Shown here one piece after another: positions 1 to 64,000 of a stretch of 64,000 nucleotides of DNA. How positions within the stretch are numbered: the stretch's first letter is position 1; every line of letters starts with the position of its first letter. Origin of the DNA: Streptomyces sp. NBC_00285 (lineage in GTDB: Bacteria > Actinomycetota > Actinomycetes > Streptomycetales > Streptomycetaceae); contig NZ_CP108055.1 in the NCBI RefSeq assembly GCF_036174265.1, positions 930,001-994,000 on the forward strand, read 5' to 3'. A program made the translations under genes and the position numbers. Below the pieces are notes generated by a model. It ran no database searches. It had not been told where the DNA came from and was given only the letters and a program-made list of their open reading frames with translations.

Positions 1-126
1 CTGCGCCACCTCCTCGCGGCGCAGTCCCGGGGTACGGCGGCGCGGTCCGGCGGGCAGGCCCACGTCGGCGGGGGCGATGCGCTCGCGTCGGATGCGCAGG
101 AAGTCGGCCAGTTCTCGTCGGTCCAC
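1..126 (-). CDS. MmyB-like helix-turn-helix regulator, N-terminal part only
   Basis: Reading leftward from a GTG at 126-124 gives 42 residues that run off the window edge. They match the first HTH segment of MmyB-family regulators: an ELADFLRIRR opening, then GLPAGPRRRTPGLRREEVA, which is the signature shared with the three complete MmyB proteins further along this window. It lies divergent from the SDR gene at 214, which is its most likely target. The 87 bp between the two genes carries no GGGGA-N8-TCCCC site of the kind found upstream of its paralogues, so it is probably a separate specificity. Family assignment is secure; length and ligand are unknown because the gene is cut. Confidence 0.85.
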   Translation of the reverse strand, partial: MDRRELADFLRIRRERIAPADVGLPAGPRRRTPGLRREEVAQ

Positions 127-213
127 GGTCCCAGTGTGCGCGGGCACCGGGCCGCCGAGCCAGGTACTGCCGGTGCCTGGATGAGTCCGGCCTCCGGGCG
201 CAGGCTCGTCGGC

Positions 214-993
214 ATGACCGACAACACCACCACCTCTGCCCTGCTCGCCGACAAGGTCGCCTTCGTCACCGGCGCCGGACGCGGTATCGGCGCCGCGGCC
301 GCGCGACTGTTCGCCCGGGAAGGAGCCCGGGTCCTGCTCGCGGCCCGCACCGAGAGTCAGCTCAAGGCGGTGACCGAGGAGATCCGTGCCGCGGGCGGCA
401 TCGCCGACCACGTCCACTGCGACCTGGCCGACCCCGCGAGCGTCCGCGCCGCCGTGGACCGGGCCGTCGAGCTGTACGGCAGGCTCGACGTCGCCTTCAA
501 CAACGGGGCGACCATCCAGCAGCCCGGGCCCATGGACCAGCTGGCCGAAGCCGACTTCGACCATGTCCTCGCCGTCAATCTCAAGGGTCCCTGGCTGGCG
601 ATGAACGCCGAGATCGCCGCGATCCGGGCCACCGCCGGGACCGGCGCGATCGTCAACAACTCCAGCGTCGGCAGCCTGATGGCCAACCCGTGGCTGCCCG
701 CGTACGGCGCCGCCAAGCGGGCGGTCAACAGCCTCACCGCGTCGGCCGCCGCCACGTACGGCCCGGAGGGCATCCGCGTCAACGCCATCGCCCCCGGCAC
801 CACGCTGACCGAGATGATCGACGAGTGGGAAACGGCCTCTCCCGGCATCGTCGACGAGCTCACCTCCCGGACCCCGCTCGGCCGGGCCGCCGCTCCGGAC
901 GAGATCGCCGAGGCCGCGGCCTGGCTGCTCAGCGACCGGGCCTCCTATGTGACCGGGGCGGTGCTCCGGGTCGACGGCGGCAGTCTGGCCTAA
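214..993 (+). CDS. SDR-family NAD(P)-dependent oxidoreductase
   Basis: A 259-residue classical short-chain dehydrogenase. It has the Rossmann motif TGAGRGIG at residues 19-26, an NNGAT segment near residue 95 in place of NNAG, a serine-rich segment (NNSSVGS), the catalytic pair YGAAK and the usual C-terminal VDGG ending. An upstream in-frame GTG at 136 exists, but homology and the Met at 214 favour the shorter form. It probably reduces a carbonyl or oxidises an alcohol in the cytosol; the substrate cannot be read from sequence. It is divergent from the MmyB gene at the window edge and its stop overlaps the stop of the convergent flavoprotein by 3-4 bases. Confidence 0.9.
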   Translation: MTDNTTTSALLADKVAFVTGAGRGIGAAAARLFAREGARVLLAARTESQLKAVTEEIRAAGGIADHVHCDLADPASVRAAVDRAVELYGRLDVAFNNGATIQQPGPMDQLAEADFDHVLAVNLKGPWLAMNAEIAAIRATAGTGAIVNNSSVGSLMANPWLPAYGAAKRAVNSLTASAAATYGPEGIRVNAIAPGTTLTEMIDEWETASPGIVDELTSRTPLGRAAAPDEIAEAAAWLLSDRASYVTGAVLRVDGGSLA

Positions 994-2564
994 TCGGAGG
1001 AGGGGCCCTCCAGCACGGCCATGGCCGCGTTGTGCCCCGGCACCCCGCTCACCCCGCCGCCGCGCACCGCGCCCGCCCCGCACAGCAGCACGTTCGCATG
1101 CCGGGTCTCCACACCCCAGCGGCCGGTGCCCTCCTGGGCGTAGGGCCAGGACAGTTCGCGGTGGAAGATGTTGCCGCCGGGCAGCCGCAGGTCCCGCTCC
1201 AGGTCGAGCGGGGTCCTGGCCTCGATGCAGGGCCGGCCGTCCGCGTCGGTGGCCAGACAGTCGGCGAGCGGTTCGGCGAGGTGCGTGTCGAGCTGGGCGA
1301 GGGTCGCCGCCAGGAGTTCCTCGCGTACGGCGTCGTTGTCCCGGTCGAAGAGCCGGGCCGGGGTGTGCAGGCCGAACAGGGTGAGCGTCTGAAAGCCCTG
1401 CTCGACCAGGTCCGGCCCGAGGATCGAGGGGTCGGTGAGCGAGTGACAGTAGATCTCGGAGGGCGGGGCGGCGGGCAGGTGGCCGGCGGCGGCCTGGGCG
1501 TGGGCGGTGGCCAGTTGCCGGTAGCCCTCGGCGACGTGGAAGGTGCCCGAGAACGCCTCGCGCGGGTCGACGGAGTCGTCGCGCAGTCGTGGGAGGCGCT
1601 TGAGGAGCATGTTCACCTTGAGCTGGGCGCCCTCGGCGGGCGGTGGCTGCCGGTCGCCGGTGAGGGTGGCCAGGGCCTGCGGGGAGGCGTTGACCAGGAC
1701 GTGCCGGGCGTCGACCGCGCCCTCGCCGTCGGCGGTGCGGTAGGTGATCTGCGCCGCGTGCCCGTCCGTGGAGATTCGCACGGCCTCGTGCCCGGTGGCG
1801 ATGACCGCGCCCGCCTGCCGTGCCGCCGTCGCCAGTGCGTCGGTGAGGGCGCCCATGCCGCCCACGGGTACGTCCCAGGCGCCCGTCCCGCCGCCGATCA
1901 CGTGGTAGAGGAAGCAGCGGTTCTGCTGGAGCGAGGGCTCGTGGGCGTCGGCGAACGTTCCGATGAGAGCGTCGGTCAGGACCACGCCCCGGACCAGGTC
2001 GTCGGCGAACCGGTCCTCGACGGCCACTCCGATCGGCTCCTCGAACAGGACCCGCCACGCCTCCTCGTCGTCCACCCGCAGGCGCAGCTCGTCCCGCGCC
2101 GGCAACGGTTCGGTGAGCGTGGGGAAGACCCGCTGCGCGACGCGGCCCGTCATTCCGTAGAACCGCTGCCACTGCTCGTACTCGCGCTCGCCGCCGGTGA
2201 GCTTGGCGAAGGCCTCCCTGGTTCGCCGCTCACCACCGCCGACGAGGAGGCCGGTCGGCCTGCCGTCACGTTCCACCGGGGTGTACGACGACACGTTGCG
2301 TGTGCGGACGCGGAAGTCCAGGCCGAGGTCCCGGACGATCTTCTTGGGGAGCAGGCTGACCAGGTAGGAGTAGCGCGACAGCCGGGCGTCCACCCCTGTG
2401 AAGGGCCGGGTGGAGACCGCGGCGCCTCCCGTGGTCGCGAGCCGCTCGAGGACCAGCACGGAGCGTCCGGCCCGGGCCAGGTAGGCGGCGGCGACCAGGC
2501 CGTTGTGGCCGCCGCCGACGATGACGGCGTCGTAGCTCCGCTGGGGTCCCTCGTGTGCAGGCAT
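990..2564 (-). CDS. phytoene-desaturase-like FAD-dependent oxidoreductase (NAD(P)/FAD family)
   Basis: 524 residues. The N-terminus carries a dinucleotide-binding motif (VIVGGGHNGLVAAAYLARAG, about residues 13-32), followed by the acidic end of the second strand. The C-terminus has the second FAD contact characteristic of the carotenoid desaturase/isomerase group (GGGVSGVPGHNAA). The family includes phytoene desaturases and PYROXD2-like proteins; with no crtB or other carotenoid gene nearby, a carotenoid role is not supported. The start is taken as the ATG at 2564; a GTG five codons earlier is possible, and neither has a strong ribosome binding site. It lies downstream of and codirectional with the kinase, separated by 54 bp. 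Confidence 0.85.
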   Translation of the reverse strand: MPAHEGPQRSYDAVIVGGGHNGLVAAAYLARAGRSVLVLERLATTGGAAVSTRPFTGVDARLSRYSYLVSLLPKKIVRDLGLDFRVRTRNVSSYTPVERDGRPTGLLVGGGERRTREAFAKLTGGEREYEQWQRFYGMTGRVAQRVFPTLTEPLPARDELRLRVDDEEAWRVLFEEPIGVAVEDRFADDLVRGVVLTDALIGTFADAHEPSLQQNRCFLYHVIGGGTGAWDVPVGGMGALTDALATAARQAGAVIATGHEAVRISTDGHAAQITYRTADGEGAVDARHVLVNASPQALATLTGDRQPPPAEGAQLKVNMLLKRLPRLRDDSVDPREAFSGTFHVAEGYRQLATAHAQAAAGHLPAAPPSEIYCHSLTDPSILGPDLVEQGFQTLTLFGLHTPARLFDRDNDAVREELLAATLAQLDTHLAEPLADCLATDADGRPCIEARTPLDLERDLRLPGGNIFHRELSWPYAQEGTGRWGVETRHANVLLCGAGAVRGGGVSGVPGHNAAMAVLEGPSSD

Positions 2565-2618
2565 GGTTCTTCGTAACACGTGGTGATCTAGGTCGGCCAG
2601 GGGGAGGCGGCACCCAGC

Positions 2619-4868
2619 TCACGGGGTGCCCGGCGCCCGTTGCTGCCGTAGCGCCGCGACTCTGCGGTAGAGCTCCACCGCCTCCGCGCCCCGGCCGAGC
2701 TGTTCCAGGCAGTGGGCCTCGTCGTTGCGGCTGGCGAGGGTGTCGGGGTGGTCGGCGCCGAGGACGCGTTCGCGGGCGGTGGCCACCCTGCCGTACTCGG
2801 TGAGGGCGTCCGTCCAGCGGCCGAGCCAGCCGAGGCCCACGGCGACCTCGCGACGGCTGATCAGGGTGTCCGGGTGGTCGGGGCCCAGGACGCGTTCGCG
2901 GATCGCGCACACGTCACGGGACTCGGCGAGGGCTTCCTCCCAGCGGCCGAGGCGGCCGAGGTTGACGCCGAGGCCGTGGCGGGCCCGGAGGGTCTCGGGG
3001 TGGGCGGGGCCGTGGATGCGGGTGCGGTCCTCGATCAGGTCGCGGTAGAGCTGGAGGGCCTCCGGGCTGCGGCCGAGGCGGCCGAGGCTGATGCCGACCT
3101 CGTAGCGGGCGGCGAGGGTGTCGGGGTGGTCGGGTCCGAGGGCCTGCGCGCGGGCCTCGGCGACCTCGTGATAGGTCCCCAGGGCTTCCTCCCAGCGGCC
3201 CAACTGACCGAGGGCGTAGGCCACTTCATACCGGGTGACCAGTGTGTCGGGGTGGTGGGGGCCGAGCACCCGGATGCGGGCGGCGGCCACCTCGCAGGCC
3301 ATGCGGTACGAGTCCTCCAGGCGGCCCAGTCTGCTGAGGTTGAAGGCGAGGTTGTGGCGGCAGCGCAGGGTGTCGGGGTGGTCGGGGCCCATCCGGCTCT
3401 CCCGGGCGGCGAGCACCGAGTTGTAGACCTGGTGGGCATCGAAGTGCCGGCCCAACTGGCCCAGTACGTACGCCATTTCCTGGCGGGCGGCGAGGGTGTC
3501 GGGGTGGTCGGCGCCCAGCGCGCGGGTCCTGGTCGCGGCCACGTGCTTGTACTCGCGCAGGGCGTCGGCGGCGCGGCCGGTGCGGCTGAGCGAGAAGGCG
3601 ACCTCGTAGCGGCTGGCCAGGGTGTCGGGGTGATCGGGGCCGAGCAGGTGCGCGCGCTCGGCGGCGACCGCGCGGTGCACCTCGCCGGCCTCGGCCCAGC
3701 GGCCCAGGCGGCCGAGGCTGAGCCCCGCGTTGTGCCGTCCGGCGAGTGCGGTGACGGCCTGCGGGGAGAGCGCGGGCGGCTCGTCGGGCACGGGCTCCTC
3801 GGCGCGGCCGCCCACGGGGCGGGCGATCCACTCGCCGGTGAGACCGGCTCCGGCGTCCGGGGGTGTGATGGCGAGGCCAGCGCCTGTGGCCTTGTGGCCG
3901 GTGGTCATGCCGTGGGTCCAGGACGGCAGCCGGGTCTCACGGGGACGGGCGGGCTCGGGCGTCTCCCGTGGCCACAGGTCGGGCTGCTGGGTCACCACGG
4001 TGGGCACGTACGCCGGCGTGGTGCGGCCCAGAGTGATCCGGCGGCCCAGCTCACGCGCGTCCTGCGGGCGTTGCTCGGGGAGCTTGGCCAGCAGGTCCAG
4101 GATGACCTTGTCCAGGTACTCGGGGAGTTCGGCGCGGTGGCTGCGCGGCGGGCGGGGCGGGGTGTCGCGGTGGCCCACGAGGATCGCCCACGCGTCGTCC
4201 AGGTCGAACGGCGGGGCCCCGGTGGCGATTTCGTAGAGCACACACCCCAGCGAGTACAGGTCGCTGCGCAGGTCGACCTCGGAGCCCCCGATCTGCTCCG
4301 GCGACATGTAGTGCGGGGTGCCCATCGCGATGCCGGTGCCGGTCAGGCGGGAGGTGAAGCCGATGTCGTGGCCGAGGCGGGCGATGCCGAAGTCGCAGAT
4401 CTTCACGGTGCCGTCGGTGAGGCGGACGATGTTCGCGGGCTTCAGGTCCCGGTGCACGATGCCCTGCTGGTGGGTGTAGGCGAGCGCGGCGGCGACCTGC
4501 TCGGCGATCTCGACGACGTCGGCGACGGGCAGCGGATGCTGTCGGTTGTCCTCCAGGAGCTGGCTGAGGTTGCGGCCGTCCAGGAGTTCCATCACCAGGT
4601 AGAGCACGCCGTCGTACTCGCCGAAGTCGTGGACGACGGTCACCCCGCGGTGGCTGAGGGCCGCCGCCACCCGTGCCTCACGCCGGAACCGCTCCCTCAG
4701 GACCCGCGTGAAGGTCTGGTCGTGGTGTCCGCCCATCGGCTTGAGGCACTTCACGGCGACATGACGGCCCAGCGACTCGTCGCGCGCCCGCCACACCTCG
4801 CCCATGCCTCCGCGCCCGATCAGATCGAGCAGTCGGTACCGCCCCTGGATGAGCCTGCTGTCCCCCAT
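2619..4868 (-). CDS. Ser/Thr protein kinase with C-terminal TPR array
   Basis: 749 residues. The kinase domain covers about residues 9-275: glycine loop LIGRGGMGEVW, ATP lysine in HVAVK, catalytic loop HRDLKPANI, DFG, and the GTPHYMSPEQ activation segment. A proline- and glycine-rich linker (about 280-375) follows, then eight regular repeats of about 42 residues, each containing G-P/A-D/H/A-H-P-D/E-T-L and ending in a LGRLGRW-like turn, as in kinesin-light-chain-type TPRs (TPR_10/TPR_12). No transmembrane segment or PASTA domain is visible, so it should be cytosolic and bind partners through the TPR face. The repeats are close to identical at DNA level, a possible source of copy-number change. 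Substrate unknown. Confidence 0.93.
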   Translation of the reverse strand: MGDSRLIQGRYRLLDLIGRGGMGEVWRARDESLGRHVAVKCLKPMGGHHDQTFTRVLRERFRREARVAAALSHRGVTVVHDFGEYDGVLYLVMELLDGRNLSQLLEDNRQHPLPVADVVEIAEQVAAALAYTHQQGIVHRDLKPANIVRLTDGTVKICDFGIARLGHDIGFTSRLTGTGIAMGTPHYMSPEQIGGSEVDLRSDLYSLGCVLYEIATGAPPFDLDDAWAILVGHRDTPPRPPRSHRAELPEYLDKVILDLLAKLPEQRPQDARELGRRITLGRTTPAYVPTVVTQQPDLWPRETPEPARPRETRLPSWTHGMTTGHKATGAGLAITPPDAGAGLTGEWIARPVGGRAEEPVPDEPPALSPQAVTALAGRHNAGLSLGRLGRWAEAGEVHRAVAAERAHLLGPDHPDTLASRYEVAFSLSRTGRAADALREYKHVAATRTRALGADHPDTLAARQEMAYVLGQLGRHFDAHQVYNSVLAARESRMGPDHPDTLRCRHNLAFNLSRLGRLEDSYRMACEVAAARIRVLGPHHPDTLVTRYEVAYALGQLGRWEEALGTYHEVAEARAQALGPDHPDTLAARYEVGISLGRLGRSPEALQLYRDLIEDRTRIHGPAHPETLRARHGLGVNLGRLGRWEEALAESRDVCAIRERVLGPDHPDTLISRREVAVGLGWLGRWTDALTEYGRVATARERVLGADHPDTLASRNDEAHCLEQLGRGAEAVELYRRVAALRQQRAPGTP

Positions 4869-4929
4869 CTCCTGCGACCGCCCCCGTCATGTCCGGCCCG
4901 CCCTCCCCTGGCTCGTCCAGTATGGCGAC

Positions 4930-5157
4930 CTATCGTACGAGTTTGTACGGGGCGGGCCGGGAGCCCGGGCCGAGCCGGTCCATGGCGTGCAGGATGTGCT
5001 TGGGCGGGAGGTGCCGGCGCAGCCGGGCGGGACCGCAGCGCAGCAGGGTGCCGGTGGCACGCAACTGCCGGGTGGCGGTGGCGGGTTCGGGGGCTTTTCG
5101 GCCGTACGGCTCATGGGCGCGCGGCGCCAGGGCGGCCTCTGCCTGGAACGTGCGTAG
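4930..5157 (-). pseudogene. coding-like 75-codon segment without a normal start (unrecognised remnant)
   Basis: Inside the 449-bp gap between the kinase and the SCO6745-family gene, one minus-strand frame is open from an in-frame TGA at 5160-5158 to a TAG at 4932-4930. Its third codon positions are almost all G or C, as in real Streptomyces genes, and the translation is rich in Arg and Leu with a plausible C-terminal end (GSRPAPYKLVR). There is no ATG or GTG before the middle of the segment. I do not recognise the family; it may be the 3' end of a deleted gene. The rest of the gap (5158-5317) would hold the promoter of the gene at 5318. Confidence 0.35.
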
Positions 5158-5317
5158 TCATCCCGAATCGGTGGCGCGAACTGATCGCAGGCAGGTGGTT
5201 GCCGGAGTCGCCCTCCGATAACGTACCGACCAGGCGGTACGACTGGGTGTGCCCCACGCGCCGTCGTGTGCTCGATGAACAGCAACGTTTCATCCGCCAC
5301 AGGACGGAAGGGCCCTC

Positions 5318-6205
5318 ATGACACAGAACACGGACCGCGACAGCCTGGCCTTCGCACGCCGGACCTGGAGAACTCTTGAGCCCTACCACGGGGCTGTCTA
5401 CTTCTCGCCCGAAGCCGCAGGCCAGTACGCCGAGTTGGGCGTCGACGCCAGGACGGGGTACTTCGCGTCCCGCTCCGCGGCGCTCGGCGCCGCTCCGGCG
5501 GAGGTGGTCATCGCCGCCTTCTACAACTTCAATCCCCAACTGGTGCGCCGAGCCATACCCGCGGCATGGGAGGCCGCCACGCCCCAGCGGTTCGCCGCCG
5601 CCCGGCTCGCCGGCATCGATTCCACGCTCCGCCGCATCCTCGGCACGGACGTCTCCTCACCGGCAATGGCCCGCGCGGCGGAACTGGCCCGTACCGCGGC
5701 TGAAGTGACCGTGCACCATCCACAAGGCCGCCCCCTCTTCGCCGCGCACGCCGCACTGCCGTGGCCGAGCGCACCCCACCTCGTCCTCTGGCACGCGCAG
5801 ACTCTGCTGCGTGAGTTCCGTGGCGACGGTCACGTGGCGGCGCTGCTCACCGCCGGACTGAGCGGGCTCGAGTCCCTTGTCACGCACGCCGCCACAGGCG
5901 ACATCGACGGAGCGGTGCTGCGCGACTCGCGGGCATGGACGCCGGAGCAGTGGGGAGAGGCCGTACAGAGCCTCCGTGAGCGTGGATGGCTCGACGAGGG
6001 ACCTCACCTGGCCTTGACCGAGGACGGTGCGCGACGCAGGGCGGAGATCGAGCACACCACCGACAGGCTTGCCGCCCTCCCCTACATCACGCTCGGTCCG
6101 GCCGCCTGCGCCGAACTTCGTTCGCTGGTACGGCCGTTCAGCCTTGCGGTGGCCAAGGAACTCCTGCCCTGGGCAGTGGACCGCCTCAGCGAAGAGAGCA
6201 AATGA
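5318..6205 (+). CDS. SCO6745-family protein (SalK-like)
   Basis: 295 residues matching the actinobacterial SCO6745/SalK family: a conserved opening (RTLEPYHGAVYFSPE) and the motif AAFYNFNP about 70 residues in, then a largely helical middle, and a C-terminal winged-helix-like part (QSLRERGWLDEG..LTEDGARRRAEIE, about residues 210-245) resembling the second half of a MarR fold. The family is widespread in Streptomyces and its biochemical role is not settled; despite the old name SalK it has no kinase motifs. The ATG at 5318 follows AAGGGCCC. It stands alone, flanked by remnants on both sides. Confidence 0.85.
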   Translation: MTQNTDRDSLAFARRTWRTLEPYHGAVYFSPEAAGQYAELGVDARTGYFASRSAALGAAPAEVVIAAFYNFNPQLVRRAIPAAWEAATPQRFAAARLAGIDSTLRRILGTDVSSPAMARAAELARTAAEVTVHHPQGRPLFAAHAALPWPSAPHLVLWHAQTLLREFRGDGHVAALLTAGLSGLESLVTHAATGDIDGAVLRDSRAWTPEQWGEAVQSLRERGWLDEGPHLALTEDGARRRAEIEHTTDRLAALPYITLGPAACAELRSLVRPFSLAVAKELLPWAVDRLSEESK

Positions 6206-6335
6206 GAGAGAAGGTGGCCCGGTCGGGGTTCCTCGACGGCTGAAGACCGTCCGGACCCCGCCCGAGGCGCGCATGCATGTGCGGCACGCGACCGCGCCGC
6301 GGGGGCGATGAAGGCGGCCTGTTGGGCAGTGTGGA

Positions 6336-6515
6336 TCAGGAGGGGGTGTCGAGGTGCTCGGTGAGCTGTTCGGCGGCCCAGTGGCCCCATTCCTCCGCGG
6401 TCCGAGAACCCCGTAGGCCGTATTCGAGCATGAGCCAGCCACAGATCTGGACCGGGTCGCCCACCCATTGCGCGTTGTCGCGGATGGCCTCCAGCGCGGT
6501 GAGTCGCTCGCGCAC
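6336..6515 (-). CDS. small unrecognised protein or gene fragment
   Basis: A minus-strand frame ending at a TGA at 6338-6336 shows clear coding bias over its last 59 codons, with a tryptophan-rich helical sequence (DNAQWVGDPVQICGWLMLEY, then EEWGHWAAEQL). A GTG at 6515 gives the shortest reasonable start; the frame stays open further upstream to 6683 but loses coding character. It could be a small protein or the surviving C-terminus of a larger one. I do not recognise the family. Confidence 0.4.
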   Translation of the reverse strand: MRERLTALEAIRDNAQWVGDPVQICGWLMLEYGLRGSRTAEEWGHWAAEQLTEHLDTPS

Positions 6516-6645
6516 GCCCACGGCATGGCCGTCACGCCGGCGATGCCGTGGTGGCCCACCGCGCTCGGGGCAGGAATGCCGCGCGCCGGCTTCACACCCC
6601 CCGCGGAATGAGACGGAGAGGTGGACACCCGGGAATTCATATCCA

Positions 6646-6663
6646 GGGGATGATTCCTTCCCC
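6646..6663. promoter_or_regulatory. GGGGA-N8-TCCCC palindrome (site A), hydrolase operon
   Basis: The 18-bp GGGGATGATTCCTTCCCC lies about 90 bp before the ATG of the hydrolase at 6754. It has the same arms and spacing as the sites in front of three MmyB genes in this window. Putative operator for one of those regulators. Confidence 0.6.
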
Positions 6664-6753
6664 CCATCGTGAGTGGACATCATCTCTGCACCGGCGAATC
6701 ATGGTGTGCGGACCGCCGATCGGCGGATCGCGGCCGACAAAGGGACAGGCGTC

Positions 6754-7668
6754 ATGGTCGAGACTGTTTCATTCAGGAACAAAGCCGTAGAGATCGCGGG
6801 ACACCTCCACCTGCCGGACGACTTCGACGAAGATAAAAGATATCCCGCCCTTGTCGGAATTCATCCGGCCGGCGGTGTAAAGGAACAGACCATCGGCCAG
6901 TACGCGAAGCGGCTGGCTTCCGAGGGATTCGTGACCGTGGTCTACGACTCCTCCTACCAGGGAGAGAGCGGCGGCGAACCGCGCCTTCTGGAAGACCCGA
7001 CGACCAGGGTGGAGGACGCCCGTTGCGCGGCGGACTTCCTCAGCACTCTCCCGTACGTGGACACCGAGCGGATGGGCGTCTTCGGCATCTGCGCCGGTGG
7101 CGGCTACGCGATCAGCGTGGCGCAGACCGAACGCCGTTTCAAGGCGGTCGCCACCGTCAGCGCGGCTCCGATGGGCGAAGGTTCCAGGAGCTTTCTGGGG
7201 CATCTGTCTCCGGTGTCCGAGCAGATCAAGGCCCTGGAGATGGTCGGTCAGCAGCGCACAGCGGAGGCGAGGGGAGCAGAGCCCGTCTACGCCCCGTTCG
7301 TCCCGGAAACGCTGGAGGAGATCGACGACAACACGCCGGACCTCCTCCGCGAGGGATACGACTACTACCGGACTCCGCGTGGTCAGCATCCCCGTTCCAA
7401 GGGCCGCTTTCTGCTGACCAGCATGGACAGGATGTACGCCTTCTCGACGTTCCATCAAATTCCGGAACTGCTGACCCAGCCGCTGCTCCTCATCGCGGGG
7501 AGCAAGGCGGACACAAAGGTGTTCAGCGACCAGGCTTACGAGCTTTCCAAGGGCCCGAAGGAACTGTTCGTCGTCGACGGGGCGACTCACATCGCCATGT
7601 ACGACGTTCCCGAGTACATGGATCAGGCGCTCACCAAGATGGTGAAGTTCTTCGCCGTCCTTCAGTAG
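6754..7668 (+). CDS. alpha/beta hydrolase, dienelactone-hydrolase/YcjY type
   Basis: 304 residues, cytosolic. The nucleophile elbow is GICAGGG with cysteine at residue 113, typical of the DLH-like branch, where Cys replaces Ser. The distal His sits in GATHIAMYD. The oxyanion strand is GIHPAGG at about residues 35-41. The start at 6754 is chosen over the longer frame because it follows an AGGGACAGG-type ribosome binding site and matches the family N-terminus. First gene of an apparent operon with the flavodoxin, NTF2-like and DJ-1-like genes (gaps 68, 51 and 24 bp). Likely hydrolyses an ester or lactone; substrate unknown. Site A upstream suggests control by an MmyB-family protein. Confidence 0.85.
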   Translation: MVETVSFRNKAVEIAGHLHLPDDFDEDKRYPALVGIHPAGGVKEQTIGQYAKRLASEGFVTVVYDSSYQGESGGEPRLLEDPTTRVEDARCAADFLSTLPYVDTERMGVFGICAGGGYAISVAQTERRFKAVATVSAAPMGEGSRSFLGHLSPVSEQIKALEMVGQQRTAEARGAEPVYAPFVPETLEEIDDNTPDLLREGYDYYRTPRGQHPRSKGRFLLTSMDRMYAFSTFHQIPELLTQPLLLIAGSKADTKVFSDQAYELSKGPKELFVVDGATHIAMYDVPEYMDQALTKMVKFFAVLQ

Positions 7669-7736
7669 AAATCCTCCAGGGCAAACGCCCGGAGAGCCTG
7701 GCCCGCCGTAGAAATCATTCGAGGAGCACCATCACC

Positions 7737-8336
7737 ATGTCCCATCCCGGCCGCCCCACCGTCGCCATCGCCTTTCATTCGGGCTACGGCCACACGGCCG
7801 TCATCGCCGAAGCCGTGGCGCGTGGTGCGGCGGGAGCGGGCGTCGAGGTCGTCTCGATCTCCGTCGACACCATTACGGACGAGCAGTGGGCACAGCTGGA
7901 CGCCGCCGACGCGATCGTCTTCGGCGCCCCCACATACATGGGTACCGCCTCCGCGGCCTTCCACGCGTTCGCCGAGGCCAGCAGCAAGCGCTGGTTCTCC
8001 CAGGCCTGGGTGGACAAGCTCGCCGCAGGATTCACCAACTCCGGTGCCAAGAACGGCGACAAGTCGTCCACCCTGGGCTACTTCGCCACGATGGCCGCCC
8101 AGCACGGCATGCACTGGATCAGCCTGGGCCTGCAGCCAGGCTGGGACTCCACCGCGGGCAGCGAGGACGACATCAATCGGCTGGGCTTCTTCCTGGGCGC
8201 CGGCGCCCAGAGCCCGACCGACGCCGGCCCGGAGGCGGTCCACAAGTCGGACATCGCCACCGCGGAGCACCTGGGCGCCCGCGTCGCACGCCAGGCCGCG
8301 ATCTTCCGCGCCGGGCGGACCGCCCTCGCCGCCTGA
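7737..8336 (+). CDS. flavodoxin-family NAD(P)H:quinone oxidoreductase (WrbA-like)
   Basis: 199 residues with a flavodoxin fold. The FMN phosphate loop is FHSGYGHT (about residues 13-20), the second flavin loop is FGAPTYMGTAS, and a FTNSG segment precedes the loop that contacts the isoalloxazine ring. This arrangement is that of WrbA-type quinone reductases, which reduce quinones by two electrons and so avoid semiquinones. The ATG at 7737 is preceded by GAGGAG at 7721-7726. It is the second gene of the four-gene redox operon. Confidence 0.88.
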   Translation: MSHPGRPTVAIAFHSGYGHTAVIAEAVARGAAGAGVEVVSISVDTITDEQWAQLDAADAIVFGAPTYMGTASAAFHAFAEASSKRWFSQAWVDKLAAGFTNSGAKNGDKSSTLGYFATMAAQHGMHWISLGLQPGWDSTAGSEDDINRLGFFLGAGAQSPTDAGPEAVHKSDIATAEHLGARVARQAAIFRAGRTALAA

Positions 8337-8387
8337 TCCCGGAACCCTTTCCCCTCTCCATCCGCCACCCCCCGCAAGGAGTACGTC

Positions 8388-8780
8388 ATGTCCGATTCCC
8401 CGAGCCTCGCCCTCGTCCGCCGGCTCTACGAATCCGGAATGTCCCCGGAAGTGACCGCCGAGGTCATGGCCCCGGACCTCGTCTGGGACATCACCCCCGG
8501 CTTCCCGAACAGCGGTGTCTACCACGGCTGGGACGACGCGGCCAAGAACTTCTTCGGCAGGACGATGCCGAACTACGACTCCTTCGGCGCGGTGCCCGAG
8601 GAGTTCTACGCCGACGACGAAGGCCATGTCTTCGTGTTCGGCCATTACCACGCCGAGACGAAGACCGGGAACAAGGCCGACGTCCGGTTCATCCACCTGT
8701 GGACCGTCCGTGACGGCAAGGCCGTGAGCATGCGGCAGGCCGCCGACAGCCACATCCTCCAGGAAGCCCTCAAGGGCTGA
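8388..8780 (+). CDS. NTF2-like (SnoaL-type) protein
   Basis: 130 residues with the cone-shaped NTF2 fold: an N-terminal helix (LALVRRLYESGMSPE), a VWDITPGFPNSGVYHG strand/loop, then the long antiparallel sheet ending HLWTVRDGKAVSMRQAADS. Members act as small cyclases, isomerases, hydrolases or binding proteins; no catalytic residue can be assigned from sequence. AAGGAG at 8376-8381 sets the start at 8388. Third gene of the operon. Confidence 0.85.
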   Translation: MSDSPSLALVRRLYESGMSPEVTAEVMAPDLVWDITPGFPNSGVYHGWDDAAKNFFGRTMPNYDSFGAVPEEFYADDEGHVFVFGHYHAETKTGNKADVRFIHLWTVRDGKAVSMRQAADSHILQEALKG

Positions 8781-8804
8781 CACCCTCACCAGGAGACGAC
8801 AACC

Positions 8805-9503
8805 ATGGCGAAGATCCTCTTCGTGATCACCGCGTCCGACCACTGGACGCTGGCCGACGGCACCCGCCAGCCGGCCGGCTTCTGGGCCGAGGAAGCGATC
8901 GGCCCCTACCAGGTCTTCAAGGAGGCCGGATACGAGATCGCGGCGGCGACGCCGGGCGGTGTGCCGCCGACCGCGGACGCGCTCAGCCTCACCGCGGACT
9001 TCAACGGCGGCGAGGAAGGCGCCGAGCGCATGCGGACCGCCCTGCGCGAGGCCACCGAGCTGGCGCACCCGATGCGCATCGAGGACGTGAACATCGACGA
9101 CTACGTGGCCGTCTTCTACCCCGGCGGCTGGGGCCCGATGGAGGACCTGCCCGACGACGCCGCCTCCGGCAAGCTGCTCACCGAGTGGCTCGCCACCGGC
9201 AAGCCGGTCTCCCTGGTGTGCCACGGCCCCGCGGCACTGCTGGCGACGATCGGCCCGGACGGGACCTCCCCGTTCCACGGTTACCGCCTCACCGGCCTGT
9301 CGAACGCCGAGGAGAAGCTGAACGGTCTCGCCGACCGCGCGAAGTGGCTGCTCCAGGACCGCCTCGTGGGCGAACTCGGGGCGGACTACCGCGAGGCCGA
9401 CCCGTTCACCCCGCACGTCCAGGTCGACCGCACCCTCTACACCGGCCAGAACCCGGTCTCGGCCGTTGCCCTCGCCCAGGAGCTGGTCAAGGCGCTGAGC
9501 TGA
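8805..9503 (+). CDS. DJ-1/PfpI-superfamily protein (Hsp31-like, type 1 GATase fold)
   Basis: 232 residues. The nucleophile elbow VSLVCHGPAALL places Cys at 139 next to His 140. An acidic residue in FWAEE (about 29-30) matches the glutamate that polarises the cysteine in DJ-1 proteins, and the YPGGWGPMEDL loop matches the Hsp31/glyoxalase III subgroup. The family includes glutathione-independent glyoxalases and chaperones; a role in reactive aldehyde defence fits its quinone reductase and hydrolase neighbours, but this is inference. Last gene of the operon, followed by a strong hairpin. Confidence 0.85.
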   Translation: MAKILFVITASDHWTLADGTRQPAGFWAEEAIGPYQVFKEAGYEIAAATPGGVPPTADALSLTADFNGGEEGAERMRTALREATELAHPMRIEDVNIDDYVAVFYPGGWGPMEDLPDDAASGKLLTEWLATGKPVSLVCHGPAALLATIGPDGTSPFHGYRLTGLSNAEEKLNGLADRAKWLLQDRLVGELGADYREADPFTPHVQVDRTLYTGQNPVSAVALAQELVKALS

Positions 9504-9520
9504 CCACTCGGAAAGCTCCC

Positions 9521-9560
9521 ACAGGTGGCCCGTGGCGCGCTCGCGCCCCGGGCCACCTGT
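9521..9560 (+). terminator. hairpin terminator after the redox operon
   Basis: ACAGGTGGCCC at 9521-9531 pairs perfectly with GGGCCACCTGT at 9550-9560, with further G/C pairing inside the loop, 18 bp past the DJ-1-like stop. There is no U tract, as is usual in Streptomyces. Confidence 0.75.
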
Positions 9561-9615
9561 CCTGCTGCGGGCCCTACCACGATCGAGAGGATCGCGCCCA
9601 CTGGCCGATCAGCCA

Positions 9616-9633
9616 GGGGACGGATCCGTACCC
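9616..9633. promoter_or_regulatory. GGGGA-N8-TACCC palindrome (site D), MmyB gene 9670
   Basis: GGGGACGGATCCGTACCC ends 36 bp before the ATG at 9670. Its centre CGGATCCG is itself palindromic. Sites E and F occupy almost the same position, 35-36 bp, before the other two full MmyB genes, which suggests autoregulation. Confidence 0.6.
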
Positions 9634-9669
9634 CTCACAAGATGCGGCGTTTGTGCCAGGCTGAAGGTC

Positions 9670-10539
9670 ATGAACCGCAACCCGCATCTGAACGAGCTGG
9701 GTGAGTTCCTCAAGGCCCGTCGTGCTGAGCTCACCCCCTCCGAGGTCGGCCTCCGCGGCGGGCCACGGAGGCGCGTGCAGGGACTGCGCCGTGAGGAAGT
9801 GGCACTCCTCGCCGCGATCAGCACCGAGTACTACACCCGGATCGAGCAGGGCCGACTCCAGGCGTCAGCTCCCCTCCTCGACGAGATCGCCCAGGTGCTC
9901 CGTCTGAACGACGCCCAGCGCACCTATCTCTTCGATCTCGCGGCGAAGGAGCGGGTGCGCCCGACCCTGTACCGCGAGCGCCAGCAGGTGGACCCGCAGC
10001 TGCAGCGCACGCTGGACGACCTCAGCGCCTCCCCGGCCTTCGTCATCGGCCGGCGCACCGACATCCTGGGCTGGAACCGACTCGCCGCCGCCCTGTGGAC
10101 CGATTTCGGGCGCTACCCCGAGCCGGAGCGGGTGTTCGTGCGGCTGCTGTTCACCGAACCCTGGATGCGTGAGCTGTACGTCGACTGGGAGGAGGTCACC
10201 CGGCTGGCCATCGCCCAGCTGCGCATGGAGAGCGCGCGCTACCCCGACGACCAGCCTCTCACCGCACTGGTCGAGGAACTCTCCGCCCGTGACCCACAGT
10301 TCCGGCAGTGGTGGACCGAACACGACGTCGCGATGCGGGGCAATGGCGTCAAAAGGCTGCGGCACCCTGTGGTGGGCGAGCTGACGCTCGACTGGAACAC
10401 GCTCACCTGCGGTACGGATCCCGACCAGCACATCATCGTGTGGAACGCGGAACCCGGGACCCCCTCCCACGACGGGCTGCGCCTGCTCGCCTCCTGGACC
10501 GCCGACCAGAAACCGTCGGCGTCCGACGCGGCTACCTGA
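9670..10539 (+). CDS. MmyB-family transcriptional regulator (HTH plus ligand-binding domain)
   Basis: 289 residues. The N-terminal XRE-type HTH covers about residues 5-80 with the family signature GLRREEVALLAAISTEYYTRIEQGR. The C-terminal domain (about 95-280) is the MmyB-like PAS-related module, with the diagnostic GWNRLAAALWTDF, LFTEPWMRELY and LTLDWNTL segments. A structurally characterised member of the family binds a lipid-like ligand there; the ligand here is unknown. The longer frame back to 9532 is rejected because it crosses the terminator and operator. It sits between the redox operon and the quinone oxidoreductase, both preceded by the motif also found at its own promoter, so it is a strong candidate regulator of both. 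Confidence 0.92.
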   Translation: MNRNPHLNELGEFLKARRAELTPSEVGLRGGPRRRVQGLRREEVALLAAISTEYYTRIEQGRLQASAPLLDEIAQVLRLNDAQRTYLFDLAAKERVRPTLYRERQQVDPQLQRTLDDLSASPAFVIGRRTDILGWNRLAAALWTDFGRYPEPERVFVRLLFTEPWMRELYVDWEEVTRLAIAQLRMESARYPDDQPLTALVEELSARDPQFRQWWTEHDVAMRGNGVKRLRHPVVGELTLDWNTLTCGTDPDQHIIVWNAEPGTPSHDGLRLLASWTADQKPSASDAAT

Positions 10540-10595
10540 GCCTTTTCTCCCGCGCGCCCGCAAGGGCTGACCGGCGGTGCGGTGTCACACATGAG

Positions 10596-10613
10596 GGGGA
10601 TACATACATCCCC
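10596..10613. promoter_or_regulatory. GGGGA-N8-TCCCC palindrome (site C), quinone oxidoreductase
   Basis: GGGGATACATACATCCCC, with extra G and C on the flanks, lies about 106 bp before the ATG at 10720. Arms are perfect and spacing is identical to sites A and B. Confidence 0.6.
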
Positions 10614-10629
10614 CCTATAGCCGTATCCC

Positions 10630-10647
10630 GGCCAAGAAACCTTCCCC
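10630..10647. promoter_or_regulatory. degenerate second site (C2) 34 bp after site C
   Basis: GGCCA-N8-TCCCC keeps eight of ten arm bases of the consensus and is 34 bp from site C, about the 33-bp phase seen for the B2/B and E/E2 pairs. Suggests cooperative binding on one face of the helix. Confidence 0.35.
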
Positions 10648-10719
10648 TTTTCCGGGCGTACGCGAGCCGGAAAGGTCGGACACCTCAACGACCGAATGTC
10701 AGACAACGAGGTGCTTCGC

Positions 10720-11652
10720 ATGAAGGCTGTAGGTTTCACGGAATTCGGTGGGCCGGAGGTGCTTCAGGTTCTGGAGCTGCCCGCTCCCGAGGCCGGTCCG
10801 GGCGAGGTGCGCATCCGGGTGCACGCCGCGACCGTCAACGCGGTCGACGCCCTCCAGCGCAGCGGACCCGCCCGGTCTCCGGACGCCCGGCCGCCGTTCG
10901 TGCCCGGCATGGAGGCCGCCGGTGTCGTGGACCAGATCGGCGCGGGCACGGACACGGACCTCAGCGTCGGTGACCAGGTGATGGCGCTCGTGCTCGCTGA
11001 CGGTGCCCGCGGCGCCTACGCCGAGCAGATCGTCGTCCCGGCGGAGTCGGTGGTGCGCGCACCCCACGGCGTGAGCGACGCACAGGCCGCGTCGCTGCCG
11101 ATGAACGGTCTGACCGCGCGCCTGGCGCTTGACACCCTCGGCCTGGAGGCCGGGCAGTCCGTCGCCGTCACCGGAGCGGCCGGTGCGGTGGGCGGCTATG
11201 CCGTCCAACTGGCCAAGGCGGACGGGCTGCGGGTGGTGGCCGATGCCTCGGAGCAGGACGAGACCCTGGTCAAGGAACTCGGTGCCGACATCGTTCTGCG
11301 TCGCGGCGCCGAGTACCCGGACCGGGTGCGCGCGGAGGTCCCGGAGGGCGTCGACGGGCTCCTCGACGCCGCGTCGCTCGGCGCTCTCACCGCCCGGGCG
11401 GTGCGGGACGGCGGCCGGGTGGTGACACTGCGCGGCTACGACGGTCCCGGTGAACGCGGCATCGTCTACGAGCCGATCGTCGTGTTCCGCTATGCCCGCG
11501 AGCACGCCAAGCTCGACCGGCTGCGGCAGCAGGCGGAGGACGGCCGGATCACCCTTCGGGTCGCCAGGACGTTCCCGGCGGAACAGGCCGCCGAGGCACA
11601 CCGGCTCCTCGCCGCAGGCGGAGTGCGCGGCCGACTGGTCCTGACCTTCTGA
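10720..11652 (+). CDS. zinc-independent quinone oxidoreductase (MDR superfamily)
   Basis: 310 residues. It has the quinone-oxidoreductase N-terminus (MKAVGFTEFGGPEVLQVLEL), no zinc-ligand cysteines, and a nucleotide-binding motif VTGAAGAVGGYAVQLAK at about residues 150-166. The ending (EAHRLLAAGGVRGRLVLTF) is typical of NADP-dependent QOR proteins. Start: the ATG at 10720 follows GAGG at 10708-10711 with good spacing; the ATG at 10696 lacks a ribosome binding site. It probably reduces quinones or activated enones with NADPH. Sites C and C2 upstream, and the convergent SDR downstream across a long palindrome, define a monocistronic unit. Confidence 0.88.
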   Translation: MKAVGFTEFGGPEVLQVLELPAPEAGPGEVRIRVHAATVNAVDALQRSGPARSPDARPPFVPGMEAAGVVDQIGAGTDTDLSVGDQVMALVLADGARGAYAEQIVVPAESVVRAPHGVSDAQAASLPMNGLTARLALDTLGLEAGQSVAVTGAAGAVGGYAVQLAKADGLRVVADASEQDETLVKELGADIVLRRGAEYPDRVRAEVPEGVDGLLDAASLGALTARAVRDGGRVVTLRGYDGPGERGIVYEPIVVFRYAREHAKLDRLRQQAEDGRITLRVARTFPAEQAAEAHRLLAAGGVRGRLVLTF

Positions 11653-11698
11653 CGCGGGGCACGTGCGGGCGCGGAGACCGCCTCGACGTCACGCGTGT

Positions 11699-11728
11699 GT
11701 GGCCGGACGTCGTACGACGTCCGGCCAC
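11699..11728. terminator. 30-bp perfect palindrome, bidirectional terminator
   Basis: Positions 11699-11713 (GTGGCCGGACGTCGT) are the exact reverse complement of 11714-11728. It stands between two convergent genes (stops at 11652 and 11734), so it can terminate both. Confidence 0.75.
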
Positions 11729-11733
11729 CCGCA

Positions 11734-12696
11734 CTACGCGGCGAACGCGTTCACACCCGTCAGCTCCGCAGACAGCTCCCACAGGCGCGCCGCCTGCCCG
11801 GGGTCGGTCGCCCAGTCCTTCACACCGCGCATCTCGCCGTCGGCCGGAGCGGGCTCGGCCACGTCGCAGTCCTCGAGGTAGAGACCGCCCAGGCCCTCCA
11901 GCTGGGGGGAATTCGCGGCCCACACCTGCGTTGCCGCGCCCTGCTGAGGGGTCTTGAAGAAGTCCGGGTCGCGCAGGTTGCCGTCCTCGTCGAACCAGCC
12001 GAACTCCACCCTCTCCTCTTCGGGCACGTGCCGCAGGAGCGGTGTGATGATGACGCCGGGATGCACGGCGAAGGCGCGGACGCCGAAGTCCTTGGCGAGC
12101 CTGTCCAGGTGCACCGCGAAGAGCGCGTTCGCGGTCTTCGCCTGGCCGTACGCCTGCCACTTGTCGTAGCCCCGCTCCCACTGGACGTCGTCCCAGCGGA
12201 TGCCGGACATGTGATGGCCGCCGGAGGAGACGGAGACGACCCGTGCGCCGTCGGGTTCGAGCGCCGGCCACAGACGGTTGACGAGGGCGAAGTGACCGAG
12301 ATGGTTGGTCGCGAACTGCGCTTCCCAGCCTGGCCCGACCCGGGTTTCGGGGCAGGCCATGATCCCGGCGCTGTCGATGACGATGTCGACACTCCTGCTT
12401 GAGTCGAGGAACCGCTCCGCGAATCCGCGGACACTCTCCAGGTCGCCGAGATCCAGCTCGTCCACCTCGACGCCGAGAACCCCGTCGAGCGCGCCCCGGG
12501 CGTCCGCGGGCCTACGCGCGGGGACGACGACGTGGGCGCCGGCCCGGGTGAGCGCACGAGTGGTCTCCAGGCCGATGCCCGAGTAGCCGCCGGTGACGAT
12601 CGCGAGCTTGCCGCTCAGGTCGATGCCCTGGAGGACGTCGGCGGCGGTGCTCCTGGCGTCGAACCCGGAGCCGATCTTGTGCTGTGCGGTGGTCAT
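11734..12696 (-). CDS. SDR-family oxidoreductase (retinol-dehydrogenase-like)
   Basis: 320 residues, longer than a classical SDR because of the C-terminal extension seen in RDH/WWOX-like enzymes. It has TGGYSGIG for the cofactor, DSAGIMA in place of NNAG, SSGGH around the catalytic serine and YGQAK as the catalytic Tyr/Lys pair. An ATG at 12696, downstream of AGGAG, is preferred to a TTG two codons earlier. It is the last of four minus-strand genes (transporter, zwf, transporter, SDR) with short gaps, so it may be read from the promoter near 16.8 kb. Substrate unknown; probably a hydrophobic alcohol or ketone. Confidence 0.88.
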   Translation of the reverse strand: MTTAQHKIGSGFDARSTAADVLQGIDLSGKLAIVTGGYSGIGLETTRALTRAGAHVVVPARRPADARGALDGVLGVEVDELDLGDLESVRGFAERFLDSSRSVDIVIDSAGIMACPETRVGPGWEAQFATNHLGHFALVNRLWPALEPDGARVVSVSSGGHHMSGIRWDDVQWERGYDKWQAYGQAKTANALFAVHLDRLAKDFGVRAFAVHPGVIITPLLRHVPEEERVEFGWFDEDGNLRDPDFFKTPQQGAATQVWAANSPQLEGLGGLYLEDCDVAEPAPADGEMRGVKDWATDPGQAARLWELSAELTGVNAFAA

Positions 12697-12753
12697 GCGC
12701 AATCACTCCTGACGAGAGCAGTGGAAGAAAACCTGACGTTCGAGGGAGGGCGC

Positions 12754-13992
12754 TCAACCGTTCCTCTCGGAGAGGAGCGGTCCGCGGCGGCCGAGGGTCC
12801 ACACGAAGAGTGCGAGACAGGCGAGGCCGGCGCCGGTCAGCGAGACGGCGGTCCAGTCGGCGGCGGACCACAGGACGGAGGCTGCCGCGGAGCCGGCCGC
12901 GCCGCCGATGAAGTTGCAGGTGACGAAGGCCGTGTTGAGGCGGCTTCGGGCCTGGGGCGCGAGCGCGAACAGCCGTGTCTGGTTGAGGATGTTCACGCCC
13001 TGTACGGCGATGTCGAGCAGCACGACGGCCACGACGATCCCCACGACGGAACGCTCGGCGAGGGCCGCGACGACGAACGAGACCACGACCGCCGCCCACC
13101 CCCACCCGGTCGCCGGCATGGACCTGCCCCGGTCATGGAGTCGCCCGGCACGCCGGGCGGCCAGCGCCCCGGCCAGCCCGAGGAGGCCGAACAGACCGAT
13201 CACGGAGACCGAGTAGGAGAACGGCTCCGCGCCGAGCAGGAAGGTCAGCCCGGTCCAGAACAGGGTGAAGACGCCGAAGGCGGTGGCACCGAGGAACAGC
13301 GTCCAGCGCACCGCGCGCTCCTGCCGGATCACCTGCCACACCGAGAGCAACAGCCGTGGGTACGGCAGGTGGACCTTCGGGGCGACCGGAGGGATCGTGC
13401 GGCTGAGGAGCAACGCGAAGGCGAGCGAGACCGTGGCGGCGACGAAGTAGATGGCGCGCCATCCGGCCGCGTCCGCGAGGAGTCCGCTGATGGTGCGGGA
13501 GGTGAGGATGCCGATGAGCATCCCGGAGACCACCGTCCCCACCACGCGCCCGCGGTTGGTGTCGTCGCTGAGGTCACCGGCGAGCGGGGTGAGCAACTGG
13601 CCGCTGACGGTCGTGAACCCGAGGAGGGTGGTCGCCACCAGGAGCGCGCCCAGGGAAGGAGCTATGGCGCAGGCGATGAGCGCGAGGGCCGCGCAGAGCA
13701 TCATTCCGGGGATGAACCGGCGCCGGTCGAGGACATCGCCGAGCGGGACCAGCAGCAGTGCTCCGGTCGCGTAGCCGATCTGGGTGGCTGTCACGAGCCA
13801 GCCTGCCGACGCGGTCGAGGCGTGCAGGTCACTGCCGATGAAGCCGAGCAGCGGCTGTGCCCAGTAGAGGTTGGCGACAGCGGTGCCACCGGCGACTGCG
13901 AACAGCAGAGTCAGGCCGCGGCTCATCCTGTTCCCGTCCGCTGTGGCGGGGACGCTCGCGGTGGGCGGCGTGGGGGTGTCCGGAGTGGCCAT
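12754..13992 (-). CDS. MFS transporter, 12-TM drug:H+ antiporter type
   Basis: 412 residues, about 12 predicted membrane helices. The first helix begins near LTLLFAVAGGTAVANLYWAQPLL. The motif-A loop between TM2 and TM3 is LGDVLDRRRFIPG, and the second half has FSYSVSVIGLFGLLGLAGALAARRAGRLHDR. It resembles exporters of the YnfM/AraJ-like DHA1 group. The frame stays open to 14421 but that part only mirrors zwf on the same strand in another frame, so the ATG at 13992 (sequence MATPDTPTPPT) is used. Third gene of the minus-strand run; likely export of a small toxic compound. Confidence 0.88.
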   Translation of the reverse strand: MATPDTPTPPTASVPATADGNRMSRGLTLLFAVAGGTAVANLYWAQPLLGFIGSDLHASTASAGWLVTATQIGYATGALLLVPLGDVLDRRRFIPGMMLCAALALIACAIAPSLGALLVATTLLGFTTVSGQLLTPLAGDLSDDTNRGRVVGTVVSGMLIGILTSRTISGLLADAAGWRAIYFVAATVSLAFALLLSRTIPPVAPKVHLPYPRLLLSVWQVIRQERAVRWTLFLGATAFGVFTLFWTGLTFLLGAEPFSYSVSVIGLFGLLGLAGALAARRAGRLHDRGRSMPATGWGWAAVVVSFVVAALAERSVVGIVVAVVLLDIAVQGVNILNQTRLFALAPQARSRLNTAFVTCNFIGGAAGSAAASVLWSAADWTAVSLTGAGLACLALFVWTLGRRGPLLSERNG

Positions 13993-14104
13993 GGTCGGGT
14001 GTCCAGGTGAGTACGGGCGGGTCGGCTGTGTCGCCGCGAGGTGAAGTGGGCCTGTGTGATGGGGTGGTGGCGGAAATCCGTCGGCCTTCCGCGCGATGAC
14101 GGGG

Positions 14105-15499
14105 CTACGCCTGTTCCAGTGGCAGCCAGCGGTCGTCGGTGGCCAGGCGGTCGGCATCCGCCGGCCCCCAGCCGCCGACGTCGTAGCGGTGGGGCGCACC
14201 GGGCAGGTCGAGGACGGGCCCGACGATGCGCCAGAGCTCCTCGACCATGTCCATGGTGGTGAAGCGGCGCGGGTCGCCGGTGATCGCGTCGGCCAGGACA
14301 TGGGTGTAGGCCACGGAGTCGTTTCCGGTGAGGTGGGCGAAGTCGACCGTCGCGGCGACCTGGTCGACCTCGCCGGTCTCTCCCTCGTGCTGGGCGAGCA
14401 GATCGAAGGTGACGCCCGCACGAGGGCTGATGCGAAAACGCAGCCCGTTCGCAGGGGCCTGTTGAGCGCTCGCGGTGTGGTGGAAGCCCTCGACGGGACG
14501 GTTCAGTTCGACGACGATCTCGATGGCGGTGGCCGCCATCGCCTTGCCCGCCCGGATGGTGAAGGGGATCCCGGCCCAGCGGTCGAGGTTCACCCAGGTG
14601 CGCAGGGCGCAGTAGGTTTCGGTGGTCGACCCCGCTTTGACACCCTGGACGTCGAGGTAACCGTCGTACTGACCGCGTACGAAGTCCTCGGAGCGCACGG
14701 TACGGACGGCGCGCAGGGCTCGGATGCGTTCGTCGAGGACGTCGACGGCGGAGCCCGTACGCGGTGCTTCCATCACGAAGTAGGCGAGCATCTGCAGCAG
14801 GTGGTTCTGGACCACGTCGCGCAGGCATCCGGTCACGTCGTAGAAGCCGCCGCGGTCGGCCACGTCGAAGTCCTCGGCCATGGTGATCTGGACGCTGCGC
14901 ACGAAGCGGCGGTCCAGGACGGCGTTGACGCTGGTGTTGGCGAAGCGGAAGGTCAGCAGGTCCTCGATGACGTCCTTGGCGAGGAAGTGGTCGACGCGGC
15001 GCAGTCGTTCCTCGGGGAAGTACCGGGTCAGTTCGCTCTGCAGGGCACGGGCAGAGTGCAGGTCGTGGCCGAAGGGCTTCTCGACGACGAGCCGGGCGTT
15101 GTCGGCCAGGCCTGCCTCGGCGAGCCGCTGGGCGATGACGGGGTAGGTGGACGGCGGCAAGGCGACGCAGTGCGTCAGGAAGCCGTGCGGACGGACCTGG
15201 TCGGCGAGGTCGGTGAAGCTCGCGGGGTCGTCGTAGTCGACGCGGGCATAGCACAGCAGTGCGGCGAACCTGTCGAACACCCCCTCGTCCAGGGAGACTT
15301 CCGCGGCCCTCAGCACATCGCGAGCATGTCGACGCAGCCGTTCGTCGTCCCAGTCGCTGCGGCCGACGCCGATGACGGGCACGTCGAGGAAGCCCTGGCG
15401 GGTCAGGTCGTACAGGGCGGGCAGCAGCATCTTCTTGGCGAGGTCGCCGGTGATGCCGAAGAGGACGAGGGCATCCGCGCGGGGGGCGGGGGTGGTCAT
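14105..15499 (-). CDS. zwf: glucose-6-phosphate dehydrogenase
   Basis: 464 residues. NADP-binding motif FGITGDLAKKMLLPALYDL at about residues 14-32, substrate-binding segment RVDHFLAKDVIEDLLTFRFAN (consensus RIDHYLGKE; here Val, Phe and Ala replace the usual residues and Asp replaces Glu), VVEKPFGHD, and the C-terminal WRIVGPVLD..WGPADADRL ending. It makes NADPH and 6-phosphogluconolactone. The divergence in the catalytic stretch and its position between two MFS genes, away from tal/opcA/devB, suggest a second, accessory copy that supplies NADPH to the reductases of this island. Its ATG follows GGAGCGACC. Confidence 0.93.
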   Translation of the reverse strand: MTTPAPRADALVLFGITGDLAKKMLLPALYDLTRQGFLDVPVIGVGRSDWDDERLRRHARDVLRAAEVSLDEGVFDRFAALLCYARVDYDDPASFTDLADQVRPHGFLTHCVALPPSTYPVIAQRLAEAGLADNARLVVEKPFGHDLHSARALQSELTRYFPEERLRRVDHFLAKDVIEDLLTFRFANTSVNAVLDRRFVRSVQITMAEDFDVADRGGFYDVTGCLRDVVQNHLLQMLAYFVMEAPRTGSAVDVLDERIRALRAVRTVRSEDFVRGQYDGYLDVQGVKAGSTTETYCALRTWVNLDRWAGIPFTIRAGKAMAATAIEIVVELNRPVEGFHHTASAQQAPANGLRFRISPRAGVTFDLLAQHEGETGEVDQVAATVDFAHLTGNDSVAYTHVLADAITGDPRRFTTMDMVEELWRIVGPVLDLPGAPHRYDVGGWGPADADRLATDDRWLPLEQA

Positions 15500-15539
15500 G
15501 GTCGCTCCTGAGGAGGTGAGGGGGGCGATCCGCGCGTCG

Positions 15540-16805
15540 TCACTTGACGCCGCGTACGCCTGCGAGCGAGGCGATGGCGAGGGCCGAGCAGATGGCGCCG
15601 ACGACGAAGAGGGGCGGATAGTTGTCGTGGGAGCCGACGATGAGCGATCCGTACAGCGGGATGAGCATCTGCGGGACGACGAGGGCCAGGTTGTAGACGC
15701 CCAGTTCCTGTGCCGCGTGCTCGGGATCGGGCAGGACGCGGCTGACCATGGGCAGATCGACGGAGAGGTAGCCGCCCTGGGCGACGCCGATGAGCACCAT
15801 GCCCGTCAGGAAGATCCCGAACGAGTTGTCGACGCACATGACCAGGAGTCCGCCCGCCGACGCGAGCGCGGCCAGGCGGAGCCAGGGCTTGAGGCGGCCG
15901 GTACGGTCGTCGAGCATGCCGAAGAGCAGCGAGGCCACCAACGATCCGGCGCCCAGCAGCAGGGTGGACTGGAAGACCCGGCCGGCGGTGCTGTCGCCGC
16001 CGTATCCCACGCGGTCCGAGACGATGTACGTCTGGTAGGTGAGGATGATGAAGACCCCGGAGAACATCAGGAACCGGCTGGCGAACGCCCAGGCGTAGGC
16101 GGGGTAGCGGCGCGGGTTCACATAGAAGCTGGAGAAGAACTCCCGCGGGCCGAAGGGCGGGAGGGTGCTCTTGTCGGCGGGTGCGTCGGGGGCCACGGCG
16201 ACGAGCAGTGCCGCACCGGCCGCGCCGATCAGACCAGGGACCAGCAGCATCAGCGCGGGACTGAAGTCCAACAGGCTGACCAACAGGGTCGCGGCGACCA
16301 TCCCGATGGGCATGGCCGGGCCCATCAGCCCGCTGACCCGGCCCCGCACCCCTGGTTCGATGCGCTCGGTCAGCACGGCCTGCGACGCCATCAGCGTGCC
16401 CGACCAGCCGGCCTGTGCCAGCACCCAGCCCACGACCAGCAGCCACACCGCGCCGCCGAGGCCGATGCAGGCAAGGCCGGTGAGCCCGACGAGCGGGCCG
16501 ATCACCAACCAGGTCCGACGCTTCCCGAGGCGAAGGGTGGTGCGGTCGGAGAGGGCGCCCAGGAGCGGGGAGGCGATCGCAGCGGCGAAGGCGCCGACGG
16601 ACAGCACGGTGCTCAGCGTGGAGACCCGCTGGCCCTCACCGACCACGTCACGCACGCGCAGGGCCATGCTGATCGTGGGCGGGGACATCACCGCGATGTA
16701 GGCACCGTAGTAGGCAGCGACCAGGGCGACGGGCAGCAACAGGCCGGCCCGTGCCGTGGGGGTCGGAGCGGCGACCTGGCTGGACGTGGGGGTGGCTCTG
16801 GTCAT
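15540..16805 (-). CDS. MFS transporter, 12 TM
   Basis: 421 residues. TM1 starts at GLLLPVALVAAYYGAYIAVMSPP; the motif-A loop is GALSDRTTLRLGKRRTWL, and its repeat in the second half is GMLDDRTGRLKPW, giving the usual 6+6 layout. The DRTTLRLGKRR loop resembles that of glycoside/cation-symporter-like MFS proteins (GPH/sugar group), so uptake of a sugar cannot be excluded, which would suit its zwf neighbour 40 bp downstream. It is the first gene of the minus-strand run and is divergent from the efflux pump at 17066; sites B and B2 lie between the two. Confidence 0.85.
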   Translation of the reverse strand: MTRATPTSSQVAAPTPTARAGLLLPVALVAAYYGAYIAVMSPPTISMALRVRDVVGEGQRVSTLSTVLSVGAFAAAIASPLLGALSDRTTLRLGKRRTWLVIGPLVGLTGLACIGLGGAVWLLVVGWVLAQAGWSGTLMASQAVLTERIEPGVRGRVSGLMGPAMPIGMVAATLLVSLLDFSPALMLLVPGLIGAAGAALLVAVAPDAPADKSTLPPFGPREFFSSFYVNPRRYPAYAWAFASRFLMFSGVFIILTYQTYIVSDRVGYGGDSTAGRVFQSTLLLGAGSLVASLLFGMLDDRTGRLKPWLRLAALASAGGLLVMCVDNSFGIFLTGMVLIGVAQGGYLSVDLPMVSRVLPDPEHAAQELGVYNLALVVPQMLIPLYGSLIVGSHDNYPPLFVVGAICSALAIASLAGVRGVK

Positions 16806-16913
16806 CCGTGACTCGCTTCCTTCGGCCTAGGTCCGAGACGCATCACGGCAGCAAGTGCATCTCCGCAGTTCTGAGTTGGACAGTAAGTTTCCCGGTGTCG
16901 AGGAATAAGTGAA

Positions 16914-16931
16914 GGGGCTGTTTTCTTCCCC
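16914..16931. promoter_or_regulatory. GGGGC-N8-TCCCC palindrome (site B2) between divergent MFS genes
   Basis: GGGGCTGTTTTCTTCCCC, one arm mismatch, starts 33 bp before site B and 109 bp from the start of the minus-strand transporter. Likely serves that side of the divergent promoter. Confidence 0.55.
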
Positions 16932-16946
16932 GGCATGAATTACCCA

Positions 16947-16964
16947 GGGGATGAATTCCTCCCC
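16947..16964. promoter_or_regulatory. GGGGA-N8-TCCCC palindrome (site B), efflux pump promoter
   Basis: GGGGATGAATTCCTCCCC with perfect arms, about 100 bp before the GTG at 17066. Its flanks (CCA before, CCAT after) match those of site A, so the two promoters share more than the arms. Confidence 0.6.
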
Positions 16965-17065
16965 CCATACACCGATGCGCACGTGTCGGCCCCGCGGATA
17001 TGGTCAGCGGCGCGGCCCGGGCGGAAGCAACAGGTCCGATTTCCTGTATCGAAGGGAAGGGAATT

Positions 17066-19093
17066 GTGGTCCAGGAGGTAGGCGAACAGGTAGTGGAGCC
17101 GCAGTCGGCGGCGGGAAACCGGCACAGGGTGCGGGTGTCCATCGGCGCGTTGCTGCTCGGCATGCTCATCTCGGCGCTGGACCAGACCATCGTGTCCACC
17201 GCATTGCCGACGATCGTCAGTGACCTCGGCGGAATGAGCCACCTGTCGTGGGTCGTCACCGCCTACCTGCTCGCCTCGACCGCCGCGACCCCGCTGTGGG
17301 GCAAGCTGGGCGACCAGTACGGGCGCAAGAAGCTCTTCCAGGCCGCGATCGTGATCTTCCTGATCGGATCGGCGCTGTGCGGTCTGGCGCAGGACATGCC
17401 GGAGCTGATCGCGTTCCGCGCGCTTCAAGGGCTCGGCGGCGGTGGCCTGATGGTCCTGTCGATGGCGATCGTCGGCGACATCGTGCCGCCCCGGGACCGG
17501 GGCCGCTACCAGGGCCTGTTCGGTGCCGTCTTCGGCGCGACCAGCGTGCTGGGGCCGTTGCTCGGCGGGCTGTTCGTGGACCGTCTGAGCTGGCGCTGGG
17601 TCTTCTACGTCAACCTGCCCGTCGGTGCCGTCGCTCTCGTGGTGATCGCCGCCGCGCTGCGGATCCCGGTCCGGTCGCAGAAGCACCGGATCGACTACCT
17701 GGGGACGCTTCTGATCGCGTCCGTCGCCACCTGCCTGATCCTGGTGACCTCGCTCGGCGGCCGGACCTGGGGATGGACATCCGTCCCGTTGATCGGGACG
17801 GCGGCCCTGGGTGCCGTACTGCTCGTGTGGTTCCTGGCCGTCGAGCGCAGGGCTGCCGAACCGGTGCTGCCGTTGAAGCTGTTCCGCATCCGTACGTTCG
17901 CGCTGTCCTCAGCAATCAGCTTCGTGATCGGCTTCGCGATGTTCGGTGCGATGACCTACCTGCCGACGTTCCTCCAGGTCGTGCAGGGAGTGTCGCCCAC
18001 CATGTCGGGTGTGCACATGCTGCCGATGGTGCTCGGCCTGCTGCTGACGTCCACGCTGTCCGGCCAGGTCGTCTCCCGTACCGGGCGCTGGAAGATCTTC
18101 CCGGTGCTCGGCACCGCCGTCACCGCCGCGGGACTGTTGCTTCTGCACCGGCTCACGGAGTCCTCCGGCAACCTCGAAATGAGCCTGTACTTCTTCGTCT
18201 TCGGCTTCGGGCTCGGCCTGGTCATGCAGGTGCTCGTCCTGATCGTGCAGAACGCGGTGTCGTACGAGGATCTGGGCGTCGCCACCTCGGGGGTCACGTT
18301 CTTCCGGTCGATCGGCTCCGCGTTCGGCGTCGCCGTCTTCGGCACGGTCTTCACCAGCCGGCTCGACGACAAGCTGCACGACGTGTTCACCGGGTCGGCC
18401 CGGTCCCGGTCGGCCGCCGCGCTCGAGGCCGACCCACGTGCCATGGACCGACTCCCGCCCGAGCTGCGCCCGTCCGCGCTGCACGCGTACGCCACATCGA
18501 TCACCGACGTGTTCCTCTACGCTGCCCCGGTCGTCCTGCTCGCCTTCGCGCTGACCTGGCTCCTCAAGGAGGACAGGCTGCGCGGCTCGGTCACCGCGCC
18601 CGACATGGCGCAGACCCTCAGCGTCCACCCCGTGCACCGCTCCTCGCGTGAGGAGGCGCAGCGGGCCCTGTCCCTCCTCGGGTCACGAAACGGACGGCGC
18701 GGCATCTACGAGAAGATCACCGCCACGGCCGGATACGACCTCCTGCCCGCCTCCAGCTGGCTACTGCTGCGGGCCCTACGACCGGACAGGTCTCTGCCGC
18801 CGGCACGGCTCGCCGAGTACAGCCAGGTGCCGCTGCCGGTGATCCAGGCCGCCCTGCAGCAGATCGAGCAGCGGCAGTTGGCCACGATCGAGGGTACGGA
18901 CCTGACCCTCACCGACGCGGGCCGCGACGCCGCGGCCCGGCTTTCGGCGGCCCGCCGGGACGCTCTCGCCGAGCTGCTCGGCGACTGGTGGGGACCCGAC
19001 CGGCCGACGGACCTGGTCGAACTGGTCGACGAGTTGTCGTCGCAGCTCTCCGGCTCCGACGGGGAACGACCGCGCCTCCCGGCGCCCGGGTAA
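17066..19093 (+). CDS. DHA2-type (14-TM) MFS efflux pump with C-terminal winged-helix domain
   Basis: 675 residues. An EmrB/QacA-type transporter covers about residues 25-525: LDQTIVSTALPTIVSDLGG, motif A (GKLGDQYGRKKLFQ) and the antiporter motif C region (GAVFGATSVLGPLLGGLF). After the last helix comes a cytosolic tail of about 140 residues. It contains a MarR/winged-helix-like module: helix and recognition-helix region LPPARLAEYSQVPLPVIQAAL, then EQRQLATIEGTDLTLTDAGR as the wing. The GTG at 17066 follows GAAGGGAAGGG; an upstream in-frame start at 17000 is less likely. Exports drugs with proton exchange; the tail may sense substrate or DNA. Such fused tails occur in some actinobacterial pumps, but their role is unproven. 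Confidence 0.9.
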   Translation: MVQEVGEQVVEPQSAAGNRHRVRVSIGALLLGMLISALDQTIVSTALPTIVSDLGGMSHLSWVVTAYLLASTAATPLWGKLGDQYGRKKLFQAAIVIFLIGSALCGLAQDMPELIAFRALQGLGGGGLMVLSMAIVGDIVPPRDRGRYQGLFGAVFGATSVLGPLLGGLFVDRLSWRWVFYVNLPVGAVALVVIAAALRIPVRSQKHRIDYLGTLLIASVATCLILVTSLGGRTWGWTSVPLIGTAALGAVLLVWFLAVERRAAEPVLPLKLFRIRTFALSSAISFVIGFAMFGAMTYLPTFLQVVQGVSPTMSGVHMLPMVLGLLLTSTLSGQVVSRTGRWKIFPVLGTAVTAAGLLLLHRLTESSGNLEMSLYFFVFGFGLGLVMQVLVLIVQNAVSYEDLGVATSGVTFFRSIGSAFGVAVFGTVFTSRLDDKLHDVFTGSARSRSAAALEADPRAMDRLPPELRPSALHAYATSITDVFLYAAPVVLLAFALTWLLKEDRLRGSVTAPDMAQTLSVHPVHRSSREEAQRALSLLGSRNGRRGIYEKITATAGYDLLPASSWLLLRALRPDRSLPPARLAEYSQVPLPVIQAALQQIEQRQLATIEGTDLTLTDAGRDAAARLSAARRDALAELLGDWWGPDRPTDLVELVDELSSQLSGSDGERPRLPAPG

Positions 19094-19268
19094 CACGCTC
19101 GTCGCACCTGATCCAGGGGCATGCGCCACTCCGGATGGGGAGGGGCAGCGTCTCTCCCCGCGCCGGGCCGGGGCCCTCCACGGACGGTCGCCCGGCAGCC
19201 CCATTGCGGCTATGAGGCCGTCCCGACGGCCCTGTGGCTGCGCGGTGGCCCACCTGACCCCTGAGGAC

Positions 19269-20138
19269 TCAGGCCGCCGCATCCTGTGCGGGCCGGTCCG
19301 AGTCCGCGGTCCATGACGCCAGGAACAGAAGCCCGTCGTGGGACGGGGCCCCGGGATCGGCGGTCGCGACGACCAGTTTCTGTGTGGGGTCGGCTGTGCA
19401 GGTCAGGGTGTCCCAGTCGAGGGTGAGGTCGCCGACGATCGGGTGGCGCAGCCTCTTGGTACCCATCCGCAGGCCCTTCATCTGTCGGCCCGCCCACCAC
19501 TGCCGGAAGTCGGCGTCGGTGACCGACAACTCGCCGACGAGTGCGGCCAGCTTCGGGTCGCCGGGGTACCGGGCCGCCTCCAGGCGCAGATGGGTCACGC
19601 AGATGCGGGCATTCGTCCTCCAGTCGAGGCAGAGCTCGCGGAAGGCGGGGTCGGTGAACATGAGCCGCGCGTAGTTGCGCCTGTTCGCGGGGAGCTTGTC
19701 GAAGTCGGTGAGCAGAGCGGCTGCAAGAGGATTCCAGGCGAGGATGTCCAGGTATCGGCCGAGGACGAGTGCGGGGGTCGTGGACAGTTCGTCCAGGATG
19801 CGTCTGAGCTGCGGGTGGACCTTCTGCGCCGGCCGGCGACGCGGTTCGCACGTGCCCCTTGCCGCCAGCTCGAACAGGTGGTCACGCTGGGCGTCGTCGA
19901 GGTGCAGGACGCGGGCGAGCGTGGCGAGCACCGTCCTCGGCACGGGGGTACGCCCCTGTTCCAGCCGCTCGTAGGCGCGGGTGCTGATCCCCACGAGGTG
20001 AGCGACCTCCTCACGGCGCAGCCCGGGCACTCGCCGGGGCGCCCCGGACTCGGGCAGACCGACGGTCCGCGGGCTGAGCTGGGCCCGGCACACCTTGAGG
20101 AATTCTCCCAGTTCAGGCAAATGTGCTTCGGTGTACAT
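19269..20138 (-). CDS. MmyB-family transcriptional regulator
   Basis: 289 residues, same architecture as the gene at 9670. HTH segment PGLRREEVAHLVGISTRAYERLEQGRTPVPRTVL (about 40-73); ligand domain with LAWNPLAAALLTDF, LMFTDPAFRELCLDW, and the ending LTLDWDTLTC..SHDGLLFLASW. AYERLEQGR replaces YYTRLEQGR, so its DNA contacts may differ from its two paralogues. It is in tandem with the next gene (20237-21115) across a 98-bp gap that contains site F, and convergent with the efflux pump. Confidence 0.92.
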   Translation of the reverse strand: MYTEAHLPELGEFLKVCRAQLSPRTVGLPESGAPRRVPGLRREEVAHLVGISTRAYERLEQGRTPVPRTVLATLARVLHLDDAQRDHLFELAARGTCEPRRRPAQKVHPQLRRILDELSTTPALVLGRYLDILAWNPLAAALLTDFDKLPANRRNYARLMFTDPAFRELCLDWRTNARICVTHLRLEAARYPGDPKLAALVGELSVTDADFRQWWAGRQMKGLRMGTKRLRHPIVGDLTLDWDTLTCTADPTQKLVVATADPGAPSHDGLLFLASWTADSDRPAQDAAA

Positions 20139-20174
20139 ACCAGCGAGTGTCGCAGTGTCCAGTCGAAATGTGAG

Positions 20175-20192
20175 GGGGAGAGTTTTGTCCCA
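20175..20192. promoter_or_regulatory. GGGGA-N8-TCCCA palindrome (site F), MmyB gene 20138
   Basis: GGGGAGAGTTTTGTCCCA lies 36 bp before the ATG at 20138 (minus strand), the same place as site D relative to its gene. One arm mismatch. Confidence 0.55.
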
Positions 20193-20236
20193 GGTCTGTC
20201 GCCTGTCGAATCACCGCGGCAGACAAGGCCGTTGCA

Positions 20237-21115
20237 TCAGCCGGTCTCACCGGCCTGAGCGGCCGTGAGCCCGCCGGGCCGACCGTTGGCCCGCGAGGAG
20301 AGGGCGCTCAGACCGTCGTACGACGGCGTGCCTGGCTCCGCCGTCCAGACGACGAGTTCCTGATCGGGGTCGCCACCGCAGATGAGGGTGTCCCAGTCCA
20401 GGACGAGTTCGCCCACGACGGGATGGTGGAACCTCTTGACGCCCGCCCTGCGCGACGGTGCGTGACGGCTTCCCCACCATCGACCGAAGTCACTGTCCTG
20501 CACGGAGAGTTCCCCGACCAAGCCGATCAGCTGCGGATCCTCGGGATGTTTGGCGGCCTCCATGCGCAGATGGGACACGCAGTCCCGGGCGACGGCCCGC
20601 CAGTCCGCGTAGAGCGTCCGCATGGAGGGATCGGTGAAGAGGATGCGGACGCAGTTCCGCCTGCCTTCCGGCACCTTCGCGAAATCGGTGACCAGGGCGG
20701 CAGCGAGCGGATTCCAGGCCAGGATGTCCATACGGCGACCGATCACCACACCGGGACTCACGGTGAGATCGTCGAGCAGGCGGAGCAGCTGCGGGTGCGC
20801 CTTCTGTGCGGCTGGTCGGCGGTGTCGTGCCGGTTGCCGGCCGGCCAGTTCGAACAGGTGGTCACGCTGGCGATCCGACAGGCACAGGACGTGGGCGAGA
20901 GCGGCCAGCACCGACGCGGACGGCTGGATGCGGCCCTGCTCCAGCCGTGTGTAGTAGTCGCCACTGATGGCGGCGAGCAGAGCGACCTCCTCTCTGCGCA
21001 GACCGGGCACACGCCGACCACCGGTGTCGGGCAGACCGACGGTGCGCGGGGTCAGCTCGGCCCTCCGCGCCTTGAGGATTTCTCCCAGCTCACTCAGATG
21101 CGCGTCGCCGGCCAT
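20237..21115 (-). CDS. MmyB-family transcriptional regulator
   Basis: 292 residues. HTH with VPGLRREEVALLAAISGDYYTRLEQGRIQPSASVL; ligand domain with ILAWNPLAAALVTDF, ILFTDPSMRTLYADW and LVLDWDTLICGGDPDQELVVW. The longer open frame to 21328 is rejected: the ATG at 21115 aligns with the family start (HLSELGEILKARRAELTPRTVGL), and sites E and E2 lie inside the would-be extension. Closest in its recognition helix to the gene at 9670. Upstream in the plus direction begins the catabolic run at 21610, so this gene may also control that side. Confidence 0.92.
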   Translation of the reverse strand: MAGDAHLSELGEILKARRAELTPRTVGLPDTGGRRVPGLRREEVALLAAISGDYYTRLEQGRIQPSASVLAALAHVLCLSDRQRDHLFELAGRQPARHRRPAAQKAHPQLLRLLDDLTVSPGVVIGRRMDILAWNPLAAALVTDFAKVPEGRRNCVRILFTDPSMRTLYADWRAVARDCVSHLRMEAAKHPEDPQLIGLVGELSVQDSDFGRWWGSRHAPSRRAGVKRFHHPVVGELVLDWDTLICGGDPDQELVVWTAEPGTPSYDGLSALSSRANGRPGGLTAAQAGETG

Positions 21116-21150
21116 GACTCCAGTGTGGCATCGCTCGGTCATGGGAAGGG

Positions 21151-21168
21151 GGGTAAGGATTTCTCCCC
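21151..21168. promoter_or_regulatory. GGGGA-N8-TACCC palindrome (site E), MmyB gene 21115
   Basis: Read on the minus strand: GGGGAGAAATCCTTACCC, 35 bp before the ATG at 21115. Same right arm (TACCC) as site D. Confidence 0.6.
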
Positions 21169-21183
21169 TGGATACGGGATTCC

Positions 21184-21201
21184 CTGGATGGAATTCTCCC
21201 C
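21184..21201. promoter_or_regulatory. GGGGA-N8-TCCAG half-conserved site (E2), 33 bp from site E
   Basis: Read on the minus strand: perfect left arm and a weaker right arm. The start-to-start distance to E is 33 bp, as for B2/B. Confidence 0.4.
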
Positions 21202-21301
21202 TTTGCGGGTTCCCGTGAAAGTGGCAGGGTCTGGGGTGTGTTCGGTGACCGGAACCGGTCTGCGGATCGCGCACACCCGGATGAGCGGGAAGGCCGATCT
21301 C

Positions 21302-21319
21302 GGGAAAGAATGATTTCCC
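21302..21319. promoter_or_regulatory. GGGAA-N8-TTCCC palindrome (site G)
   Basis: Part of the 20-bp CGGGAAA-N6-TTTCCCG inverted repeat at 21301-21320. Same geometry as the other sites with one symmetric base change (GGGAA for GGGGA). About 290 bp before the gene at 21610; possibly the operator of the catabolic run or of a different paralogue. Confidence 0.45.
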
Positions 21320-21609
21320 GCGTGTCACCGATATTCAATATCTCTGAGGCAGGCAGAGGAGGAAACGAGCGCCGGTGCGGACGATCGTCCCCTGCTTCGG
21401 CGACAGCCTGGCGCTCACCGGTCCCCCGCAGACCCCCGAGCGCATCAGGGTCGCCGGCGGGGTCGGTGGCCGACTCGAAGGTTACGTACACCCCCCTCCG
21501 CCCTCGTCGGGCTCGCCTCGTTCCTCGGTGAGCAGCCCATCCAGCCCCCGGTCGAAGACCGGGCAGCGCACAGTCCCCCACCCGAAAAACATGCCAGGAG
21601 CACCACCTC

Positions 21610-21942
21610 ATGTCAGAACGGAAGAAGTTCGCGCCGCCGGCGATCCAGGAGTTCGCCCCCAAGCTCGCGGAGGTGACCGACACCGTCCTGTTCGGCGACA
21701 TCTGGGAGCGGCCGGGTCTGTCCCCACGCGACCGCAGCCTCGTCACCGTCACCGCTCTGGCCTCCCTGTACCGGGCCGACCAGCTCGGCTTCCACCTCGG
21801 CAAGGCCCTGGAGAACGGTGTCACCAAGGACGAGCTGATCGAGGTCATCACGCATCTGGCCTTCTACGCCGGATGGCCCAACGCCATGACCGCGATGACG
21901 CAGCTCAAGGAGATCGTGGAGAAGGCCGACCGGTCCGGCTGA
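21610..21942 (+). CDS. carboxymuconolactone decarboxylase (CMD) family protein
   Basis: 110 residues, all helical. It has the CMD core segment RDRSLVTVTALASLYRADQLGFHLGKALENGVTKDELIEVITHLAFYAGWPNAM in pieces recognisable by RDRSLVT, HLGKALENGVT and EVITHLAFYAGWP. There are no cysteines, so it is not an AhpD-type peroxidase; it belongs with the gamma-carboxymuconolactone decarboxylase or isomerase-like branch. A ribosome binding site AGGAG lies at 21597-21601. It opens the plus-strand catabolic run; site G lies about 290 bp upstream. Confidence 0.88.
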   Translation: MSERKKFAPPAIQEFAPKLAEVTDTVLFGDIWERPGLSPRDRSLVTVTALASLYRADQLGFHLGKALENGVTKDELIEVITHLAFYAGWPNAMTAMTQLKEIVEKADRSG

Positions 21943-22131
21943 CGCCTCTTCGCCGCCCACACGTCGCAGGCTCTCCCCCCACGCACAACCGCCGTCACGC
22001 GCCCGGCGGCGCCATCCGGAGACGGCCGGCACAGCCTGGCTCGCACACGTCTGCGACCACGACGCCAACGGCCCGCGCCTCCGCCCCGCGCCTGACGGCA
22101 CGACGGACACGACTAGAGCTGGGAAGGCACC

Positions 22132-23148
22132 ATGCGAGCAACCATCATTCACGCGCCCGGTGACATCCGGATGGAGAACGCCCCCGAGCCGAAGATCACG
22201 GCTCCGACGGACGCGGTCATCCGTGTCGTCGCCGCCTGTGTGTGCGGCTCCGACCTGTGGAGCTACCGGGGCGTCCTGCCGGTCGCCGAGCCGCAGCCGA
22301 TCGGCCACGAGTACGTCGGCATCGTCGAGGAGGTCGGCAGCGACGTCTCCAGCGTCAGGCCGGGACAGTTCGTCATCGGTTCCTTCGTCGCCTCCGACAA
22401 CACCTGCCCGATCTGCCTGGCCGGGTACCACACCTCCTGCCGGCACGCGCAGTGGGTGAACGGCGCTCAGGCCGAGTACGTTCGCGTCCCTCTCGCCGAC
22501 GGCACTCTGGTCGCCACGCCGGAGCAGCCGTCCGAGGAGCTGATCCCGGACCTGCTGGCTCTGTCCGACGTCATGGGCACCGGCTGGTATGCCGCCAAGG
22601 CCGCCGAGGTCAAACCCGGTTCGACGGCCGTGGTGGTCGGAGACGGCGCGGTGGGCCTGTCCGGCGTCATCGCCGCGAAGGAACTGGGCGCTGAACGCAT
22701 CATCGCCATGAGCCGTCACGAGTCCCGGCAGAAGCTGGCCCTGGAGTTCGGCGCCACCGACATCGTCACCGAGCGCGGTGAAGAAGGCGTCGCCCGCGTG
22801 AAGGAGCTGACGAACGGCATGGGCGCCGACTCGGTGCTCGAGTGCGTCGGCACGCAGGAGTCGATGCGCCAGGGCCTGCAGTCCGCGCGTCCGGGTGGCA
22901 ACGTCGGCTTCGTAGGCTTCCCGCACGGCACGCAGATCGACGGCCAGCAGCTCTTCTTCTCCCACGTCGGTCTGCGCGGTGGTCCCGCCCCCGTGCGCGC
23001 CTACCTTCCCGACCTGATCGACCGTGTCCTCGGCGGCCGTATCAACCCGGGCAAGGTCTTTGACCTCACCTTGCCCCTGAACGAGGTCGCAGAAGGTTAC
23101 AAGGCCATGGACGAGCGCCGCGCCATCAAGACGCTGCTGCGTCCGTGA
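22132..23148 (+). CDS. zinc-dependent alcohol dehydrogenase (MDR family)
   Basis: 338 residues. Catalytic-zinc ligands in CVCGSDLW (about residue 38) and GHEYVGIVEE, structural-zinc cysteines in TCPICLAGYHTSC (about 89-102, three close cysteines), and NAD(P)-binding VVGDGAVGLSGVIAAKELGA. A GAPVR-type ending and TLPLNEVAEGYKAMDERRAIKTLL are typical of threonine dehydrogenase-like ADHs. It oxidises or reduces a small alcohol/aldehyde. The preceding 190 bp hold no gene; 22 bp separate it from the next gene, so the run is probably cotranscribed. Confidence 0.9.
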   Translation: MRATIIHAPGDIRMENAPEPKITAPTDAVIRVVAACVCGSDLWSYRGVLPVAEPQPIGHEYVGIVEEVGSDVSSVRPGQFVIGSFVASDNTCPICLAGYHTSCRHAQWVNGAQAEYVRVPLADGTLVATPEQPSEELIPDLLALSDVMGTGWYAAKAAEVKPGSTAVVVGDGAVGLSGVIAAKELGAERIIAMSRHESRQKLALEFGATDIVTERGEEGVARVKELTNGMGADSVLECVGTQESMRQGLQSARPGGNVGFVGFPHGTQIDGQQLFFSHVGLRGGPAPVRAYLPDLIDRVLGGRINPGKVFDLTLPLNEVAEGYKAMDERRAIKTLLRP

Positions 23149-23170
23149 CCGGGAGAACGGACCGACAGCC

Positions 23171-23677
23171 ATGACCAGCCGGGCGATCGCCACCGTCGAG
23201 GCGTACCTCGATGCCTTCGGCACGCGCGACATGGAGCGCGTCCTGTCCCACTTCTCACCGGACGCGACCTGGACGATCCCGGGCGATCCGGCTCTGACTC
23301 CATGGGCCGGGAGCCGCACCGGACCAGAGGGGATCCGGCAGTCCCTCACCGCGTTCTTCGCGGCTGTCGAGGCGCTCGCGTTCGAACCGGGGACCATGGT
23401 GGAGGCCGACGGGCGTGTCCTGGCACCGGGCCGGTACACCTCCCGGTTCCACCCCTCGGGGCAGGTGCTCGAAAGCGAGATGATCATGCGCTTCACCGTC
23501 ACGGACGGTCTGATCACCGACTACCGCGTCTTCGAGGACTCACTCGGCATCACCCGGACGCACCTCGGTGAGCAGTCCGGCGCCGCTCCCACCTGCACGG
23601 GTCTTCCGGCAACCCGCTCGACGGACTTGGCGGGGCCTCTCTCCCACCCGGTCACAAGGATTGGAGGACACCGATGA
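23171..23677 (+). CDS. NTF2-like (SnoaL-type) protein
   Basis: 168 residues. The first 130 form an NTF2-like fold (TVEAYLDAFGTRDMERVLSHFSPDATWTIPG, later FRTV/ITDYRVFEDSLGI). The last 35 residues are a Pro/Thr-rich extension without similarity to the fold. Its stop overlaps the start of the DUF2255 gene (ATGA), so the two are translationally coupled. May act as an isomerase or cyclase on an intermediate of the run; unproven. Confidence 0.82.
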   Translation: MTSRAIATVEAYLDAFGTRDMERVLSHFSPDATWTIPGDPALTPWAGSRTGPEGIRQSLTAFFAAVEALAFEPGTMVEADGRVLAPGRYTSRFHPSGQVLESEMIMRFTVTDGLITDYRVFEDSLGITRTHLGEQSGAAPTCTGLPATRSTDLAGPLSHPVTRIGGHR

Positions 23678-24045
23678 CGATCTGGACGAACGACGAACTC
23701 GACCGCATCGCCGCGGCCGACGAGTTGGAGATGGCGCCGCGCCGCGATGACGGCACACTGCGGGGTCCGGTGCCGGTCTGGGTCGTCCGCGACGGCGACG
23801 ACCTGTACGTCCGCTCCTTCCGCGGTACGGACGGCGGCTGGTGGCGCACGGCCCGCGCCGTCCACGAGGGACACATCCGCTCCGGAGGCGTCGACAAGGA
23901 CGTCACCTTCGTCCGGGTGGCGGACTCCGAGGTCGACGACCGCGTCGACACCGCATACCGCACCAAGTACGGCCGCTTCGGCGACGCGTACGTCGACCCC
24001 TTGGTCGCGGCGCGCTCCACAACACTGCGACTGGTGCCCCGATGA
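23674..24045 (+). CDS. DUF2255-family protein
   Basis: 123 residues with the DUF2255 signature: an N-terminal WTNDELDRIAAADELEMAPRR helix, VPVWVVRDGDDLYVRSFRG, WWRTAR and the ending DRVDTAYRTKYGRF. The fold is related to the pyridoxamine-oxidase/deazaflavin-dependent nitroreductase (split beta-barrel) proteins, so a flavin or F420 cofactor is possible. Function is not known. Coupled to the preceding NTF2-like gene. Confidence 0.88.
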   Translation: MTIWTNDELDRIAAADELEMAPRRDDGTLRGPVPVWVVRDGDDLYVRSFRGTDGGWWRTARAVHEGHIRSGGVDKDVTFVRVADSEVDDRVDTAYRTKYGRFGDAYVDPLVAARSTTLRLVPR

Positions 24046-24112
24046 CCGAGACGATCCCGCTGGCAGCCGCTGAACCACCACCGACAGCCAGTCCCGCACA
24101 GGAGTAAGCACC

Positions 24113-25699
24113 ATGCTCGGTCTCGAACTCGTCGTCGTCCTGGGTGCGGCCGTGCTGGTGGGCAACGTACTGGGGCAGCGCTTCCACGTCGCGCCGCCCG
24201 TCGTGCTGCTCGTCGTGGGCGCGCTCATCGGCTTCGTCCCGGCCGTCCGCCAGACCCAACTCCCGCCCGAAGTAGTGTTGTTGCTCTTCCTTCCCGTGTT
24301 GCTGTACTGGGAGAGTCTGACCACCTCGATGCGGGAGATCCGGACGAACCTGCGCGGCATCGTCCTGCTCAGCACGGTCTTGGTCATCCTCACCGCGGGG
24401 GCCGTGGCGGTCGCCGGGCACGCGCTCGGGCTGCCGTGGGGACCGGCGTGGGCCCTGGGCGCGGCCGTGGCGCCCACCGACGCCACCGCGGTGAGTGCCC
24501 TGGCGGGCTCCCTGCCGCGCCGTCAGATCACCGTGCTGCGTGCGGAAAGCCTCGTCAACGACGGCACCGCACTGGTCATCTACGGCCTGGCCGTCGGTAT
24601 CACCGTCGGCGAGGAACACCTGGCACTGCCGCACGTCGGAGCGCTGTTCCTGCTGGCCTACGGCGGAGGGGCCGCGGTCGGGGTGGCGGTCGCCTGGGTC
24701 AACATGAACCTGCGGCGCCGACTGGACGATCCTCTGCTCGGCAACCTGGTCATGATCCTCGCTCCGTTCACGGCGTACCTGGTGGCCGAGTTGATCCACG
24801 CCTCCGGCGTCCTCGCGGTCGTCGTGAGCGGCCTGATCATGGCCCAGGTGGCGCCCAGCCTCATCCGCGCCGATCACCGTCGTCAGGCACTGGCCTTCTG
24901 GCCGCTGGCCACCTTCATCATCAACGGCGCTCTGTTCGTCCTGGTCGGAGTGGAACTGCAGTACGCGCTGCGCCACCTGAGCCGAGCCGACCTCAGGGAC
25001 GCCCTCATCGCGATCGGGGCGGTCAGCGTGGTCCTGGTCGCGGTCCGGTTCGCATTCCTGTTCTCCTCCGCCTACCTGATCCGCGCGATCGACCGGCGCC
25101 CCGAGCAGCGCCTGCGGAGAATGAGCGACCGGGCACGAGTGGTCAGCGGGCTGGCGGGCTTCCGGGGAGCGGTGTCACTGGCCGTGGCACTGTCCGTGCC
25201 GCAGAACCTCGACTCCGGCGAGCCGTTCCCCGGCCGGGCGTTCATCGTCTTCGTCACCTGCGGCGTCATCGTGGTGACCCTCGTGGTGCAGGGACTGCTG
25301 CTGCCGGGCGTGGTGCGCTGGGCCCGGCTGCCCCGCGACACCTCCGTCGACGAGGAGCAGGTCCTCGCCGAGACCACGGCGACCGAGGAGGCCATCCAGG
25401 CGCTGCCACAGCTCGCCGCCGAACAGGGGACAACTCCGAAGGTCGTGGAGTGGCTGCGCCAGGAGTACGAGGCCAACCTGGCGACCGTACGGGCGAGGGG
25501 CTCGGGCACCGACGACGATCCCGCCCTGCTCCACAACCGCCACTACACCGACCTCCGCCTCGCCCTCATCGCCACGAAGCGTGCGACCGTCGTCCGCCTG
25601 AGGGACGAGTCGCAGATCGACGACACCGTGCTCCGCCGTCTCCAGGCCTCCCTGGACAACGAAGAGGTCCGGCTGGCCGGAGGCGAGCAGGTGGAGTAG
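24113..25699 (+). CDS. Na+/H+ antiporter, CPA1 family
   Basis: 528 residues with about 12 membrane helices in the first 400. It contains the CPA1 signature AAVAPTDATAVSALAGSLP (the ion-binding TM5) and RAESLVNDGTALVIYGLAVG (TM6), plus GFRGAVSLAVALSVPQ. The soluble C-terminal tail (about 410-528) is charged and coiled-coil-prone, as in NhaP/SLC9-like proteins. Exchanges protons for Na+ or K+, possibly to relieve acid stress from acid-producing catabolism nearby. AGGAG precedes the ATG at 24113. Confidence 0.92.
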   Translation: MLGLELVVVLGAAVLVGNVLGQRFHVAPPVVLLVVGALIGFVPAVRQTQLPPEVVLLLFLPVLLYWESLTTSMREIRTNLRGIVLLSTVLVILTAGAVAVAGHALGLPWGPAWALGAAVAPTDATAVSALAGSLPRRQITVLRAESLVNDGTALVIYGLAVGITVGEEHLALPHVGALFLLAYGGGAAVGVAVAWVNMNLRRRLDDPLLGNLVMILAPFTAYLVAELIHASGVLAVVVSGLIMAQVAPSLIRADHRRQALAFWPLATFIINGALFVLVGVELQYALRHLSRADLRDALIAIGAVSVVLVAVRFAFLFSSAYLIRAIDRRPEQRLRRMSDRARVVSGLAGFRGAVSLAVALSVPQNLDSGEPFPGRAFIVFVTCGVIVVTLVVQGLLLPGVVRWARLPRDTSVDEEQVLAETTATEEAIQALPQLAAEQGTTPKVVEWLRQEYEANLATVRARGSGTDDDPALLHNRHYTDLRLALIATKRATVVRLRDESQIDDTVLRRLQASLDNEEVRLAGGEQVE

Positions 25700-25756
25700 G
25701 CCGCTTGCGGTATGTGCCCTGACGACGCGAGCCCCACGAGAAGGAATCCCGCTGCC

Positions 25757-27845
<2,089 letters not shown>

Positions 27846-28094
27846 CTCGGCCCATCCATTTCGCCGGGCCGTTCTCCTGCACCGCTCCTTCTCCGGGCCC
27901 ACCCGGTCGGCGGCTTCGGTGAAGTGCGAATCCGTGGGACCCAGCCCGGTGCTCAGGGTCGATGCCGGAATTGATCGGAGACGTGAAGGCGCTGACCGCG
28001 GCCGAGACAGTCCGAGGTCCCCCTGCGCCACCGGCGAATCCGGAATCCGCTCCCATTTCCCTCCTCCTTCCCGCGACGATTGAAGAACCCTTTC

Positions 28095-29039
28095 ATGCGC
28101 ATCGACACGCACGCTCACGTCTACCCCAGCGACTACCTGGACTTCCTGGCCGACTCGGGCGTCACGACCACCGGCGGCCAGCGCGGGCTCGGGGCCGACG
28201 ACACCGACAAGGAACTCGAGGCCCGTTTCTCCCTGATGGACCGGGCCGGTGTGGACCGGCAGGTGATCTCCGCCTCCCCGCTGACGGGCGCACTGCCGGA
28301 TCCGGATCAGGCCGCGTCGGCCGCCCGCATGATCAACGACCGGTACGTCGACCTGGTGGACCACCACCCCGACCGCTTCCTGGCCTTCGTCGTGCTTCCT
28401 CTGCCGCACGTCGACGCGGCCCTGGCCGAGCTCGACCGCGTCCTCGACGCGCCGGGGGTGGTGGGCGTGGCCCTGACCACCTCGGCCGCGGGCCGGGCGC
28501 TGACCGACCCGGCCTTCGCACCGGTGTGGCAGGAACTCGACCACCGCGGCACCGTGATGTACCTCCACCCCGCCGGCGACGGCGTCGCCTCCCCGCAGAT
28601 CACCGACCACCACCTCACCTGGATGGTCGGCGCGCCCGTGGAGGACACCGTCGTAGCGGCCCAGCTCATCACCCGTGGGTTCGTGACGCGCTACCCCCGT
28701 GTACGCATCCTCAACTCCCACTTCGGAGGGGCGTTGCCCATGCTGCTGGAGCGGTGGGACAACCTTGCCCACTTCGAGGCACCTGAGGCCCCCCTTCCGC
28801 CAAGCCAGGCTGCGCGCCTGGTGTGGTACGACACCGTCGCTCACAGTTCCCAGGCGGCACTGCGGGCCGCGGTCCAGGCGGTCGGCGCAGACCGACTCGT
28901 CCTCGGCAGTGACTTCCCGTACCAGGGCGGCGAGCACTACCTCGACGCCGTCGCCTACATCGAACGGGCCGGTCTCGACGCAGAGGACACCCAGGGCATC
29001 CTGGCCGCCAACGCGGAAGCGCTTCTGGGACTGGCCTGA
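28095..29039 (+). CDS. amidohydrolase-2 family protein (second copy)
   Basis: 314 residues. Metal ligands in RIDTHAHVYPSDYLDF at the N-terminus, YLHPAGDG in the middle, NSHFGGALPMLLERWDNL, and LVLGSDFPYQGG near the end. It is related to the protein at 25757 but clearly diverged. A TTG 15 bp upstream is in frame; the ATG at 28095 fits the family start better. The 249 bp before it hold no gene. It closes the plus-strand run and is convergent with the TetR at 29254. Confidence 0.87.
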   Translation: MRIDTHAHVYPSDYLDFLADSGVTTTGGQRGLGADDTDKELEARFSLMDRAGVDRQVISASPLTGALPDPDQAASAARMINDRYVDLVDHHPDRFLAFVVLPLPHVDAALAELDRVLDAPGVVGVALTTSAAGRALTDPAFAPVWQELDHRGTVMYLHPAGDGVASPQITDHHLTWMVGAPVEDTVVAAQLITRGFVTRYPRVRILNSHFGGALPMLLERWDNLAHFEAPEAPLPPSQAARLVWYDTVAHSSQAALRAAVQAVGADRLVLGSDFPYQGGEHYLDAVAYIERAGLDAEDTQGILAANAEALLGLA

Positions 29040-29253
29040 TCCTGCCGGCCAAGGGTCGGCGAGCACGTCCGGGAGTACCTGACGGCGCTCCACATGCGGC
29101 CACGGGCAGGTGGCCGGCGGCCATGCCTGGTGTGCGGTAGTGCCCAGCAGCGGGTGGCGAGGCCACCCGACAGGAGCGGCGATGACGGGTTGTCAGGAGT
29201 CCGGTCCAGCTGCCTGAACGCGGTGGTTCCCCTCCGTCAGAAGCTTTCGGTGA

Positions 29254-29856
29254 CTACTCCCGGGAGTCCCGCTGTGCGTCGGAAGGCTGCACCGTGGTGA
29301 GCCATTGGGCGACGACGGCGTCGATGAAGGCGTCGGTGACCTGGCCGCGGTCGAGGAAGAGGCGGGCGAGGACGGGCCCGTACAGGAGGGTGAACTCGTC
29401 TTCGCCGATCTGGATGCCCGAAGGCTCCAGCAGCTTGTTGAAGCCGACGTGGCGGTCCTCGCCGATGCGGACGAGCGCGCGCGCACTGTCGGGGTCGTGG
29501 TCGGCCTGGGCGGTGACGGCCAGGGCCGCGGATCGCACGGCCGGCACGCTGACGCCGGCGCGCAGGCTCTTCAGCCAGGCGGTGGCCACCTCACGCACGT
29601 CACTGCCCGGTTCGGGGTAGGTGCCGAGGTCGGGGCCTTCGAGGACGAGGTCGAAGAGCAGCGCGGCCCTGGTGGGCCAGTGCCGGTAGAGGGTCTGGCG
29701 GGTGACGTCCGACCGCTCGGCCAGCAGGGCGTAGGTCAGTCCGGCAGGTCCGACCTGAGGCAGCAGTTCCCGCGCGACCGCCAGCACGCGATTGCGGGTG
29801 CGCTGTACACGCGGGTTGCCCGGAGTCGGCTGACGGCGGTGGAGGGGCTGCTTCAT
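29254..29856 (-). CDS. TetR-family regulator
   Basis: 200 residues. HTH at about 22-66 with YALLAERSDVTRQTLYRHWPTRAALL; C-terminal helices carry a ligand pocket of unknown specificity. Divergent from the hydrolase at 29999, with three matching 20-bp operators in the 142 bp between them. It very probably represses itself and the hydrolase/ABM pair. Ligand unknown. Confidence 0.93.
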   Translation of the reverse strand: MKQPLHRRQPTPGNPRVQRTRNRVLAVARELLPQVGPAGLTYALLAERSDVTRQTLYRHWPTRAALLFDLVLEGPDLGTYPEPGSDVREVATAWLKSLRAGVSVPAVRSAALAVTAQADHDPDSARALVRIGEDRHVGFNKLLEPSGIQIGEDEFTLLYGPVLARLFLDRGQVTDAFIDAVVAQWLTTVQPSDAQRDSRE

Positions 29857-29875
29857 GCCACCACCCTACCCGCAC

Positions 29876-29895
29876 ATCATACGGCGCGTGTGATT
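29876..29895. promoter_or_regulatory. TetR operator 1
   Basis: Reads AATCACACGCGCCGTATGAT on the minus strand. One of three copies of the consensus AATCAYACGCRCYGNATGAT in the divergent promoter; 20 bp from the TetR start codon. Confidence 0.75.
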
Positions 29896-29910
29896 GACGT
29901 CACAGGCGGC

Positions 29911-29930
29911 AATCATACGCGCTGCATGAT
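29911..29930. promoter_or_regulatory. TetR operator 2
   Basis: AATCATACGCGCTGCATGAT on the plus strand, 35 bp from operator 1 (start to start). Outer arms ATCAT/ATGAT are palindromic. Confidence 0.75.
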
Positions 29931-29944
29931 AGACCTGAGGAAGC

Positions 29945-29964
29945 AATCACACGCACTGGATGAT
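29945..29964. promoter_or_regulatory. TetR operator 3
   Basis: AATCACACGCACTGGATGAT on the plus strand, 34 bp from operator 2 and 34 bp before the ATG of the hydrolase at 29999. Confidence 0.75.
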
Positions 29965-29998
29965 TCTTGCGTGTCGACGATTCGAAAGGCAGACGCTC

Positions 29999-30793
29999 AT
30001 GTCACCCCGCAACCTCACCGCACCCACCTTCGCCCGCACTCGCCTCGGCTCCGGCCCCGGCCTACTCCTCGCCCACGGCGCAGGCAGCAGCCTGGCCGGC
30101 ACCTACGGCCCCGTCCTGGAAGCCCTCGCCGCCCGCCACACCGTCGTCGGCATCGACTACCCCGGCAGCGGCGACACCCCCCGCTCCACCACCCCGCTGT
30201 CCGTCGACGAGCTCGCCGACCAGCTCGTCGCCGCCGCCGACGCGGAGGACGTCGACCGCTTCGCCGTGTCCGGCTACTCCCTCGGGGGCCCGGTCGCCGT
30301 CCGCGCCGCCACCCGCCACCCCGAGCGCGTCACCGCACTCGTCCTGACCGCCGCCTTCCCGCACCGCGACAACCGGCTCGCTCTCGCCTCCTCGATCCAG
30401 AGCAAGATCGCCGCGTCCGGCGACCGCGAGCTGCTCGCCGAGTTCCAGCTCATGGTGGCCCTCGGCACCCAGGCACTGGAGTCGATGCCGGCCGAACAGC
30501 TGCGGCAGACCCTCGGCTACGTCGCCGCCGGTACGGCCGACGGCAGCGCCGAGCAGACCGACCTCGTCGGCCAGGTCGACGTCCGGGACGACCTCGCCGG
30601 CATCACGGTCCCCACCCTGGTCGTCTCGACCACCGACGACCGGCTCGTCTCCAGCGCCCTGCACCGCCGGCTCGCCGAGACCATCCCCGGCGCCCAGCTC
30701 GCGGAAATAGCCACCGGCCACCTTCCGATGCTGGAGCGGACCGAGGAGTGGCTGCAGCTCATCACCGACTTCCTCGACAAGCACCCCGCCTGA
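29999..30793 (+). CDS. alpha/beta hydrolase
   Basis: 264 residues. Oxyanion strand LLAHGAGSS (about 24-32), nucleophile Ser in VSGYSLGGPVAVR, acid in LVVSTTDDRLVS, and catalytic His in TGHLPMLER near the C-terminus: a complete triad. The ATG at 29999 (after AAAGG) is used; the frame open from 29960 would start within operator 3. Likely an esterase or other hydrolase inducible through the adjacent TetR. Confidence 0.9.
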   Translation: MSPRNLTAPTFARTRLGSGPGLLLAHGAGSSLAGTYGPVLEALAARHTVVGIDYPGSGDTPRSTTPLSVDELADQLVAAADAEDVDRFAVSGYSLGGPVAVRAATRHPERVTALVLTAAFPHRDNRLALASSIQSKIAASGDRELLAEFQLMVALGTQALESMPAEQLRQTLGYVAAGTADGSAEQTDLVGQVDVRDDLAGITVPTLVVSTTDDRLVSSALHRRLAETIPGAQLAEIATGHLPMLERTEEWLQLITDFLDKHPA

Positions 30794-30885
30794 ACGCTCG
30801 CCACGAGCGGCACCCCAGGGGCCAGGCCCCACACCCGGACCGCTCCTTGATCACAACTCACCACACCCGCGTACATGGAGGAACC

Positions 30886-31257
30886 ATGCTCAAGTTCGGC
30901 CAGCTCGACGAGACCCCCCACTTCCACGACCAGCAGAAGGAGGAGGCCGGCCCGGTCACCATCATCAACACCTTTGTCGCCCCGGAGGGCAAGGAGGACG
31001 AGGTGGTGGCCGCCTGGAAGGACGACGCGGAGTACATGAAGAGGTCGGGGAGCCTCCTCTCGGTGCAGCTGTACCGGGGCATAGCCGGCAGCCGGCTCTT
31101 CACCAACGTCGCGGTCTGGAAATCCACCGAGCACCTCCGTGCAGCGCTCGGCACGCCGGAGTTCGCCTCGCACCTGGCGAGCTACCCTGCCGGCACGGTG
31201 GCCTACCCGCACCTCTACCAGAAGTTCGCTGTAGAGGGCGTCTGCGACGGGGAATGA
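30886..31257 (+). CDS. antibiotic biosynthesis monooxygenase (ABM)-domain protein
   Basis: 123 residues. Dimeric ferredoxin-like ABM fold: VTIINTFVAPEGKEDEVVAAWKDDAEYMKRSGSLLS in the first half (seen as VTIINTFV..EVVAAWKDDAEYM) and FTNVAVWKSTEHLRAAL in the second, then a short tail. Family members range from cofactor-free monooxygenases to heme oxygenases and simple binding proteins. Strong TGGAGGAACC before the ATG. It lies 92 bp after the hydrolase, in the same TetR-controlled unit. Confidence 0.87.
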   Translation: MLKFGQLDETPHFHDQQKEEAGPVTIINTFVAPEGKEDEVVAAWKDDAEYMKRSGSLLSVQLYRGIAGSRLFTNVAVWKSTEHLRAALGTPEFASHLASYPAGTVAYPHLYQKFAVEGVCDGE

Positions 31258-31633
31258 CGACCGCCACCCGAGACCGGGCCGCCGTTCGCCACGCGCACGA
31301 CGTGGTAGCGACGTTCGGTTCCTGGTCAGCCTCGGGCTCGCGCCGACGACGCCGATCCGTGTCCTCTGACCGACCGGTGCTCGAAGCACTCGGCCTGGTC
31401 CGCACGGAGAAACACTCAGCGGCAGGACGTACGAGAGGACGCAGGTCGCTGGTCACCGGGACGGCGTACATCCCGCTGCTGGTCCGACGGTCGGGACACC
31501 GGGTGACGGCGATGGCGGTACCTGGAGCTGTTTCCCAGGTACCGCCGGAAGGTCGGCGAAGCCGATCGACTCCCTCCGGGAAGCGAAGGTCACCCTGACG
31601 CCGCCGGCCCGTTCGCCGCCGCGGCGAGCGCCG
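31258..31633. other. 376-bp gap without a supported gene
   Basis: A plus-strand frame of 114 codons overlaps the ABM stop, but its Arg/Ser-rich translation has no family features and poor coding bias. Apart from the hairpin at 31514-31546 I see nothing here. Confidence 0.6.
31514..31546. terminator. 12-bp perfect inverted repeat, probable bidirectional terminator
   Basis: GGCGGTACCTGG at 31514-31525 pairs with CCAGGTACCGCC at 31535-31546 across a 9-base loop. It stands between the plus-strand ABM gene and the minus-strand ligase remnant. Confidence 0.6.
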
Positions 31634-32486
31634 TCACACCGCCTCGACGGAGTCTGCCTTGCCACGGACGACATCCCGCAGACGCTTCTTGTCGATCTTG
31701 CCGACCTTTGTCAGCGGCAACTCCTCAACGACCAGCAGGTCTTCCGGGAGCTTGTATCGCGCCACCTGCATGGCGGTGAGGGCGGCACGGACCGATTCGA
31801 GGCTCAAGTGGGTCCCTGGCTCGACGACCACGACCGCGCACACCCGCTCCCCCAGGTCGGGGGCGGCCTTCGCGACGGCCGCGACGCGGGCGACACCGGG
31901 CAGGCGGTAGATCAGGTTCTCGACCTCCTCGGCGGAGATCTTCTCGCCTCCCCGGTTGATGAGGTCCTTGTCTCGTCCTTCGACGACGAGATTGCCCGAC
32001 GGGTGCAGCCGGACGACGTCACCGGTGCGGTACCAGCCGTCGGGGGTGACCGCTCGGGCGTTGTGTTCGTCGGCCCGGTAGTAGCCGCTTGGGGTGTACG
32101 GGCCGCGGGTGAGCAGCGCGCCCATCTCGCCTGGCCGTACCGGCTTGTCGGAGGCATCGGCGACGAGGATCTCGTCGTCGAGGCGCGTGTAGTTCAACAG
32201 TCCCTCTGCCATGCCGAACACCTGCTGGAGCGTGCCACCGAGCACGGGTTCGGCGCGGCGGGCGACCTCCGGCGCAAGGCGGGCGCCCACCCACCTGCAA
32301 CAGCCGTAGTGCGGGCGGGGCGGGGTGGCGGCCGGAGGCCACCGCGTCGATCCAGCGCTGGACGACGGCCGGTACGGCGGCGGCGACCGTCACGCCCTCG
32401 GCGGCCATCAGCGGCAGCGCCTTACCGGGTTCCGGGGTGCGGGCCAGGACGACCCGGCCGCCGTTCATGTGGGTGCCCAGGATGCC
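31634..32486 (-). pseudogene. EntE/DhbE-like 2,3-dihydroxybenzoate-AMP ligase, truncated and frameshifted
   Basis: The C-terminal part of an acyl-adenylating enzyme. Frame 1 (32290-31634) carries QVFGMAEGLLNYTRLDD, the adenylation motif YRTGDVVRLHPSGNLVVEGR, INRGGEKISAEEVE and the catalytic lysine region KVGKIDKKRLRD. Frame 2, upstream, carries ILGTHMNGGRVVL to LRLLQVGG and joins frame 1 after an apparent one-base shift near 32287. Homology stops abruptly near 32486, so about the first 230 residues, including the AMP-binding P-loop, are gone. No siderophore genes are nearby. Non-functional remnant. Confidence 0.85.
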
Positions 32487-32742
32487 GGGGCGAACCCCCG
32501 GATCAGGTCGAACCTGTACACCACGTCCCTGGACGCAACCAGGCAATGTCCACGGGTACTACTCGTCGCGGTGATGGACTCGCTGCATCGGCCGTACGAG
32601 CGACTCGACCACTCGTCGGCTGTGTGGGAGGCCGACGAGCGGTTCCTGCACCTGCCTCCGCCTGAGAACTCCGCATCCGCACCTGCTCGTCGGCGCTCGG
32701 TTCCCAGGCCCACGGCGTTCCTCCAGACCGCCGCTCGTCGGT

Positions 32743-33411
32743 TCAGTCCGCGGTGGGCCGGGCGAGGCCGCGGTCGTAGGCGAAGATCACGGCCTGGATG
32801 CGGTCCCGGGCTCCGATCTTGGTCAGGACCCGGCCGACATGCGTCTTGACCGTGGACTCGGACAGCACGAACCGCGTGGCGATCTCCCCGTTGGTCCAGC
32901 CTTTGCCGACGGCCACGAGGATCTCGCGTTCACGGTCGGTCAGGGAGGTGAGCCTCGGGTCCTCGGCCGGGTCGGTTCTGTGGGAGGGGACGTACTTGGC
33001 GTACTCCTCAAGGAGGCGGCGGGTGAGAGCGGGCGCGATGACCGCGTCGCCGACGGCGACCGCACGGATCCCGGCGAGGAGCTCCTCGGGACGCGCGTCC
33101 TTGAGGAGGAACCCGCTCGCACCGGCCCGCAGGGCGGCGTGGACGTACTCGTCGAGGTCGAAGGTGGTGAGCACGAGGACGTGCGAGCGACCGCCTGCGG
33201 CGACGATGCGGCGGGTGGCCTCGATGCCGTCCATGCCGGGCATGCGGACGTCCATCAGGACGACGTCCGGACGCAGTTCGGCCGTCTTGCGGACGGCCTC
33301 GGCGCCGTGTCCGGCCTCACCTACGACGTCGGTCTCGGGGACGGAGTCCAGGAGCAGGTGGAAGCCGTAGCGTTGCAGCGGCTGGTCGTCCACGATGAGC
33401 ACGGTGGTCAT
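32743..33411 (-). CDS. NarL/LuxR-family response regulator
   Basis: 222 residues. Receiver domain with acidic pocket DDQ (residues 8-10), phospho-Asp in VVLMDVRMPGMDG (about 54), Thr in LTTFD and Lys in LLKDA. The C-terminal LuxR HTH reads LTDREREILVAVGKGWTNGEIATRFVLSESTVKTHVGRVLTKIG. Its ATG overlaps the stop of the sensor kinase by four bases. It completes a four-gene unit with the ABC exporter, and likely controls that operon. Confidence 0.95.
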   Translation of the reverse strand: MTTVLIVDDQPLQRYGFHLLLDSVPETDVVGEAGHGAEAVRKTAELRPDVVLMDVRMPGMDGIEATRRIVAAGGRSHVLVLTTFDLDEYVHAALRAGASGFLLKDARPEELLAGIRAVAVGDAVIAPALTRRLLEEYAKYVPSHRTDPAEDPRLTSLTDREREILVAVGKGWTNGEIATRFVLSESTVKTHVGRVLTKIGARDRIQAVIFAYDRGLARPTAD

Positions 33412-34691
33412 CGGTCACCGCCGCTTCCGGGCGTGAGGTCGAGGACTGCCTCGACGCTCCATCCTCCGCCGGCCGTCGGTCCTGCGCTGACATCGCCGCC
33501 GTACAAGGCCGCTCTCTCCCGCATGCCCACCAGGCCATGTCCTTCCTCGTTCGGCGGTCCGGGTGATGTGTCCGGGCCGGTGTCCTGGACCCTGATGGTC
33601 AGCCGGCTGTCCTCGGCGAGGATCGCCAGGTGTACCCGGGTGTCGGGTGCGGCGTGCTTCATGGTGTTGGTGAGGGCTTCCTGGACGATGCGGTACACCG
33701 TCAGCTGCACCCCGCTGTCCAGGGCGTCGACGTCGCCGGAGGTCCGATAGACGACCTCCAGTCCTGCGGTGCGCACCGTGGCGCAGAGGGCGCCGAGGTC
33801 CAGGATGCCGGGCTGCGGGCTGAGCTCGGGTCCACCGGTTGGATCGCCACCGGCCTCGCGCAGCACCCCGAGCACCCGCCGCAGTTCGCCGAGGGCCTGT
33901 CGGCCGGTGTCGCCGATGAGCAGCAGGGCCTCCTTGCCTCGCGCGGGTTGGATGTCCGTGGCGTAAGCGCCGGCGTCGGCGAGCGTGATGATGACGGACA
34001 GGTTGTGGCCGACGATGTCGTGCATCTCGCGGGCGACACGGGTGCGTTCAGTGGCCGTGGCCAGCCTGCTGCGCTGGTCACGCTCGATCTCCAGCCGGGC
34101 GGCCCGGTCCCGCAGCCCGGCGAGCTGGGCCCGGCGGATCCGGACCATCATGCCGAGCGCCAGGGCCGCGGTCGCCGTGCTCAGCAGGAAGAACAGCGCG
34201 TCCCAGGCGGACACCGCCGAGGACACGCGGACCGCGACCAGCGTCATGGCGCCCGCCATGACCGCGCAGGCGTACGGCATCTGCCGCAGCCGCCCGTGCA
34301 GGGCCAGGCTGTACAGCGCGACGAAGAGGGCGATGTCCGCGCGCATCGCGGCGCCCAGGGACCACTGCAGGACGAACACCGCGGCGATGACGCCGAAGGC
34401 CACCGCCGGCTTGCGCCGCCTCCACAGCAGCGGCAGTACCAGGCCCGCCTGCAGGACCAGCATGCCCGCGACGGGCAGGTGGGTGAAGGCGAGCCGGAAC
34501 CGGCGCGGACTGTCTCCGTCGTCCACACCGCCGTGGATCAGGTCGGGCAGGCAGAACATCAGGAAGACCAGGACGACGATGGCGGTGTCCAGCACCCAGG
34601 GATGTGTCCGGTCGGCCTGCCGCAGCCGCTGGCCGCCCCGGGAGAGCCGGGCGACCAGCGGTCCCATCCCGCTGATGTCATCGGTGGTCAT
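33408..34691 (-). CDS. sensor histidine kinase (HisKA_3 type)
   Basis: 427 residues. About six membrane helices occupy residues 25-175 (HPWVLDTAIVVLVFLMFCLP is the first), followed by a coiled linker. The dimerisation/phosphoacceptor motif is REMHDIVGHNLSVII, and the HATPase domain includes EALTNTMKHA and GHGLVGMRERAALYGG. The ATG at 34691 has AGGTG in front; a GTG three codons earlier is possible. No extracellular sensor domain, so it probably detects membrane stress or works with the ABC exporter. Partner of the regulator at 32743. Confidence 0.93.
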   Translation of the reverse strand: MTTDDISGMGPLVARLSRGGQRLRQADRTHPWVLDTAIVVLVFLMFCLPDLIHGGVDDGDSPRRFRLAFTHLPVAGMLVLQAGLVLPLLWRRRKPAVAFGVIAAVFVLQWSLGAAMRADIALFVALYSLALHGRLRQMPYACAVMAGAMTLVAVRVSSAVSAWDALFFLLSTATAALALGMMVRIRRAQLAGLRDRAARLEIERDQRSRLATATERTRVAREMHDIVGHNLSVIITLADAGAYATDIQPARGKEALLLIGDTGRQALGELRRVLGVLREAGGDPTGGPELSPQPGILDLGALCATVRTAGLEVVYRTSGDVDALDSGVQLTVYRIVQEALTNTMKHAAPDTRVHLAILAEDSRLTIRVQDTGPDTSPGPPNEEGHGLVGMRERAALYGGDVSAGPTAGGGWSVEAVLDLTPGSGGDR

Positions 34692-34718
34692 GGACGTCAC
34701 CTGTCCATGGTGCGGGTG

Positions 34719-35558
34719 TCAGACGTCACTGCGCAGGAGCCGGTACGCCGCGCCGCCCAGCGCGAGCGCCGTCCAGCAGACGAAGACCAGCAGTCCGGCG
34801 CCCGGCGAGAGGGTCGTGGAGTCGTGGGTCAGGGAGAACATCGCCTCTCCCGCGTTGGACGGCAGGTAGGGGCTGATGTCGTTCTGCCAGGAGCTGGGCA
34901 GCAGGGAGATGAGCCCCGGGATCAGCATGAACGTGGCGACCAGGACCGAGATCCCGCCGGCCACCGACCGCAGCAGTGCGCCAAGGGCTGCGCCGATCAC
35001 CCCGACCAGGCCGAGGTACAGCCCTGCGCCCAGCAGACTCCGCAGGACACCTGCGTGGGAGAAGCTCATGTCCGCGGGCGTGCCCGAGACGATGCCACTC
35101 CCGATCAGGAAGGTGACGAACGCACCCAGTGTCCCCACCGCCAGGGCGACCAGCCCGAACACGGCCGCCTTGGACCACAGCACGGGCAGTCGGCGGGGCA
35201 CCGCCGCGAGCGTCGAGCGGATCATGCCGGTCGAGTACTCGCCCGCCGTGACCAGCACGCCGAGCACACCCAGGGCCAACTGGGCGAAGTTCGTACCGAA
35301 CAGGGACAGGCTGACGGTCGTCGAGTCGGCGAAGTCCGAGTCCAGGTTGCCGGAGTCGATTCCCGACTTGTAGCGGCTCGCGGCGATCAGCCCGAAGGCC
35401 ACCAGGAAGAGCAGGCCGAGGCCCAGGGTGATCCAGGTCGAGCGCAGGGACCACAACTTGGCCCACTCGGAGGCCAGCACGCGCCGTCCGGTTACCCGGT
35501 AGACGGGTCGGGCGGGGGTGGTGCGCGGTTTCTCGGCGGTTGCGGTGAGGGTGCTCAC
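34719..35558 (-). CDS. ABC-2-type transporter permease
   Basis: 279 residues, six likely membrane helices, beginning after a basic N-terminus at STWITLGLGLLFLVAFGLIAA. It has the ABC-2 features GTNFAQLALGVLGVLVTAGEYSTGMIRSTLAAVPRR, seen as TAGEYSTGMIRSTL, and a final FVCWTALALGGAAYRLL helix. A GTG start at 35558 overlaps the ATPase stop (GTGA). The open frame continues upstream to 36536 only as a shadow of the ATPase gene. Partner of the ATPase at 35555; exports a drug, lipid or peptide. Confidence 0.92.
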   Translation of the reverse strand: MSTLTATAEKPRTTPARPVYRVTGRRVLASEWAKLWSLRSTWITLGLGLLFLVAFGLIAASRYKSGIDSGNLDSDFADSTTVSLSLFGTNFAQLALGVLGVLVTAGEYSTGMIRSTLAAVPRRLPVLWSKAAVFGLVALAVGTLGAFVTFLIGSGIVSGTPADMSFSHAGVLRSLLGAGLYLGLVGVIGAALGALLRSVAGGISVLVATFMLIPGLISLLPSSWQNDISPYLPSNAGEAMFSLTHDSTTLSPGAGLLVFVCWTALALGGAAYRLLRSDV

Positions 35559-36502
35559 GCGGGCCTCCCGGCGGCCTCGATGGTCTCGATCCCGGTCGTG
35601 GTGCCGTGGTACTCCACGGCATCCCTGGTCAGTTCCATGAACGCCTCCTCCAGCGAAACCGTCCGCGCGCTCAGCTCGAACAGCGCGATCCCGTGTTCGG
35701 CCGCCTTCAGCCCGATCTCGCGGGCACTCAGGCCGGTCACCTGAAGCTCCTCGGAGCCGATCCGGCCGGTGACGTCGACGCCCGGCCCGGCCAGCACGTC
35801 CCGCAGCCGCGCCGGGTCCTGGGCCGCGACGTTCACCATGTCGCCGCCCGCCTCGCGGATGAGATCCGCCACGGTCGTGTCGGCCAGCAGCCGACCGCGC
35901 CCCACGACGATCAGGTGGTCCGCCACCAGCGCCATCTCGCTCATCAGGTGCGAGGACACGAACACCGTCCGCCCCTCGTCGGCGAGCCCCTTCAGCAGGT
36001 TGCGGATCCAGAGCACGCCCTCCGGGTCCAGCCCGTTGACCGGTTCGTCCAGCATCACCGTCTGCGGATCGCCGAGCAGGGCCGCGGCGATGCCGAGCCG
36101 CTGGCCCATGCCGAGGGAGAAGGCACCGGCCCGCTTCTTCGCCACGGTGTCCAGTCCCGCGAGGCCGATGACCTCGTCGACCCGGCGGCCCGGAATGCCA
36201 TGGGTCAGCGCGAGGGCTTTGAGGTGGTTGTACGCGGAGCGGCCCGGGTGGATCGACTTCGCCTCCAGGAGCGCGCCGACCTCCTGGAGCGGCGCCTGGT
36301 GGCGGGCGTAGTGATGGCCGTTGACGGTGACGGAGCCGCTCGTCGGGGCGTCGAGGCCGACGATCATGCGCATGGTCGTGGACTTGCCCGCGCCGTTGGG
36401 CCCCAGGAAGCCGGTCACCGTGCCCGGCTTCACGACGAAGTCCAGCCCGTCGACAGCCGTCTTCTCGCCGTATTTCTTGGTCAACTGCCGTGCGTCGATC
36501 AT
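35555..36502 (-). CDS. ABC transporter ATP-binding protein
   Basis: 315 residues. Walker A GPNGAGKST (about 37-45), Q-loop region, signature FSLGMGQRLGIAAALL (a variant of LSGGQ), Walker B VMLDEPVNGLDP and H-loop VSSHLMSE. A C-terminal domain of about 90 residues is typical of DrrA/CcmA-like exporters paired with ABC-2 permeases. First gene of the four-gene unit 36502-32743. Substrate unknown; antimicrobial resistance or lipid export are the common roles. Confidence 0.94.
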   Translation of the reverse strand: MIDARQLTKKYGEKTAVDGLDFVVKPGTVTGFLGPNGAGKSTTMRMIVGLDAPTSGSVTVNGHHYARHQAPLQEVGALLEAKSIHPGRSAYNHLKALALTHGIPGRRVDEVIGLAGLDTVAKKRAGAFSLGMGQRLGIAAALLGDPQTVMLDEPVNGLDPEGVLWIRNLLKGLADEGRTVFVSSHLMSEMALVADHLIVVGRGRLLADTTVADLIREAGGDMVNVAAQDPARLRDVLAGPGVDVTGRIGSEELQVTGLSAREIGLKAAEHGIALFELSARTVSLEEAFMELTRDAVEYHGTTTGIETIEAAGRPA

Positions 36503-36763
36503 GCGCGTTCTTTCTCTCGGGTCCGGCGTCCGTCACTTCGGCGCCGCACCGGTAACGCTAGGTGCCGAATCACCCCGGTCCGGTGGTACCGGGAGGCTGA
36601 CCTGCGCCGTACTGGTGGTACCGCGGTACTACGCACCCACCTGCGGTGCTGTCCCGTGTTCGTGGACTCCGCCGTGGCCGCGGCAGGCATCCGGCCACCG
36701 CGGAGCGCGACCTACCCACGCCGCACCGGCGAGGCGGTTACGGTGCCTCGAAGACCGGGTCGT

Positions 36764-38260
36764 TCATTCCTCGGGTCCGGTCACCTCGAGGGACGGCGCC
36801 CAGCGCGGGATCTCACCCCTCCCGGAGACCAGGCGGATGTTCTTGCTGTAGCCGTACTCGCGCAGGGTTTCCGCCGCGGTCTCCCGGCCGAAGCCGCTCG
36901 CACCGACACCGCCGAACGGCGCGCCCGTGAAATTCCGGTTGTAGTTGTTCACGAAGACGAACCCGGTGTGCAGGGCGCGGCTGACCCGCAGCGCGCGCTC
37001 GGAATTCGGCGTGAACACTGCGGCGACCAGGCCGAAGTCGGTGCCGTTGGCAATCCTGACGGCCTCGTCCTCGTCGCGGAACGGGATCATCGAGATGACC
37101 GGGCCGAAGATCTCCTCCTGCGCTATGCGCATGTCCGGGCGAACGCCGGTGAAAAGCGTCGGCGCGACGTAGAAGCCGCCCGCCAGCTCCGGATCGTCGG
37201 GGAGCGGCGCCTGTGCGGCGATCGTGGCCCCCTCCTGGACGCCGATGTCGATGTAGTCCAGCACCCGCTTGCGCTGGGCGGCGGACACCATCGGTCCGAT
37301 GTGTGTGCCAGGGTCGGCGCCGTTGCCGACACGCAGCCGCTTCACCGCGTTGCCGTAGCGGCGCGCGACCTCGTCGTAGATGTCGGCGTGTACCAGGACG
37401 CGGGACGCCGAAGTGCAGGCCTCACCCTGGTTGAAGAGACCTCCCTCGATCGCCCACGGCAGCGCCAGGTCGAGGTCCGCGTCCTCGAAGATGATGAACG
37501 GGTCCTTGCCGCCGAGCTCCATCAGGGTCGGTGTCAGGTTGTCGGCCGCCGTCTTGATGACGGAGACGCCGGTGGTGGGCGACCCGGTGAACGAGACCTT
37601 GCCGACGAGCGGGTGCCCTGCGAGCTGCGATCCGATCGGACCGGTGCCAGGAATGATGTGCACCACGTCGTCGGGCAGGACGGACTGGATGATCTCCACC
37701 ATGCGCAGGGCCGACAGCGGGGCCTGCTCCGGCGGCTTGATCACCACCGCGTTGCCGACGGCCAGCGCCGGGGCCAGCTTGCTCGCGGTGTGAATCGGCG
37801 GCCAGTTGAACGGCACGATCGCGCCGATGACGCCGTAGGGTTCGAGCACCGTGATGTCCAGCAGACTTCCGCCGTCATTGACCTGGCCGGGCATGGAGTC
37901 GCACAGGCTCGCGAAGTACTCGAAGATCCCGATCGCCGCGTTCACGTCCCAATTGCGTGCCTGGGAAAGGGGTTTGCCGTTGTCACTGCACTCCAGGACC
38001 GCGATCTCGTCGGCGTGCTCGCGCACCGCCTGGGCGACCTTCCGCAGCCAGCTGCCGCGTTCGCGGGCGGTGCGGGTCTTCCAGGAGAAGTGCGCGTCGT
38101 AGGCCGTCTGGACAGCCTGGTCGACTTCCTTGTCGCCTGCGCCCTGCACGACGGCAAGCGGCGCGCCGGTCGCGGGGTTGTCGACGGTGAACTGATCGGC
38201 GGCGTCCTCGGACGACCACCGGGTGCGGATCGTGCGTTCGGGTTGTGACGACCTTGCCAT
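36764..38260 (-). CDS. NAD(P)+-dependent aldehyde dehydrogenase
   Basis: 498 residues from the ATG at 38260, which follows GGAG with 7-bp spacing. ALDH motifs: VPFNWPPIHTASKLAPALAVGN (Asn of the oxyanion hole in FNW), KPPEQAPLSALR, FTGSPTTG, catalytic Glu in LMELGGKDPFIIF, catalytic Cys in NQGEACTSASR, and EEIFGPVISM. It oxidises an aldehyde to an acid. The same frame stays open with coding bias a further 73 codons upstream (next entry), so the true protein may be longer. A promoter overlapped by a MarR-type operator lies at 38642-38678; the same operator lies at the MarR gene 39942. Confidence 0.93.
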   Translation of the reverse strand: MARSSQPERTIRTRWSSEDAADQFTVDNPATGAPLAVVQGAGDKEVDQAVQTAYDAHFSWKTRTARERGSWLRKVAQAVREHADEIAVLECSDNGKPLSQARNWDVNAAIGIFEYFASLCDSMPGQVNDGGSLLDITVLEPYGVIGAIVPFNWPPIHTASKLAPALAVGNAVVIKPPEQAPLSALRMVEIIQSVLPDDVVHIIPGTGPIGSQLAGHPLVGKVSFTGSPTTGVSVIKTAADNLTPTLMELGGKDPFIIFEDADLDLALPWAIEGGLFNQGEACTSASRVLVHADIYDEVARRYGNAVKRLRVGNGADPGTHIGPMVSAAQRKRVLDYIDIGVQEGATIAAQAPLPDDPELAGGFYVAPTLFTGVRPDMRIAQEEIFGPVISMIPFRDEDEAVRIANGTDFGLVAAVFTPNSERALRVSRALHTGFVFVNNYNRNFTGAPFGGVGASGFGRETAAETLREYGYSKNIRLVSGRGEIPRWAPSLEVTGPEE

Positions 38261-38479
38261 GGCTCTGCTCCGTTCAAGGATTTTGCTGCGGGGTGACGAC
38301 TCGCTCGCCGGATGCAGCAACCGTCGCTTGGTGATGGCCCCCCAGGGCGTGAGAACGATCTGGCCGTTCGTGTCTCGGCGGGCGAACTCCGCCCCGGTGG
38401 CCTGATCGACGGTGACCACCTGGTTTCCGTCCTGCCCGATGGCTCCGTCGCGCGTGATCGTCGGGGTGTTATTGATCAT
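38261..38479 (-). other. coding-like in-frame extension before the ALDH (73 codons)
   Basis: From an ATG at 38479, preceded by GTGGGAAAG, a frame runs without stop into the ALDH. Third positions are strongly G/C and the translation (MINNTPTITRDGAIGQDGNQ at the start, then an acidic/polar stretch and a basic AITKRRLLHP) is not low-complexity junk. ALDHs do not normally carry such a leader. It could be an N-terminal domain, a former separate small gene fused by loss of its stop, or a leader peptide. Not recognised. Confidence 0.4.
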
Positions 38480-38641
38480 GAACTTTCCCACTTTCTTGGG
38501 ACCGCCGGCATCCGGGCAGCACCCTGCGGGTGGTGGCAGATGGGGGGCACGGTCGTCGGCACGACGAAGGGCTGCCGCGCGACAGCGGGGGTGCGCCGAC
38601 ACGAATGACTTCAGCGAAGACTCACGAGCCTGGCAAGCATT

Positions 38642-38678
38642 AGACTATCAATCAGCTGTTTAGTATCAAGCGTTTGAT
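38642..38678 (-). promoter_or_regulatory. ALDH promoter overlapped by a MarR-type operator
   Basis: On the minus strand, TTGATA (38669-38664) and TAGTCT (38647-38642) are spaced by 16 bp, a good sigma-70-like promoter. The palindrome ATCAAGCGTTTGAT at 38665-38678 covers the -35 box and matches 12 of 14 bases of the site at 39901-39914 in front of the MarR gene. Confidence 0.65.
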
Positions 38679-38699
38679 GGATAGCAAGATTCTTGTGGC

Positions 38700-39077
38700 T
38701 CGGCGAATCCCCGGGAACGTCACAACCCGAACCGCCTGAGCGGCGGGCGGGCGAACAGGGCCTCGGGTTCCGCCCGTAATCGAGCGTGATCACCCGCGAG
38801 CCGGCGGTGGTGAACACGCACCGCGGTTTCTCACGTCGGGCTCCCCCGGTCCGGGGATTGCCGGTTCAGGCCAACGAGCCGGAGCACCGCTCCCAGTTCA
38901 CCGACAACCGGATCGAGCACCGCCTCCCGCACCGCACCCTCGTCCAGTTCGGCATCTGCCCACCAACGAGAACTGCCACCAGGTGCGCACATCGTGCCGG
39001 CCGACCCGAACGGAGCAGGCAGCCGACCGGCGGGCAGACGGCCAGCGACACTCGCCTACCCGCCGGCTGTCACTGCC
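38700..39077. other. 378-bp gap, nothing recognised
   Basis: Short Arg/Pro-rich frames on both strands, none with a family signature or a ribosome binding site. Probably debris between the ALDH promoter and the SDR 3' end. Confidence 0.5.
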
Positions 39078-39884
39078 CTAGTCCTGCGGCTCCATGTAGC
39101 GAGCCGCGGGTGTCGGCTGGTTGCCGCCCGTAACGAAAGCGGCCTCTGAGGCGAGCAAGGCGTCCAGGGCTGAGTCCTGGCCCTCCAGACCAGGGGCACA
39201 GACGGTCTCACCGAGGCGCAGCCCGGCCAGGCTGGCCGCTGCGACGTCCTCGGGCGACATCGCCCAGGGGATGCTGCGGCCGGCGCCGCTGTTCCACTCT
39301 GTTGCCACAACGCCGGGGCACACCACCTGGACGCGAACCGGGGTGTCGGCGAGCTCACCGGCGAGGGTGCGCGTGAAGCCCAAGACGGCGGACTTCGCGG
39401 CGACATACAAGGTGCGCCGGGGTGCTCGCGAGTCAGCAAGGCCCGCACTGAACGCGAGGAGCGAGGCGACGGTGACGATCACACCTTCGCCCGCAGCGAG
39501 CATTCCGGGGAGTGCGGCGTGGACCAGCCGGACGGGGGCGACGGCGTTGAGGGTGAGCAGGCGGTCGATGTCGGCAGGGTCGACGTCGACGAGCGGGGCA
39601 TAGCCGCCGGCGCCGGCATTGCTGATCAGCATGCGCACGTCCCCGGCGGCCAGCCGGTCGGTGACAGCGGCGATGCCGTCATGGGCCATGAGGTCGGCGG
39701 GCAGCACCTCGGCGGCTGCTCCATGAGCGCGGAGTTCCTGGGCGAGATCGGCGAGCCGGTCGGCGCGTCGCGCGACCAGGACGAGGTCGTGATCGTCCGC
39801 CAGGAGACGGGCATAGGCGGCGCCGATGCCGGAGGAGGCGCCAGTGATCAAAGCGAGGGGGCGAGTCATGGGACCAGGGTTCAT
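39078..39884 (-). CDS. SDR-family oxidoreductase
   Basis: 268 residues from the ATG at 39884; an ATG at 39869 (MTRPLALITGASSGIG) is also possible and would fit the family more tightly. Motifs: TGASSGIG, SNAGAGGYAPL (NAG), SLLAFSAG, catalytic YVAAKSAVLGF and PGVVATEW. This is the DltE/YdfG-like subgroup. Divergent from the MarR at 39942 with the operator 39901-39914 between, so it should be under that regulator, together with the ALDH. Confidence 0.9.
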   Translation of the reverse strand: MNPGPMTRPLALITGASSGIGAAYARLLADDHDLVLVARRADRLADLAQELRAHGAAAEVLPADLMAHDGIAAVTDRLAAGDVRMLISNAGAGGYAPLVDVDPADIDRLLTLNAVAPVRLVHAALPGMLAAGEGVIVTVASLLAFSAGLADSRAPRRTLYVAAKSAVLGFTRTLAGELADTPVRVQVVCPGVVATEWNSGAGRSIPWAMSPEDVAAASLAGLRLGETVCAPGLEGQDSALDALLASEAAFVTGGNQPTPAARYMEPQD

Positions 39885-39900
39885 CAACCTCTAGGCACAT

Positions 39901-39914
39901 GTCAAACACTTGAT
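39901..39914. promoter_or_regulatory. MarR-type operator between SDR and MarR genes
   Basis: GTCAAACACTTGAT, matching the reverse complement of the ALDH site in 12 of 14 positions. It is part of a wider inverted repeat ACACTT-N10-AAGTGT at 39906-39927. Confidence 0.65.
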
Positions 39915-39941
39915 AGTTGTGAAGTGTCGTATCCTCCTCGC

Positions 39942-40415
39942 GTGATACGCAATGATGAGGAGCCGGTCGGGCTCGGCGCGCTTGACCGGGTGACCTGGGC
40001 GTTGCGCCGTGCGGAGTTGGCGGTGCAGAGCCTCAAGGAGCAGCGACTGCGCCCGCTGGGCATGGCGGCGGCGCACTACACGCTCCTGATCTCCGTGCAC
40101 GACGAGCCAGGGCTGACCGGCGCCGAACTCGCCCGCCGCCTCAACGTGACGCCACAGGCCATTGCCTCACTGGTGGCGCGCCTGGAGGGCCGCGGGCAGT
40201 TGGAGAGACGTGAGCATTCGCGCCACCGGCACATCCAGGAGCTGCACCTCACCGATGCCGGGCGGGAGGCGTTGCGCGCGGCCGACGCAGTGATCGCCGG
40301 CATCGAGCGGCAGGTCACCGATGGTCTCGGCTCGGAGACAGCACACCTGCGAGCACTGCTCGACCAAGTGACCGAGGCGGTTCGCAAGGTCTCGGCCCAC
40401 GGCCCCGTCGACTGA
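39942..40415 (+). CDS. MarR-family regulator
   Basis: 157 residues from a GTG at 39942 after CCTCCTCGC. Winged helix at about 45-110: LTGAELARRLNVTPQAIASLVARLEGRGQLER is the HTH and HSRHRHIQELHLTDAG the wing. Divergent from the SDR and sharing an operator motif with the ALDH promoter 1.2 kb away. Likely represses SDR, itself and ALDH until it binds an aldehyde-, phenol- or oxidant-type ligand; the ligand class is inference. Confidence 0.9.
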   Translation: MIRNDEEPVGLGALDRVTWALRRAELAVQSLKEQRLRPLGMAAAHYTLLISVHDEPGLTGAELARRLNVTPQAIASLVARLEGRGQLERREHSRHRHIQELHLTDAGREALRAADAVIAGIERQVTDGLGSETAHLRALLDQVTEAVRKVSAHGPVD

Positions 40416-40443
40416 GCGTCCCCCCAAGCTGCGGTCTGAAGTC

Positions 40444-40830
40444 GTGATCGCACCGGCGTCGCTGCAACGGGTCACCGGCGCTCACCCGCGCCTGCTGGAC
40501 GCCGCCCTCGCCACCTTCGCGGGCGGTCTCGGCCTGCTGCCCCTGCTGTTCGGACGGTGGCCCGACGGCGTACACCCCTCGGGCGCCGACGCCATGGCCG
40601 CGACGGCTGCGTTCCTGCTTGTGCTGGCCCGCCGCCGGACACCGCTGCCCGTCCTGGCGCTGGCAGTGCTCGGGGAGGTTGCCTTCACCGTCATCGCGTC
40701 GTATCCGTCGCGGGTGCTGAAGATGGCCGCGTTGATCGCGGTCTACACCGTGGCCCGAACAGTCCGCCGGCGAATCGCCGTGATCGCCGTCTCGGGCACA
40801 GCCCTCGCCCTGTACCGAGGCCGCGGCCTG
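40444..40830 (+). pseudogene. histidine kinase N-terminal membrane domain, truncated
   Basis: From a GTG at 40444 the frame encodes about four membrane helices (ATFAGGLGLLPLLFGRW, AATAAFLLVLARRRTPLPVLALAVLG, AALIAVYTVARTVRRRIAVIAVSG) like the sensor domain of NarX-type kinases. After about codon 128 the sequence turns into Arg/Lys-rich text without HisKA or HATPase domains, although the frame stays open to 41067. The cytosolic kinase part is missing and no cognate response regulator is adjacent. The 178 bp to the next gene hold nothing recognised. Confidence 0.65.
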
Positions 40831-41008
40831 CATGACGGCGCCAGGTGCCCGTCAACTGCCGGACGGCGGCTGTATGAGGCTCACACGCCAGGCCTTCCGG
40901 ACGCAGCCAAGGGCCGCGTCCGGAAGAACCGCCACTACGACGGCACGACGCAACGGGGACAACTGCCGGAGGAGGCGCACCAACGCCTCTCTGCGAAGCC
41001 CACCCGGA

Positions 41009-41494
41009 TCACGCCACTCCGGAGTCCGCACCACGCATATCCAACGGCGGCAAGGCATCAGGATTGAGCTCGGCAAGCACGTGGAGCAGCAAGGAATGAA
41101 TTGCCGCCCGCTCGGCGGGAGCGAGGACCGCGAGCGCCTCCGTGTCCAGTCGCTCCACCAGTTCCCGCGCCCGGCCGGCGAGCTTCGCGCCACTGTCGGT
41201 GATGGTCAGCCGCACGGTTCTCCGGTTCGAAGGATGCTCGCGGCGCACCAGAAGGCCGCGGTCGACCAGCGCATTGACGGCGGCACCCATGGACTGGGGA
41301 GTCAAGCCGGTCCGACGCGCGATTTCCGCGGCGGAGATTCCCGGCGTCCAGCCGACGTGCTGCAACGCGTTGTGCTGCGCCGCCGTGAGGTCGAGCGAAC
41401 GCAACGCCCTCTCGAGCCGCGTTCCCATCACGTGGACCACCTGCCACGCCAGGTAGCCCATGCGCGTGGACGGATCTGCGTGCGTGCGGCTCAC
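41009..41494 (-). CDS. MarR-family regulator (paralogue of the one at 42770)
   Basis: 161 residues from a GTG at 41494, preceded by GGAG with 6-bp spacing; a longer frame to 41548 would overlap the operator repeats. HTH: ISAAEIARRTGLTPQSMGAAVNALVDRGLLVRR with wing HPSNRRTVRLTITDSG. It shares GYLAWQ, LERALR, AQHNALQ, WTPG and QSMGAAV with the protein at 42770. Divergent from the membrane protein at 41579, its probable target. Confidence 0.92.
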   Translation of the reverse strand: MSRTHADPSTRMGYLAWQVVHVMGTRLERALRSLDLTAAQHNALQHVGWTPGISAAEIARRTGLTPQSMGAAVNALVDRGLLVRREHPSNRRTVRLTITDSGAKLAGRARELVERLDTEALAVLAPAERAAIHSLLLHVLAELNPDALPPLDMRGADSGVA

Positions 41495-41510
41495 GAGCGG
41501 CTCCGACAGT

Positions 41511-41551
41511 AAGGTACCTGATATTTCTATGGTACAACTATAAGGCACCTT
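41511..41551. promoter_or_regulatory. paired MarR-type repeats between MarR 41494 and the membrane protein 41579
   Basis: AAGGTACCT at 41511-41519 and AAGGCACCTT at 41542-41551 are near-palindromes 31 bp apart; an inverted pair GTACC-N12-GGTAC spans 41514-41535. The whole stretch is unusually A/T-rich for this window, as expected for a divergent promoter. Confidence 0.55.
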
Positions 41552-41578
41552 CCAATTAGAGACGGAGAGCCTTCTCCC

Positions 41579-42631
41579 ATGTCCACATCACCCACCACTT
41601 CCACCGAGGCGCGCCCTGCGCCCCATCACCACGCGATGGACGCCGCTCCAGCGCCGCAAGGTGCCACCGGAGCGAAGGGAGTTCTGCTGCCGGTCGCGAT
41701 CGTGCTGGTCATCGGCTCGATCTTCGTCAGCGTGTTCCTGGCCGCCTTCCACGCCCCCCGGCCTCACAACCTTCCGGTCGCCGTCGTCGGGACGACCCAA
41801 CGGCTCGAACAGGTCACCGGAGGGCTGGAACTCGGGCTGCCCGGCGGCTTCGAGGTGAAGCGCTACGCCGACGAGAACACGGCCCGCCGCGCGCTGCAGG
41901 ACCGCAAGGTGTACGCCGCCTATGTCACCGGCCCCGGGAAGTCCGCCACACTGCTGTACGCCGGAGCCAACGGCCCTTCGGTGACCTCGACGGTCACCGG
42001 CGCCTTCTCCGGTGTCGCCAAGGCGGACAATGACCGGCTGACCGTGCGCGACCTCGTGCCGGCCTCGGCGGGCGACACCCGCGGCATGTCGGTGTTCTAC
42101 GCCGGGTTCGGCGTCGTACTGGCCGGATTCCTGTTCGGCATGATGACCTACCAGATGGCTCCACGACTGGAGTACCGGTGGAGGTTGGCCAGCCTGGCCT
42201 CCTTCAGCATCCTCGCCGGCGTCCTCGTGGCGGCGATGGCCGGCAGCCTCGGCTTCGCGGCACTACCCGGGCCCTTCCTGGGCATCGCGGGGATCATCGC
42301 CCTGATGGCCGCGGCCGTCGGCAGCGCGACCATGACGTTCATGCGTCTCTTCGGCCGCGCCGGGATGTCGCTGGCCGCCGTGGTCCTGCTGACCTTCGGC
42401 AACAGCACGAGCGGTGGCACGCTGCCCACCCCCTACCTGCCGGACTGGCTGCATCCGCTCTCGGAGGTCCTCCCGGTGGGAGTCGGCGTACGAGCCGTCC
42501 AGGGCTTGTCCCACTTCAACAACGACGGTCTCACCGCGGGTATCGTCGTCCTGGTGGCATGGATCCTCGTTGCCGCCGTGGTGCTCTTCTGGCTCGATGC
42601 CCGCGGACCTCGCCGCGCAGCCGTCGGCTGA
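41579..42631 (+). CDS. ABC-2/YhgE-Pip-like membrane protein (DUF3533-like)
   Basis: 350 residues. One N-terminal helix (LLPVAIVLVIGSIFVSVFLAAFHAP), an extracytoplasmic domain of about 130 residues beginning PVAVVGTTQRLEQV, then five C-terminal helices from MSVFYAGFGVVLAGFLFGMMTYQM to the end (IVVLVAWILVAAVVLFWL). This one-plus-five layout with a large outer loop is typical of ABC-2-like phage-infection-protein relatives. No ATPase is adjacent. The flanking MarR paralogues suggest inducible export. Ribosome binding site GGAGAG. Confidence 0.8.
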   Translation: MSTSPTTSTEARPAPHHHAMDAAPAPQGATGAKGVLLPVAIVLVIGSIFVSVFLAAFHAPRPHNLPVAVVGTTQRLEQVTGGLELGLPGGFEVKRYADENTARRALQDRKVYAAYVTGPGKSATLLYAGANGPSVTSTVTGAFSGVAKADNDRLTVRDLVPASAGDTRGMSVFYAGFGVVLAGFLFGMMTYQMAPRLEYRWRLASLASFSILAGVLVAAMAGSLGFAALPGPFLGIAGIIALMAAAVGSATMTFMRLFGRAGMSLAAVVLLTFGNSTSGGTLPTPYLPDWLHPLSEVLPVGVGVRAVQGLSHFNNDGLTAGIVVLVAWILVAAVVLFWLDARGPRRAAVG

Positions 42632-42769
42632 CCCGGCTCCTGCCCTGCCCTGTAGCCAGGCACCGTCCGTGGGGAACGGCAGAGATACCGGTCCATGGCA
42701 CGGGGACGCAGCTCGGCTGCCCGGTAACGCCCCGGCGAGCAACACACCTTGCTCTCGTAGACTGCGGCC

Positions 42770-43231
42770 GTGACCGATGCCGCGTTCCCCACCACCGGAT
42801 ACCTCGCCTGGCAGTTCTCCCAGATCATCGCCGGACGGCTGGAGCGGGCACTGCGCGCGGAAGACCTCACACTGGCGCAGCACAACGCTCTGCAGCAGGT
42901 CCTCTGGACGCCGGGTGTGTCCGCCGCCGAGATCGCGCGCCGCTCGGGCATCACGGCCCAGTCCATGGGAGCCGCAGTGAGTCAGCTCGTCGAGAGAGGA
43001 CTACTACGACGTGAGCCGCACCCGACCAGCCGCCGCAGCGTGCGCCTGTTCGCGACCACCGAGGGAGAGTCAACCGCCGCTCGTGCCGCTTCGATCGCCC
43101 AGCGGATCGAACGGGAGACGACCTCACCACTCTCCCCGGACGACAAGGACAGCATTCACGGTCTGCTCTACCGTTTGGTCGAGGAACTGAACCCCGATGC
43201 CCTCGCCATCGACAGTCGCCCCTTGAACTAG
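42770..43231 (+). CDS. MarR-family regulator
   Basis: 153 residues from a GTG at 42770. HTH VSAAEIARRSGITAQSMGAAVSQLVERGLLRREPHPTSRRSVRL, and a C-terminal helix ending EELNPDALAIDS that also closes its paralogue at 41009. It lies 138 bp after the membrane protein, same strand. Two close paralogues around one target suggest duplication and split control. Confidence 0.9.
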   Translation: MTDAAFPTTGYLAWQFSQIIAGRLERALRAEDLTLAQHNALQQVLWTPGVSAAEIARRSGITAQSMGAAVSQLVERGLLRREPHPTSRRSVRLFATTEGESTAARAASIAQRIERETTSPLSPDDKDSIHGLLYRLVEELNPDALAIDSRPLN

Positions 43232-43330
43232 CCCTGGAGCCCTGGCTGTCCAGCCGATGCCGTTGTCGGCTCCACCGCGTCGATGTGAGCACTGGACAAG
43301 AGACATGGAGAGGCTGAGCGACGGAGAGCC

Positions 43331-43960
43331 ATGAACCGTGCCAGAGGCCGTCAGCCGTCGAACGGATCCACCCGCGGTCGCCCCCGCAGCGCAGCCGTGG
43401 AACAGGCCATCCTGGAGGGAGTGATGACCCTCCTGGAGGACGGCGTGCCATTGGGCGATCTCTCCGTCGAGCGAATCGCCCGCACCGCCGGCGTCGGCAA
43501 AGCGGCCATCTACCGCCGCTGGAGCGACAAAGAGGATCTGTTCGTCGACGTCATACGCGCTGCCGAGTCCGCCGAACCCGAACTCCCCGGCACCTCGATG
43601 CGGGACGACCTCGTCGTTCTGCTGGAGTCACTGCGGCAGCGCAGCCTGGTCGGCTCCTTGTCGGCGATCCTGCACAACGCGCACGCCCTGACGAGGAGCA
43701 GCCCGAACATATGGGCCGCCTATCATGCCCACGTGATCACTCCCCGGCGTGACCTCGGACTGGCGATCCTCCGTCGAGGCCGGGCAAACGGGGAACTTCG
43801 TACGGACATCGACCTGGAACTGGCTGTCGAAATGTTCGTCGCTCCTCTGCTCATACGCTCGTTCGTCGGCCCCGAACCCGACCTCCCTGACGGAGTGGCC
43901 GAGCAGATCGTCGACACCGTGCTCCACGGTCTACGGCCCGTCAACTCCCCGAGCGCTTGA
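43331..43960 (+). CDS. TetR-family regulator
   Basis: 209 residues. N-terminal Arg-rich arm (RGRPRSAAVEQAILEG), HTH LSVERIARTAGVGKAAIYRRWSDKEDLFVDVI at about 47-78, and a TetR_C_16/11-like C-terminus. Its stop lies only a few bases before the integrase remnant, so its own target may have been lost on the downstream side. Ligand unknown. Confidence 0.92.
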   Translation: MNRARGRQPSNGSTRGRPRSAAVEQAILEGVMTLLEDGVPLGDLSVERIARTAGVGKAAIYRRWSDKEDLFVDVIRAAESAEPELPGTSMRDDLVVLLESLRQRSLVGSLSAILHNAHALTRSSPNIWAAYHAHVITPRRDLGLAILRRGRANGELRTDIDLELAVEMFVAPLLIRSFVGPEPDLPDGVAEQIVDTVLHGLRPVNSPSA

Positions 43961-43967
43961 TCAGGAT

Positions 43968-44858
43968 GGGCCGCACACCGGAGTACGCGTCGAGGAACTC
44001 ACCGAGATCACGCACCTCGCGCTGGTCTCCTACAAGCTCCCGGACACCGGCGAGATCGTCCCGCTGTTGCAGATCGTGCCGTCCAAGAGCCACGAAGAAC
44101 GGCTGCTGCTGGTCAGCCCGGAACTGGCCAGCGTCCTGGCCACGATCAGCAAGCGCCTGCGGGACGCCAATGGCGGCAAGATCCCGCTCACCGCCCGCTA
44201 CGACGACCACGAACGCGTCACCGGGCCAGTGCTGCCGCACCTCTTCCAGCGCCGCCACTACTGGCAGCCGCAGGTCATGGGCCAGAACACCGTCTCCCGC
44301 CTGCTCCGCAAGACCCTGGAACGGATGGGGCTGCGCGACCAGGCCGGCAACCCGATGCGCTACACGCCCCACGACTTCCGCAGGATGTTCGCGACCGAGG
44401 CCGTCACCGGCGGACTGCCTGTCCACATCGCCGCCCGCATCCTCGGACATAAAGCCCTGACGACCACTCAGGCATACCTCGCGGTCTTCCAGGACGACCT
44501 GATCCGCACCTACCGCGGCTTCCTCGACCGCCGCCGGGCCGAACGCCCCGTCGAGGAATACCGGGAGCCCACCGAGCAGGAGTGGCGCGCCTTCCAGCAG
44601 CACTTCGAGCTGCGCAAGGTCTCCCTGGGGACCTGCGGGCGCCCCTACGGAACCCCGTGCAAGCACGAACACGCCTGCATCCGCTGCCCGGTCCTCCAGA
44701 TCGACCCCCGCCAACGGGGCCGCCTCATCGAGATCATCCAGAACCTCCACGAACGCATCCGCGAAGCCCGCGGCAACGGCTGGCTCGGAGAAGTCGAAGG
44801 ACTCCAGGCCAGCCTCGACGCCGCCACTGCCAAGCTCAACAGCCTCACCCTGCCGTAG
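43968..44858 (+). pseudogene. tyrosine recombinase/integrase, C-terminal catalytic part only
   Basis: About 296 residues with the catalytic core of a phage-type integrase: Arg in GVRVEELTEITH, the HxxR box HDFRRMF, His in ILGHKALTTTQAY with the nucleophilic Tyr in TQAYLAVF. A cysteine-rich region (CGRPYGTPCKHEHACIRCP) and a helical tail follow, as in transposon-borne integrases of actinomycetes. No start codon or N-terminal SAM-like/core-binding domain: sequence similarity begins abruptly just after the TetR stop. Dead remnant of a mobile element. Confidence 0.85.
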
Positions 44859-44980
44859 GCGGAGGGCACATCGATACTTCGGACATCCGCAGGCCACCGA
44901 CGCAGTACGGCGTCGTACGCCGCGTAGAAGGCCCCCTCGCCATCCATGGCTCCTCCGTGAAATTATTAGATCATCAACTT

Positions 44981-44995
44981 TCTCGACAATCGAGA
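44981..44995. promoter_or_regulatory. TCTCGA-N3-TCGAGA palindrome before MarR 45016
   Basis: Perfect 6-bp arms 20 bp before the start codon, inside an A/T-rich patch (44960-45000). Candidate autoregulatory site. Confidence 0.55.
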
Positions 44996-45015
44996 CAATA
45001 GCGCGGAGGTGACGT

Positions 45016-45489
45016 ATGGACGACCAGGACCCCGCACTCCGACTGGTCCATCTGCTGCGGGCCATCACGGTCGAACTCGACCTCTTCGGCGCCGAGTTCG
45101 CCGACGGCAACGGGCTGCATCCCACCGACGTACGCGCACTGATCCACCTGCTGGACGCCAGTCGTGCAGACCTCATCGCCACACCAGGCCGGCTCGGCAG
45201 CCAGCTGGGGTTGAACTCGGCCTCCGTCACGGCGCTGATCGACCGGCTGGAGCGGCTGGGCCTCGTCCGCCGCGAACGGGACACCCACGACCGCCGCCGG
45301 GTCCTGTTGGCGGTGGAGGACAAGGCTGTGGCCCTGGGCTGGTCGTTCTTCGGACCACTGATCAACAACATGGTCGCGGCTATGCGTTCCTTCGACGATG
45401 CGGAGCTGACCACGGTGCTGCGTTTCCTGGTGGAGATGCGCGACGCCGCTGCCGCAGGACGGCAAGCCCAGCGGGAGGGCGCCACCTGA
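45016..45489 (+). CDS. MarR-family regulator
   Basis: 157 residues. HTH TPGRLGSQLGLNSASVTALIDRLERLGLVRRERDTHDRRRVLLAV: the DxRxR wing is intact. An acidic helix begins the protein (PALRLVHLLRAITVELDLFG). Ribosome binding site GGAGGTGACGT. It now sits between two mobile-element remnants; its natural target is not evident. Confidence 0.92.
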   Translation: MDDQDPALRLVHLLRAITVELDLFGAEFADGNGLHPTDVRALIHLLDASRADLIATPGRLGSQLGLNSASVTALIDRLERLGLVRRERDTHDRRRVLLAVEDKAVALGWSFFGPLINNMVAAMRSFDDAELTTVLRFLVEMRDAAAAGRQAQREGAT

Positions 45490-45649
45490 CGGTGAAGCCT
45501 GAGCGGGACGGCGCGGGTGGGAAAATCAACTGGGCAGAGTGTGGCTCCCCTTCAGAGACGTTCCTGATCAGGCCGTGAGGTCGTAGTTGTGCTGGTCGGG
45601 GGTGGGGTTGAGGCGTTCGTGTTCGCGGGCGAGGTGGTGTCGCCGGTAG

Positions 45650-46000
45650 GCGGCAAACCCGTCCCCGGACGATCCCGCTCTGATCGAGTACTGGCGGGAC
45701 CGCCGCCGCAGGAAAGCGCCACCGCCGATGGACAAGACGAGTCTTCTCCTGGCGGTCCGGCAGCAGGGGCTCTGTCCTCTCTGCAAACAGGCGCTGATCG
45801 CCGGAGCCGAGTACGAACCGGACAGCCCACGCGAGTGGATCAACTGGTTCGCGGCCTCGAAGAAGATGCTCCACAAGCATCACTTCACCTACCGGCGAGA
45901 CAGCGGCACGGACGAGCGGAACAACCTTCGCCTCGTGCACTCCGAATGCCACCGCCAGCACCACGCGGGCGACGGCGAACGGGCCACATCACCCTGCTGA
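45650..46000 (+). pseudogene. group II intron reverse transcriptase/maturase, C-terminal HNH fragment
   Basis: In the frame of the ATG at 45728, similarity starts earlier at SPDDPALIEYWRDRRRRKA (a hallmark linker of intron maturases) and continues through an HNH zinc module: CPLC near residue 16, HKHHFTYRRDSGTDERNNLRLVHSECHRQHH. The reverse transcriptase and X domains are absent; a stop at 45647 closes the frame upstream. The HNH part alone may still be translatable, but the element is dead. Confidence 0.85.
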
Positions 46001-46025
46001 CCTGCGAAGCCCATGGGGCTTGCTT

Positions 46026-46100
<75 letters not shown>

Positions 46101-46109
46101 CACAGCGGG

Positions 46110-47288
46110 CTACCGCCGTACGCGCGGCATACCCAGACCGATCCAAGAGATGATCTCCCGCTGGATCTCGTTGTTGCCGCCGCCGAAGGTGAAGATCACC
46201 GCCGAACGGTAGCCGCGCTCCAGTTCGCCGTGGAGGACGGCACCCTCCGAGCCCTCCTTCAGGGCGCCGGCCGCCGCGACGATCTCCATGAGCCACGCGT
46301 AGGCGTCCCGGCGGGCCTCGGAGCCGTAGACCTTGACCGCGGAGGCGTCCTGCGGGGTGAGGGTGCCGTCCTGGACGGCGCCCACCATCCGCCAGTTGAG
46401 GAGTTTGAGCGCGTCGAGACGCGTGTGGGTCTGGGCGAGGCGGCGGCGCACCCAGGGCAGGTCGATCACGCGGCGGCCGTCGGCGAGCTTGGTCTCCGCC
46501 GCCCATCGCTGCACGTTGTGCAGGGCGCGGATCGCCATCGTGCCGTGGGCCGCGAGCGTGACCCGCTCGTGGTTGAGCTGGTTGGTGATCAGCCGCCAGC
46601 CCTGGTTCTCCTCGCCGACGCGGTGCGAGACGGGGACGCGGACGTTCTCGTAGTAGCTGGCCGTGGTGTCGTGCGAGGCGAGGGTGTTGATGACCGTGCA
46701 GGAGTAGCCGGGGTCGGTGGTCGGCATCAGGAGCATGGTGATGCCCTTGTGCGGCGGGGCGTCGGGGTCGGTGCGGACGGCGAGCCAGACCCAGTCGGCG
46801 GTGTCGCCGTTGGTGGTCCAGATCTTGTGGCCGTTGACGACGTAGTCGTCGCCGTCCCGTACCGCGCGGGTCTTCAGGGCCGCCAGGTCGGTGCCCGCGT
46901 CGGGCTCGCTGTAGCCGATCGCGAAGTCGATCTCACCGGCGAGGATGCGCGGCAGGAACCAGGACTTCTGCTCGTCGGTGCCGTACCGCATGATCGTCGG
47001 GCCGACGGTGTTCAGGGCCATCAGAGGCAGCGGTACGCCGGCCTGGGCGGCCTCGTCGAAGAAGATGAACTGGTCCGTCGCGGTCAGGCCGCGGCCGCCG
47101 TACTCCTTGGGCCAGCCCACCCCGAGCCAGCCGTCCGCGCCGAGGCGCCGGATGGTGTCGCGGTAGAAGCGCTTCTGGGCGTCCCGGTCGGTGAAACGGG
47201 CGTGCGCGTTGTCCGGGACCAGATCGGCGAAGTACGTGCTCAGTTCGGTGCGCAGCCGATGCTGTTCGGGTGTGTGGTCGAGATGCAC
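46110..47288 (-). CDS. acyl-CoA dehydrogenase
   Basis: 392 residues from a GTG at 47288 that follows GGAGG; the open frame continues upstream to 47675 in poor coding. FAD/substrate segments: GWPKEYGGRGLTATDQFIFFDEA, IGYSEPDAGTDLAALKTRAVRDGDDYVVNGHKIWTTNG as the usual beta domain (seen as YSEPDAGTDL and NGHKIWTTNGD), and a C-terminal GGGNNEIQREIISWIGLGMPR. The catalytic base position of short/medium-chain enzymes (Glu near residue 245) appears in the LNHERVTLA/region and cannot be fixed by eye. It belongs with the FadE-like enzymes that dehydrogenate branched or steroid-type acyl-CoAs. The group II intron remnant ends 10 bp beyond its stop. Confidence 0.9.
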   Translation of the reverse strand: MHLDHTPEQHRLRTELSTYFADLVPDNAHARFTDRDAQKRFYRDTIRRLGADGWLGVGWPKEYGGRGLTATDQFIFFDEAAQAGVPLPLMALNTVGPTIMRYGTDEQKSWFLPRILAGEIDFAIGYSEPDAGTDLAALKTRAVRDGDDYVVNGHKIWTTNGDTADWVWLAVRTDPDAPPHKGITMLLMPTTDPGYSCTVINTLASHDTTASYYENVRVPVSHRVGEENQGWRLITNQLNHERVTLAAHGTMAIRALHNVQRWAAETKLADGRRVIDLPWVRRRLAQTHTRLDALKLLNWRMVGAVQDGTLTPQDASAVKVYGSEARRDAYAWLMEIVAAAGALKEGSEGAVLHGELERGYRSAVIFTFGGGNNEIQREIISWIGLGMPRVRR

Positions 47289-47358
47289 GACGCCTCCAGG
47301 CTCCCGGGCCGGTCCTGACGGCGCACACGGTAGAACGTGTTCCAGAAATTGGGAACGG

Positions 47359-47733
47359 TCAGGCGAGGGTCGCCATGAAGTCCGTGCATTCCTGGGCGCA
47401 CTCGCGGCACGCCTTGGCCGCGTCCTCGTTGCCGGCATGCAGGTCGAGGACCTGGGCGCACTCCAGGCAGACCGATCGGCACCATTCCAGCTGGGCGCGG
47501 ATCCCGGCCTCGTCGAGATGGTTCTCCTCGGAGAGCACACGACAGGTCGCGTCGCACACCTCCGCGCACATGATGCCCTTGCGGCGCAGTAGTTCCTGCT
47601 CCTCGTCGCCGTCCGGATCGACCAGGCTCGCACGCAGCGCACAGACACGTGCACACTCGGTGCACGCCTGGGCACACGCGAAGCGGTCCTCCAGGAAGCG
47701 GAAGAGTTCCTGTTGGGAAGTAGTCGTCGTCAC
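47359..47733 (-). CDS. four-helix-bundle copper-binding protein (Csp/DUF326-like)
   Basis: 124 residues with thirteen cysteines, most in CxxxC/CxxC pairs lining helices: CAQACTECARVC, CAEVCDATC, CRSVCLECAQ, CRECAQEC. This is the pattern of cytosolic copper-storage proteins (Csp3-like), which hold many Cu(I) ions inside a four-helix bundle. No Tat or Sec signal, so cytosolic. GTG start. Alone in the minus direction, no CsoR or CopA gene adjacent. Confidence 0.9.
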   Translation of the reverse strand: MTTTTSQQELFRFLEDRFACAQACTECARVCALRASLVDPDGDEEQELLRRKGIMCAEVCDATCRVLSEENHLDEAGIRAQLEWCRSVCLECAQVLDLHAGNEDAAKACRECAQECTDFMATLA

Positions 47734-47840
47734 ACCGGTCGGGTAGCCGGGGTCCGGGCCGTCAAACCCGGTGTTCTGGGGGGTTTCCGTCCGGGTGGGC
47801 CGAGTCGGTTCGCCCGGGGTGCCAGGGGTACTCGCGTGGC

Positions 47841-48218
47841 ATGAACCAAGCCGTGAACACCGAATGGATGGACCTCGCCGCGGGCCGGGGCGGCCTCGCG
47901 GCCGGGCTGATCGTGGCGGGTGTGGTGATCGTCGCGGTCCTGATCGGCGCCTTCTGGCTGGGCGCCCGGGTCAGGCGCAACGAGTCGCGCCCGCCCACTC
48001 CCGAGGAACAGCCGAAACTGCCGGAGGGCGGACCGGTCCGTGAGGTCCGGGAGCACCGGGAGGCCGACGAGATGCCCAGGAGTGACACCCGGCTGACCCC
48101 GCACGAGCTGCCGGGTCACGGCAACAGTCCGACCCGGACGGGCTCGTCGCAGGAGCGGCCCCGCTGGGACGAGGGCGGCAGCGGGGGCTTCGGCAGCGGG
48201 GGCCCGGGGCGCAGCTGA
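47841..48218 (+). CDS. DUF6479-family membrane-anchored protein
   Basis: 125 residues: one N-terminal transmembrane helix (GLIVAGVVIVAVLIGAFWLGARVRR, about 23-46) and a long hydrophilic tail with the family motif RRNESRPPTPEEQPKLPEGG, ending in Gly/Ser repeats. Common in Streptomyces; function unknown. Divergent from the copper protein. Confidence 0.85.
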   Translation: MNQAVNTEWMDLAAGRGGLAAGLIVAGVVIVAVLIGAFWLGARVRRNESRPPTPEEQPKLPEGGPVREVREHREADEMPRSDTRLTPHELPGHGNSPTRTGSSQERPRWDEGGSGGFGSGGPGRS

Positions 48219-48234
48219 CGTGTCCGGCCACGTG

Positions 48235-48432
48235 AAGGTGCCCCGGCACTACATACCGGCCCTTGGGGGTGATGGCGTACGCGCCCCGCCCGCCGACCAG
48301 GGCGGCGAAGACCGCCTCGTCGTGCCAGCTGGGCGCGCACAGCCACCCGATGGCCCCGATGAGCGCCCCGCGCTCTCCGTCGACCAGCAGCGCGTAGTCG
48401 TGCAGCGCGTGGGGCGGGAAGGGCGTGTTCAT
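48235..48432 (-). pseudogene. GH15 glucoamylase/trehalase-like N-terminus, truncated
   Basis: From the ATG at 48432, HDYALLVDGERGALIGAIGWLCAPSWHDEAVFAALVGG resembles the first 40 residues of GH15 proteins (IEDYALIGD..IDWLCLPRFDSPACFAALLG), seen here as HDYALL, IGWLCAPSW and FAALVGG. After about residue 55 similarity ends and the frame runs into the DUF6479 gene on the other strand. The remaining catalytic domain (some 550 residues) is missing. Part of the match could instead come from a short standalone relative. Confidence 0.6.
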
Positions 48433-48496
48433 GGCGTATGGGTACCCAGGGGGTACGGAGGTCAACGGGGTGTCGTACGACCGGGAGGGCCTGCCC

Positions 48497-50128
48497 TCAA
48501 CGCTCCCCGCGGCTCCCCGCCGCCGTCGCCGTAGCCGCCTCGGCGGAGACGCCACCACCTGCCGGGTTCGACGCGGCGATCTGCGTGTGTCCGGCCCCCG
48601 CGCTCCGGGGGCGGCGGAGCAGCACGAGGGCGACCAGCGCGGCGAGCAGGGTGAGTGCGCCGGCGACCGTCAGGCTCAGCCGCAGCCCGTCCAGGAAGGC
48701 CTCGCTCAGGGCACCCATGGCCCGCCCCGTGTCCGCGCCCAGGTCGAGCCCGGCGACCGCGCCCAGCCCTCCCTGGTCCGCCGCCGCGAGGACCCGTTCC
48801 CCTGCCGGCCCGCTCACTTCGGCCTCGGCCAGGTGAGCGGGGAAGGTGTGCAGCGCCCGGGTGGTCAGCAGGGCGCCCAGGACGGCCGGGCCGAGCGCGC
48901 CGCCGACCTGCCGGAAGGCGTTGTTGCCCGCCGCGGCCATGCCGGCGAGGTGGTGCGGCACGGAGGCCACGGCCGTCGCGGTCATCGGGGTCATGACCAC
49001 CCCCATTCCGAGCCCCAGGGGCACCAGCCGCCAGGCCAGTGACATGAAGGAGGTGTCCGCGTCGACGCCGATGAGTGCGAACAGCGAGGCCGAGACAAGG
49101 AGCAGACCGCCCGTGATCAGCACGCGAGCGGATATCCGGTGCATGAGGCGTCCCACCGGCCCGCCGACCAGGAGAGCGCACGCGGTCACCATCAGCAGTC
49201 GCCGGGCCGCCTCCAGGGTGTCGAGTCGCTGCACCATCCCGAAGTAGAGGCTGAGCAGGAAGAAGAAGCCGATCAGCGCGAGGAAGGTCATCATCGCGAC
49301 GACCGTGGTGGCGGTGAAGGCCGGGCTGCGGAACAGTGCGAGGTCGAGCATCGGACTGTCGCTGCGCCGTTCCGCGAGCACGAAGGCGACACCGCCGACG
49401 ACAGCCACCGCGAGGGCCGTCAGCACCTTCGGGCCGGTGAAGGAGTCGGCTCCGCCCTCGATGACGCCGTAGACCAGGGCGGTGACGGTCACCGTGGCGG
49501 TGATCTGGCCGGGCCAGTCGAGCCGCCGCTCGAAGGGCGCGCGCGAGTCGGTCAGCAGTCCGGCGGCGATGCCTGCGGCGAGCAGCGAGACGGGGATCGC
49601 CAGCAGGTAGATCCAGCGCCAGGCGTAGTGGTCGAGGATCACTCCGGCGATGATCGGGCCGACGGCGAGCGCCGCCATCAGCGAGGTGGCCCACAGGCCG
49701 ATGAACTTGCCGCGCTCCCGGTGGTCGGGCACCGAGTGGCTGATCAGCGCCAGCGTGGTGGGCAGCAGCGTGGCCGCGCCGAGTCCGGCGAGAGCCTGGC
49801 CGACCCACAGCATCTGCACCGACTGGGCGGTGAGCGCGACGGTGGCACCGGCCGCGGAGAACAGCAGCCCGCCCAGGAACACCTTCTTGCGTCCGTAGAC
49901 GTCACCGACGACACCGGCAGTCAGGATGAACGCGGCCATGGGAAGGACGAACGCGTCCTGCACCCAGGACAGTTGGGCGGTCGTGGCACCCAGCGCCGAC
50001 TGGATGACGGGCAGGCTCACGGCGACCGTGGTGACCGGCAGATAGGCGACGAAGACGCCGAGGCAGGCCATGACGAGCGTGGCAGCCCGCCGCTCGGCCG
50101 ACCCGCTTGCCGGGGTTGTGACATTCAC
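48497..50128 (-). CDS. DHA2-type MFS efflux pump (14 TM)
   Basis: 543 residues. TM1 AATLVMACLGVFVAYLPVTTVAVSLP, loop LSWVQDAFVLPMAAFILTAGVVGDVYGRKKVF with motif A, and GERGKFIGLWATSLMAALAVGPIIAGVI as motif C-like region; a 14-helix EmrB/QacA layout. Short cytosolic C-terminus. Divergent from the double-Lrp regulator at 50288 with 159 bp between, so probably under its control. Exports hydrophobic drugs by proton antiport. Confidence 0.92.
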   Translation of the reverse strand: MNVTTPASGSAERRAATLVMACLGVFVAYLPVTTVAVSLPVIQSALGATTAQLSWVQDAFVLPMAAFILTAGVVGDVYGRKKVFLGGLLFSAAGATVALTAQSVQMLWVGQALAGLGAATLLPTTLALISHSVPDHRERGKFIGLWATSLMAALAVGPIIAGVILDHYAWRWIYLLAIPVSLLAAGIAAGLLTDSRAPFERRLDWPGQITATVTVTALVYGVIEGGADSFTGPKVLTALAVAVVGGVAFVLAERRSDSPMLDLALFRSPAFTATTVVAMMTFLALIGFFFLLSLYFGMVQRLDTLEAARRLLMVTACALLVGGPVGRLMHRISARVLITGGLLLVSASLFALIGVDADTSFMSLAWRLVPLGLGMGVVMTPMTATAVASVPHHLAGMAAAGNNAFRQVGGALGPAVLGALLTTRALHTFPAHLAEAEVSGPAGERVLAAADQGGLGAVAGLDLGADTGRAMGALSEAFLDGLRLSLTVAGALTLLAALVALVLLRRPRSAGAGHTQIAASNPAGGGVSAEAATATAAGSRGER

Positions 50129-50287
50129 GGGAACTCTCCTCTACGGCGACGCGCACCGCGGTCGTTCACTTGCTGCTGGGGATCTCGGGCGCCCCAGCTT
50201 CGGCGACACCGGGCCGAATCCCCAACGCTGCAGCCATGAACGAACGTAAACCTCTATCGAGGCCGCCTCTGCTGTCAGACTTCCCCC

Positions 50288-51283
50288 ATGGCCGACGAGA
50301 TCGACAGAAGAATCCTCCGTGCGTTGCACCACTCCCCGCGTGCCTCGTTCCGGCTCATCGGCGAGGTCGCCGGGGTGTCCGAGCAGACCGCTGCCCGCCG
50401 CTATCAGGCTCTGCGGCGCGAGGGAGTGATGCGGGTGGTTGGCCTGGTCAACCCGGAGGCGCACGGGCTGGCGCGCTGGATCACCCGCATCCGCTGCCGC
50501 CCCGACCGGGTCGCTTCGCTGGCGGACGCCCTCACCCGCCGGCCCGACATCGCCTACGTCGGTCTCGCGTCCGGCGGCTCGGAGATCATCTGCATGATCC
50601 ACTCGCCGGTCGACGCCGCGCGCGACGACATCCTGCTGCGGCAGCTGCCCAAGGCCGCCTCGGTGCTGGACGTCAGCATCGACCTGCTCATCCACCCCTT
50701 CGGCACCGACAGCTTCTCCGGATGGGGCGGCTACGGCGGTCACCTCACTCCCGAGCAGGTGGACCTGCTCACCGATGACCGGTCGGCCACGCCCACCGGG
50801 CCCCAGGACCCGCCCGGCGCCGAGGACACCCCGCTGCTCGACGCGCTCGCCGAGGACGGCCGTACCACCCACACCCGGCTCGCCGAACTCACCGGCTGGT
50901 CCACGGCACGCGTCGCCCGCCGGCTCGCCGCCCTGGAGTCATCGGGAGCCCTGTCCTACGACATCGACCTGCTCGCCGAACGCCTGGGCCACCACCTCAA
51001 CGCCACCCTCTGGCTGCGCGTCACCCCGGCTCATCTCCGCCAGGTCGGCGAGGAGTTGGCGGGCCACGACGAGGTGGCCTTCGCCTGCGCCAAGAGCGGC
51101 GAGGACAACATCATGGTCGTCGTCACCTGCCGGGACGCGGAGGACCTCTACCGCTACCTCACCACCCGCGTGGCCGCCGTGCCCGGCATCGACGCCTACA
51201 GCGTCAGCATCCGGGTCCGCCGCCTCAAGCAGGCCGCCTCGCTCATCGCGCACGGCAGACTGATCCCGTCGAGCCCTGCATAG
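50288..51283 (+). CDS. Lrp/AsnC-family regulator with duplicated domain organisation
   Basis: 331 residues, twice the usual Lrp size. First HTH at about 5-50 (IDRRILRALHHSPRASFRLIGEVAGVSEQTAARRYQAL) and first RAM-like sensor; second HTH at about 185-230 (DTPLLDALAEDGRTTHTRLAELTGWSTARVARRLAAL) followed by a second sensor ending VRRLKQAASLI. Such double-Lrp proteins are common in Streptomyces and often sit next to transporters. Here it faces the DHA2 pump. Confidence 0.9.
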   Translation: MADEIDRRILRALHHSPRASFRLIGEVAGVSEQTAARRYQALRREGVMRVVGLVNPEAHGLARWITRIRCRPDRVASLADALTRRPDIAYVGLASGGSEIICMIHSPVDAARDDILLRQLPKAASVLDVSIDLLIHPFGTDSFSGWGGYGGHLTPEQVDLLTDDRSATPTGPQDPPGAEDTPLLDALAEDGRTTHTRLAELTGWSTARVARRLAALESSGALSYDIDLLAERLGHHLNATLWLRVTPAHLRQVGEELAGHDEVAFACAKSGEDNIMVVVTCRDAEDLYRYLTTRVAAVPGIDAYSVSIRVRRLKQAASLIAHGRLIPSSPA

Positions 51284-51449
51284 CAGCCGCCCGAAGGCCG
51301 GCATCAGGCAGGACGACGCACCATCCCCGGACCGCTCGACTCCGTCGGCCGCATCCGGTCACGCCGGCCACGGGGCAAGGAGACAACTGCTGTTCGGATC
51401 GCGGACGTTGACCCGCACCGGGTGCGACAGCAGAATGATCCCGCCCCTT

Positions 51450-51463
51450 TGAGAGCGCTCTCA
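51450..51463. promoter_or_regulatory. CebR/LacI-type operator TGAGAGCGCTCTCA
   Basis: A perfect 14-bp palindrome 30 bp before the Tat-exported protein's ATG. Streptomyces CebR and related LacI-family sugar regulators bind TGGGAGCGCTCCCA; this differs only by a symmetric A/T change. Confidence 0.75.
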
Positions 51464-51493
51464 CGCTTCCGGCCCGTCCTTCCGAGGAGTCCC

Positions 51494-52867
51494 ATGAACG
51501 GCAGCCCACGCCGGCCCCTCAGCCGCCGTACGCTCATCGCGACCGGCCTCGGTGCCACGGTCCTCACTGCGACCGGCGCCGGCCCGGCACGGGCGGCGCA
51601 GGGCGGGTCGGCGGCCTCCGCGCCACGCCGCGCGCGGACTTTCCTCGCCGCCGCCATGGACGCCTACCCGGACCACGGCACCATCCGGCTCGCGCAGAGC
51701 TACGCCGACCAGGCGGGCCTGTTCAGTACCGCGTTCACCTACGACAACGCCCTCACGATCCTGGCCCTCCTCGCCTCCCCCGGGGGCGAGAGCCGGGCCG
51801 TGGCACTCGGTGACGCGCTCCTCTACGCCCAGGCCCACGACCCCGCCCACGACGACGGCAGACTGCGGCAGGCGTACAACGTCGGGCCGTACACCTTCTA
51901 CGACGGCTCCCCGCAGCCGGACGGGTTCGTCCGGGCGGACGGTACGGCCAATGTCGGTACCCAGTTCGGCTTCACCGGCACCGCGGTGGGCGACATGGCG
52001 TGGGCCGGTATCGCGCTCGGCGCGCTCGCGGAGCGGACCGGTGGGCGGCGCTTCCTCACCGGCGCGGTGCGGATCGGCGAGTGGATCGAGCGGGTGGGGC
52101 GGACCGACGAGCCGCTGGGCGGTTACAAGTTCGGCGTCAACGGGGCCGACGAGCGGCTGCCATTCACCTCGACCGAGCACAACACCGACCTGGTCGGCCT
52201 GTTCGGGCGGCTCGCCCGGCTGACCGGGGACCGGGTCTGGCGGGAGCGCCGCGCACGGGCGCGAGCGTTCGTCGGGAAGATGTGGGAGCCGTCGGGTGGT
52301 TTCTTCTACACCGGCTCCAACGACGGCGTGACGATCAACAAGTCCCCGGTCCCCGAGGACACCCAGACCTGGACCCACCTCGCCCTCGACTCCCGGACGC
52401 ACTCGCGCTCGCTCGACTGGGCCGCGACCGAACTGGCCGTACTGGACACGGCCGGCCGCACCAACAGCACGGTCCCGTCCGGTCAGTCCTACGAAGGCGT
52501 CACCTTCAGCTCGGCGAGTCTGCTGGCGAACGAGGCCGCCCCGATCGCCGACGGCCAGCCGAGGCCGGACCGCAACGGCGTCTGGTTCGAGGGCACCGCC
52601 CATCTCGCCCTGGCCCTGCGCGAGCGAGGTTCGGCCGGCGACGAGAAGCGCGCCCACCGTCTGCTCGCCTCGATCGAACGCGCCCAGGACCTTCTCGGCG
52701 ACACCCAGACCATCGGCGGCACTCCGCTCCCCGTCCGCTCCGGAGTCGTCTCGGCGAGCAGCCCGCTCGACACCGGTTTCGGGTTCGGCTACTACCCCTA
52801 CCGGCACGCGGGTGCCACCGCCTGGTACCTCCTAGCGACGGCCCGGGCCAATCCACTGCGGGCGTGA
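51494..52867 (+). CDS. Tat-exported (alpha/alpha)6-barrel protein, putative glycoside-active enzyme
   Basis: 457 residues from the ATG at 51494. Twin-arginine signal: SRRTLIATGLGATVLTATGA followed by PARAA and probable cleavage near residue 37. The mature part has repeating helix pairs with FTYDNALTILALLA, WAGIALGALAERTGGRRFL and FGFGYYPY, as in six-hairpin glycosidases/lyases. I cannot assign a GH number. The LacI-type operator just upstream supports sugar-dependent control. Ribosome binding site GAGGAG. Confidence 0.8.
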   Translation: MNGSPRRPLSRRTLIATGLGATVLTATGAGPARAAQGGSAASAPRRARTFLAAAMDAYPDHGTIRLAQSYADQAGLFSTAFTYDNALTILALLASPGGESRAVALGDALLYAQAHDPAHDDGRLRQAYNVGPYTFYDGSPQPDGFVRADGTANVGTQFGFTGTAVGDMAWAGIALGALAERTGGRRFLTGAVRIGEWIERVGRTDEPLGGYKFGVNGADERLPFTSTEHNTDLVGLFGRLARLTGDRVWRERRARARAFVGKMWEPSGGFFYTGSNDGVTINKSPVPEDTQTWTHLALDSRTHSRSLDWAATELAVLDTAGRTNSTVPSGQSYEGVTFSSASLLANEAAPIADGQPRPDRNGVWFEGTAHLALALRERGSAGDEKRAHRLLASIERAQDLLGDTQTIGGTPLPVRSGVVSASSPLDTGFGFGYYPYRHAGATAWYLLATARANPLRA

Positions 52868-53022
52868 CCTCGTCGCCCGGTCACCGGGGACGGATCATCA
52901 TGCGGCGACGTGTGTCGGCTGAGCTGTGCGAGGCGCAGTGGGCGTCGCTGCGGGAGTCCTCGGCGTGCGGGCGTACGCCGCCGCCGAGGGGTTCCGCGAC
53001 ATTCCGGTTCCGGGCCGCCGGG

Positions 53023-53730
53023 CTATGAGGCGGTGGTCGACTCCAGGGACCGCAGGTGTTCCCGCAGCCAGTGCTCGGTGTTGCTCACGTGCAGCAGAGC
53101 CGCCGCCTGGCTGAGGGCCGCGTCACGTGAGGACAGGGCCGCGAAGATCGCCTCGTGCTCGGCGAGGGTGCGCCCCGCGGCCCGGGTGTCGACCAGGCCA
53201 CGCCAGATGCGGGCCCGCAGCGTGCGACCGGAGATGCCTTCGAGGACGGCGAGCAGCGACTCGTTGCCGGTGGCCGAGACGACGGCCCGGTGGAAGGCCG
53301 CGTCATGGGCGTTGAGCCGCTCCACGTCGTCGCGCGCCTCACGCATGGCGTCCAGGTGCCGCTCGACCTCGGCGAGTTGCTCGTCGGTGATCCGGGTCGC
53401 GGCCAGCGCGGTGGCGACCGGTTCGAGGAGCCGCCGTACCTCCATGAGGTCCCGCAGGGCGCCCGAGTCCCCCTGGAGGAGTTCCACGGCCCCGCCCAGT
53501 CCCTCCAGAAGGAGGCTCGGCTGGAGGCTGGTCACATAGGTGCCGTCCCCGCGCCGGACCTCCAGGACCCGTGCCACGGCCAGCGCTTTGACCGCTTCGC
53601 GGGCTAGGTTGCGGGACAGGCCGAGCTGGGCCGCCAGGGTGGCCTCCGGCGGCAGCTTCGAGCCGGGAGGCAGCGAACCCGTGCGGACCAGCTCACGGAT
53701 CTGCTCGATGGCTTTGTCCGTCAGGGACAC
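53023..53730 (-). CDS. GntR-family regulator, FadR/FCD subfamily
   Basis: 235 residues. N-terminal wHTH: PGSKLPPEATLAAQLGLSRNLAREAVKALAVARVLEVRRGDGTYV; C-terminal all-helical FCD domain with the metal-ligand pattern of an Asp (HDAAFHRAVVSA) and His (LAEHEAIFAAL, LLHVSNTEHW). Usually senses a small organic acid. Downstream of the barrel gene in convergent orientation; upstream is an A/T-rich 234-bp gap (53731-53964) that may hold its promoter. Confidence 0.92.
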   Translation of the reverse strand: MSLTDKAIEQIRELVRTGSLPPGSKLPPEATLAAQLGLSRNLAREAVKALAVARVLEVRRGDGTYVTSLQPSLLLEGLGGAVELLQGDSGALRDLMEVRRLLEPVATALAATRITDEQLAEVERHLDAMREARDDVERLNAHDAAFHRAVVSATGNESLLAVLEGISGRTLRARIWRGLVDTRAAGRTLAEHEAIFAALSSRDAALSQAAALLHVSNTEHWLREHLRSLESTTAS

Positions 53731-53964
53731 CGGGGCCTCCTTCCGAGGGGTGCCGCCCGATCATACGGGGGCCGACAGAGAGGTGATCTACAGAAGTGAG
53801 CAAACGCACGATAAGCTAATAAGTCGACAAATATACAGGTATCCCCGGTCGCAGGTAAATCGCCGGTGCCGCCAACTCCCGTACGTCCAGACGGAGTTCG
53901 CGTCTGCCCCGTCGGCCCGGAGCCGCGAGAAACCGTACGGGCCAGTTGCGGCGGGGAGACGGAA

Positions 53965-54846
53965 TCAGCCCCGGCGGTCTCCAAGGGCCTTCAGCAGTGC
54001 TTCGAGCTGCACCAGGGGCTCGGGGCCGACAACCCGCAGGACGACCGTGTTGGCGCCCGCCGCCGACAGGGCGTGCACGTCCTCGGCGGCCTCGGCCGCC
54101 GTACCGGAGACGGTGAAGACCTCTTCCTGGGGGCGGCCGAGCCAGCTGCCGTGGCCCTCGGTGTGCGGGTGAAGGGTGTGGGCGACCTCCGTGGGGTCGT
54201 CACCGACATGGCAGAAGGCGAACACGTTCAGGGTGTGGTCGGCGCGGGCACCGCCCTTCGCGGTCAGGGCCCGGACGTTCTCCAGGTCGCGCGGGCCGTG
54301 GCCCTCCGCGATCAGGGTGCCGTCGGCGACACGGCCGGAGAGTTCAAGGGAGCGGGGCCGGACGACGCCGGCTACGACCGACGGGACCTCTGCCGGAGGA
54401 TGGACCAACTGGACGCCTTCCAGGCGTACTTCACGTCCGTCCAGTTCGACCTTCTCACCACGCAGCAGTGCGCGCACGGCGGTGATCGTCTCCTCCAGGA
54501 GAGCGAGGGGCGAGCCGGGCGCCACCCCCACCTGCTCCATCCACTCGCGCACACCGTGTCCGATCCCGGCCACCAGCCGACCCGGGAACACCCGTGCCAG
54601 GGTGGCCAGTTCCATCGCCAGCAACGCCGGACTCCGCAACGGCGCCGGAGCGATGCCGATGCCCACCCGCAGCCGCTGTGTCGCGCCCAGCGCCACAGCC
54701 GCCGCGGACACCCCGCCGTTCCAGCCGAGGTCCTCCACGACCCACAGGTCGTCCACACCGAGCGCCTCGGCCCGGCGCGCGAAACCGGGCAGCCCCTCCG
54801 GGGCCCAGTCACGGTCGTACATGACACCGATCCGCAGGTTCGTCAT
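53965..54846 (-). CDS. LLM-class (luciferase-like) flavin/F420-dependent oxidoreductase
   Basis: 293 residues, TIM-barrel of the bacterial luciferase family: LRIGVMYDRDWAPEGLPGFARRAEALGVDDLWVVED at the start, LRVGIGIAPAPLRSPALLAMELATLARVFPGRLVAGIGHG with the family's cofactor strand (seen as GIAPAPLRSP and PGRLVAGIGHG). The group contains FMN monooxygenases and F420-dependent reductases; the cofactor cannot be told apart by eye, though F420 use is frequent in Streptomyces. Substrate unknown. Confidence 0.88.
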   Translation of the reverse strand: MTNLRIGVMYDRDWAPEGLPGFARRAEALGVDDLWVVEDLGWNGGVSAAAVALGATQRLRVGIGIAPAPLRSPALLAMELATLARVFPGRLVAGIGHGVREWMEQVGVAPGSPLALLEETITAVRALLRGEKVELDGREVRLEGVQLVHPPAEVPSVVAGVVRPRSLELSGRVADGTLIAEGHGPRDLENVRALTAKGGARADHTLNVFAFCHVGDDPTEVAHTLHPHTEGHGSWLGRPQEEVFTVSGTAAEAAEDVHALSAAGANTVVLRVVGPEPLVQLEALLKALGDRRG

Positions 54847-55214
54847 ACAGAGAAACCTATGCGGCGGACGAGGTGTCGATCAACGGTGTCCACGGGAGCA
54901 CGCACCATCGCGCCGCGGAACACGCCTCCCCGTATCCGGGCCGGCTCCGGGTGCCACCGTCCATGCGTCGCCCCGCGTGACCTTCACTGCCTCAAGGCCG
55001 ATACTGCCGACAGCAGCACTCCGGGCCCACTCACCTCCGACCGCCTTCACCAGCCCGACGTCCCGTCCGCAAAGTCGGCCCGAGCCGGCGTCAAAACCGC
55101 CGGAACCCGCTCTCGACCGCCGTGCACCGCGACGATCGCCACCTGACCTTGGCTACCCTGAACTGCTCGATCACAGGTCATCGGCCCATCTGCACGTGCC
55201 ACCAGGAGGTACCC
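54847..55214. other. 368-bp divergent promoter region, no gene seen
   Basis: Separates the LLM oxidoreductase and dhaK starts. A TACCCT -10-like box lies at 55156-55161; no clear palindrome or additional frame with coding bias. Confidence 0.5.
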
Positions 55215-56207
55215 ATGAAGATGTTGATCAATGTTCCGGAAACCGTGGTCGCGGACGCCCTGCGCGGCATGGCGGCCGCCCATCCGGAGTTGACCGTGGA
55301 CGTCGAGAACCGTGTGATCGTACGGCGGGACGCCCCCGTCGCCGGGAAGGTCGCCCTGATCTCCGGCGGCGGCTCGGGGCACGAACCGCTGCACGGCGGT
55401 TTCGTCGGGCCCGGCATGCTGTCCGCGGCCTGCCCGGGTGAGGTGTTCACCTCTCCGGTCCCCGACCAGATGGTGCGGGCGGCTGCCGCCGTGGACAGCG
55501 GCGCCGGTGTGCTGTTCATCGTGAAGAACTACACGGGCGACGTGCTCAACTTCGACATGGCCGCCGAGCTCGCCGAGGACGAGGGCATCCAGGTCGCCAA
55601 GGTCCTGATCAATGACGACGTGGCGGTGACCGACAGTCTCTACACGGCCGGTCGGCGCGGCACCGGCGCCACCCTGTTCGTGGAGAAGATCGCGGGCGCC
55701 GCGGCGGAGGAGGGGCAGCCGCTGGAGCGGGTGGAGGCCATCGCCCGTCAGGTCAACGAGAACTCACGCAGTTTCGGCGTGGCGCTGGGCGCGTGCACCA
55801 CACCGGCCAAGGGCAGCCCGACCTTCGAGCTGCCGACCGGCGAGCTGGAGCTGGGGGTCGGAATTCACGGCGAGCCCGGCCGGGAGCGCCGGTCCATGAT
55901 GACCTCGCGGGAGATCGCCGACTTCTCCGTGCACGCGATCCTGGACGACATGAGCCCGCGCAACCCCGTACTCGTCCTGGTCAACGGCCTGGGAGCGACC
56001 CCGCTCCTGGAGCTGTACGGCTTCAACGCCGAGGTGCAGCGGGTGCTCACCGACCGCGGGGTCGCCGTGGCCCGCACCCTGGTCGGCAACTACGTCACCT
56101 CGCTCGACATGTCCGGCGCCTCGGTCACCCTGTGCCAGGTCGACGAGGAGCTGCTGCGCCTGTGGGACGCGCCGGTGAAGACGCCGGGGCTGCGCTGGGG
56201 AGTGTGA
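55215..56207 (+). CDS. dhaK: dihydroxyacetone kinase subunit DhaK
   Basis: 330 residues. It binds dihydroxyacetone covalently to an active-site His, in the conserved GVGIHGEPG segment about residue 220; GGGSGHEPLHGGFVGPGML at about 54-72 is the DhaK signature. With DhaL and DhaM it phosphorylates dihydroxyacetone using PEP. Start at the ATG 55215 after AGGAGGTACCC; the longer frame is rejected. First of a compact plus-strand operon. Confidence 0.96.
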   Translation: MKMLINVPETVVADALRGMAAAHPELTVDVENRVIVRRDAPVAGKVALISGGGSGHEPLHGGFVGPGMLSAACPGEVFTSPVPDQMVRAAAAVDSGAGVLFIVKNYTGDVLNFDMAAELAEDEGIQVAKVLINDDVAVTDSLYTAGRRGTGATLFVEKIAGAAAEEGQPLERVEAIARQVNENSRSFGVALGACTTPAKGSPTFELPTGELELGVGIHGEPGRERRSMMTSREIADFSVHAILDDMSPRNPVLVLVNGLGATPLLELYGFNAEVQRVLTDRGVAVARTLVGNYVTSLDMSGASVTLCQVDEELLRLWDAPVKTPGLRWGV

Positions 56208-56244
56208 GCAGGCCGTCAACGTTCCGACCACGCAAGGAGATCCA

Positions 56245-56862
56245 GTGCTCGACGCCGACTTCTTCCGCCGTTGGATGACGGCGACCGCCGCCTCCGTGGA
56301 ACGTGAGGCGGAACGGCTCACCGCGCTCGACTCCCCCATCGGGGACGCCGACCACGGCAGCAATCTTCAGCGCGGGTTCACCGCGGTGGCCGCGACCCTG
56401 GACAAGGAGGCCCCGGACACCCCGGGCGCGGTCCTCATCCTCTCGGGAAGCCGGCTCATCTCGACGGTCGGCGGCGCTTCGGGCCCCCTGTACGGGACGC
56501 TGCTGCGGCGGACCGGCAAGGCGCTCGGGGACGGCGCCGAGGTCAGTGCGGAGCAGCTCGCGCAGGCGCTGCGGGCGGGGGTGGAGGCGGTCATGGCGCT
56601 GGGCGGGGCCGCCCCGGGCGACAAGACCATGATCGACGCGCTGGTGCCTGCCGTCGACGCCCTCGGTACCGGGTTCGCGGCGGCGCGGACGGCCGCCGAG
56701 CAGGGGGCCCTGGCAACCACGCCGTTGCAGGCCCGCAAGGGCAGGGCGAGTTATCTCGGCGAGCGCAGCATCGGCCACCAGGATCCGGGGGCGACGTCGG
56801 CGTCCCTGCTGATCGGCGCTCTCGCAGAGGCCGCCGGTGAGGCCGGTGATTCCGGTGAGTGA
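56245..56862 (+). CDS. dhaL: dihydroxyacetone kinase ADP-binding subunit DhaL
   Basis: 205 residues. The Mg-ADP site is made by the DADHGSNL loop (about 36-43) and by GGASGPLYGTLL and DKTMIDAL later; ending GERSIGHQDPGATSASLLI is diagnostic. It receives a phosphate from DhaM and passes it to DhaK-bound substrate. 37 bp after dhaK; its stop overlaps the dhaM start. Confidence 0.96.
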   Translation: MLDADFFRRWMTATAASVEREAERLTALDSPIGDADHGSNLQRGFTAVAATLDKEAPDTPGAVLILSGSRLISTVGGASGPLYGTLLRRTGKALGDGAEVSAEQLAQALRAGVEAVMALGGAAPGDKTMIDALVPAVDALGTGFAAARTAAEQGALATTPLQARKGRASYLGERSIGHQDPGATSASLLIGALAEAAGEAGDSGE

Positions 56863-57265
56863 GGGGAAGCTGGTCGGGATCGTGCTGGTGTCGCACAGCG
56901 CGGCGGTCGCCGCGTCCGTGGCGGAGCTGGCGAAGGGGCTCGTGGGCGGTGGCACGGAGGTGCCCGTCGCGGTGGCCGGCGGCACCGAGGGCGGCGGGCT
57001 CGGCACGAGTGCGGAACTGATCGCGGCCGCGGCCGCCTCCGTGGACCGGGGCGCCGGGGTCGCGGTCCTCGCCGACCTCGGCAGTGCGGTGCTCACCGTC
57101 AAGGCGCTGCTGGCGGAGGGCGACGAACTCCCGGGCGGCACCCGCCTGGTGGATGCCCCGTTCGTCGAAGGAGCGGTGGCCGCGGTGGTCACGGCGTCCA
57201 CGGGGGCCGACCTCGCGGCGGTGGAGGCTGCCGCCGCGGAGGCGTACAGCTACCGGAAGGCATGA
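56855..57265 (+). CDS. dhaM: PTS-type phosphoryl donor DhaM (EIIA-man domain only)
   Basis: 136 residues from a GTG at 56855; an in-frame GTG at 56837 is an alternative. VLVSHSAAVA near the N-terminus holds the phosphohistidine (residue about 15), and VLADLGSAVLTVKALL matches the EIIA-man core. There are no HPr or EI-like domains, unlike E. coli DhaM, so phosphate must come from the general PTS EI/HPr. Overlaps dhaL (GTGAGTGA). Confidence 0.93.
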   Translation: MSEGKLVGIVLVSHSAAVAASVAELAKGLVGGGTEVPVAVAGGTEGGGLGTSAELIAAAAASVDRGAGVAVLADLGSAVLTVKALLAEGDELPGGTRLVDAPFVEGAVAAVVTASTGADLAAVEAAAAEAYSYRKA

Positions 57266-57299
57266 CAGCGGCGCTACCAGAAGGAATGACGCCGGCGTC

Positions 57300-57505
57300 T
57301 GTCTGACGCCGTCCGCCGCGACGGCGAGGGCCGAGCGCAAGGTCTCGGCCGGCTCGCCCTCCGCCGTCGCGCGCCCGGTTCGGGCGTCGGCGGTGCGCCG
57401 GGCATGGTGCTCGACGGCCGCGCGCAGGGCCGCGTTGAGCATGGCCGCCCGGATCCTCGGCTCCGGTGCCTCGCCGGGGAGTCCGGCTCGCTCGACCGGG
57501 GCCAA
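57300..57505 (-). pseudogene. TetR C-terminal remnant
   Basis: In the minus frame, GEAPEPRIRAAMLNAALRAAVEHHARR and ETLRSALAVAADGV are typical of TetR C-terminal helices (IRAAMLNAALRAAV, SALAVAADGV). No HTH is present and the segment stops at about 57505, where the SDR remnant on the other strand begins. Confidence 0.55.
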
Positions 57506-57511
57506 GGATTC

Positions 57512-57640
57512 ATGTCACCGACGGACAGGATGTCCCGGCCCGAGGAGCAGGCCACCGCGATCGTGTTCCTCGCCCCGGACGCGGCGAGCGACATCAACGG
57601 CGTGGTCCTGCCCGTCGACGACGGCTGGTCGGCGGTCTGA
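57512..57640 (+). pseudogene. SDR C-terminal remnant
   Basis: 42 residues: RMSRPEEQATAIVFLAPDAA then NGVVLPVDDGWSAV and stop, the classical end of an SDR. Rossmann and catalytic parts are missing. Together with the TetR remnant, this is the outer ends of a divergent tetR-SDR pair whose inner halves and promoter were deleted. Confidence 0.75.
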
Positions 57641-57655
57641 CGAGCCCTCACCGGG

Positions 57656-58354
57656 TCATTTCTCCCGTACGAACAGTCCCGCCAGCCGCTCCCCCGCCGC
57701 GACGGCGGCGGCATGGTCCTCGATGGGCTTGGCCTGCGAGTCCTTGAAGACGATGTAGGTGACGCCGGAGGGCGTGCCGCCGCCGCGCGGGTCGGGTCGG
57801 ATCCCGAGGGCGTCCGCGGTGGCGTAGGACGCCTCCCCGATGATGCCCCTCGGCCCCACGTCCCCGACGACGGCGTACTGCACCCGGTCCTCGTACACGA
57901 CGGCCGCGACCGCGCCGCCGTGCACCCCGTGGTCGCGGTAGTCCCAGATCCGGCTCGGGGTCGGGACCACGATGTACGGCAGGCGCTCGGCGCTCAGGTA
58001 CCGGCCGTCGGACTGCTGGTAGGCGGTGGCGCCGGAGAACAGCGGGTCGGTGCGGCGGTTGCAGAGGCGGCCGCGCCGGCCGTCGCAGTCGATGTCCATG
58101 TCGGCCTTCCAGAACACGGCGTCCCGGGTGCCGCACACCGGAATGGTCGCGGGCGTGCCGTCGTCACTGCGGTAGCGGCCGCGCGACACGGGGGTGCAGT
58201 GTCGCACCCTGGCCAGCAGGTCGGCGGCCTTGACCTCACCCTCTCCCCGCACCACCGGCGCCGTCCGGGCGGCGGCCGGCTCCGTGGCGGGGGACATCGT
58301 GGGAGCGAGCAGAGCGGCGCTTGCCGCGGCCAGCGTCAGCGACTGGACACGCAC
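57656..58354 (-). CDS. secreted GH75 chitosanase
   Basis: 232 residues from a GTG. Sec signal peptide of about 29 residues (SLTLAAASAALLAPTMSPATE). Mature part follows GH75 chitosanases: FWKADMDIDCDG (the DMDIDCDG segment contains the proposed catalytic Asp), RRTDPLFSG, YIVVPTPSRIWDY, VYEDRVQYAVVGDVGP and IIGEASYATADALGI. It cleaves chitosan outside the cell. GTG start has no strong ribosome binding site. A DasR-like site lies upstream at 58661. Confidence 0.92.
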   Translation of the reverse strand: MRVQSLTLAAASAALLAPTMSPATEPAAARTAPVVRGEGEVKAADLLARVRHCTPVSRGRYRSDDGTPATIPVCGTRDAVFWKADMDIDCDGRRGRLCNRRTDPLFSGATAYQQSDGRYLSAERLPYIVVPTPSRIWDYRDHGVHGGAVAAVVYEDRVQYAVVGDVGPRGIIGEASYATADALGIRPDPRGGGTPSGVTYIVFKDSQAKPIEDHAAAVAAGERLAGLFVREK

Positions 58355-58610
58355 GATAAGGAACCCTCTCCTGGGGGACGGTGACGCACACTCAGCCCAA
58401 TCTGATGCTGCTTCAGCTGGGCGGCCACCGCAGGGGGTCCGGACGGGGCAGGGACCGGGGGCCCGGGTTCTCGACGAACCCAGGCCTCCCGGCCTCCGGC
58501 ACCGGCGCGGGAACAGCGACGACAGCGCCCCGCGCCACCGGCCCGAACTCCTCGTTCTACAAAGCGAGTTCGGCCGTGAAGGGCTTCAGCATACGTACCT
58601 CTTCCGGGCC

Positions 58611-58625
58611 GGACCGATACGGTCC
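58611..58625. promoter_or_regulatory. GGACCG-N3-CGGTCC palindrome
   Basis: Perfect 6-bp arms 257 bp before the chitosanase start. Binding protein unknown; may equally be a small hairpin. Confidence 0.35.
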
Positions 58626-58660
58626 GCCCCCTTGATGCGAGCACACCACCGGCGCCATAT

Positions 58661-58672
58661 TGGTCCGGACTA
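58661..58672. promoter_or_regulatory. DasR-like site TGGTCCGGACTA
   Basis: Matches nine of twelve bases of the Streptomyces DasR consensus TGGTCTAGACCA. DasR controls chitin/GlcNAc genes, so it would suit a chitosanase, but the site is weak and 307 bp from the start codon. Confidence 0.35.
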
Positions 58673-58683
58673 TTACCTCGCTC

Positions 58684-58851
58684 GTGTTCGGCGGGACGCC
58701 CCCGCGCGGGACGGCGACGTACGGCTTCTGTCTGGGGCGGACGGCCGGGGAGAGCCACCGGGTGCGGATCCGGGCCCGGCTGCCCGACGGCATGTGGGGC
58801 GGTCTTTCGGCGGAGCGGACGGTGACGACGGGCACGCCCGCGGCCCCGTGA
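58684..58851 (+). pseudogene. possible fibronectin-III-like C-terminal remnant
   Basis: A plus-strand frame ending at 58851 reads GTATYGFCLGRTAGESHRVR and DGMWGGLSAERTVTT before the stop, resembling the last strands of a secreted Fn3-like domain. No start or upstream domain. Low confidence. Confidence 0.3.
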
Positions 58852-59018
58852 CGGCCCCTCGGCGTTACGCCGGGCGAAGGAGGGCATCACCCGCCTGGAG
58901 GCGCTCCGCGTGCGGAGCGGGCCGCGAACCCATTGGCTCTCCCTGAGGCAGCACGGGCCCTCCCCCACCTCGGCGGCGCCACGGATGTACCGCCAACCGT
59001 GCCGTCGGAGGGCAGTCC

Positions 59019-59570
59019 ATGCGCACTACTCAGCCACTTCTCCGCTCCGGCCTGACCGTCGCGGCCGTCGCCGCGCTGCCGCTCACCCTGACCGCCGGGC
59101 CGGCCGCCGCGGCGTCGGGGATCTCCGTGAGCACCTCCGGATCCACGGTCTCCGTCACGACCACGGCATGCTCCCGCACCGCCACGACCGGCGGCTGGGG
59201 TACGGCCTCGCTCCTCAACAGCAGTCAGGCCAACTTCAGCCAGGGACGCCAGGTGGCCCTGTCGGGGACCACCTCGCTCCAGTCCGCGGCCTGGTCGAGT
59301 GTGAGCCCCGGCACCTACACGGTCATCGTGATGTGCGCCTACAACAACAGCACGGCGGGCACCCAGTCGATCATCGTCTCGGGGACCGCGACGCCCACGA
59401 TCTCGGCGACGGCCTCCGCCTCCCCCTCCCGCGGTGTCCTGGGCGGACTCGGCGGCGCGACCAAGGACTACGGCACCCTGACGCTTGCGGTCGGCGGCGG
59501 CCTGGTGGCGGTCGGTACGGTGGCCACGGCGTGGTTCCTGCGTCGCCGCGCGCGGCCGTACCGGCTCTGA
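59019..59570 (+). CDS. secreted, C-terminally membrane-anchored surface protein
   Basis: 183 residues. Sec signal (about residues 1-32; SGLTVAAVAALPLTLTAGPAAAAS), a Ser/Thr-rich beta-type mature domain with two cysteines (TTACSR and VMCAYNN), a Ser/Pro/Thr stalk, then a C-terminal helix (TLTLAVGGGLVAVGTVATAWFL) and basic tail RRRARPYRL. No LPXTG-like motif, so anchored by the helix. Family of hypothetical Streptomyces wall-associated proteins. GGAGGGCAG precedes the ATG. Confidence 0.8.
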   Translation: MRTTQPLLRSGLTVAAVAALPLTLTAGPAAAASGISVSTSGSTVSVTTTACSRTATTGGWGTASLLNSSQANFSQGRQVALSGTTSLQSAAWSSVSPGTYTVIVMCAYNNSTAGTQSIIVSGTATPTISATASASPSRGVLGGLGGATKDYGTLTLAVGGGLVAVGTVATAWFLRRRARPYRL

Positions 59571-59576
59571 AAGCCC

Positions 59577-60119
59577 TCAGCTGTCGGGGAGTTCGGCGAA
59601 CTCCTCCAGGGCCTCGGTGAGCCACCGGGTCCAGAAGGTCTCCAGTTCGATGCCGGCGCGCAGGACCAGGTGTTGAAGCCTGGCCTGCGCGCTGTGGTTG
59701 CCGGGCGGGAAGTCGCGCTCCTGGATCTCCTCGTACTCGGCCAACTGCCGTCGGTGCAGGTCGAGATGGCGGCGCAGGTCGGCTTCGAGGCCCTCTGTGC
59801 CGACGACGGCCGCCGCGCGCAGCCGCAGCAGCATGGTGTCCCGGTGCGGCTTGGGGTCCTGCGCTGCGGCCGTCCAGCGTTCGAGTTCGGCGCGGCCCGC
59901 GGGCAGGACCTCGTAGCTCTTCTTCTGCCCCCGGGTCGGCTGGGCCGCGGGAATGGCCCGGATCTGGCCCTCGGCCTCCAGTTTTCCCAGCTCGCGGTAG
60001 ATCTGCTGGTGCGAGGCCGACCAGAAGTAGCCGATCGACCGGTCGAACCGGCGGGTCAGGTCCAGCCCCGCCGACGGCCTTTCGAGCAGAGCGGTGAGGA
60101 TCGCGTGCGGGAGTGACAT
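59577..60119 (-). CDS. PadR-family regulator
   Basis: 180 residues. N-terminal wHTH (PHAILTALLERPSAGLDLTRRFDRSIGYFWSASHQQIYRELGKLEAEGQI, seen through GLDLTRRFDRS and HQQIYRELGKLEAEG) and a C-terminal helical dimerisation half (LRRHLDLHRRQLAEYEEIQ), i.e. the PadR-s2 (vinyl) subfamily. It lies downstream of and in the same direction as the dienoyl-CoA reductase, whose promoter carries a TGCAAC palindrome. Confidence 0.92.
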   Translation of the reverse strand: MSLPHAILTALLERPSAGLDLTRRFDRSIGYFWSASHQQIYRELGKLEAEGQIRAIPAAQPTRGQKKSYEVLPAGRAELERWTAAAQDPKPHRDTMLLRLRAAAVVGTEGLEADLRRHLDLHRRQLAEYEEIQERDFPPGNHSAQARLQHLVLRAGIELETFWTRWLTEALEEFAELPDS

Positions 60120-60261
60120 GAAGTCATCCTAGGGACGGCGCCCAGGGCGTGTTCCGAAGGTCCCGCCCGCCCGGTGGCGTCCGGCACGCACTCCCCCAAA
60201 GGGCCCCAGCCGCGTTGCCGGCTTGCCGTACGGGCGGACGACGCCACTTTCGAAGCGCACC

Positions 60262-62331
<2,070 letters not shown>

Positions 62332-62334
62332 TTA

Positions 62335-62348
62335 TGCAACTAGTTGCA
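62335..62348. promoter_or_regulatory. TGCAACTAGTTGCA palindrome, candidate PadR operator
   Basis: Perfect 14-bp palindrome 58 bp before the dienoyl-CoA reductase start. PadR proteins bind such symmetric A/T-centred sites; a PadR gene lies just downstream of the reductase. Confidence 0.65.
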
Positions 62349-62401
62349 CAACCGGGGGGAGGTGATCCGGACCACGTCGGGACGACGGTGGGTCCGAGGC
62401 A

Positions 62402-62527
62402 TGCGGGACCAGGGACCTGAGCCCCCTGAGCCCATCGGACATCGCGGAGGCCATCGCCTTCGCGGCCGCGGCGCCGCCGAACGTGAATGTCGCCGAAATG
62501 GTGGCGGTGCCGGTGCGCACGGGCTGA
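62402..62527 (+). pseudogene. SDR C-terminal remnant (YdfG-like)
   Basis: About 41 codons ending at the TGA 62525-62527: PLSPSDIAEAIAFAAAAPPN then VNVAEMVAVPVRTG. This is the exact ending type of YdfG-like SDRs. No start and no Rossmann or catalytic region. The rest of the 307-bp gap (62278-62584) holds the fadH promoter and the PadR-type palindrome. Confidence 0.7.
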
Positions 62528-62584
62528 GCGCGGGGCAGCCGATCGGCCGGCCTGCCCGGAGCAGGCCGGCCGGTCAGCCCACCC

Positions 62585-62953
62585 TCAACGGCTCTCCAGC
62601 CGCACATGGAGCTCGCGCTCCTGGTCCCCTGACGCGGACGAGAGATCCCGCACCGTGAACATCGAGTCCAACGTCGTCCGGAACTTCTCGATGGCCTGGT
62701 AGCCGCCCTGCGCATCGGCGACGACGGAGGACGACAGCGGCGCCGGCGGCGGGCACTCCTGCGCGTCGGTGACCTCGAAGGTGCCGAGCCACACCATCGG
62801 CCGGTTCTCATGAAGCTGCTCCGGCACGTCGTCGGCACCCCGGTCGGACTCGTAGCACGCACTCAGTGCGTCGAGGACGATCCGGGCGTCCTCCTTGCTG
62901 CATCCGCTGATCTCCAGGGAGACGGACTCCTCGCGCGGTCGCTCATGATCCAT
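62585..62953 (-). CDS. small hypothetical cytosolic protein
   Basis: 122 residues from the ATG at 62953, with AAAGGAG at the right distance. Sequence shows EEVSLEISGCSKEDARIVLDALSACYESD as a beta-alpha unit (seen as LEISGCSKEDARIVLDAL) and a C-terminal strand ERELHVRLESR. It has no signal or membrane segment. I do not recognise the family. A longer frame to 63034 exists but lacks a ribosome binding site. Confidence 0.65.
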   Translation of the reverse strand: MDHERPREESVSLEISGCSKEDARIVLDALSACYESDRGADDVPEQLHENRPMVWLGTFEVTDAQECPPPAPLSSSVVADAQGGYQAIEKFRTTLDSMFTVRDLSSASGDQERELHVRLESR

Positions 62954-63056
62954 CGTGATCGCTCCTTTCGTGGCCGTGGCCGGTACCACCGGGTTCCCAG
63001 CGAACCGCCCGACATCCTCGGAAGGCATCACCATTCACAGAGCACCGCCGGCGGCG

Positions 63057-63326
63057 TCAGCGATGCGGACGGTCCCGGTGCGGGTCGAACAGCGGCACGG
63101 CTATCCCGGCGAGCACCAGGCCCGCAGCCACGAGGATGCCCTCCGGCAGCGCCATTCCGGCGGCCAGGAGGCACACGGCGACGGCAAGGGTCCACCAGGC
63201 CCCGGTGCGCCGGTACTCGCGGGGCCGGGCCGGCCGTCCCGACCCCAGGGCGCGGGCGAACCGTGGGTCGTCACGCTCCAGCCGTGCCGCGAGATCGACC
63301 AGGTGTTCGTCGTCGGGCCGGTGCAT
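63057..63326 (-). CDS. DUF3040-family membrane protein
   Basis: 89 residues. Family opening LVDLAARLERDDPRFARALG (about 9-28), two membrane helices (WWTLAVAVCLLAAGMALP and ILVAAGLVLAGIAVPLF), basic tail. Typical small actinobacterial DUF3040 protein; function unknown. 21 bp after the antiporter gene, so probably cotranscribed with it. Confidence 0.88.
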   Translation of the reverse strand: MHRPDDEHLVDLAARLERDDPRFARALGSGRPARPREYRRTGAWWTLAVAVCLLAAGMALPEGILVAAGLVLAGIAVPLFDPHRDRPHR

Positions 63327-63347
63327 GGCTCCTCCTTCGGACGGCCC

Positions 63348-64000
63348 CTACCGTTCGCGGTCCGCCCCCACCGCGACGGGAACCGGCTCCGGTGCGGGGT
63401 CGTCCCCGGACGGCCGGGCACGACGTGAACCCAGGGCCCGGGCCAGCAGATGGGCCCGTCCCGCGGCCACCGGACCGAGAACGGCCAGGACAAGGACATA
63501 CCCGGCGATGAACGGCGCCAGACGTGCGTCGAGTCCCGCACTGGCCGCCATCGCACCGAGGATCAGGGCGAACTCCCCGCGGGCCACGAGCGTGGTGGCG
63601 ATGTCGGCGGCGGGCTGGGCGCCGTAGCCGTACAGGCGGGCGACGAGCAGGCCCGCGACGATGTTCATCACCACGGTCACGGCCGCCGCCGCGGCGACGG
63701 GGCCGGCGACGGACGTGACGACGCCGGGGTCGATGGACAGCCCGAACGCGAAGAAGAAGATCGCGGCGAAGGCGTCGCGCAGGGGGTGGACCAGCCGTCG
63801 GATGCGCGGCCCGGAGGGCGTGCCGGCCAGGATCAGGCCCACCATGAAGGCGCCGATGGCGTCGGCGACGCCCAGGACCTCGGAGACACCGGCGACGAGC
63901 ACCGCGGCGCCGAGGAAGCTGATGACCAGGAGTTCGTCGTCCCGGACGTGGATCAGCCGGCCGATCCAGCGCGTGCCGTACCGGGCGGCGACGGCCAGCA
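63348..64000 (-). CDS. CPA2-type monovalent cation:proton antiporter, C-terminal part
   Basis: About 217 residues reading in from the window edge. Helices include ELLVISFLGAAVLVAGV, ADAIGAFMVGLILAGT, AIFFFAFGLSIDP and ARGEFALILGAMAASAGL; the latter is the CPA2 signature around the conserved Arg/Glu. It belongs to the KefB/CvrA-like group that exchanges K+ or Na+ for protons. The N-terminal half lies outside the window. Short soluble tail. Confidence 0.9.
   Translation of the reverse strand, partial: LAVAARYGTRWIGRLIHVRDDELLVISFLGAAVLVAGVSEVLGVADAIGAFMVGLILAGTPSGPRIRRLVHPLRDAFAAIFFFAFGLSIDPGVVTSVAGPVAAAAAVTVVMNIVAGLLVARLYGYGAQPAADIATTLVARGEFALILGAMAASAGLDARLAPFIAGYVLVLAVLGPVAAGRAHLLARALGSRRARPSGDDPAPEPVPVAVGADRER

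Follow-up and report, generated by a model that had tools for sequence, protein, structure and literature searches.

We found that a detoxification and export cluster in Streptomyces sp. NBC_00285 carries the same palindrome ahead of its three regulators and of several operons for enzymes and pumps. In many relatives this putative operator keeps a fixed position, which suggests binding by MmyB-family regulators that switch on their own genes together with the cluster. The window, the whole stretch of DNA analysed, covers 64,000 nt (GCF_036174265.1, NZ_CP108055.1, forward strand 930,001-994,000). The motif is real and appears functional, and comparison gives good support to what is probably a local, autoregulated regulon, a new one belonging to an already known regulator family. 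An earlier sequence-only reading had described the motif; its spelling, site list and limits needed correction. The operator, its position and conservation, the probable regulon members and the operator-to--10 geometry were computed here, and the new elements are an apparent extended -10 box 24 bp past the operator, putative paired operators and predicted leaderless transcripts.

Regulators, probable target genes and putative operators of the cluster

The regulators mm1, mm2 and mm3 matched the PF17765 ligand-binding domain above the curated cut-off (E 5e-59, 1e-58 and 5e-59, respectively), and all three carried an N-terminal XRE-type HTH, with HTH_31 above cut-off. A single-sequence PDB search gave no match at 0.01. 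The predicted model of mm3 (pLDDT 91) had MltR (Caur_2278, PDB 3pxp) as its best PDB match (Foldseek E 2e-11), with 19% identity, TM 0.50 and an rmsd of 10.3 angstrom that probably reflects domain orientation. The fold of 3pxp was recovered for mm3 only, and the profile match agreed (E 7e-13 over query positions 53-249, from the HTH end through the ligand domain). Neither an operator nor a regulon is described for MltR in the literature excerpts consulted. The sites before the regulator genes had been placed at 35-36 bp; the constant position held, but the range is 35-37 bp before the starts at 9670, 20138 and 21115. The features are as follows (operator scores marked 20-mer are 20-mer matrix scores).

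6647..6662, operator core of the hydrolase-flavodoxin-SnoaL-DJ1 genes, GGGATGATTCCTTCCC, 20-mer 17.8
6674-6679 and 6697-6702, promoter-like TGGACA (11 bp past the operator) and AATCAT, hydrolase promoter, by eye
6754..7668, plus, dienelactone-hydrolase-type alpha/beta hydrolase (PF01738 E 9e-11, scan from 6673)
7737..8336, plus, flavodoxin/FMN-reductase-like (PF12724, PF03358), presumed quinone reductase
8388..8780, plus, SnoaL/NTF2-like (PF12680)
8805..9503, plus, DJ-1/PfpI family (PF01965)
9617..9632, plus, mm1 operator, GGGACGGATCCGTACC, 20-mer 16.8, also at orthologues
9657..9662, plus, predicted mm1 -10 hexamer CAGGCT, 24 nt past the operator and 7 nt before ATG
9670..10539, plus, mm1, MmyB/MltR-family regulator
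10597..10612, qor operator O1, GGGATACATACATCCC, 20-mer 11.1
10631..10646, plus, second qor operator O2, weak left arm, 20-mer 7.1, 34 bp from O1
10720..11652, plus, qor-like zinc-type oxidoreductase (PF08240, PF13602, scan from 10696)
11734..12696, minus, short-chain dehydrogenase (PF00106)
12754..13992, minus, MFS transporter B (PF07690)
14105..15499, minus, glucose-6-phosphate dehydrogenase-like, zwf (gene call; name from the earlier reading and the N-terminus)
15540..16805, minus, MFS transporter C (PF07690)
16915..16930, minus, MFS C-side operator O2, 20-mer 9.6, 33 bp from O1
16948..16963, O1 of the divergent MFS pair, lying between the two genes, GGGATGAATTCCTCCC, 20-mer 21.2
17066..19093, plus, MFS exporter, TRI12-like (PF07690, PF06609, scan from 17000; "DHA2" is our label)
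19269..20138, minus, mm2, MmyB/MltR-family regulator
20146..20151, minus, predicted mm2 -10 hexamer GACACT (alignment of 36 MmyB promoters, sequence)
20176..20191, minus, mm2 operator, GGGACAAAACTCTCCC on the minus strand, 20-mer 23.9
20237..21115, minus, mm3, MmyB/MltR-family regulator
21122..21127, minus, predicted mm3 -10 hexamer CACACT (same alignment, sequence)
21152..21167, minus, mm3 operator (O1 for the CMD/ADH pair), GGGAGAAATCCTTACC on the minus strand, 20-mer 20.5
21185..21200, plus, O2 facing CMD/ADH, TGGATGGAATTCTCCC, 20-mer 9.4, 33 bp from O1
21225..21230, plus, predicted CMD/ADH -10 hexamer CAGGGT, 24 nt past O2, by eye
21610..21942, plus, carboxymuconolactone-decarboxylase-family protein, CMD (PF02627)
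22132..23148, plus, zinc alcohol dehydrogenase (PF00107, PF08240)
23171..23677, plus, SnoaL-like protein (PF12680)
23674..24045, plus, DUF2255 protein (PF10012)
24113..25699, plus, Na+/H+ exchanger (PF00999)
25757..26716, plus, amidohydrolase (PF04909)
26859..27845, plus, aldo/keto reductase (PF00248; synteny)

The redox, efflux and carbonyl make-up of the cluster was borne out by Pfam matches and by synteny recurring with the operators, and the cluster extends through the CMD-alcohol dehydrogenase stretch to 27845. Nine other loci carried versions of it with operators mostly at matching places. The hydrolase operator also precedes the orthologous operons in L068, L108 and L109, qor O1 is kept at orthologues in L068, L108 and L120, O1 of the divergent MFS genes is conserved in L116 and L120, and O2 facing CMD/ADH is present in L068, L109, L116 and L120. 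The suggested NADPH supply through zwf is weak, as zwf was seen in only one of the nine loci (L116) and was absent at the matching place in L108 and L120 (loci examined over 14-31 kb or as two adjoining 20 kb pieces). The second operators of qor (10629-10648) and CMD/ADH (21183-21202) had been missed in the earlier site list.

Spelling, spacing and conservation of the palindrome

The motif had been read as GGGGA-N8-TCCCC at eight sites. Three were exact (6646, 10596 and 16947; dinucleotide-shuffle mean 0.19, with 0 of 100 shuffles reaching 3), and 9616, 16914, 20175 and 21151 had one mismatch each. With up to one mismatch, the window held 13 matches against 6.7 expected; because 4 of 100 shuffles reached the same number, the one-mismatch sites are unconvincing from the window alone. 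The eighth, a supposed variant at 21302, was rejected, as its spacing was wrong (GGGAAAGAATGATTTCCC) and it was absent among matrix matches scoring at least 6. Sites 19141 (score 8.2) and 41561 (9.0) were set aside as weak, and a coding match at 2924 (12.6) was taken as chance.

Around related genes (774 kb), the core was GGGA-N8-TCCC, with 52 matches compared with 7-25 at 16 other spacings, and this N8 peak upheld the conserved spacing; intergenic matches numbered 38 against 3-8 at 11 other spacings. Of the arms, the GGGA/TCCC core carried the signal and the outer G was not decisive; GGGG-N10-CCCC was discarded as a signal (35 matches, 13-42 at other spacings, no peak). N8 had been called unconserved, whereas 53 sites gave a consensus near G-R-R-A-W-Y-Y-C (approximately GRAAWYYC).

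Enrichment near MmyB genes across genomes was found for the refined motif near the clade, but exact GGGGA-N8-TCCCC showed no genome-wide enrichment, with 13 matches and 19 in the reversed control. Just three of these 13, all of them in the window, scored above 11 with the refined matrix; the ten elsewhere (-2.8 to 10.4) were rejected as operators. The refined pattern gave five matches in the 10.3 Mb genome and none in the reversed control. Four lay at regulon promoters, and the fifth (C1:698113), a terminator-like hairpin between convergent genes, was excluded from the regulon. In 1.136 Mb of loci, which include two contigs in duplicate (L074/L110 and L091/L119), matrix scores of at least 12 were reached at 69 regulator-proximal sites (most of which also trained the matrix), 63 other intergenic sites and 3 coding sites, or 64, 60 and 3 as distinct 60-bp contexts; gene starts and intergenic calls came from our own simple gene caller. 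One hundred permuted matrices gave a mean of 7.9 intergenic matches at this score, with a maximum of 51; some permuted matrices resemble the operator motif.

Counting sites with one mismatch or none at -57..-68 relative to the anchor codon, we found the operator some 36 bp ahead of the start codon in 40 of 48 non-redundant members of the clade (shuffle mean 0.36), in 5 of 12 borderline members and in 3 of 71 outside the clade; it was absent from the expected position in 8 of the 48. The clade thresholds (280 and 340 bits) were set after viewing the score list, and 40 regions were taken from the stronger of the listed clade places. The autoregulation that had been deduced from constant placement is probable and well supported by comparison with relatives. 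We also counted the refined pattern in 80 of 121 genomes, 35 with the clade (best E <=3.4e-83) and 45 of the 86 others. Genomes with the clade had 100 matches and those without had 67 (p 0.0015, Mann-Whitney), the reversed control giving 20 and 31, respectively; 4 of the 35 had no match. Counting thus separates the two groups only modestly, and we do not regard it as a strong test. A late set of unseen genes gave weak support: the site was found in 5 of 9 clade-range genes, 3 of those 5 resembling earlier upstream regions by 86-97%. This set left out L196, L201, L222 and L194 as already seen and kept L195, L197 and L223, near-duplicates of earlier genes.

Promoter geometry and probable direction of control

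In an alignment of 36 non-redundant MmyB promoters, TGCnAnACTGG stood at +22..+32 past the operator and the -35 was weak (CTCAC vs TTGAC), so that the 36 regulator promoters had a class II activator-type layout, with the operator fixed before the -10 and a poor -35. Because the start codons adjoin the -10 so closely, leaderless regulator transcripts are predicted. Among target operators, a -10 at the identical offset (24 bp) occurred in 17 of 84 matches, whereas offsets 0-17 and 25-49 averaged 0.63. The 84 matches are not independent events, as they take in related promoters and one or more MmyB-like genes (L097, in two rows). At score 4 the other 67 had no -10 at the exact offset, and the window's hydrolase, qor and MFS promoters were among these. 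Operator pairs 31-34 bp apart were found in 31 of 47 cases (40 permuted matrices: mean 0.40, at most 4).

An operator centred near -44.5, with a weak -35 and an extended -10, is typical of activator-dependent promoters, and the geometry observed here favours direct activation and positive autoregulation. Taken as a whole, we consider it likely that MmyB-type activators act through this operator at their own promoters and across the cluster in a ligand-dependent way. We infer that mm1-mm3 and close relatives would bind as dimers to a palindrome of 16-20 bp, C-N-GGGA-GRAAWYYC-TCCC-CC. At the regulator promoters and part of the targets, it would lie just upstream of the poor -35, 24 bp before the extended -10 box (TGC-nAnACT), in class II activator manner. 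An inducer in the PAS-like domain would cause the regulator to activate its own gene, and the inducer-bound regulator would switch on the adjoining operons for export and for quinone, carbonyl and electrophile reduction. All three regulators may sense a single compound, as had been proposed. Several operons have a second operator, as a rule the weaker one, that lies three helical turns (31-34 bp) closer to the target gene and may recruit another dimer in a cooperative manner.

MhqR, QsrR and NemR are ligand-released repressors, and sequence gives no certain direction of control, so the same regulators could repress through the same operator until a ligand releases them. The C. glutamicum XRE-family protein MsrR is a repressor both of its own gene and of a divergent MFS gene (PMC7532634). 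The operator centre near -44.5, weak -35 and extended -10 nevertheless look activator-like, and the hydrolase operator lies upstream of a complete promoter-like pair; we judge repression unlikely. It is very improbable that the palindrome is recognised by a different transcription factor, with the MmyB genes merely some of its targets: all sites could in principle serve a single outside regulator, but the site accompanies the clade where its genes lie in other places, such as mm4 at C1:576901, and related clades lack it, with a different dyad roughly at that position in some of them. Terminators, hairpins or duplication leftovers without regulatory function are scarcely credible, since, despite the one hairpin among the five genome matches and the ancestry that promoters of neighbouring paralogues may share, the sites have an AT-rich centre, promoter placement, a fixed distance to the -10 and ATG, conserved operator columns next to a stretch of weak conservation from +7 to +21 (information <=0.37), and 3 coding matches against 132 others.

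Other MmyB clades and known systems

At this position, a different palindrome may serve other MmyB clades. Exact matches covered a minority of promoters, 9 of 58 (shuffle 0.8) and 2 of 13 (0.2), with 3 of 35 among unseen genes (0.10); one-mismatch matches (26 of 58) were not far above the shuffle value of 13.5. Its -10 peak, at offset 23, comes from 22 promoters, the majority carrying no more than one mismatch. We tentatively propose, as a possibility, that actinobacterial MmyB regulators share an autoregulatory palindrome about 23-24 bp before the -10, often with leaderless transcripts. Its spelling would be set by clade (GGGA-N8-TCCC here, CCWGG-nWC-N5-GWn-CCWGG-like in others) and its width linked to the loop past the recognition helix, one residue fewer there accompanying an operator wider by one bp. 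This HTH comparison contrasts two clades, and the differences may be ancestry alone.

Lambda cI at P-RM is likewise an XRE-type HTH protein that activates its own gene from just upstream of the -35, although it serves a phage switch and has no domain for a small-molecule ligand. MhqR also controls quinone and electrophile detoxification as a one-component regulator, but it is a MarR-family repressor, whereas mm1-mm3 combine HTH_31 with MLTR_LBD, do not belong to that type and are predicted activators. The MhqR quinone-response regulon is that of Staphylococcus aureus (PMC6798810, PMC12893000). The earlier statement that no such operator had been described holds only in part: no GGGA-N8-TCCC operator was found in the portions of open-licence PMC literature consulted, but pseudo-palindromic "B-boxes" have been proposed for MmyB of the S. 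coelicolor methylenomycin cluster (PMC3406030, excerpt, citing a 2009 paper). MmyB shares the domain architecture of mm1-mm3 and turns on its own cluster; that cluster is biosynthetic and responds to furan signals, in contrast to the detoxification and export cluster here, and the boxes are likened by description only. SCO4944-like MmyB regulators adjoin a mycothiol-dependent formaldehyde dehydrogenase gene, resembling our regulators in this dehydrogenase neighbour and in often being divergent from the putative target; the same excerpt reports no operator for them (PMC3406030).

MmyB-type regulators are numerous in Streptomyces, with 24 PF17765 matches in the NBC_00285 genome and 16 paralogues in S. 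coelicolor, and the literature, as excerpted, names just a proposed box, for MmyB itself (PMC3406030). A defined operator, promoter geometry and target list make the family directly testable and supply reporter promoters for ligand screens; they also suggest a conserved response, either to xenobiotics or to the organism's own metabolites. If the wider positional rule is true, it would be possible to read from genomes which operons a great many still uncharacterised MmyB regulators target.

Regulators and palindrome in the home genome

The window (C1:930001-994000 of a 10.3-Mb genome) encodes three full-length MmyB/MltR-family regulators, which have a distant paralogue elsewhere.

MmyB-family regulators
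mm1, 9670-10539, + strand, full-length XRE-HTH + MLTR_LBD protein
mm2, 19269-20138, - strand, full-length XRE-HTH + MLTR_LBD protein
mm3, 20237-21115, - strand, full-length XRE-HTH + MLTR_LBD protein
mm4, C1:576901, distant paralogue

Identity to mm3 was 58% for mm1, 59% for mm2 and 61% for mm4, and the genome holds 24 matches to PF17765 (MLTR_LBD). A profile built from 36 relatives matched the MltR structure PDB 3pxp (E 7e-13, query 53-249), which was also the top structural match of the mm3 AlphaFold model (pLDDT 91; E 2e-11, TM 0.50).

The sequence-only reading had reported that GGGGA-N8-TCCCC recurs near these genes. Its exact form was found three times in the window, a count reached by 0 of 100 shuffles, but it was not enriched across the 10.3 Mb (13 versus 19 for the reversed control). 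With one mismatch allowed, the window held 13 copies against 6.7 expected, and 4 of 100 shuffles got there. The refined pattern GGGANDDWWHHNTCCC had five matches in the whole home genome (reversed control, 0): four lie at mm2, mm4, the hydrolase genes and the MFS pair, and the fifth is a terminator-like hairpin. Across 80 related genomes, the refined pattern was commoner where close relatives of mm3 (the clade) occur: the 35 clade-bearing genomes gave 100 matches and the 45 others 67 (p 0.0015), compared with 20 and 31 for the reversed controls. This difference is real but modest, above a background of 1-2 matches per genome. Taken alone, the window makes a suggestive case only; the comparison with relatives decides.

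Weak intergenic operator-like sites were also seen at 41561-41580 (score 9.0, about 55 bp before the gene at 41636) and 19141-19160 (score 8.2).

The refined operator among MmyB relatives

We compared spacings in 40 regions (774 kb) around mm3 relatives from 121 genus genomes. GGGA-N8-TCCC occurred 52 times, versus 7-25 at 16 other spacings; the intergenic counts were 38 versus 3-8 at 11 other spacings. The consensus of 53 sites was C-N-GGGA-GRAAWYYC-TCCC-CC, so the N8, earlier described as not conserved, is in fact conserved as a weak palindrome.

At a matrix score of at least 12, 1.136 Mb of clade loci yielded 69 regulator-proximal, 63 other intergenic and only 3 coding sites, yet about four fifths of this DNA is coding. 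Counted as distinct 60-bp contexts, these were 64, 60 and 3. The mean for 100 permuted matrices was 7.9 intergenic sites; the maximum reached 51 because some permutations resemble the motif.

The proposed constant position before the regulator genes was upheld. In the window, 35-37 bp separate the operator from the start codons of mm1-3. With one mismatch tolerated and positions counted from an anchor codon that does not depend on the start call, a site lay at -57 to -68 in 53 of 62 clade genes, and in 40 of 48 after removal of near-duplicates, against 0.36 by shuffling. The site was present in 5 of 12 borderline genes, and in 3 of 58 and 0 of 13 genes outside the clade. A further test, on genes not seen before, found the site in 4 of 5 and 1 of 4 in the clade range and in 1 of 35 among the remainder. 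Three of the four site-bearing genes in the first group are 86-97% like earlier upstream regions, which leaves loci L198 and L203 as the only independent hits and L199 as an independent miss.

Outside the clade, where the GGGA operator is nearly absent, another palindrome, GGnWC-N5-GWnCC, often with CCWGG flanks, preceded 9 of 58 and 2 of 13 genes (shuffle expectation, 0.8 and 0.2) and lay at -53 to -70 in 10 of these 11. It recurred in 3 of 35 unseen genes versus 0.10 by shuffle, and a -10 peak at offset 23 appeared in 22 promoters, most of which match the palindrome with no more than one mismatch. The recognition helix reads A/S-I-S-T in 54 sequences with the GGGA operator and G-V-S-V in 55 others, and the following loop is one residue shorter in the former, a two-clade contrast. 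This second palindrome and the helix and loop differences are a lead from sequence comparison, not a result.

An exact match to this pattern, CCAGGTACTGCCGGTGCCTGG, lies at window 160-180, between the MmyB gene beginning at the window's left end (domain C1:929314-929823, - strand) and a divergently transcribed SDR gene (214-993). MmyB genes of Arthrobacter-type genomes (L156, L157, L165, L184, L186) are preceded at -62 to -64 by TAGGAC(TG)nC-AGTCCTA-like palindromes, a candidate further operator spelling.

Promoter geometry and operator pairs

Alignment of 36 non-redundant regulator promoters on the operator revealed CCTCAC at +1 to +6 and TGCnAnACTGG at +22 to +32, separated by a weakly conserved stretch (+7 to +21) whose information does not exceed 0.37. 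The TGCnAnACTGG element is an extended -10 box whose hexamer starts at +25, placing the operator centre near -44.5 if the hexamer's first base is -12. The start codons of mm1, mm2 and mm3 follow the hexamer by only 7, 7 and 6 nt, so their transcripts should be leaderless or nearly so, which would explain the constant operator-ATG distance.

At target promoters, the -10 matrix matched at the identical offset for 17 of 84 operator matches and one base closer for 5, against a background averaging 0.63 across offsets 0-17 and 25-49. The -10 was absent from the exact offset in the other 67, including the window's hydrolase, qor and MFS promoters. Of 47 pairs formed with a nearby second operator, 31 had a spacing of 31-34 bp and 7 a spacing of 16-17 bp; with 40 permuted matrices, the number of pairs at 31-34 bp averaged 0.40 and never exceeded 4.

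Operator pairs in the window
10595/10629, qor
16913/16946, MFS pair
21150/21183, mm3/CMD

Operator-linked genes and proposed regulation

In different species, the other intergenic operators recur before hydrolase, flavodoxin, SnoaL and qor genes, and also before MFS exporters, zinc ADH, CMD and aldo/keto reductase genes. Versions of the window cluster were recognisable in nine other loci (L068/L069, L108, L109, L115, L116, L120, L122, L125 and L193), which differ in gene content but have most of their operators in corresponding positions; L125, for instance, had no operator scoring at least 7 before its mm1. The cluster as first drawn had omitted the CMD-ADH-SnoaL-DUF2255-NhaP-amidohydrolase-AKR stretch (window 21610-27845), which these loci include. 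Among them, zwf and MFS C are shared by the window and L116 only.

The L193 version, with operators, sits on a 1.7-Mb linear record (NZ_CP108366.1, Streptomyces sp. NBC_01340) that is annotated as a plasmid and classed as mobilizable. In the window, about 380 nt (21230-21600) separate the predicted CMD promoter from CMD; this gap may mark the loss of a gene, since in L068 the operators and CMD have a gene for a hydrolase between them (40% to the DLH hydrolase). High-scoring operators (17-23), some of them in tandem, in L084 near 687-866 and L081 near 1317 precede genes absent from the window cluster (MTELDMSELAF..., MVGGAVVA...), which may be additional members of the regulon.

We infer from sequence that mm1-3 bind the operator, activate transcription and sense some inducer. 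A dimeric XRE protein would sit immediately ahead of a poor -35 and keep a fixed distance from an extended -10. Because of this placement, the MmyB proteins are best read as class II activators with positive autoregulation, which would act at their own promoter and at part of the target promoters. The presence of a second operator suggests cooperative loading.

Published work on the MmyB family (PMC3406030) already covers its structure, how often its genes form divergent pairs, and a box proposed for MmyB, so the earlier statement that no operator or regulon of this form is known for the family holds only in part. Searches of open-licence full text found no GGGA-N8-TCCC operator and no regulon of such gene make-up for the family. 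We class the window system as a regulon that is new, under a regulator family that is already known. Its genes, for quinone and carbonyl reduction, DJ-1, a hydrolase and exporters, point to an electrophile or xenobiotic response.
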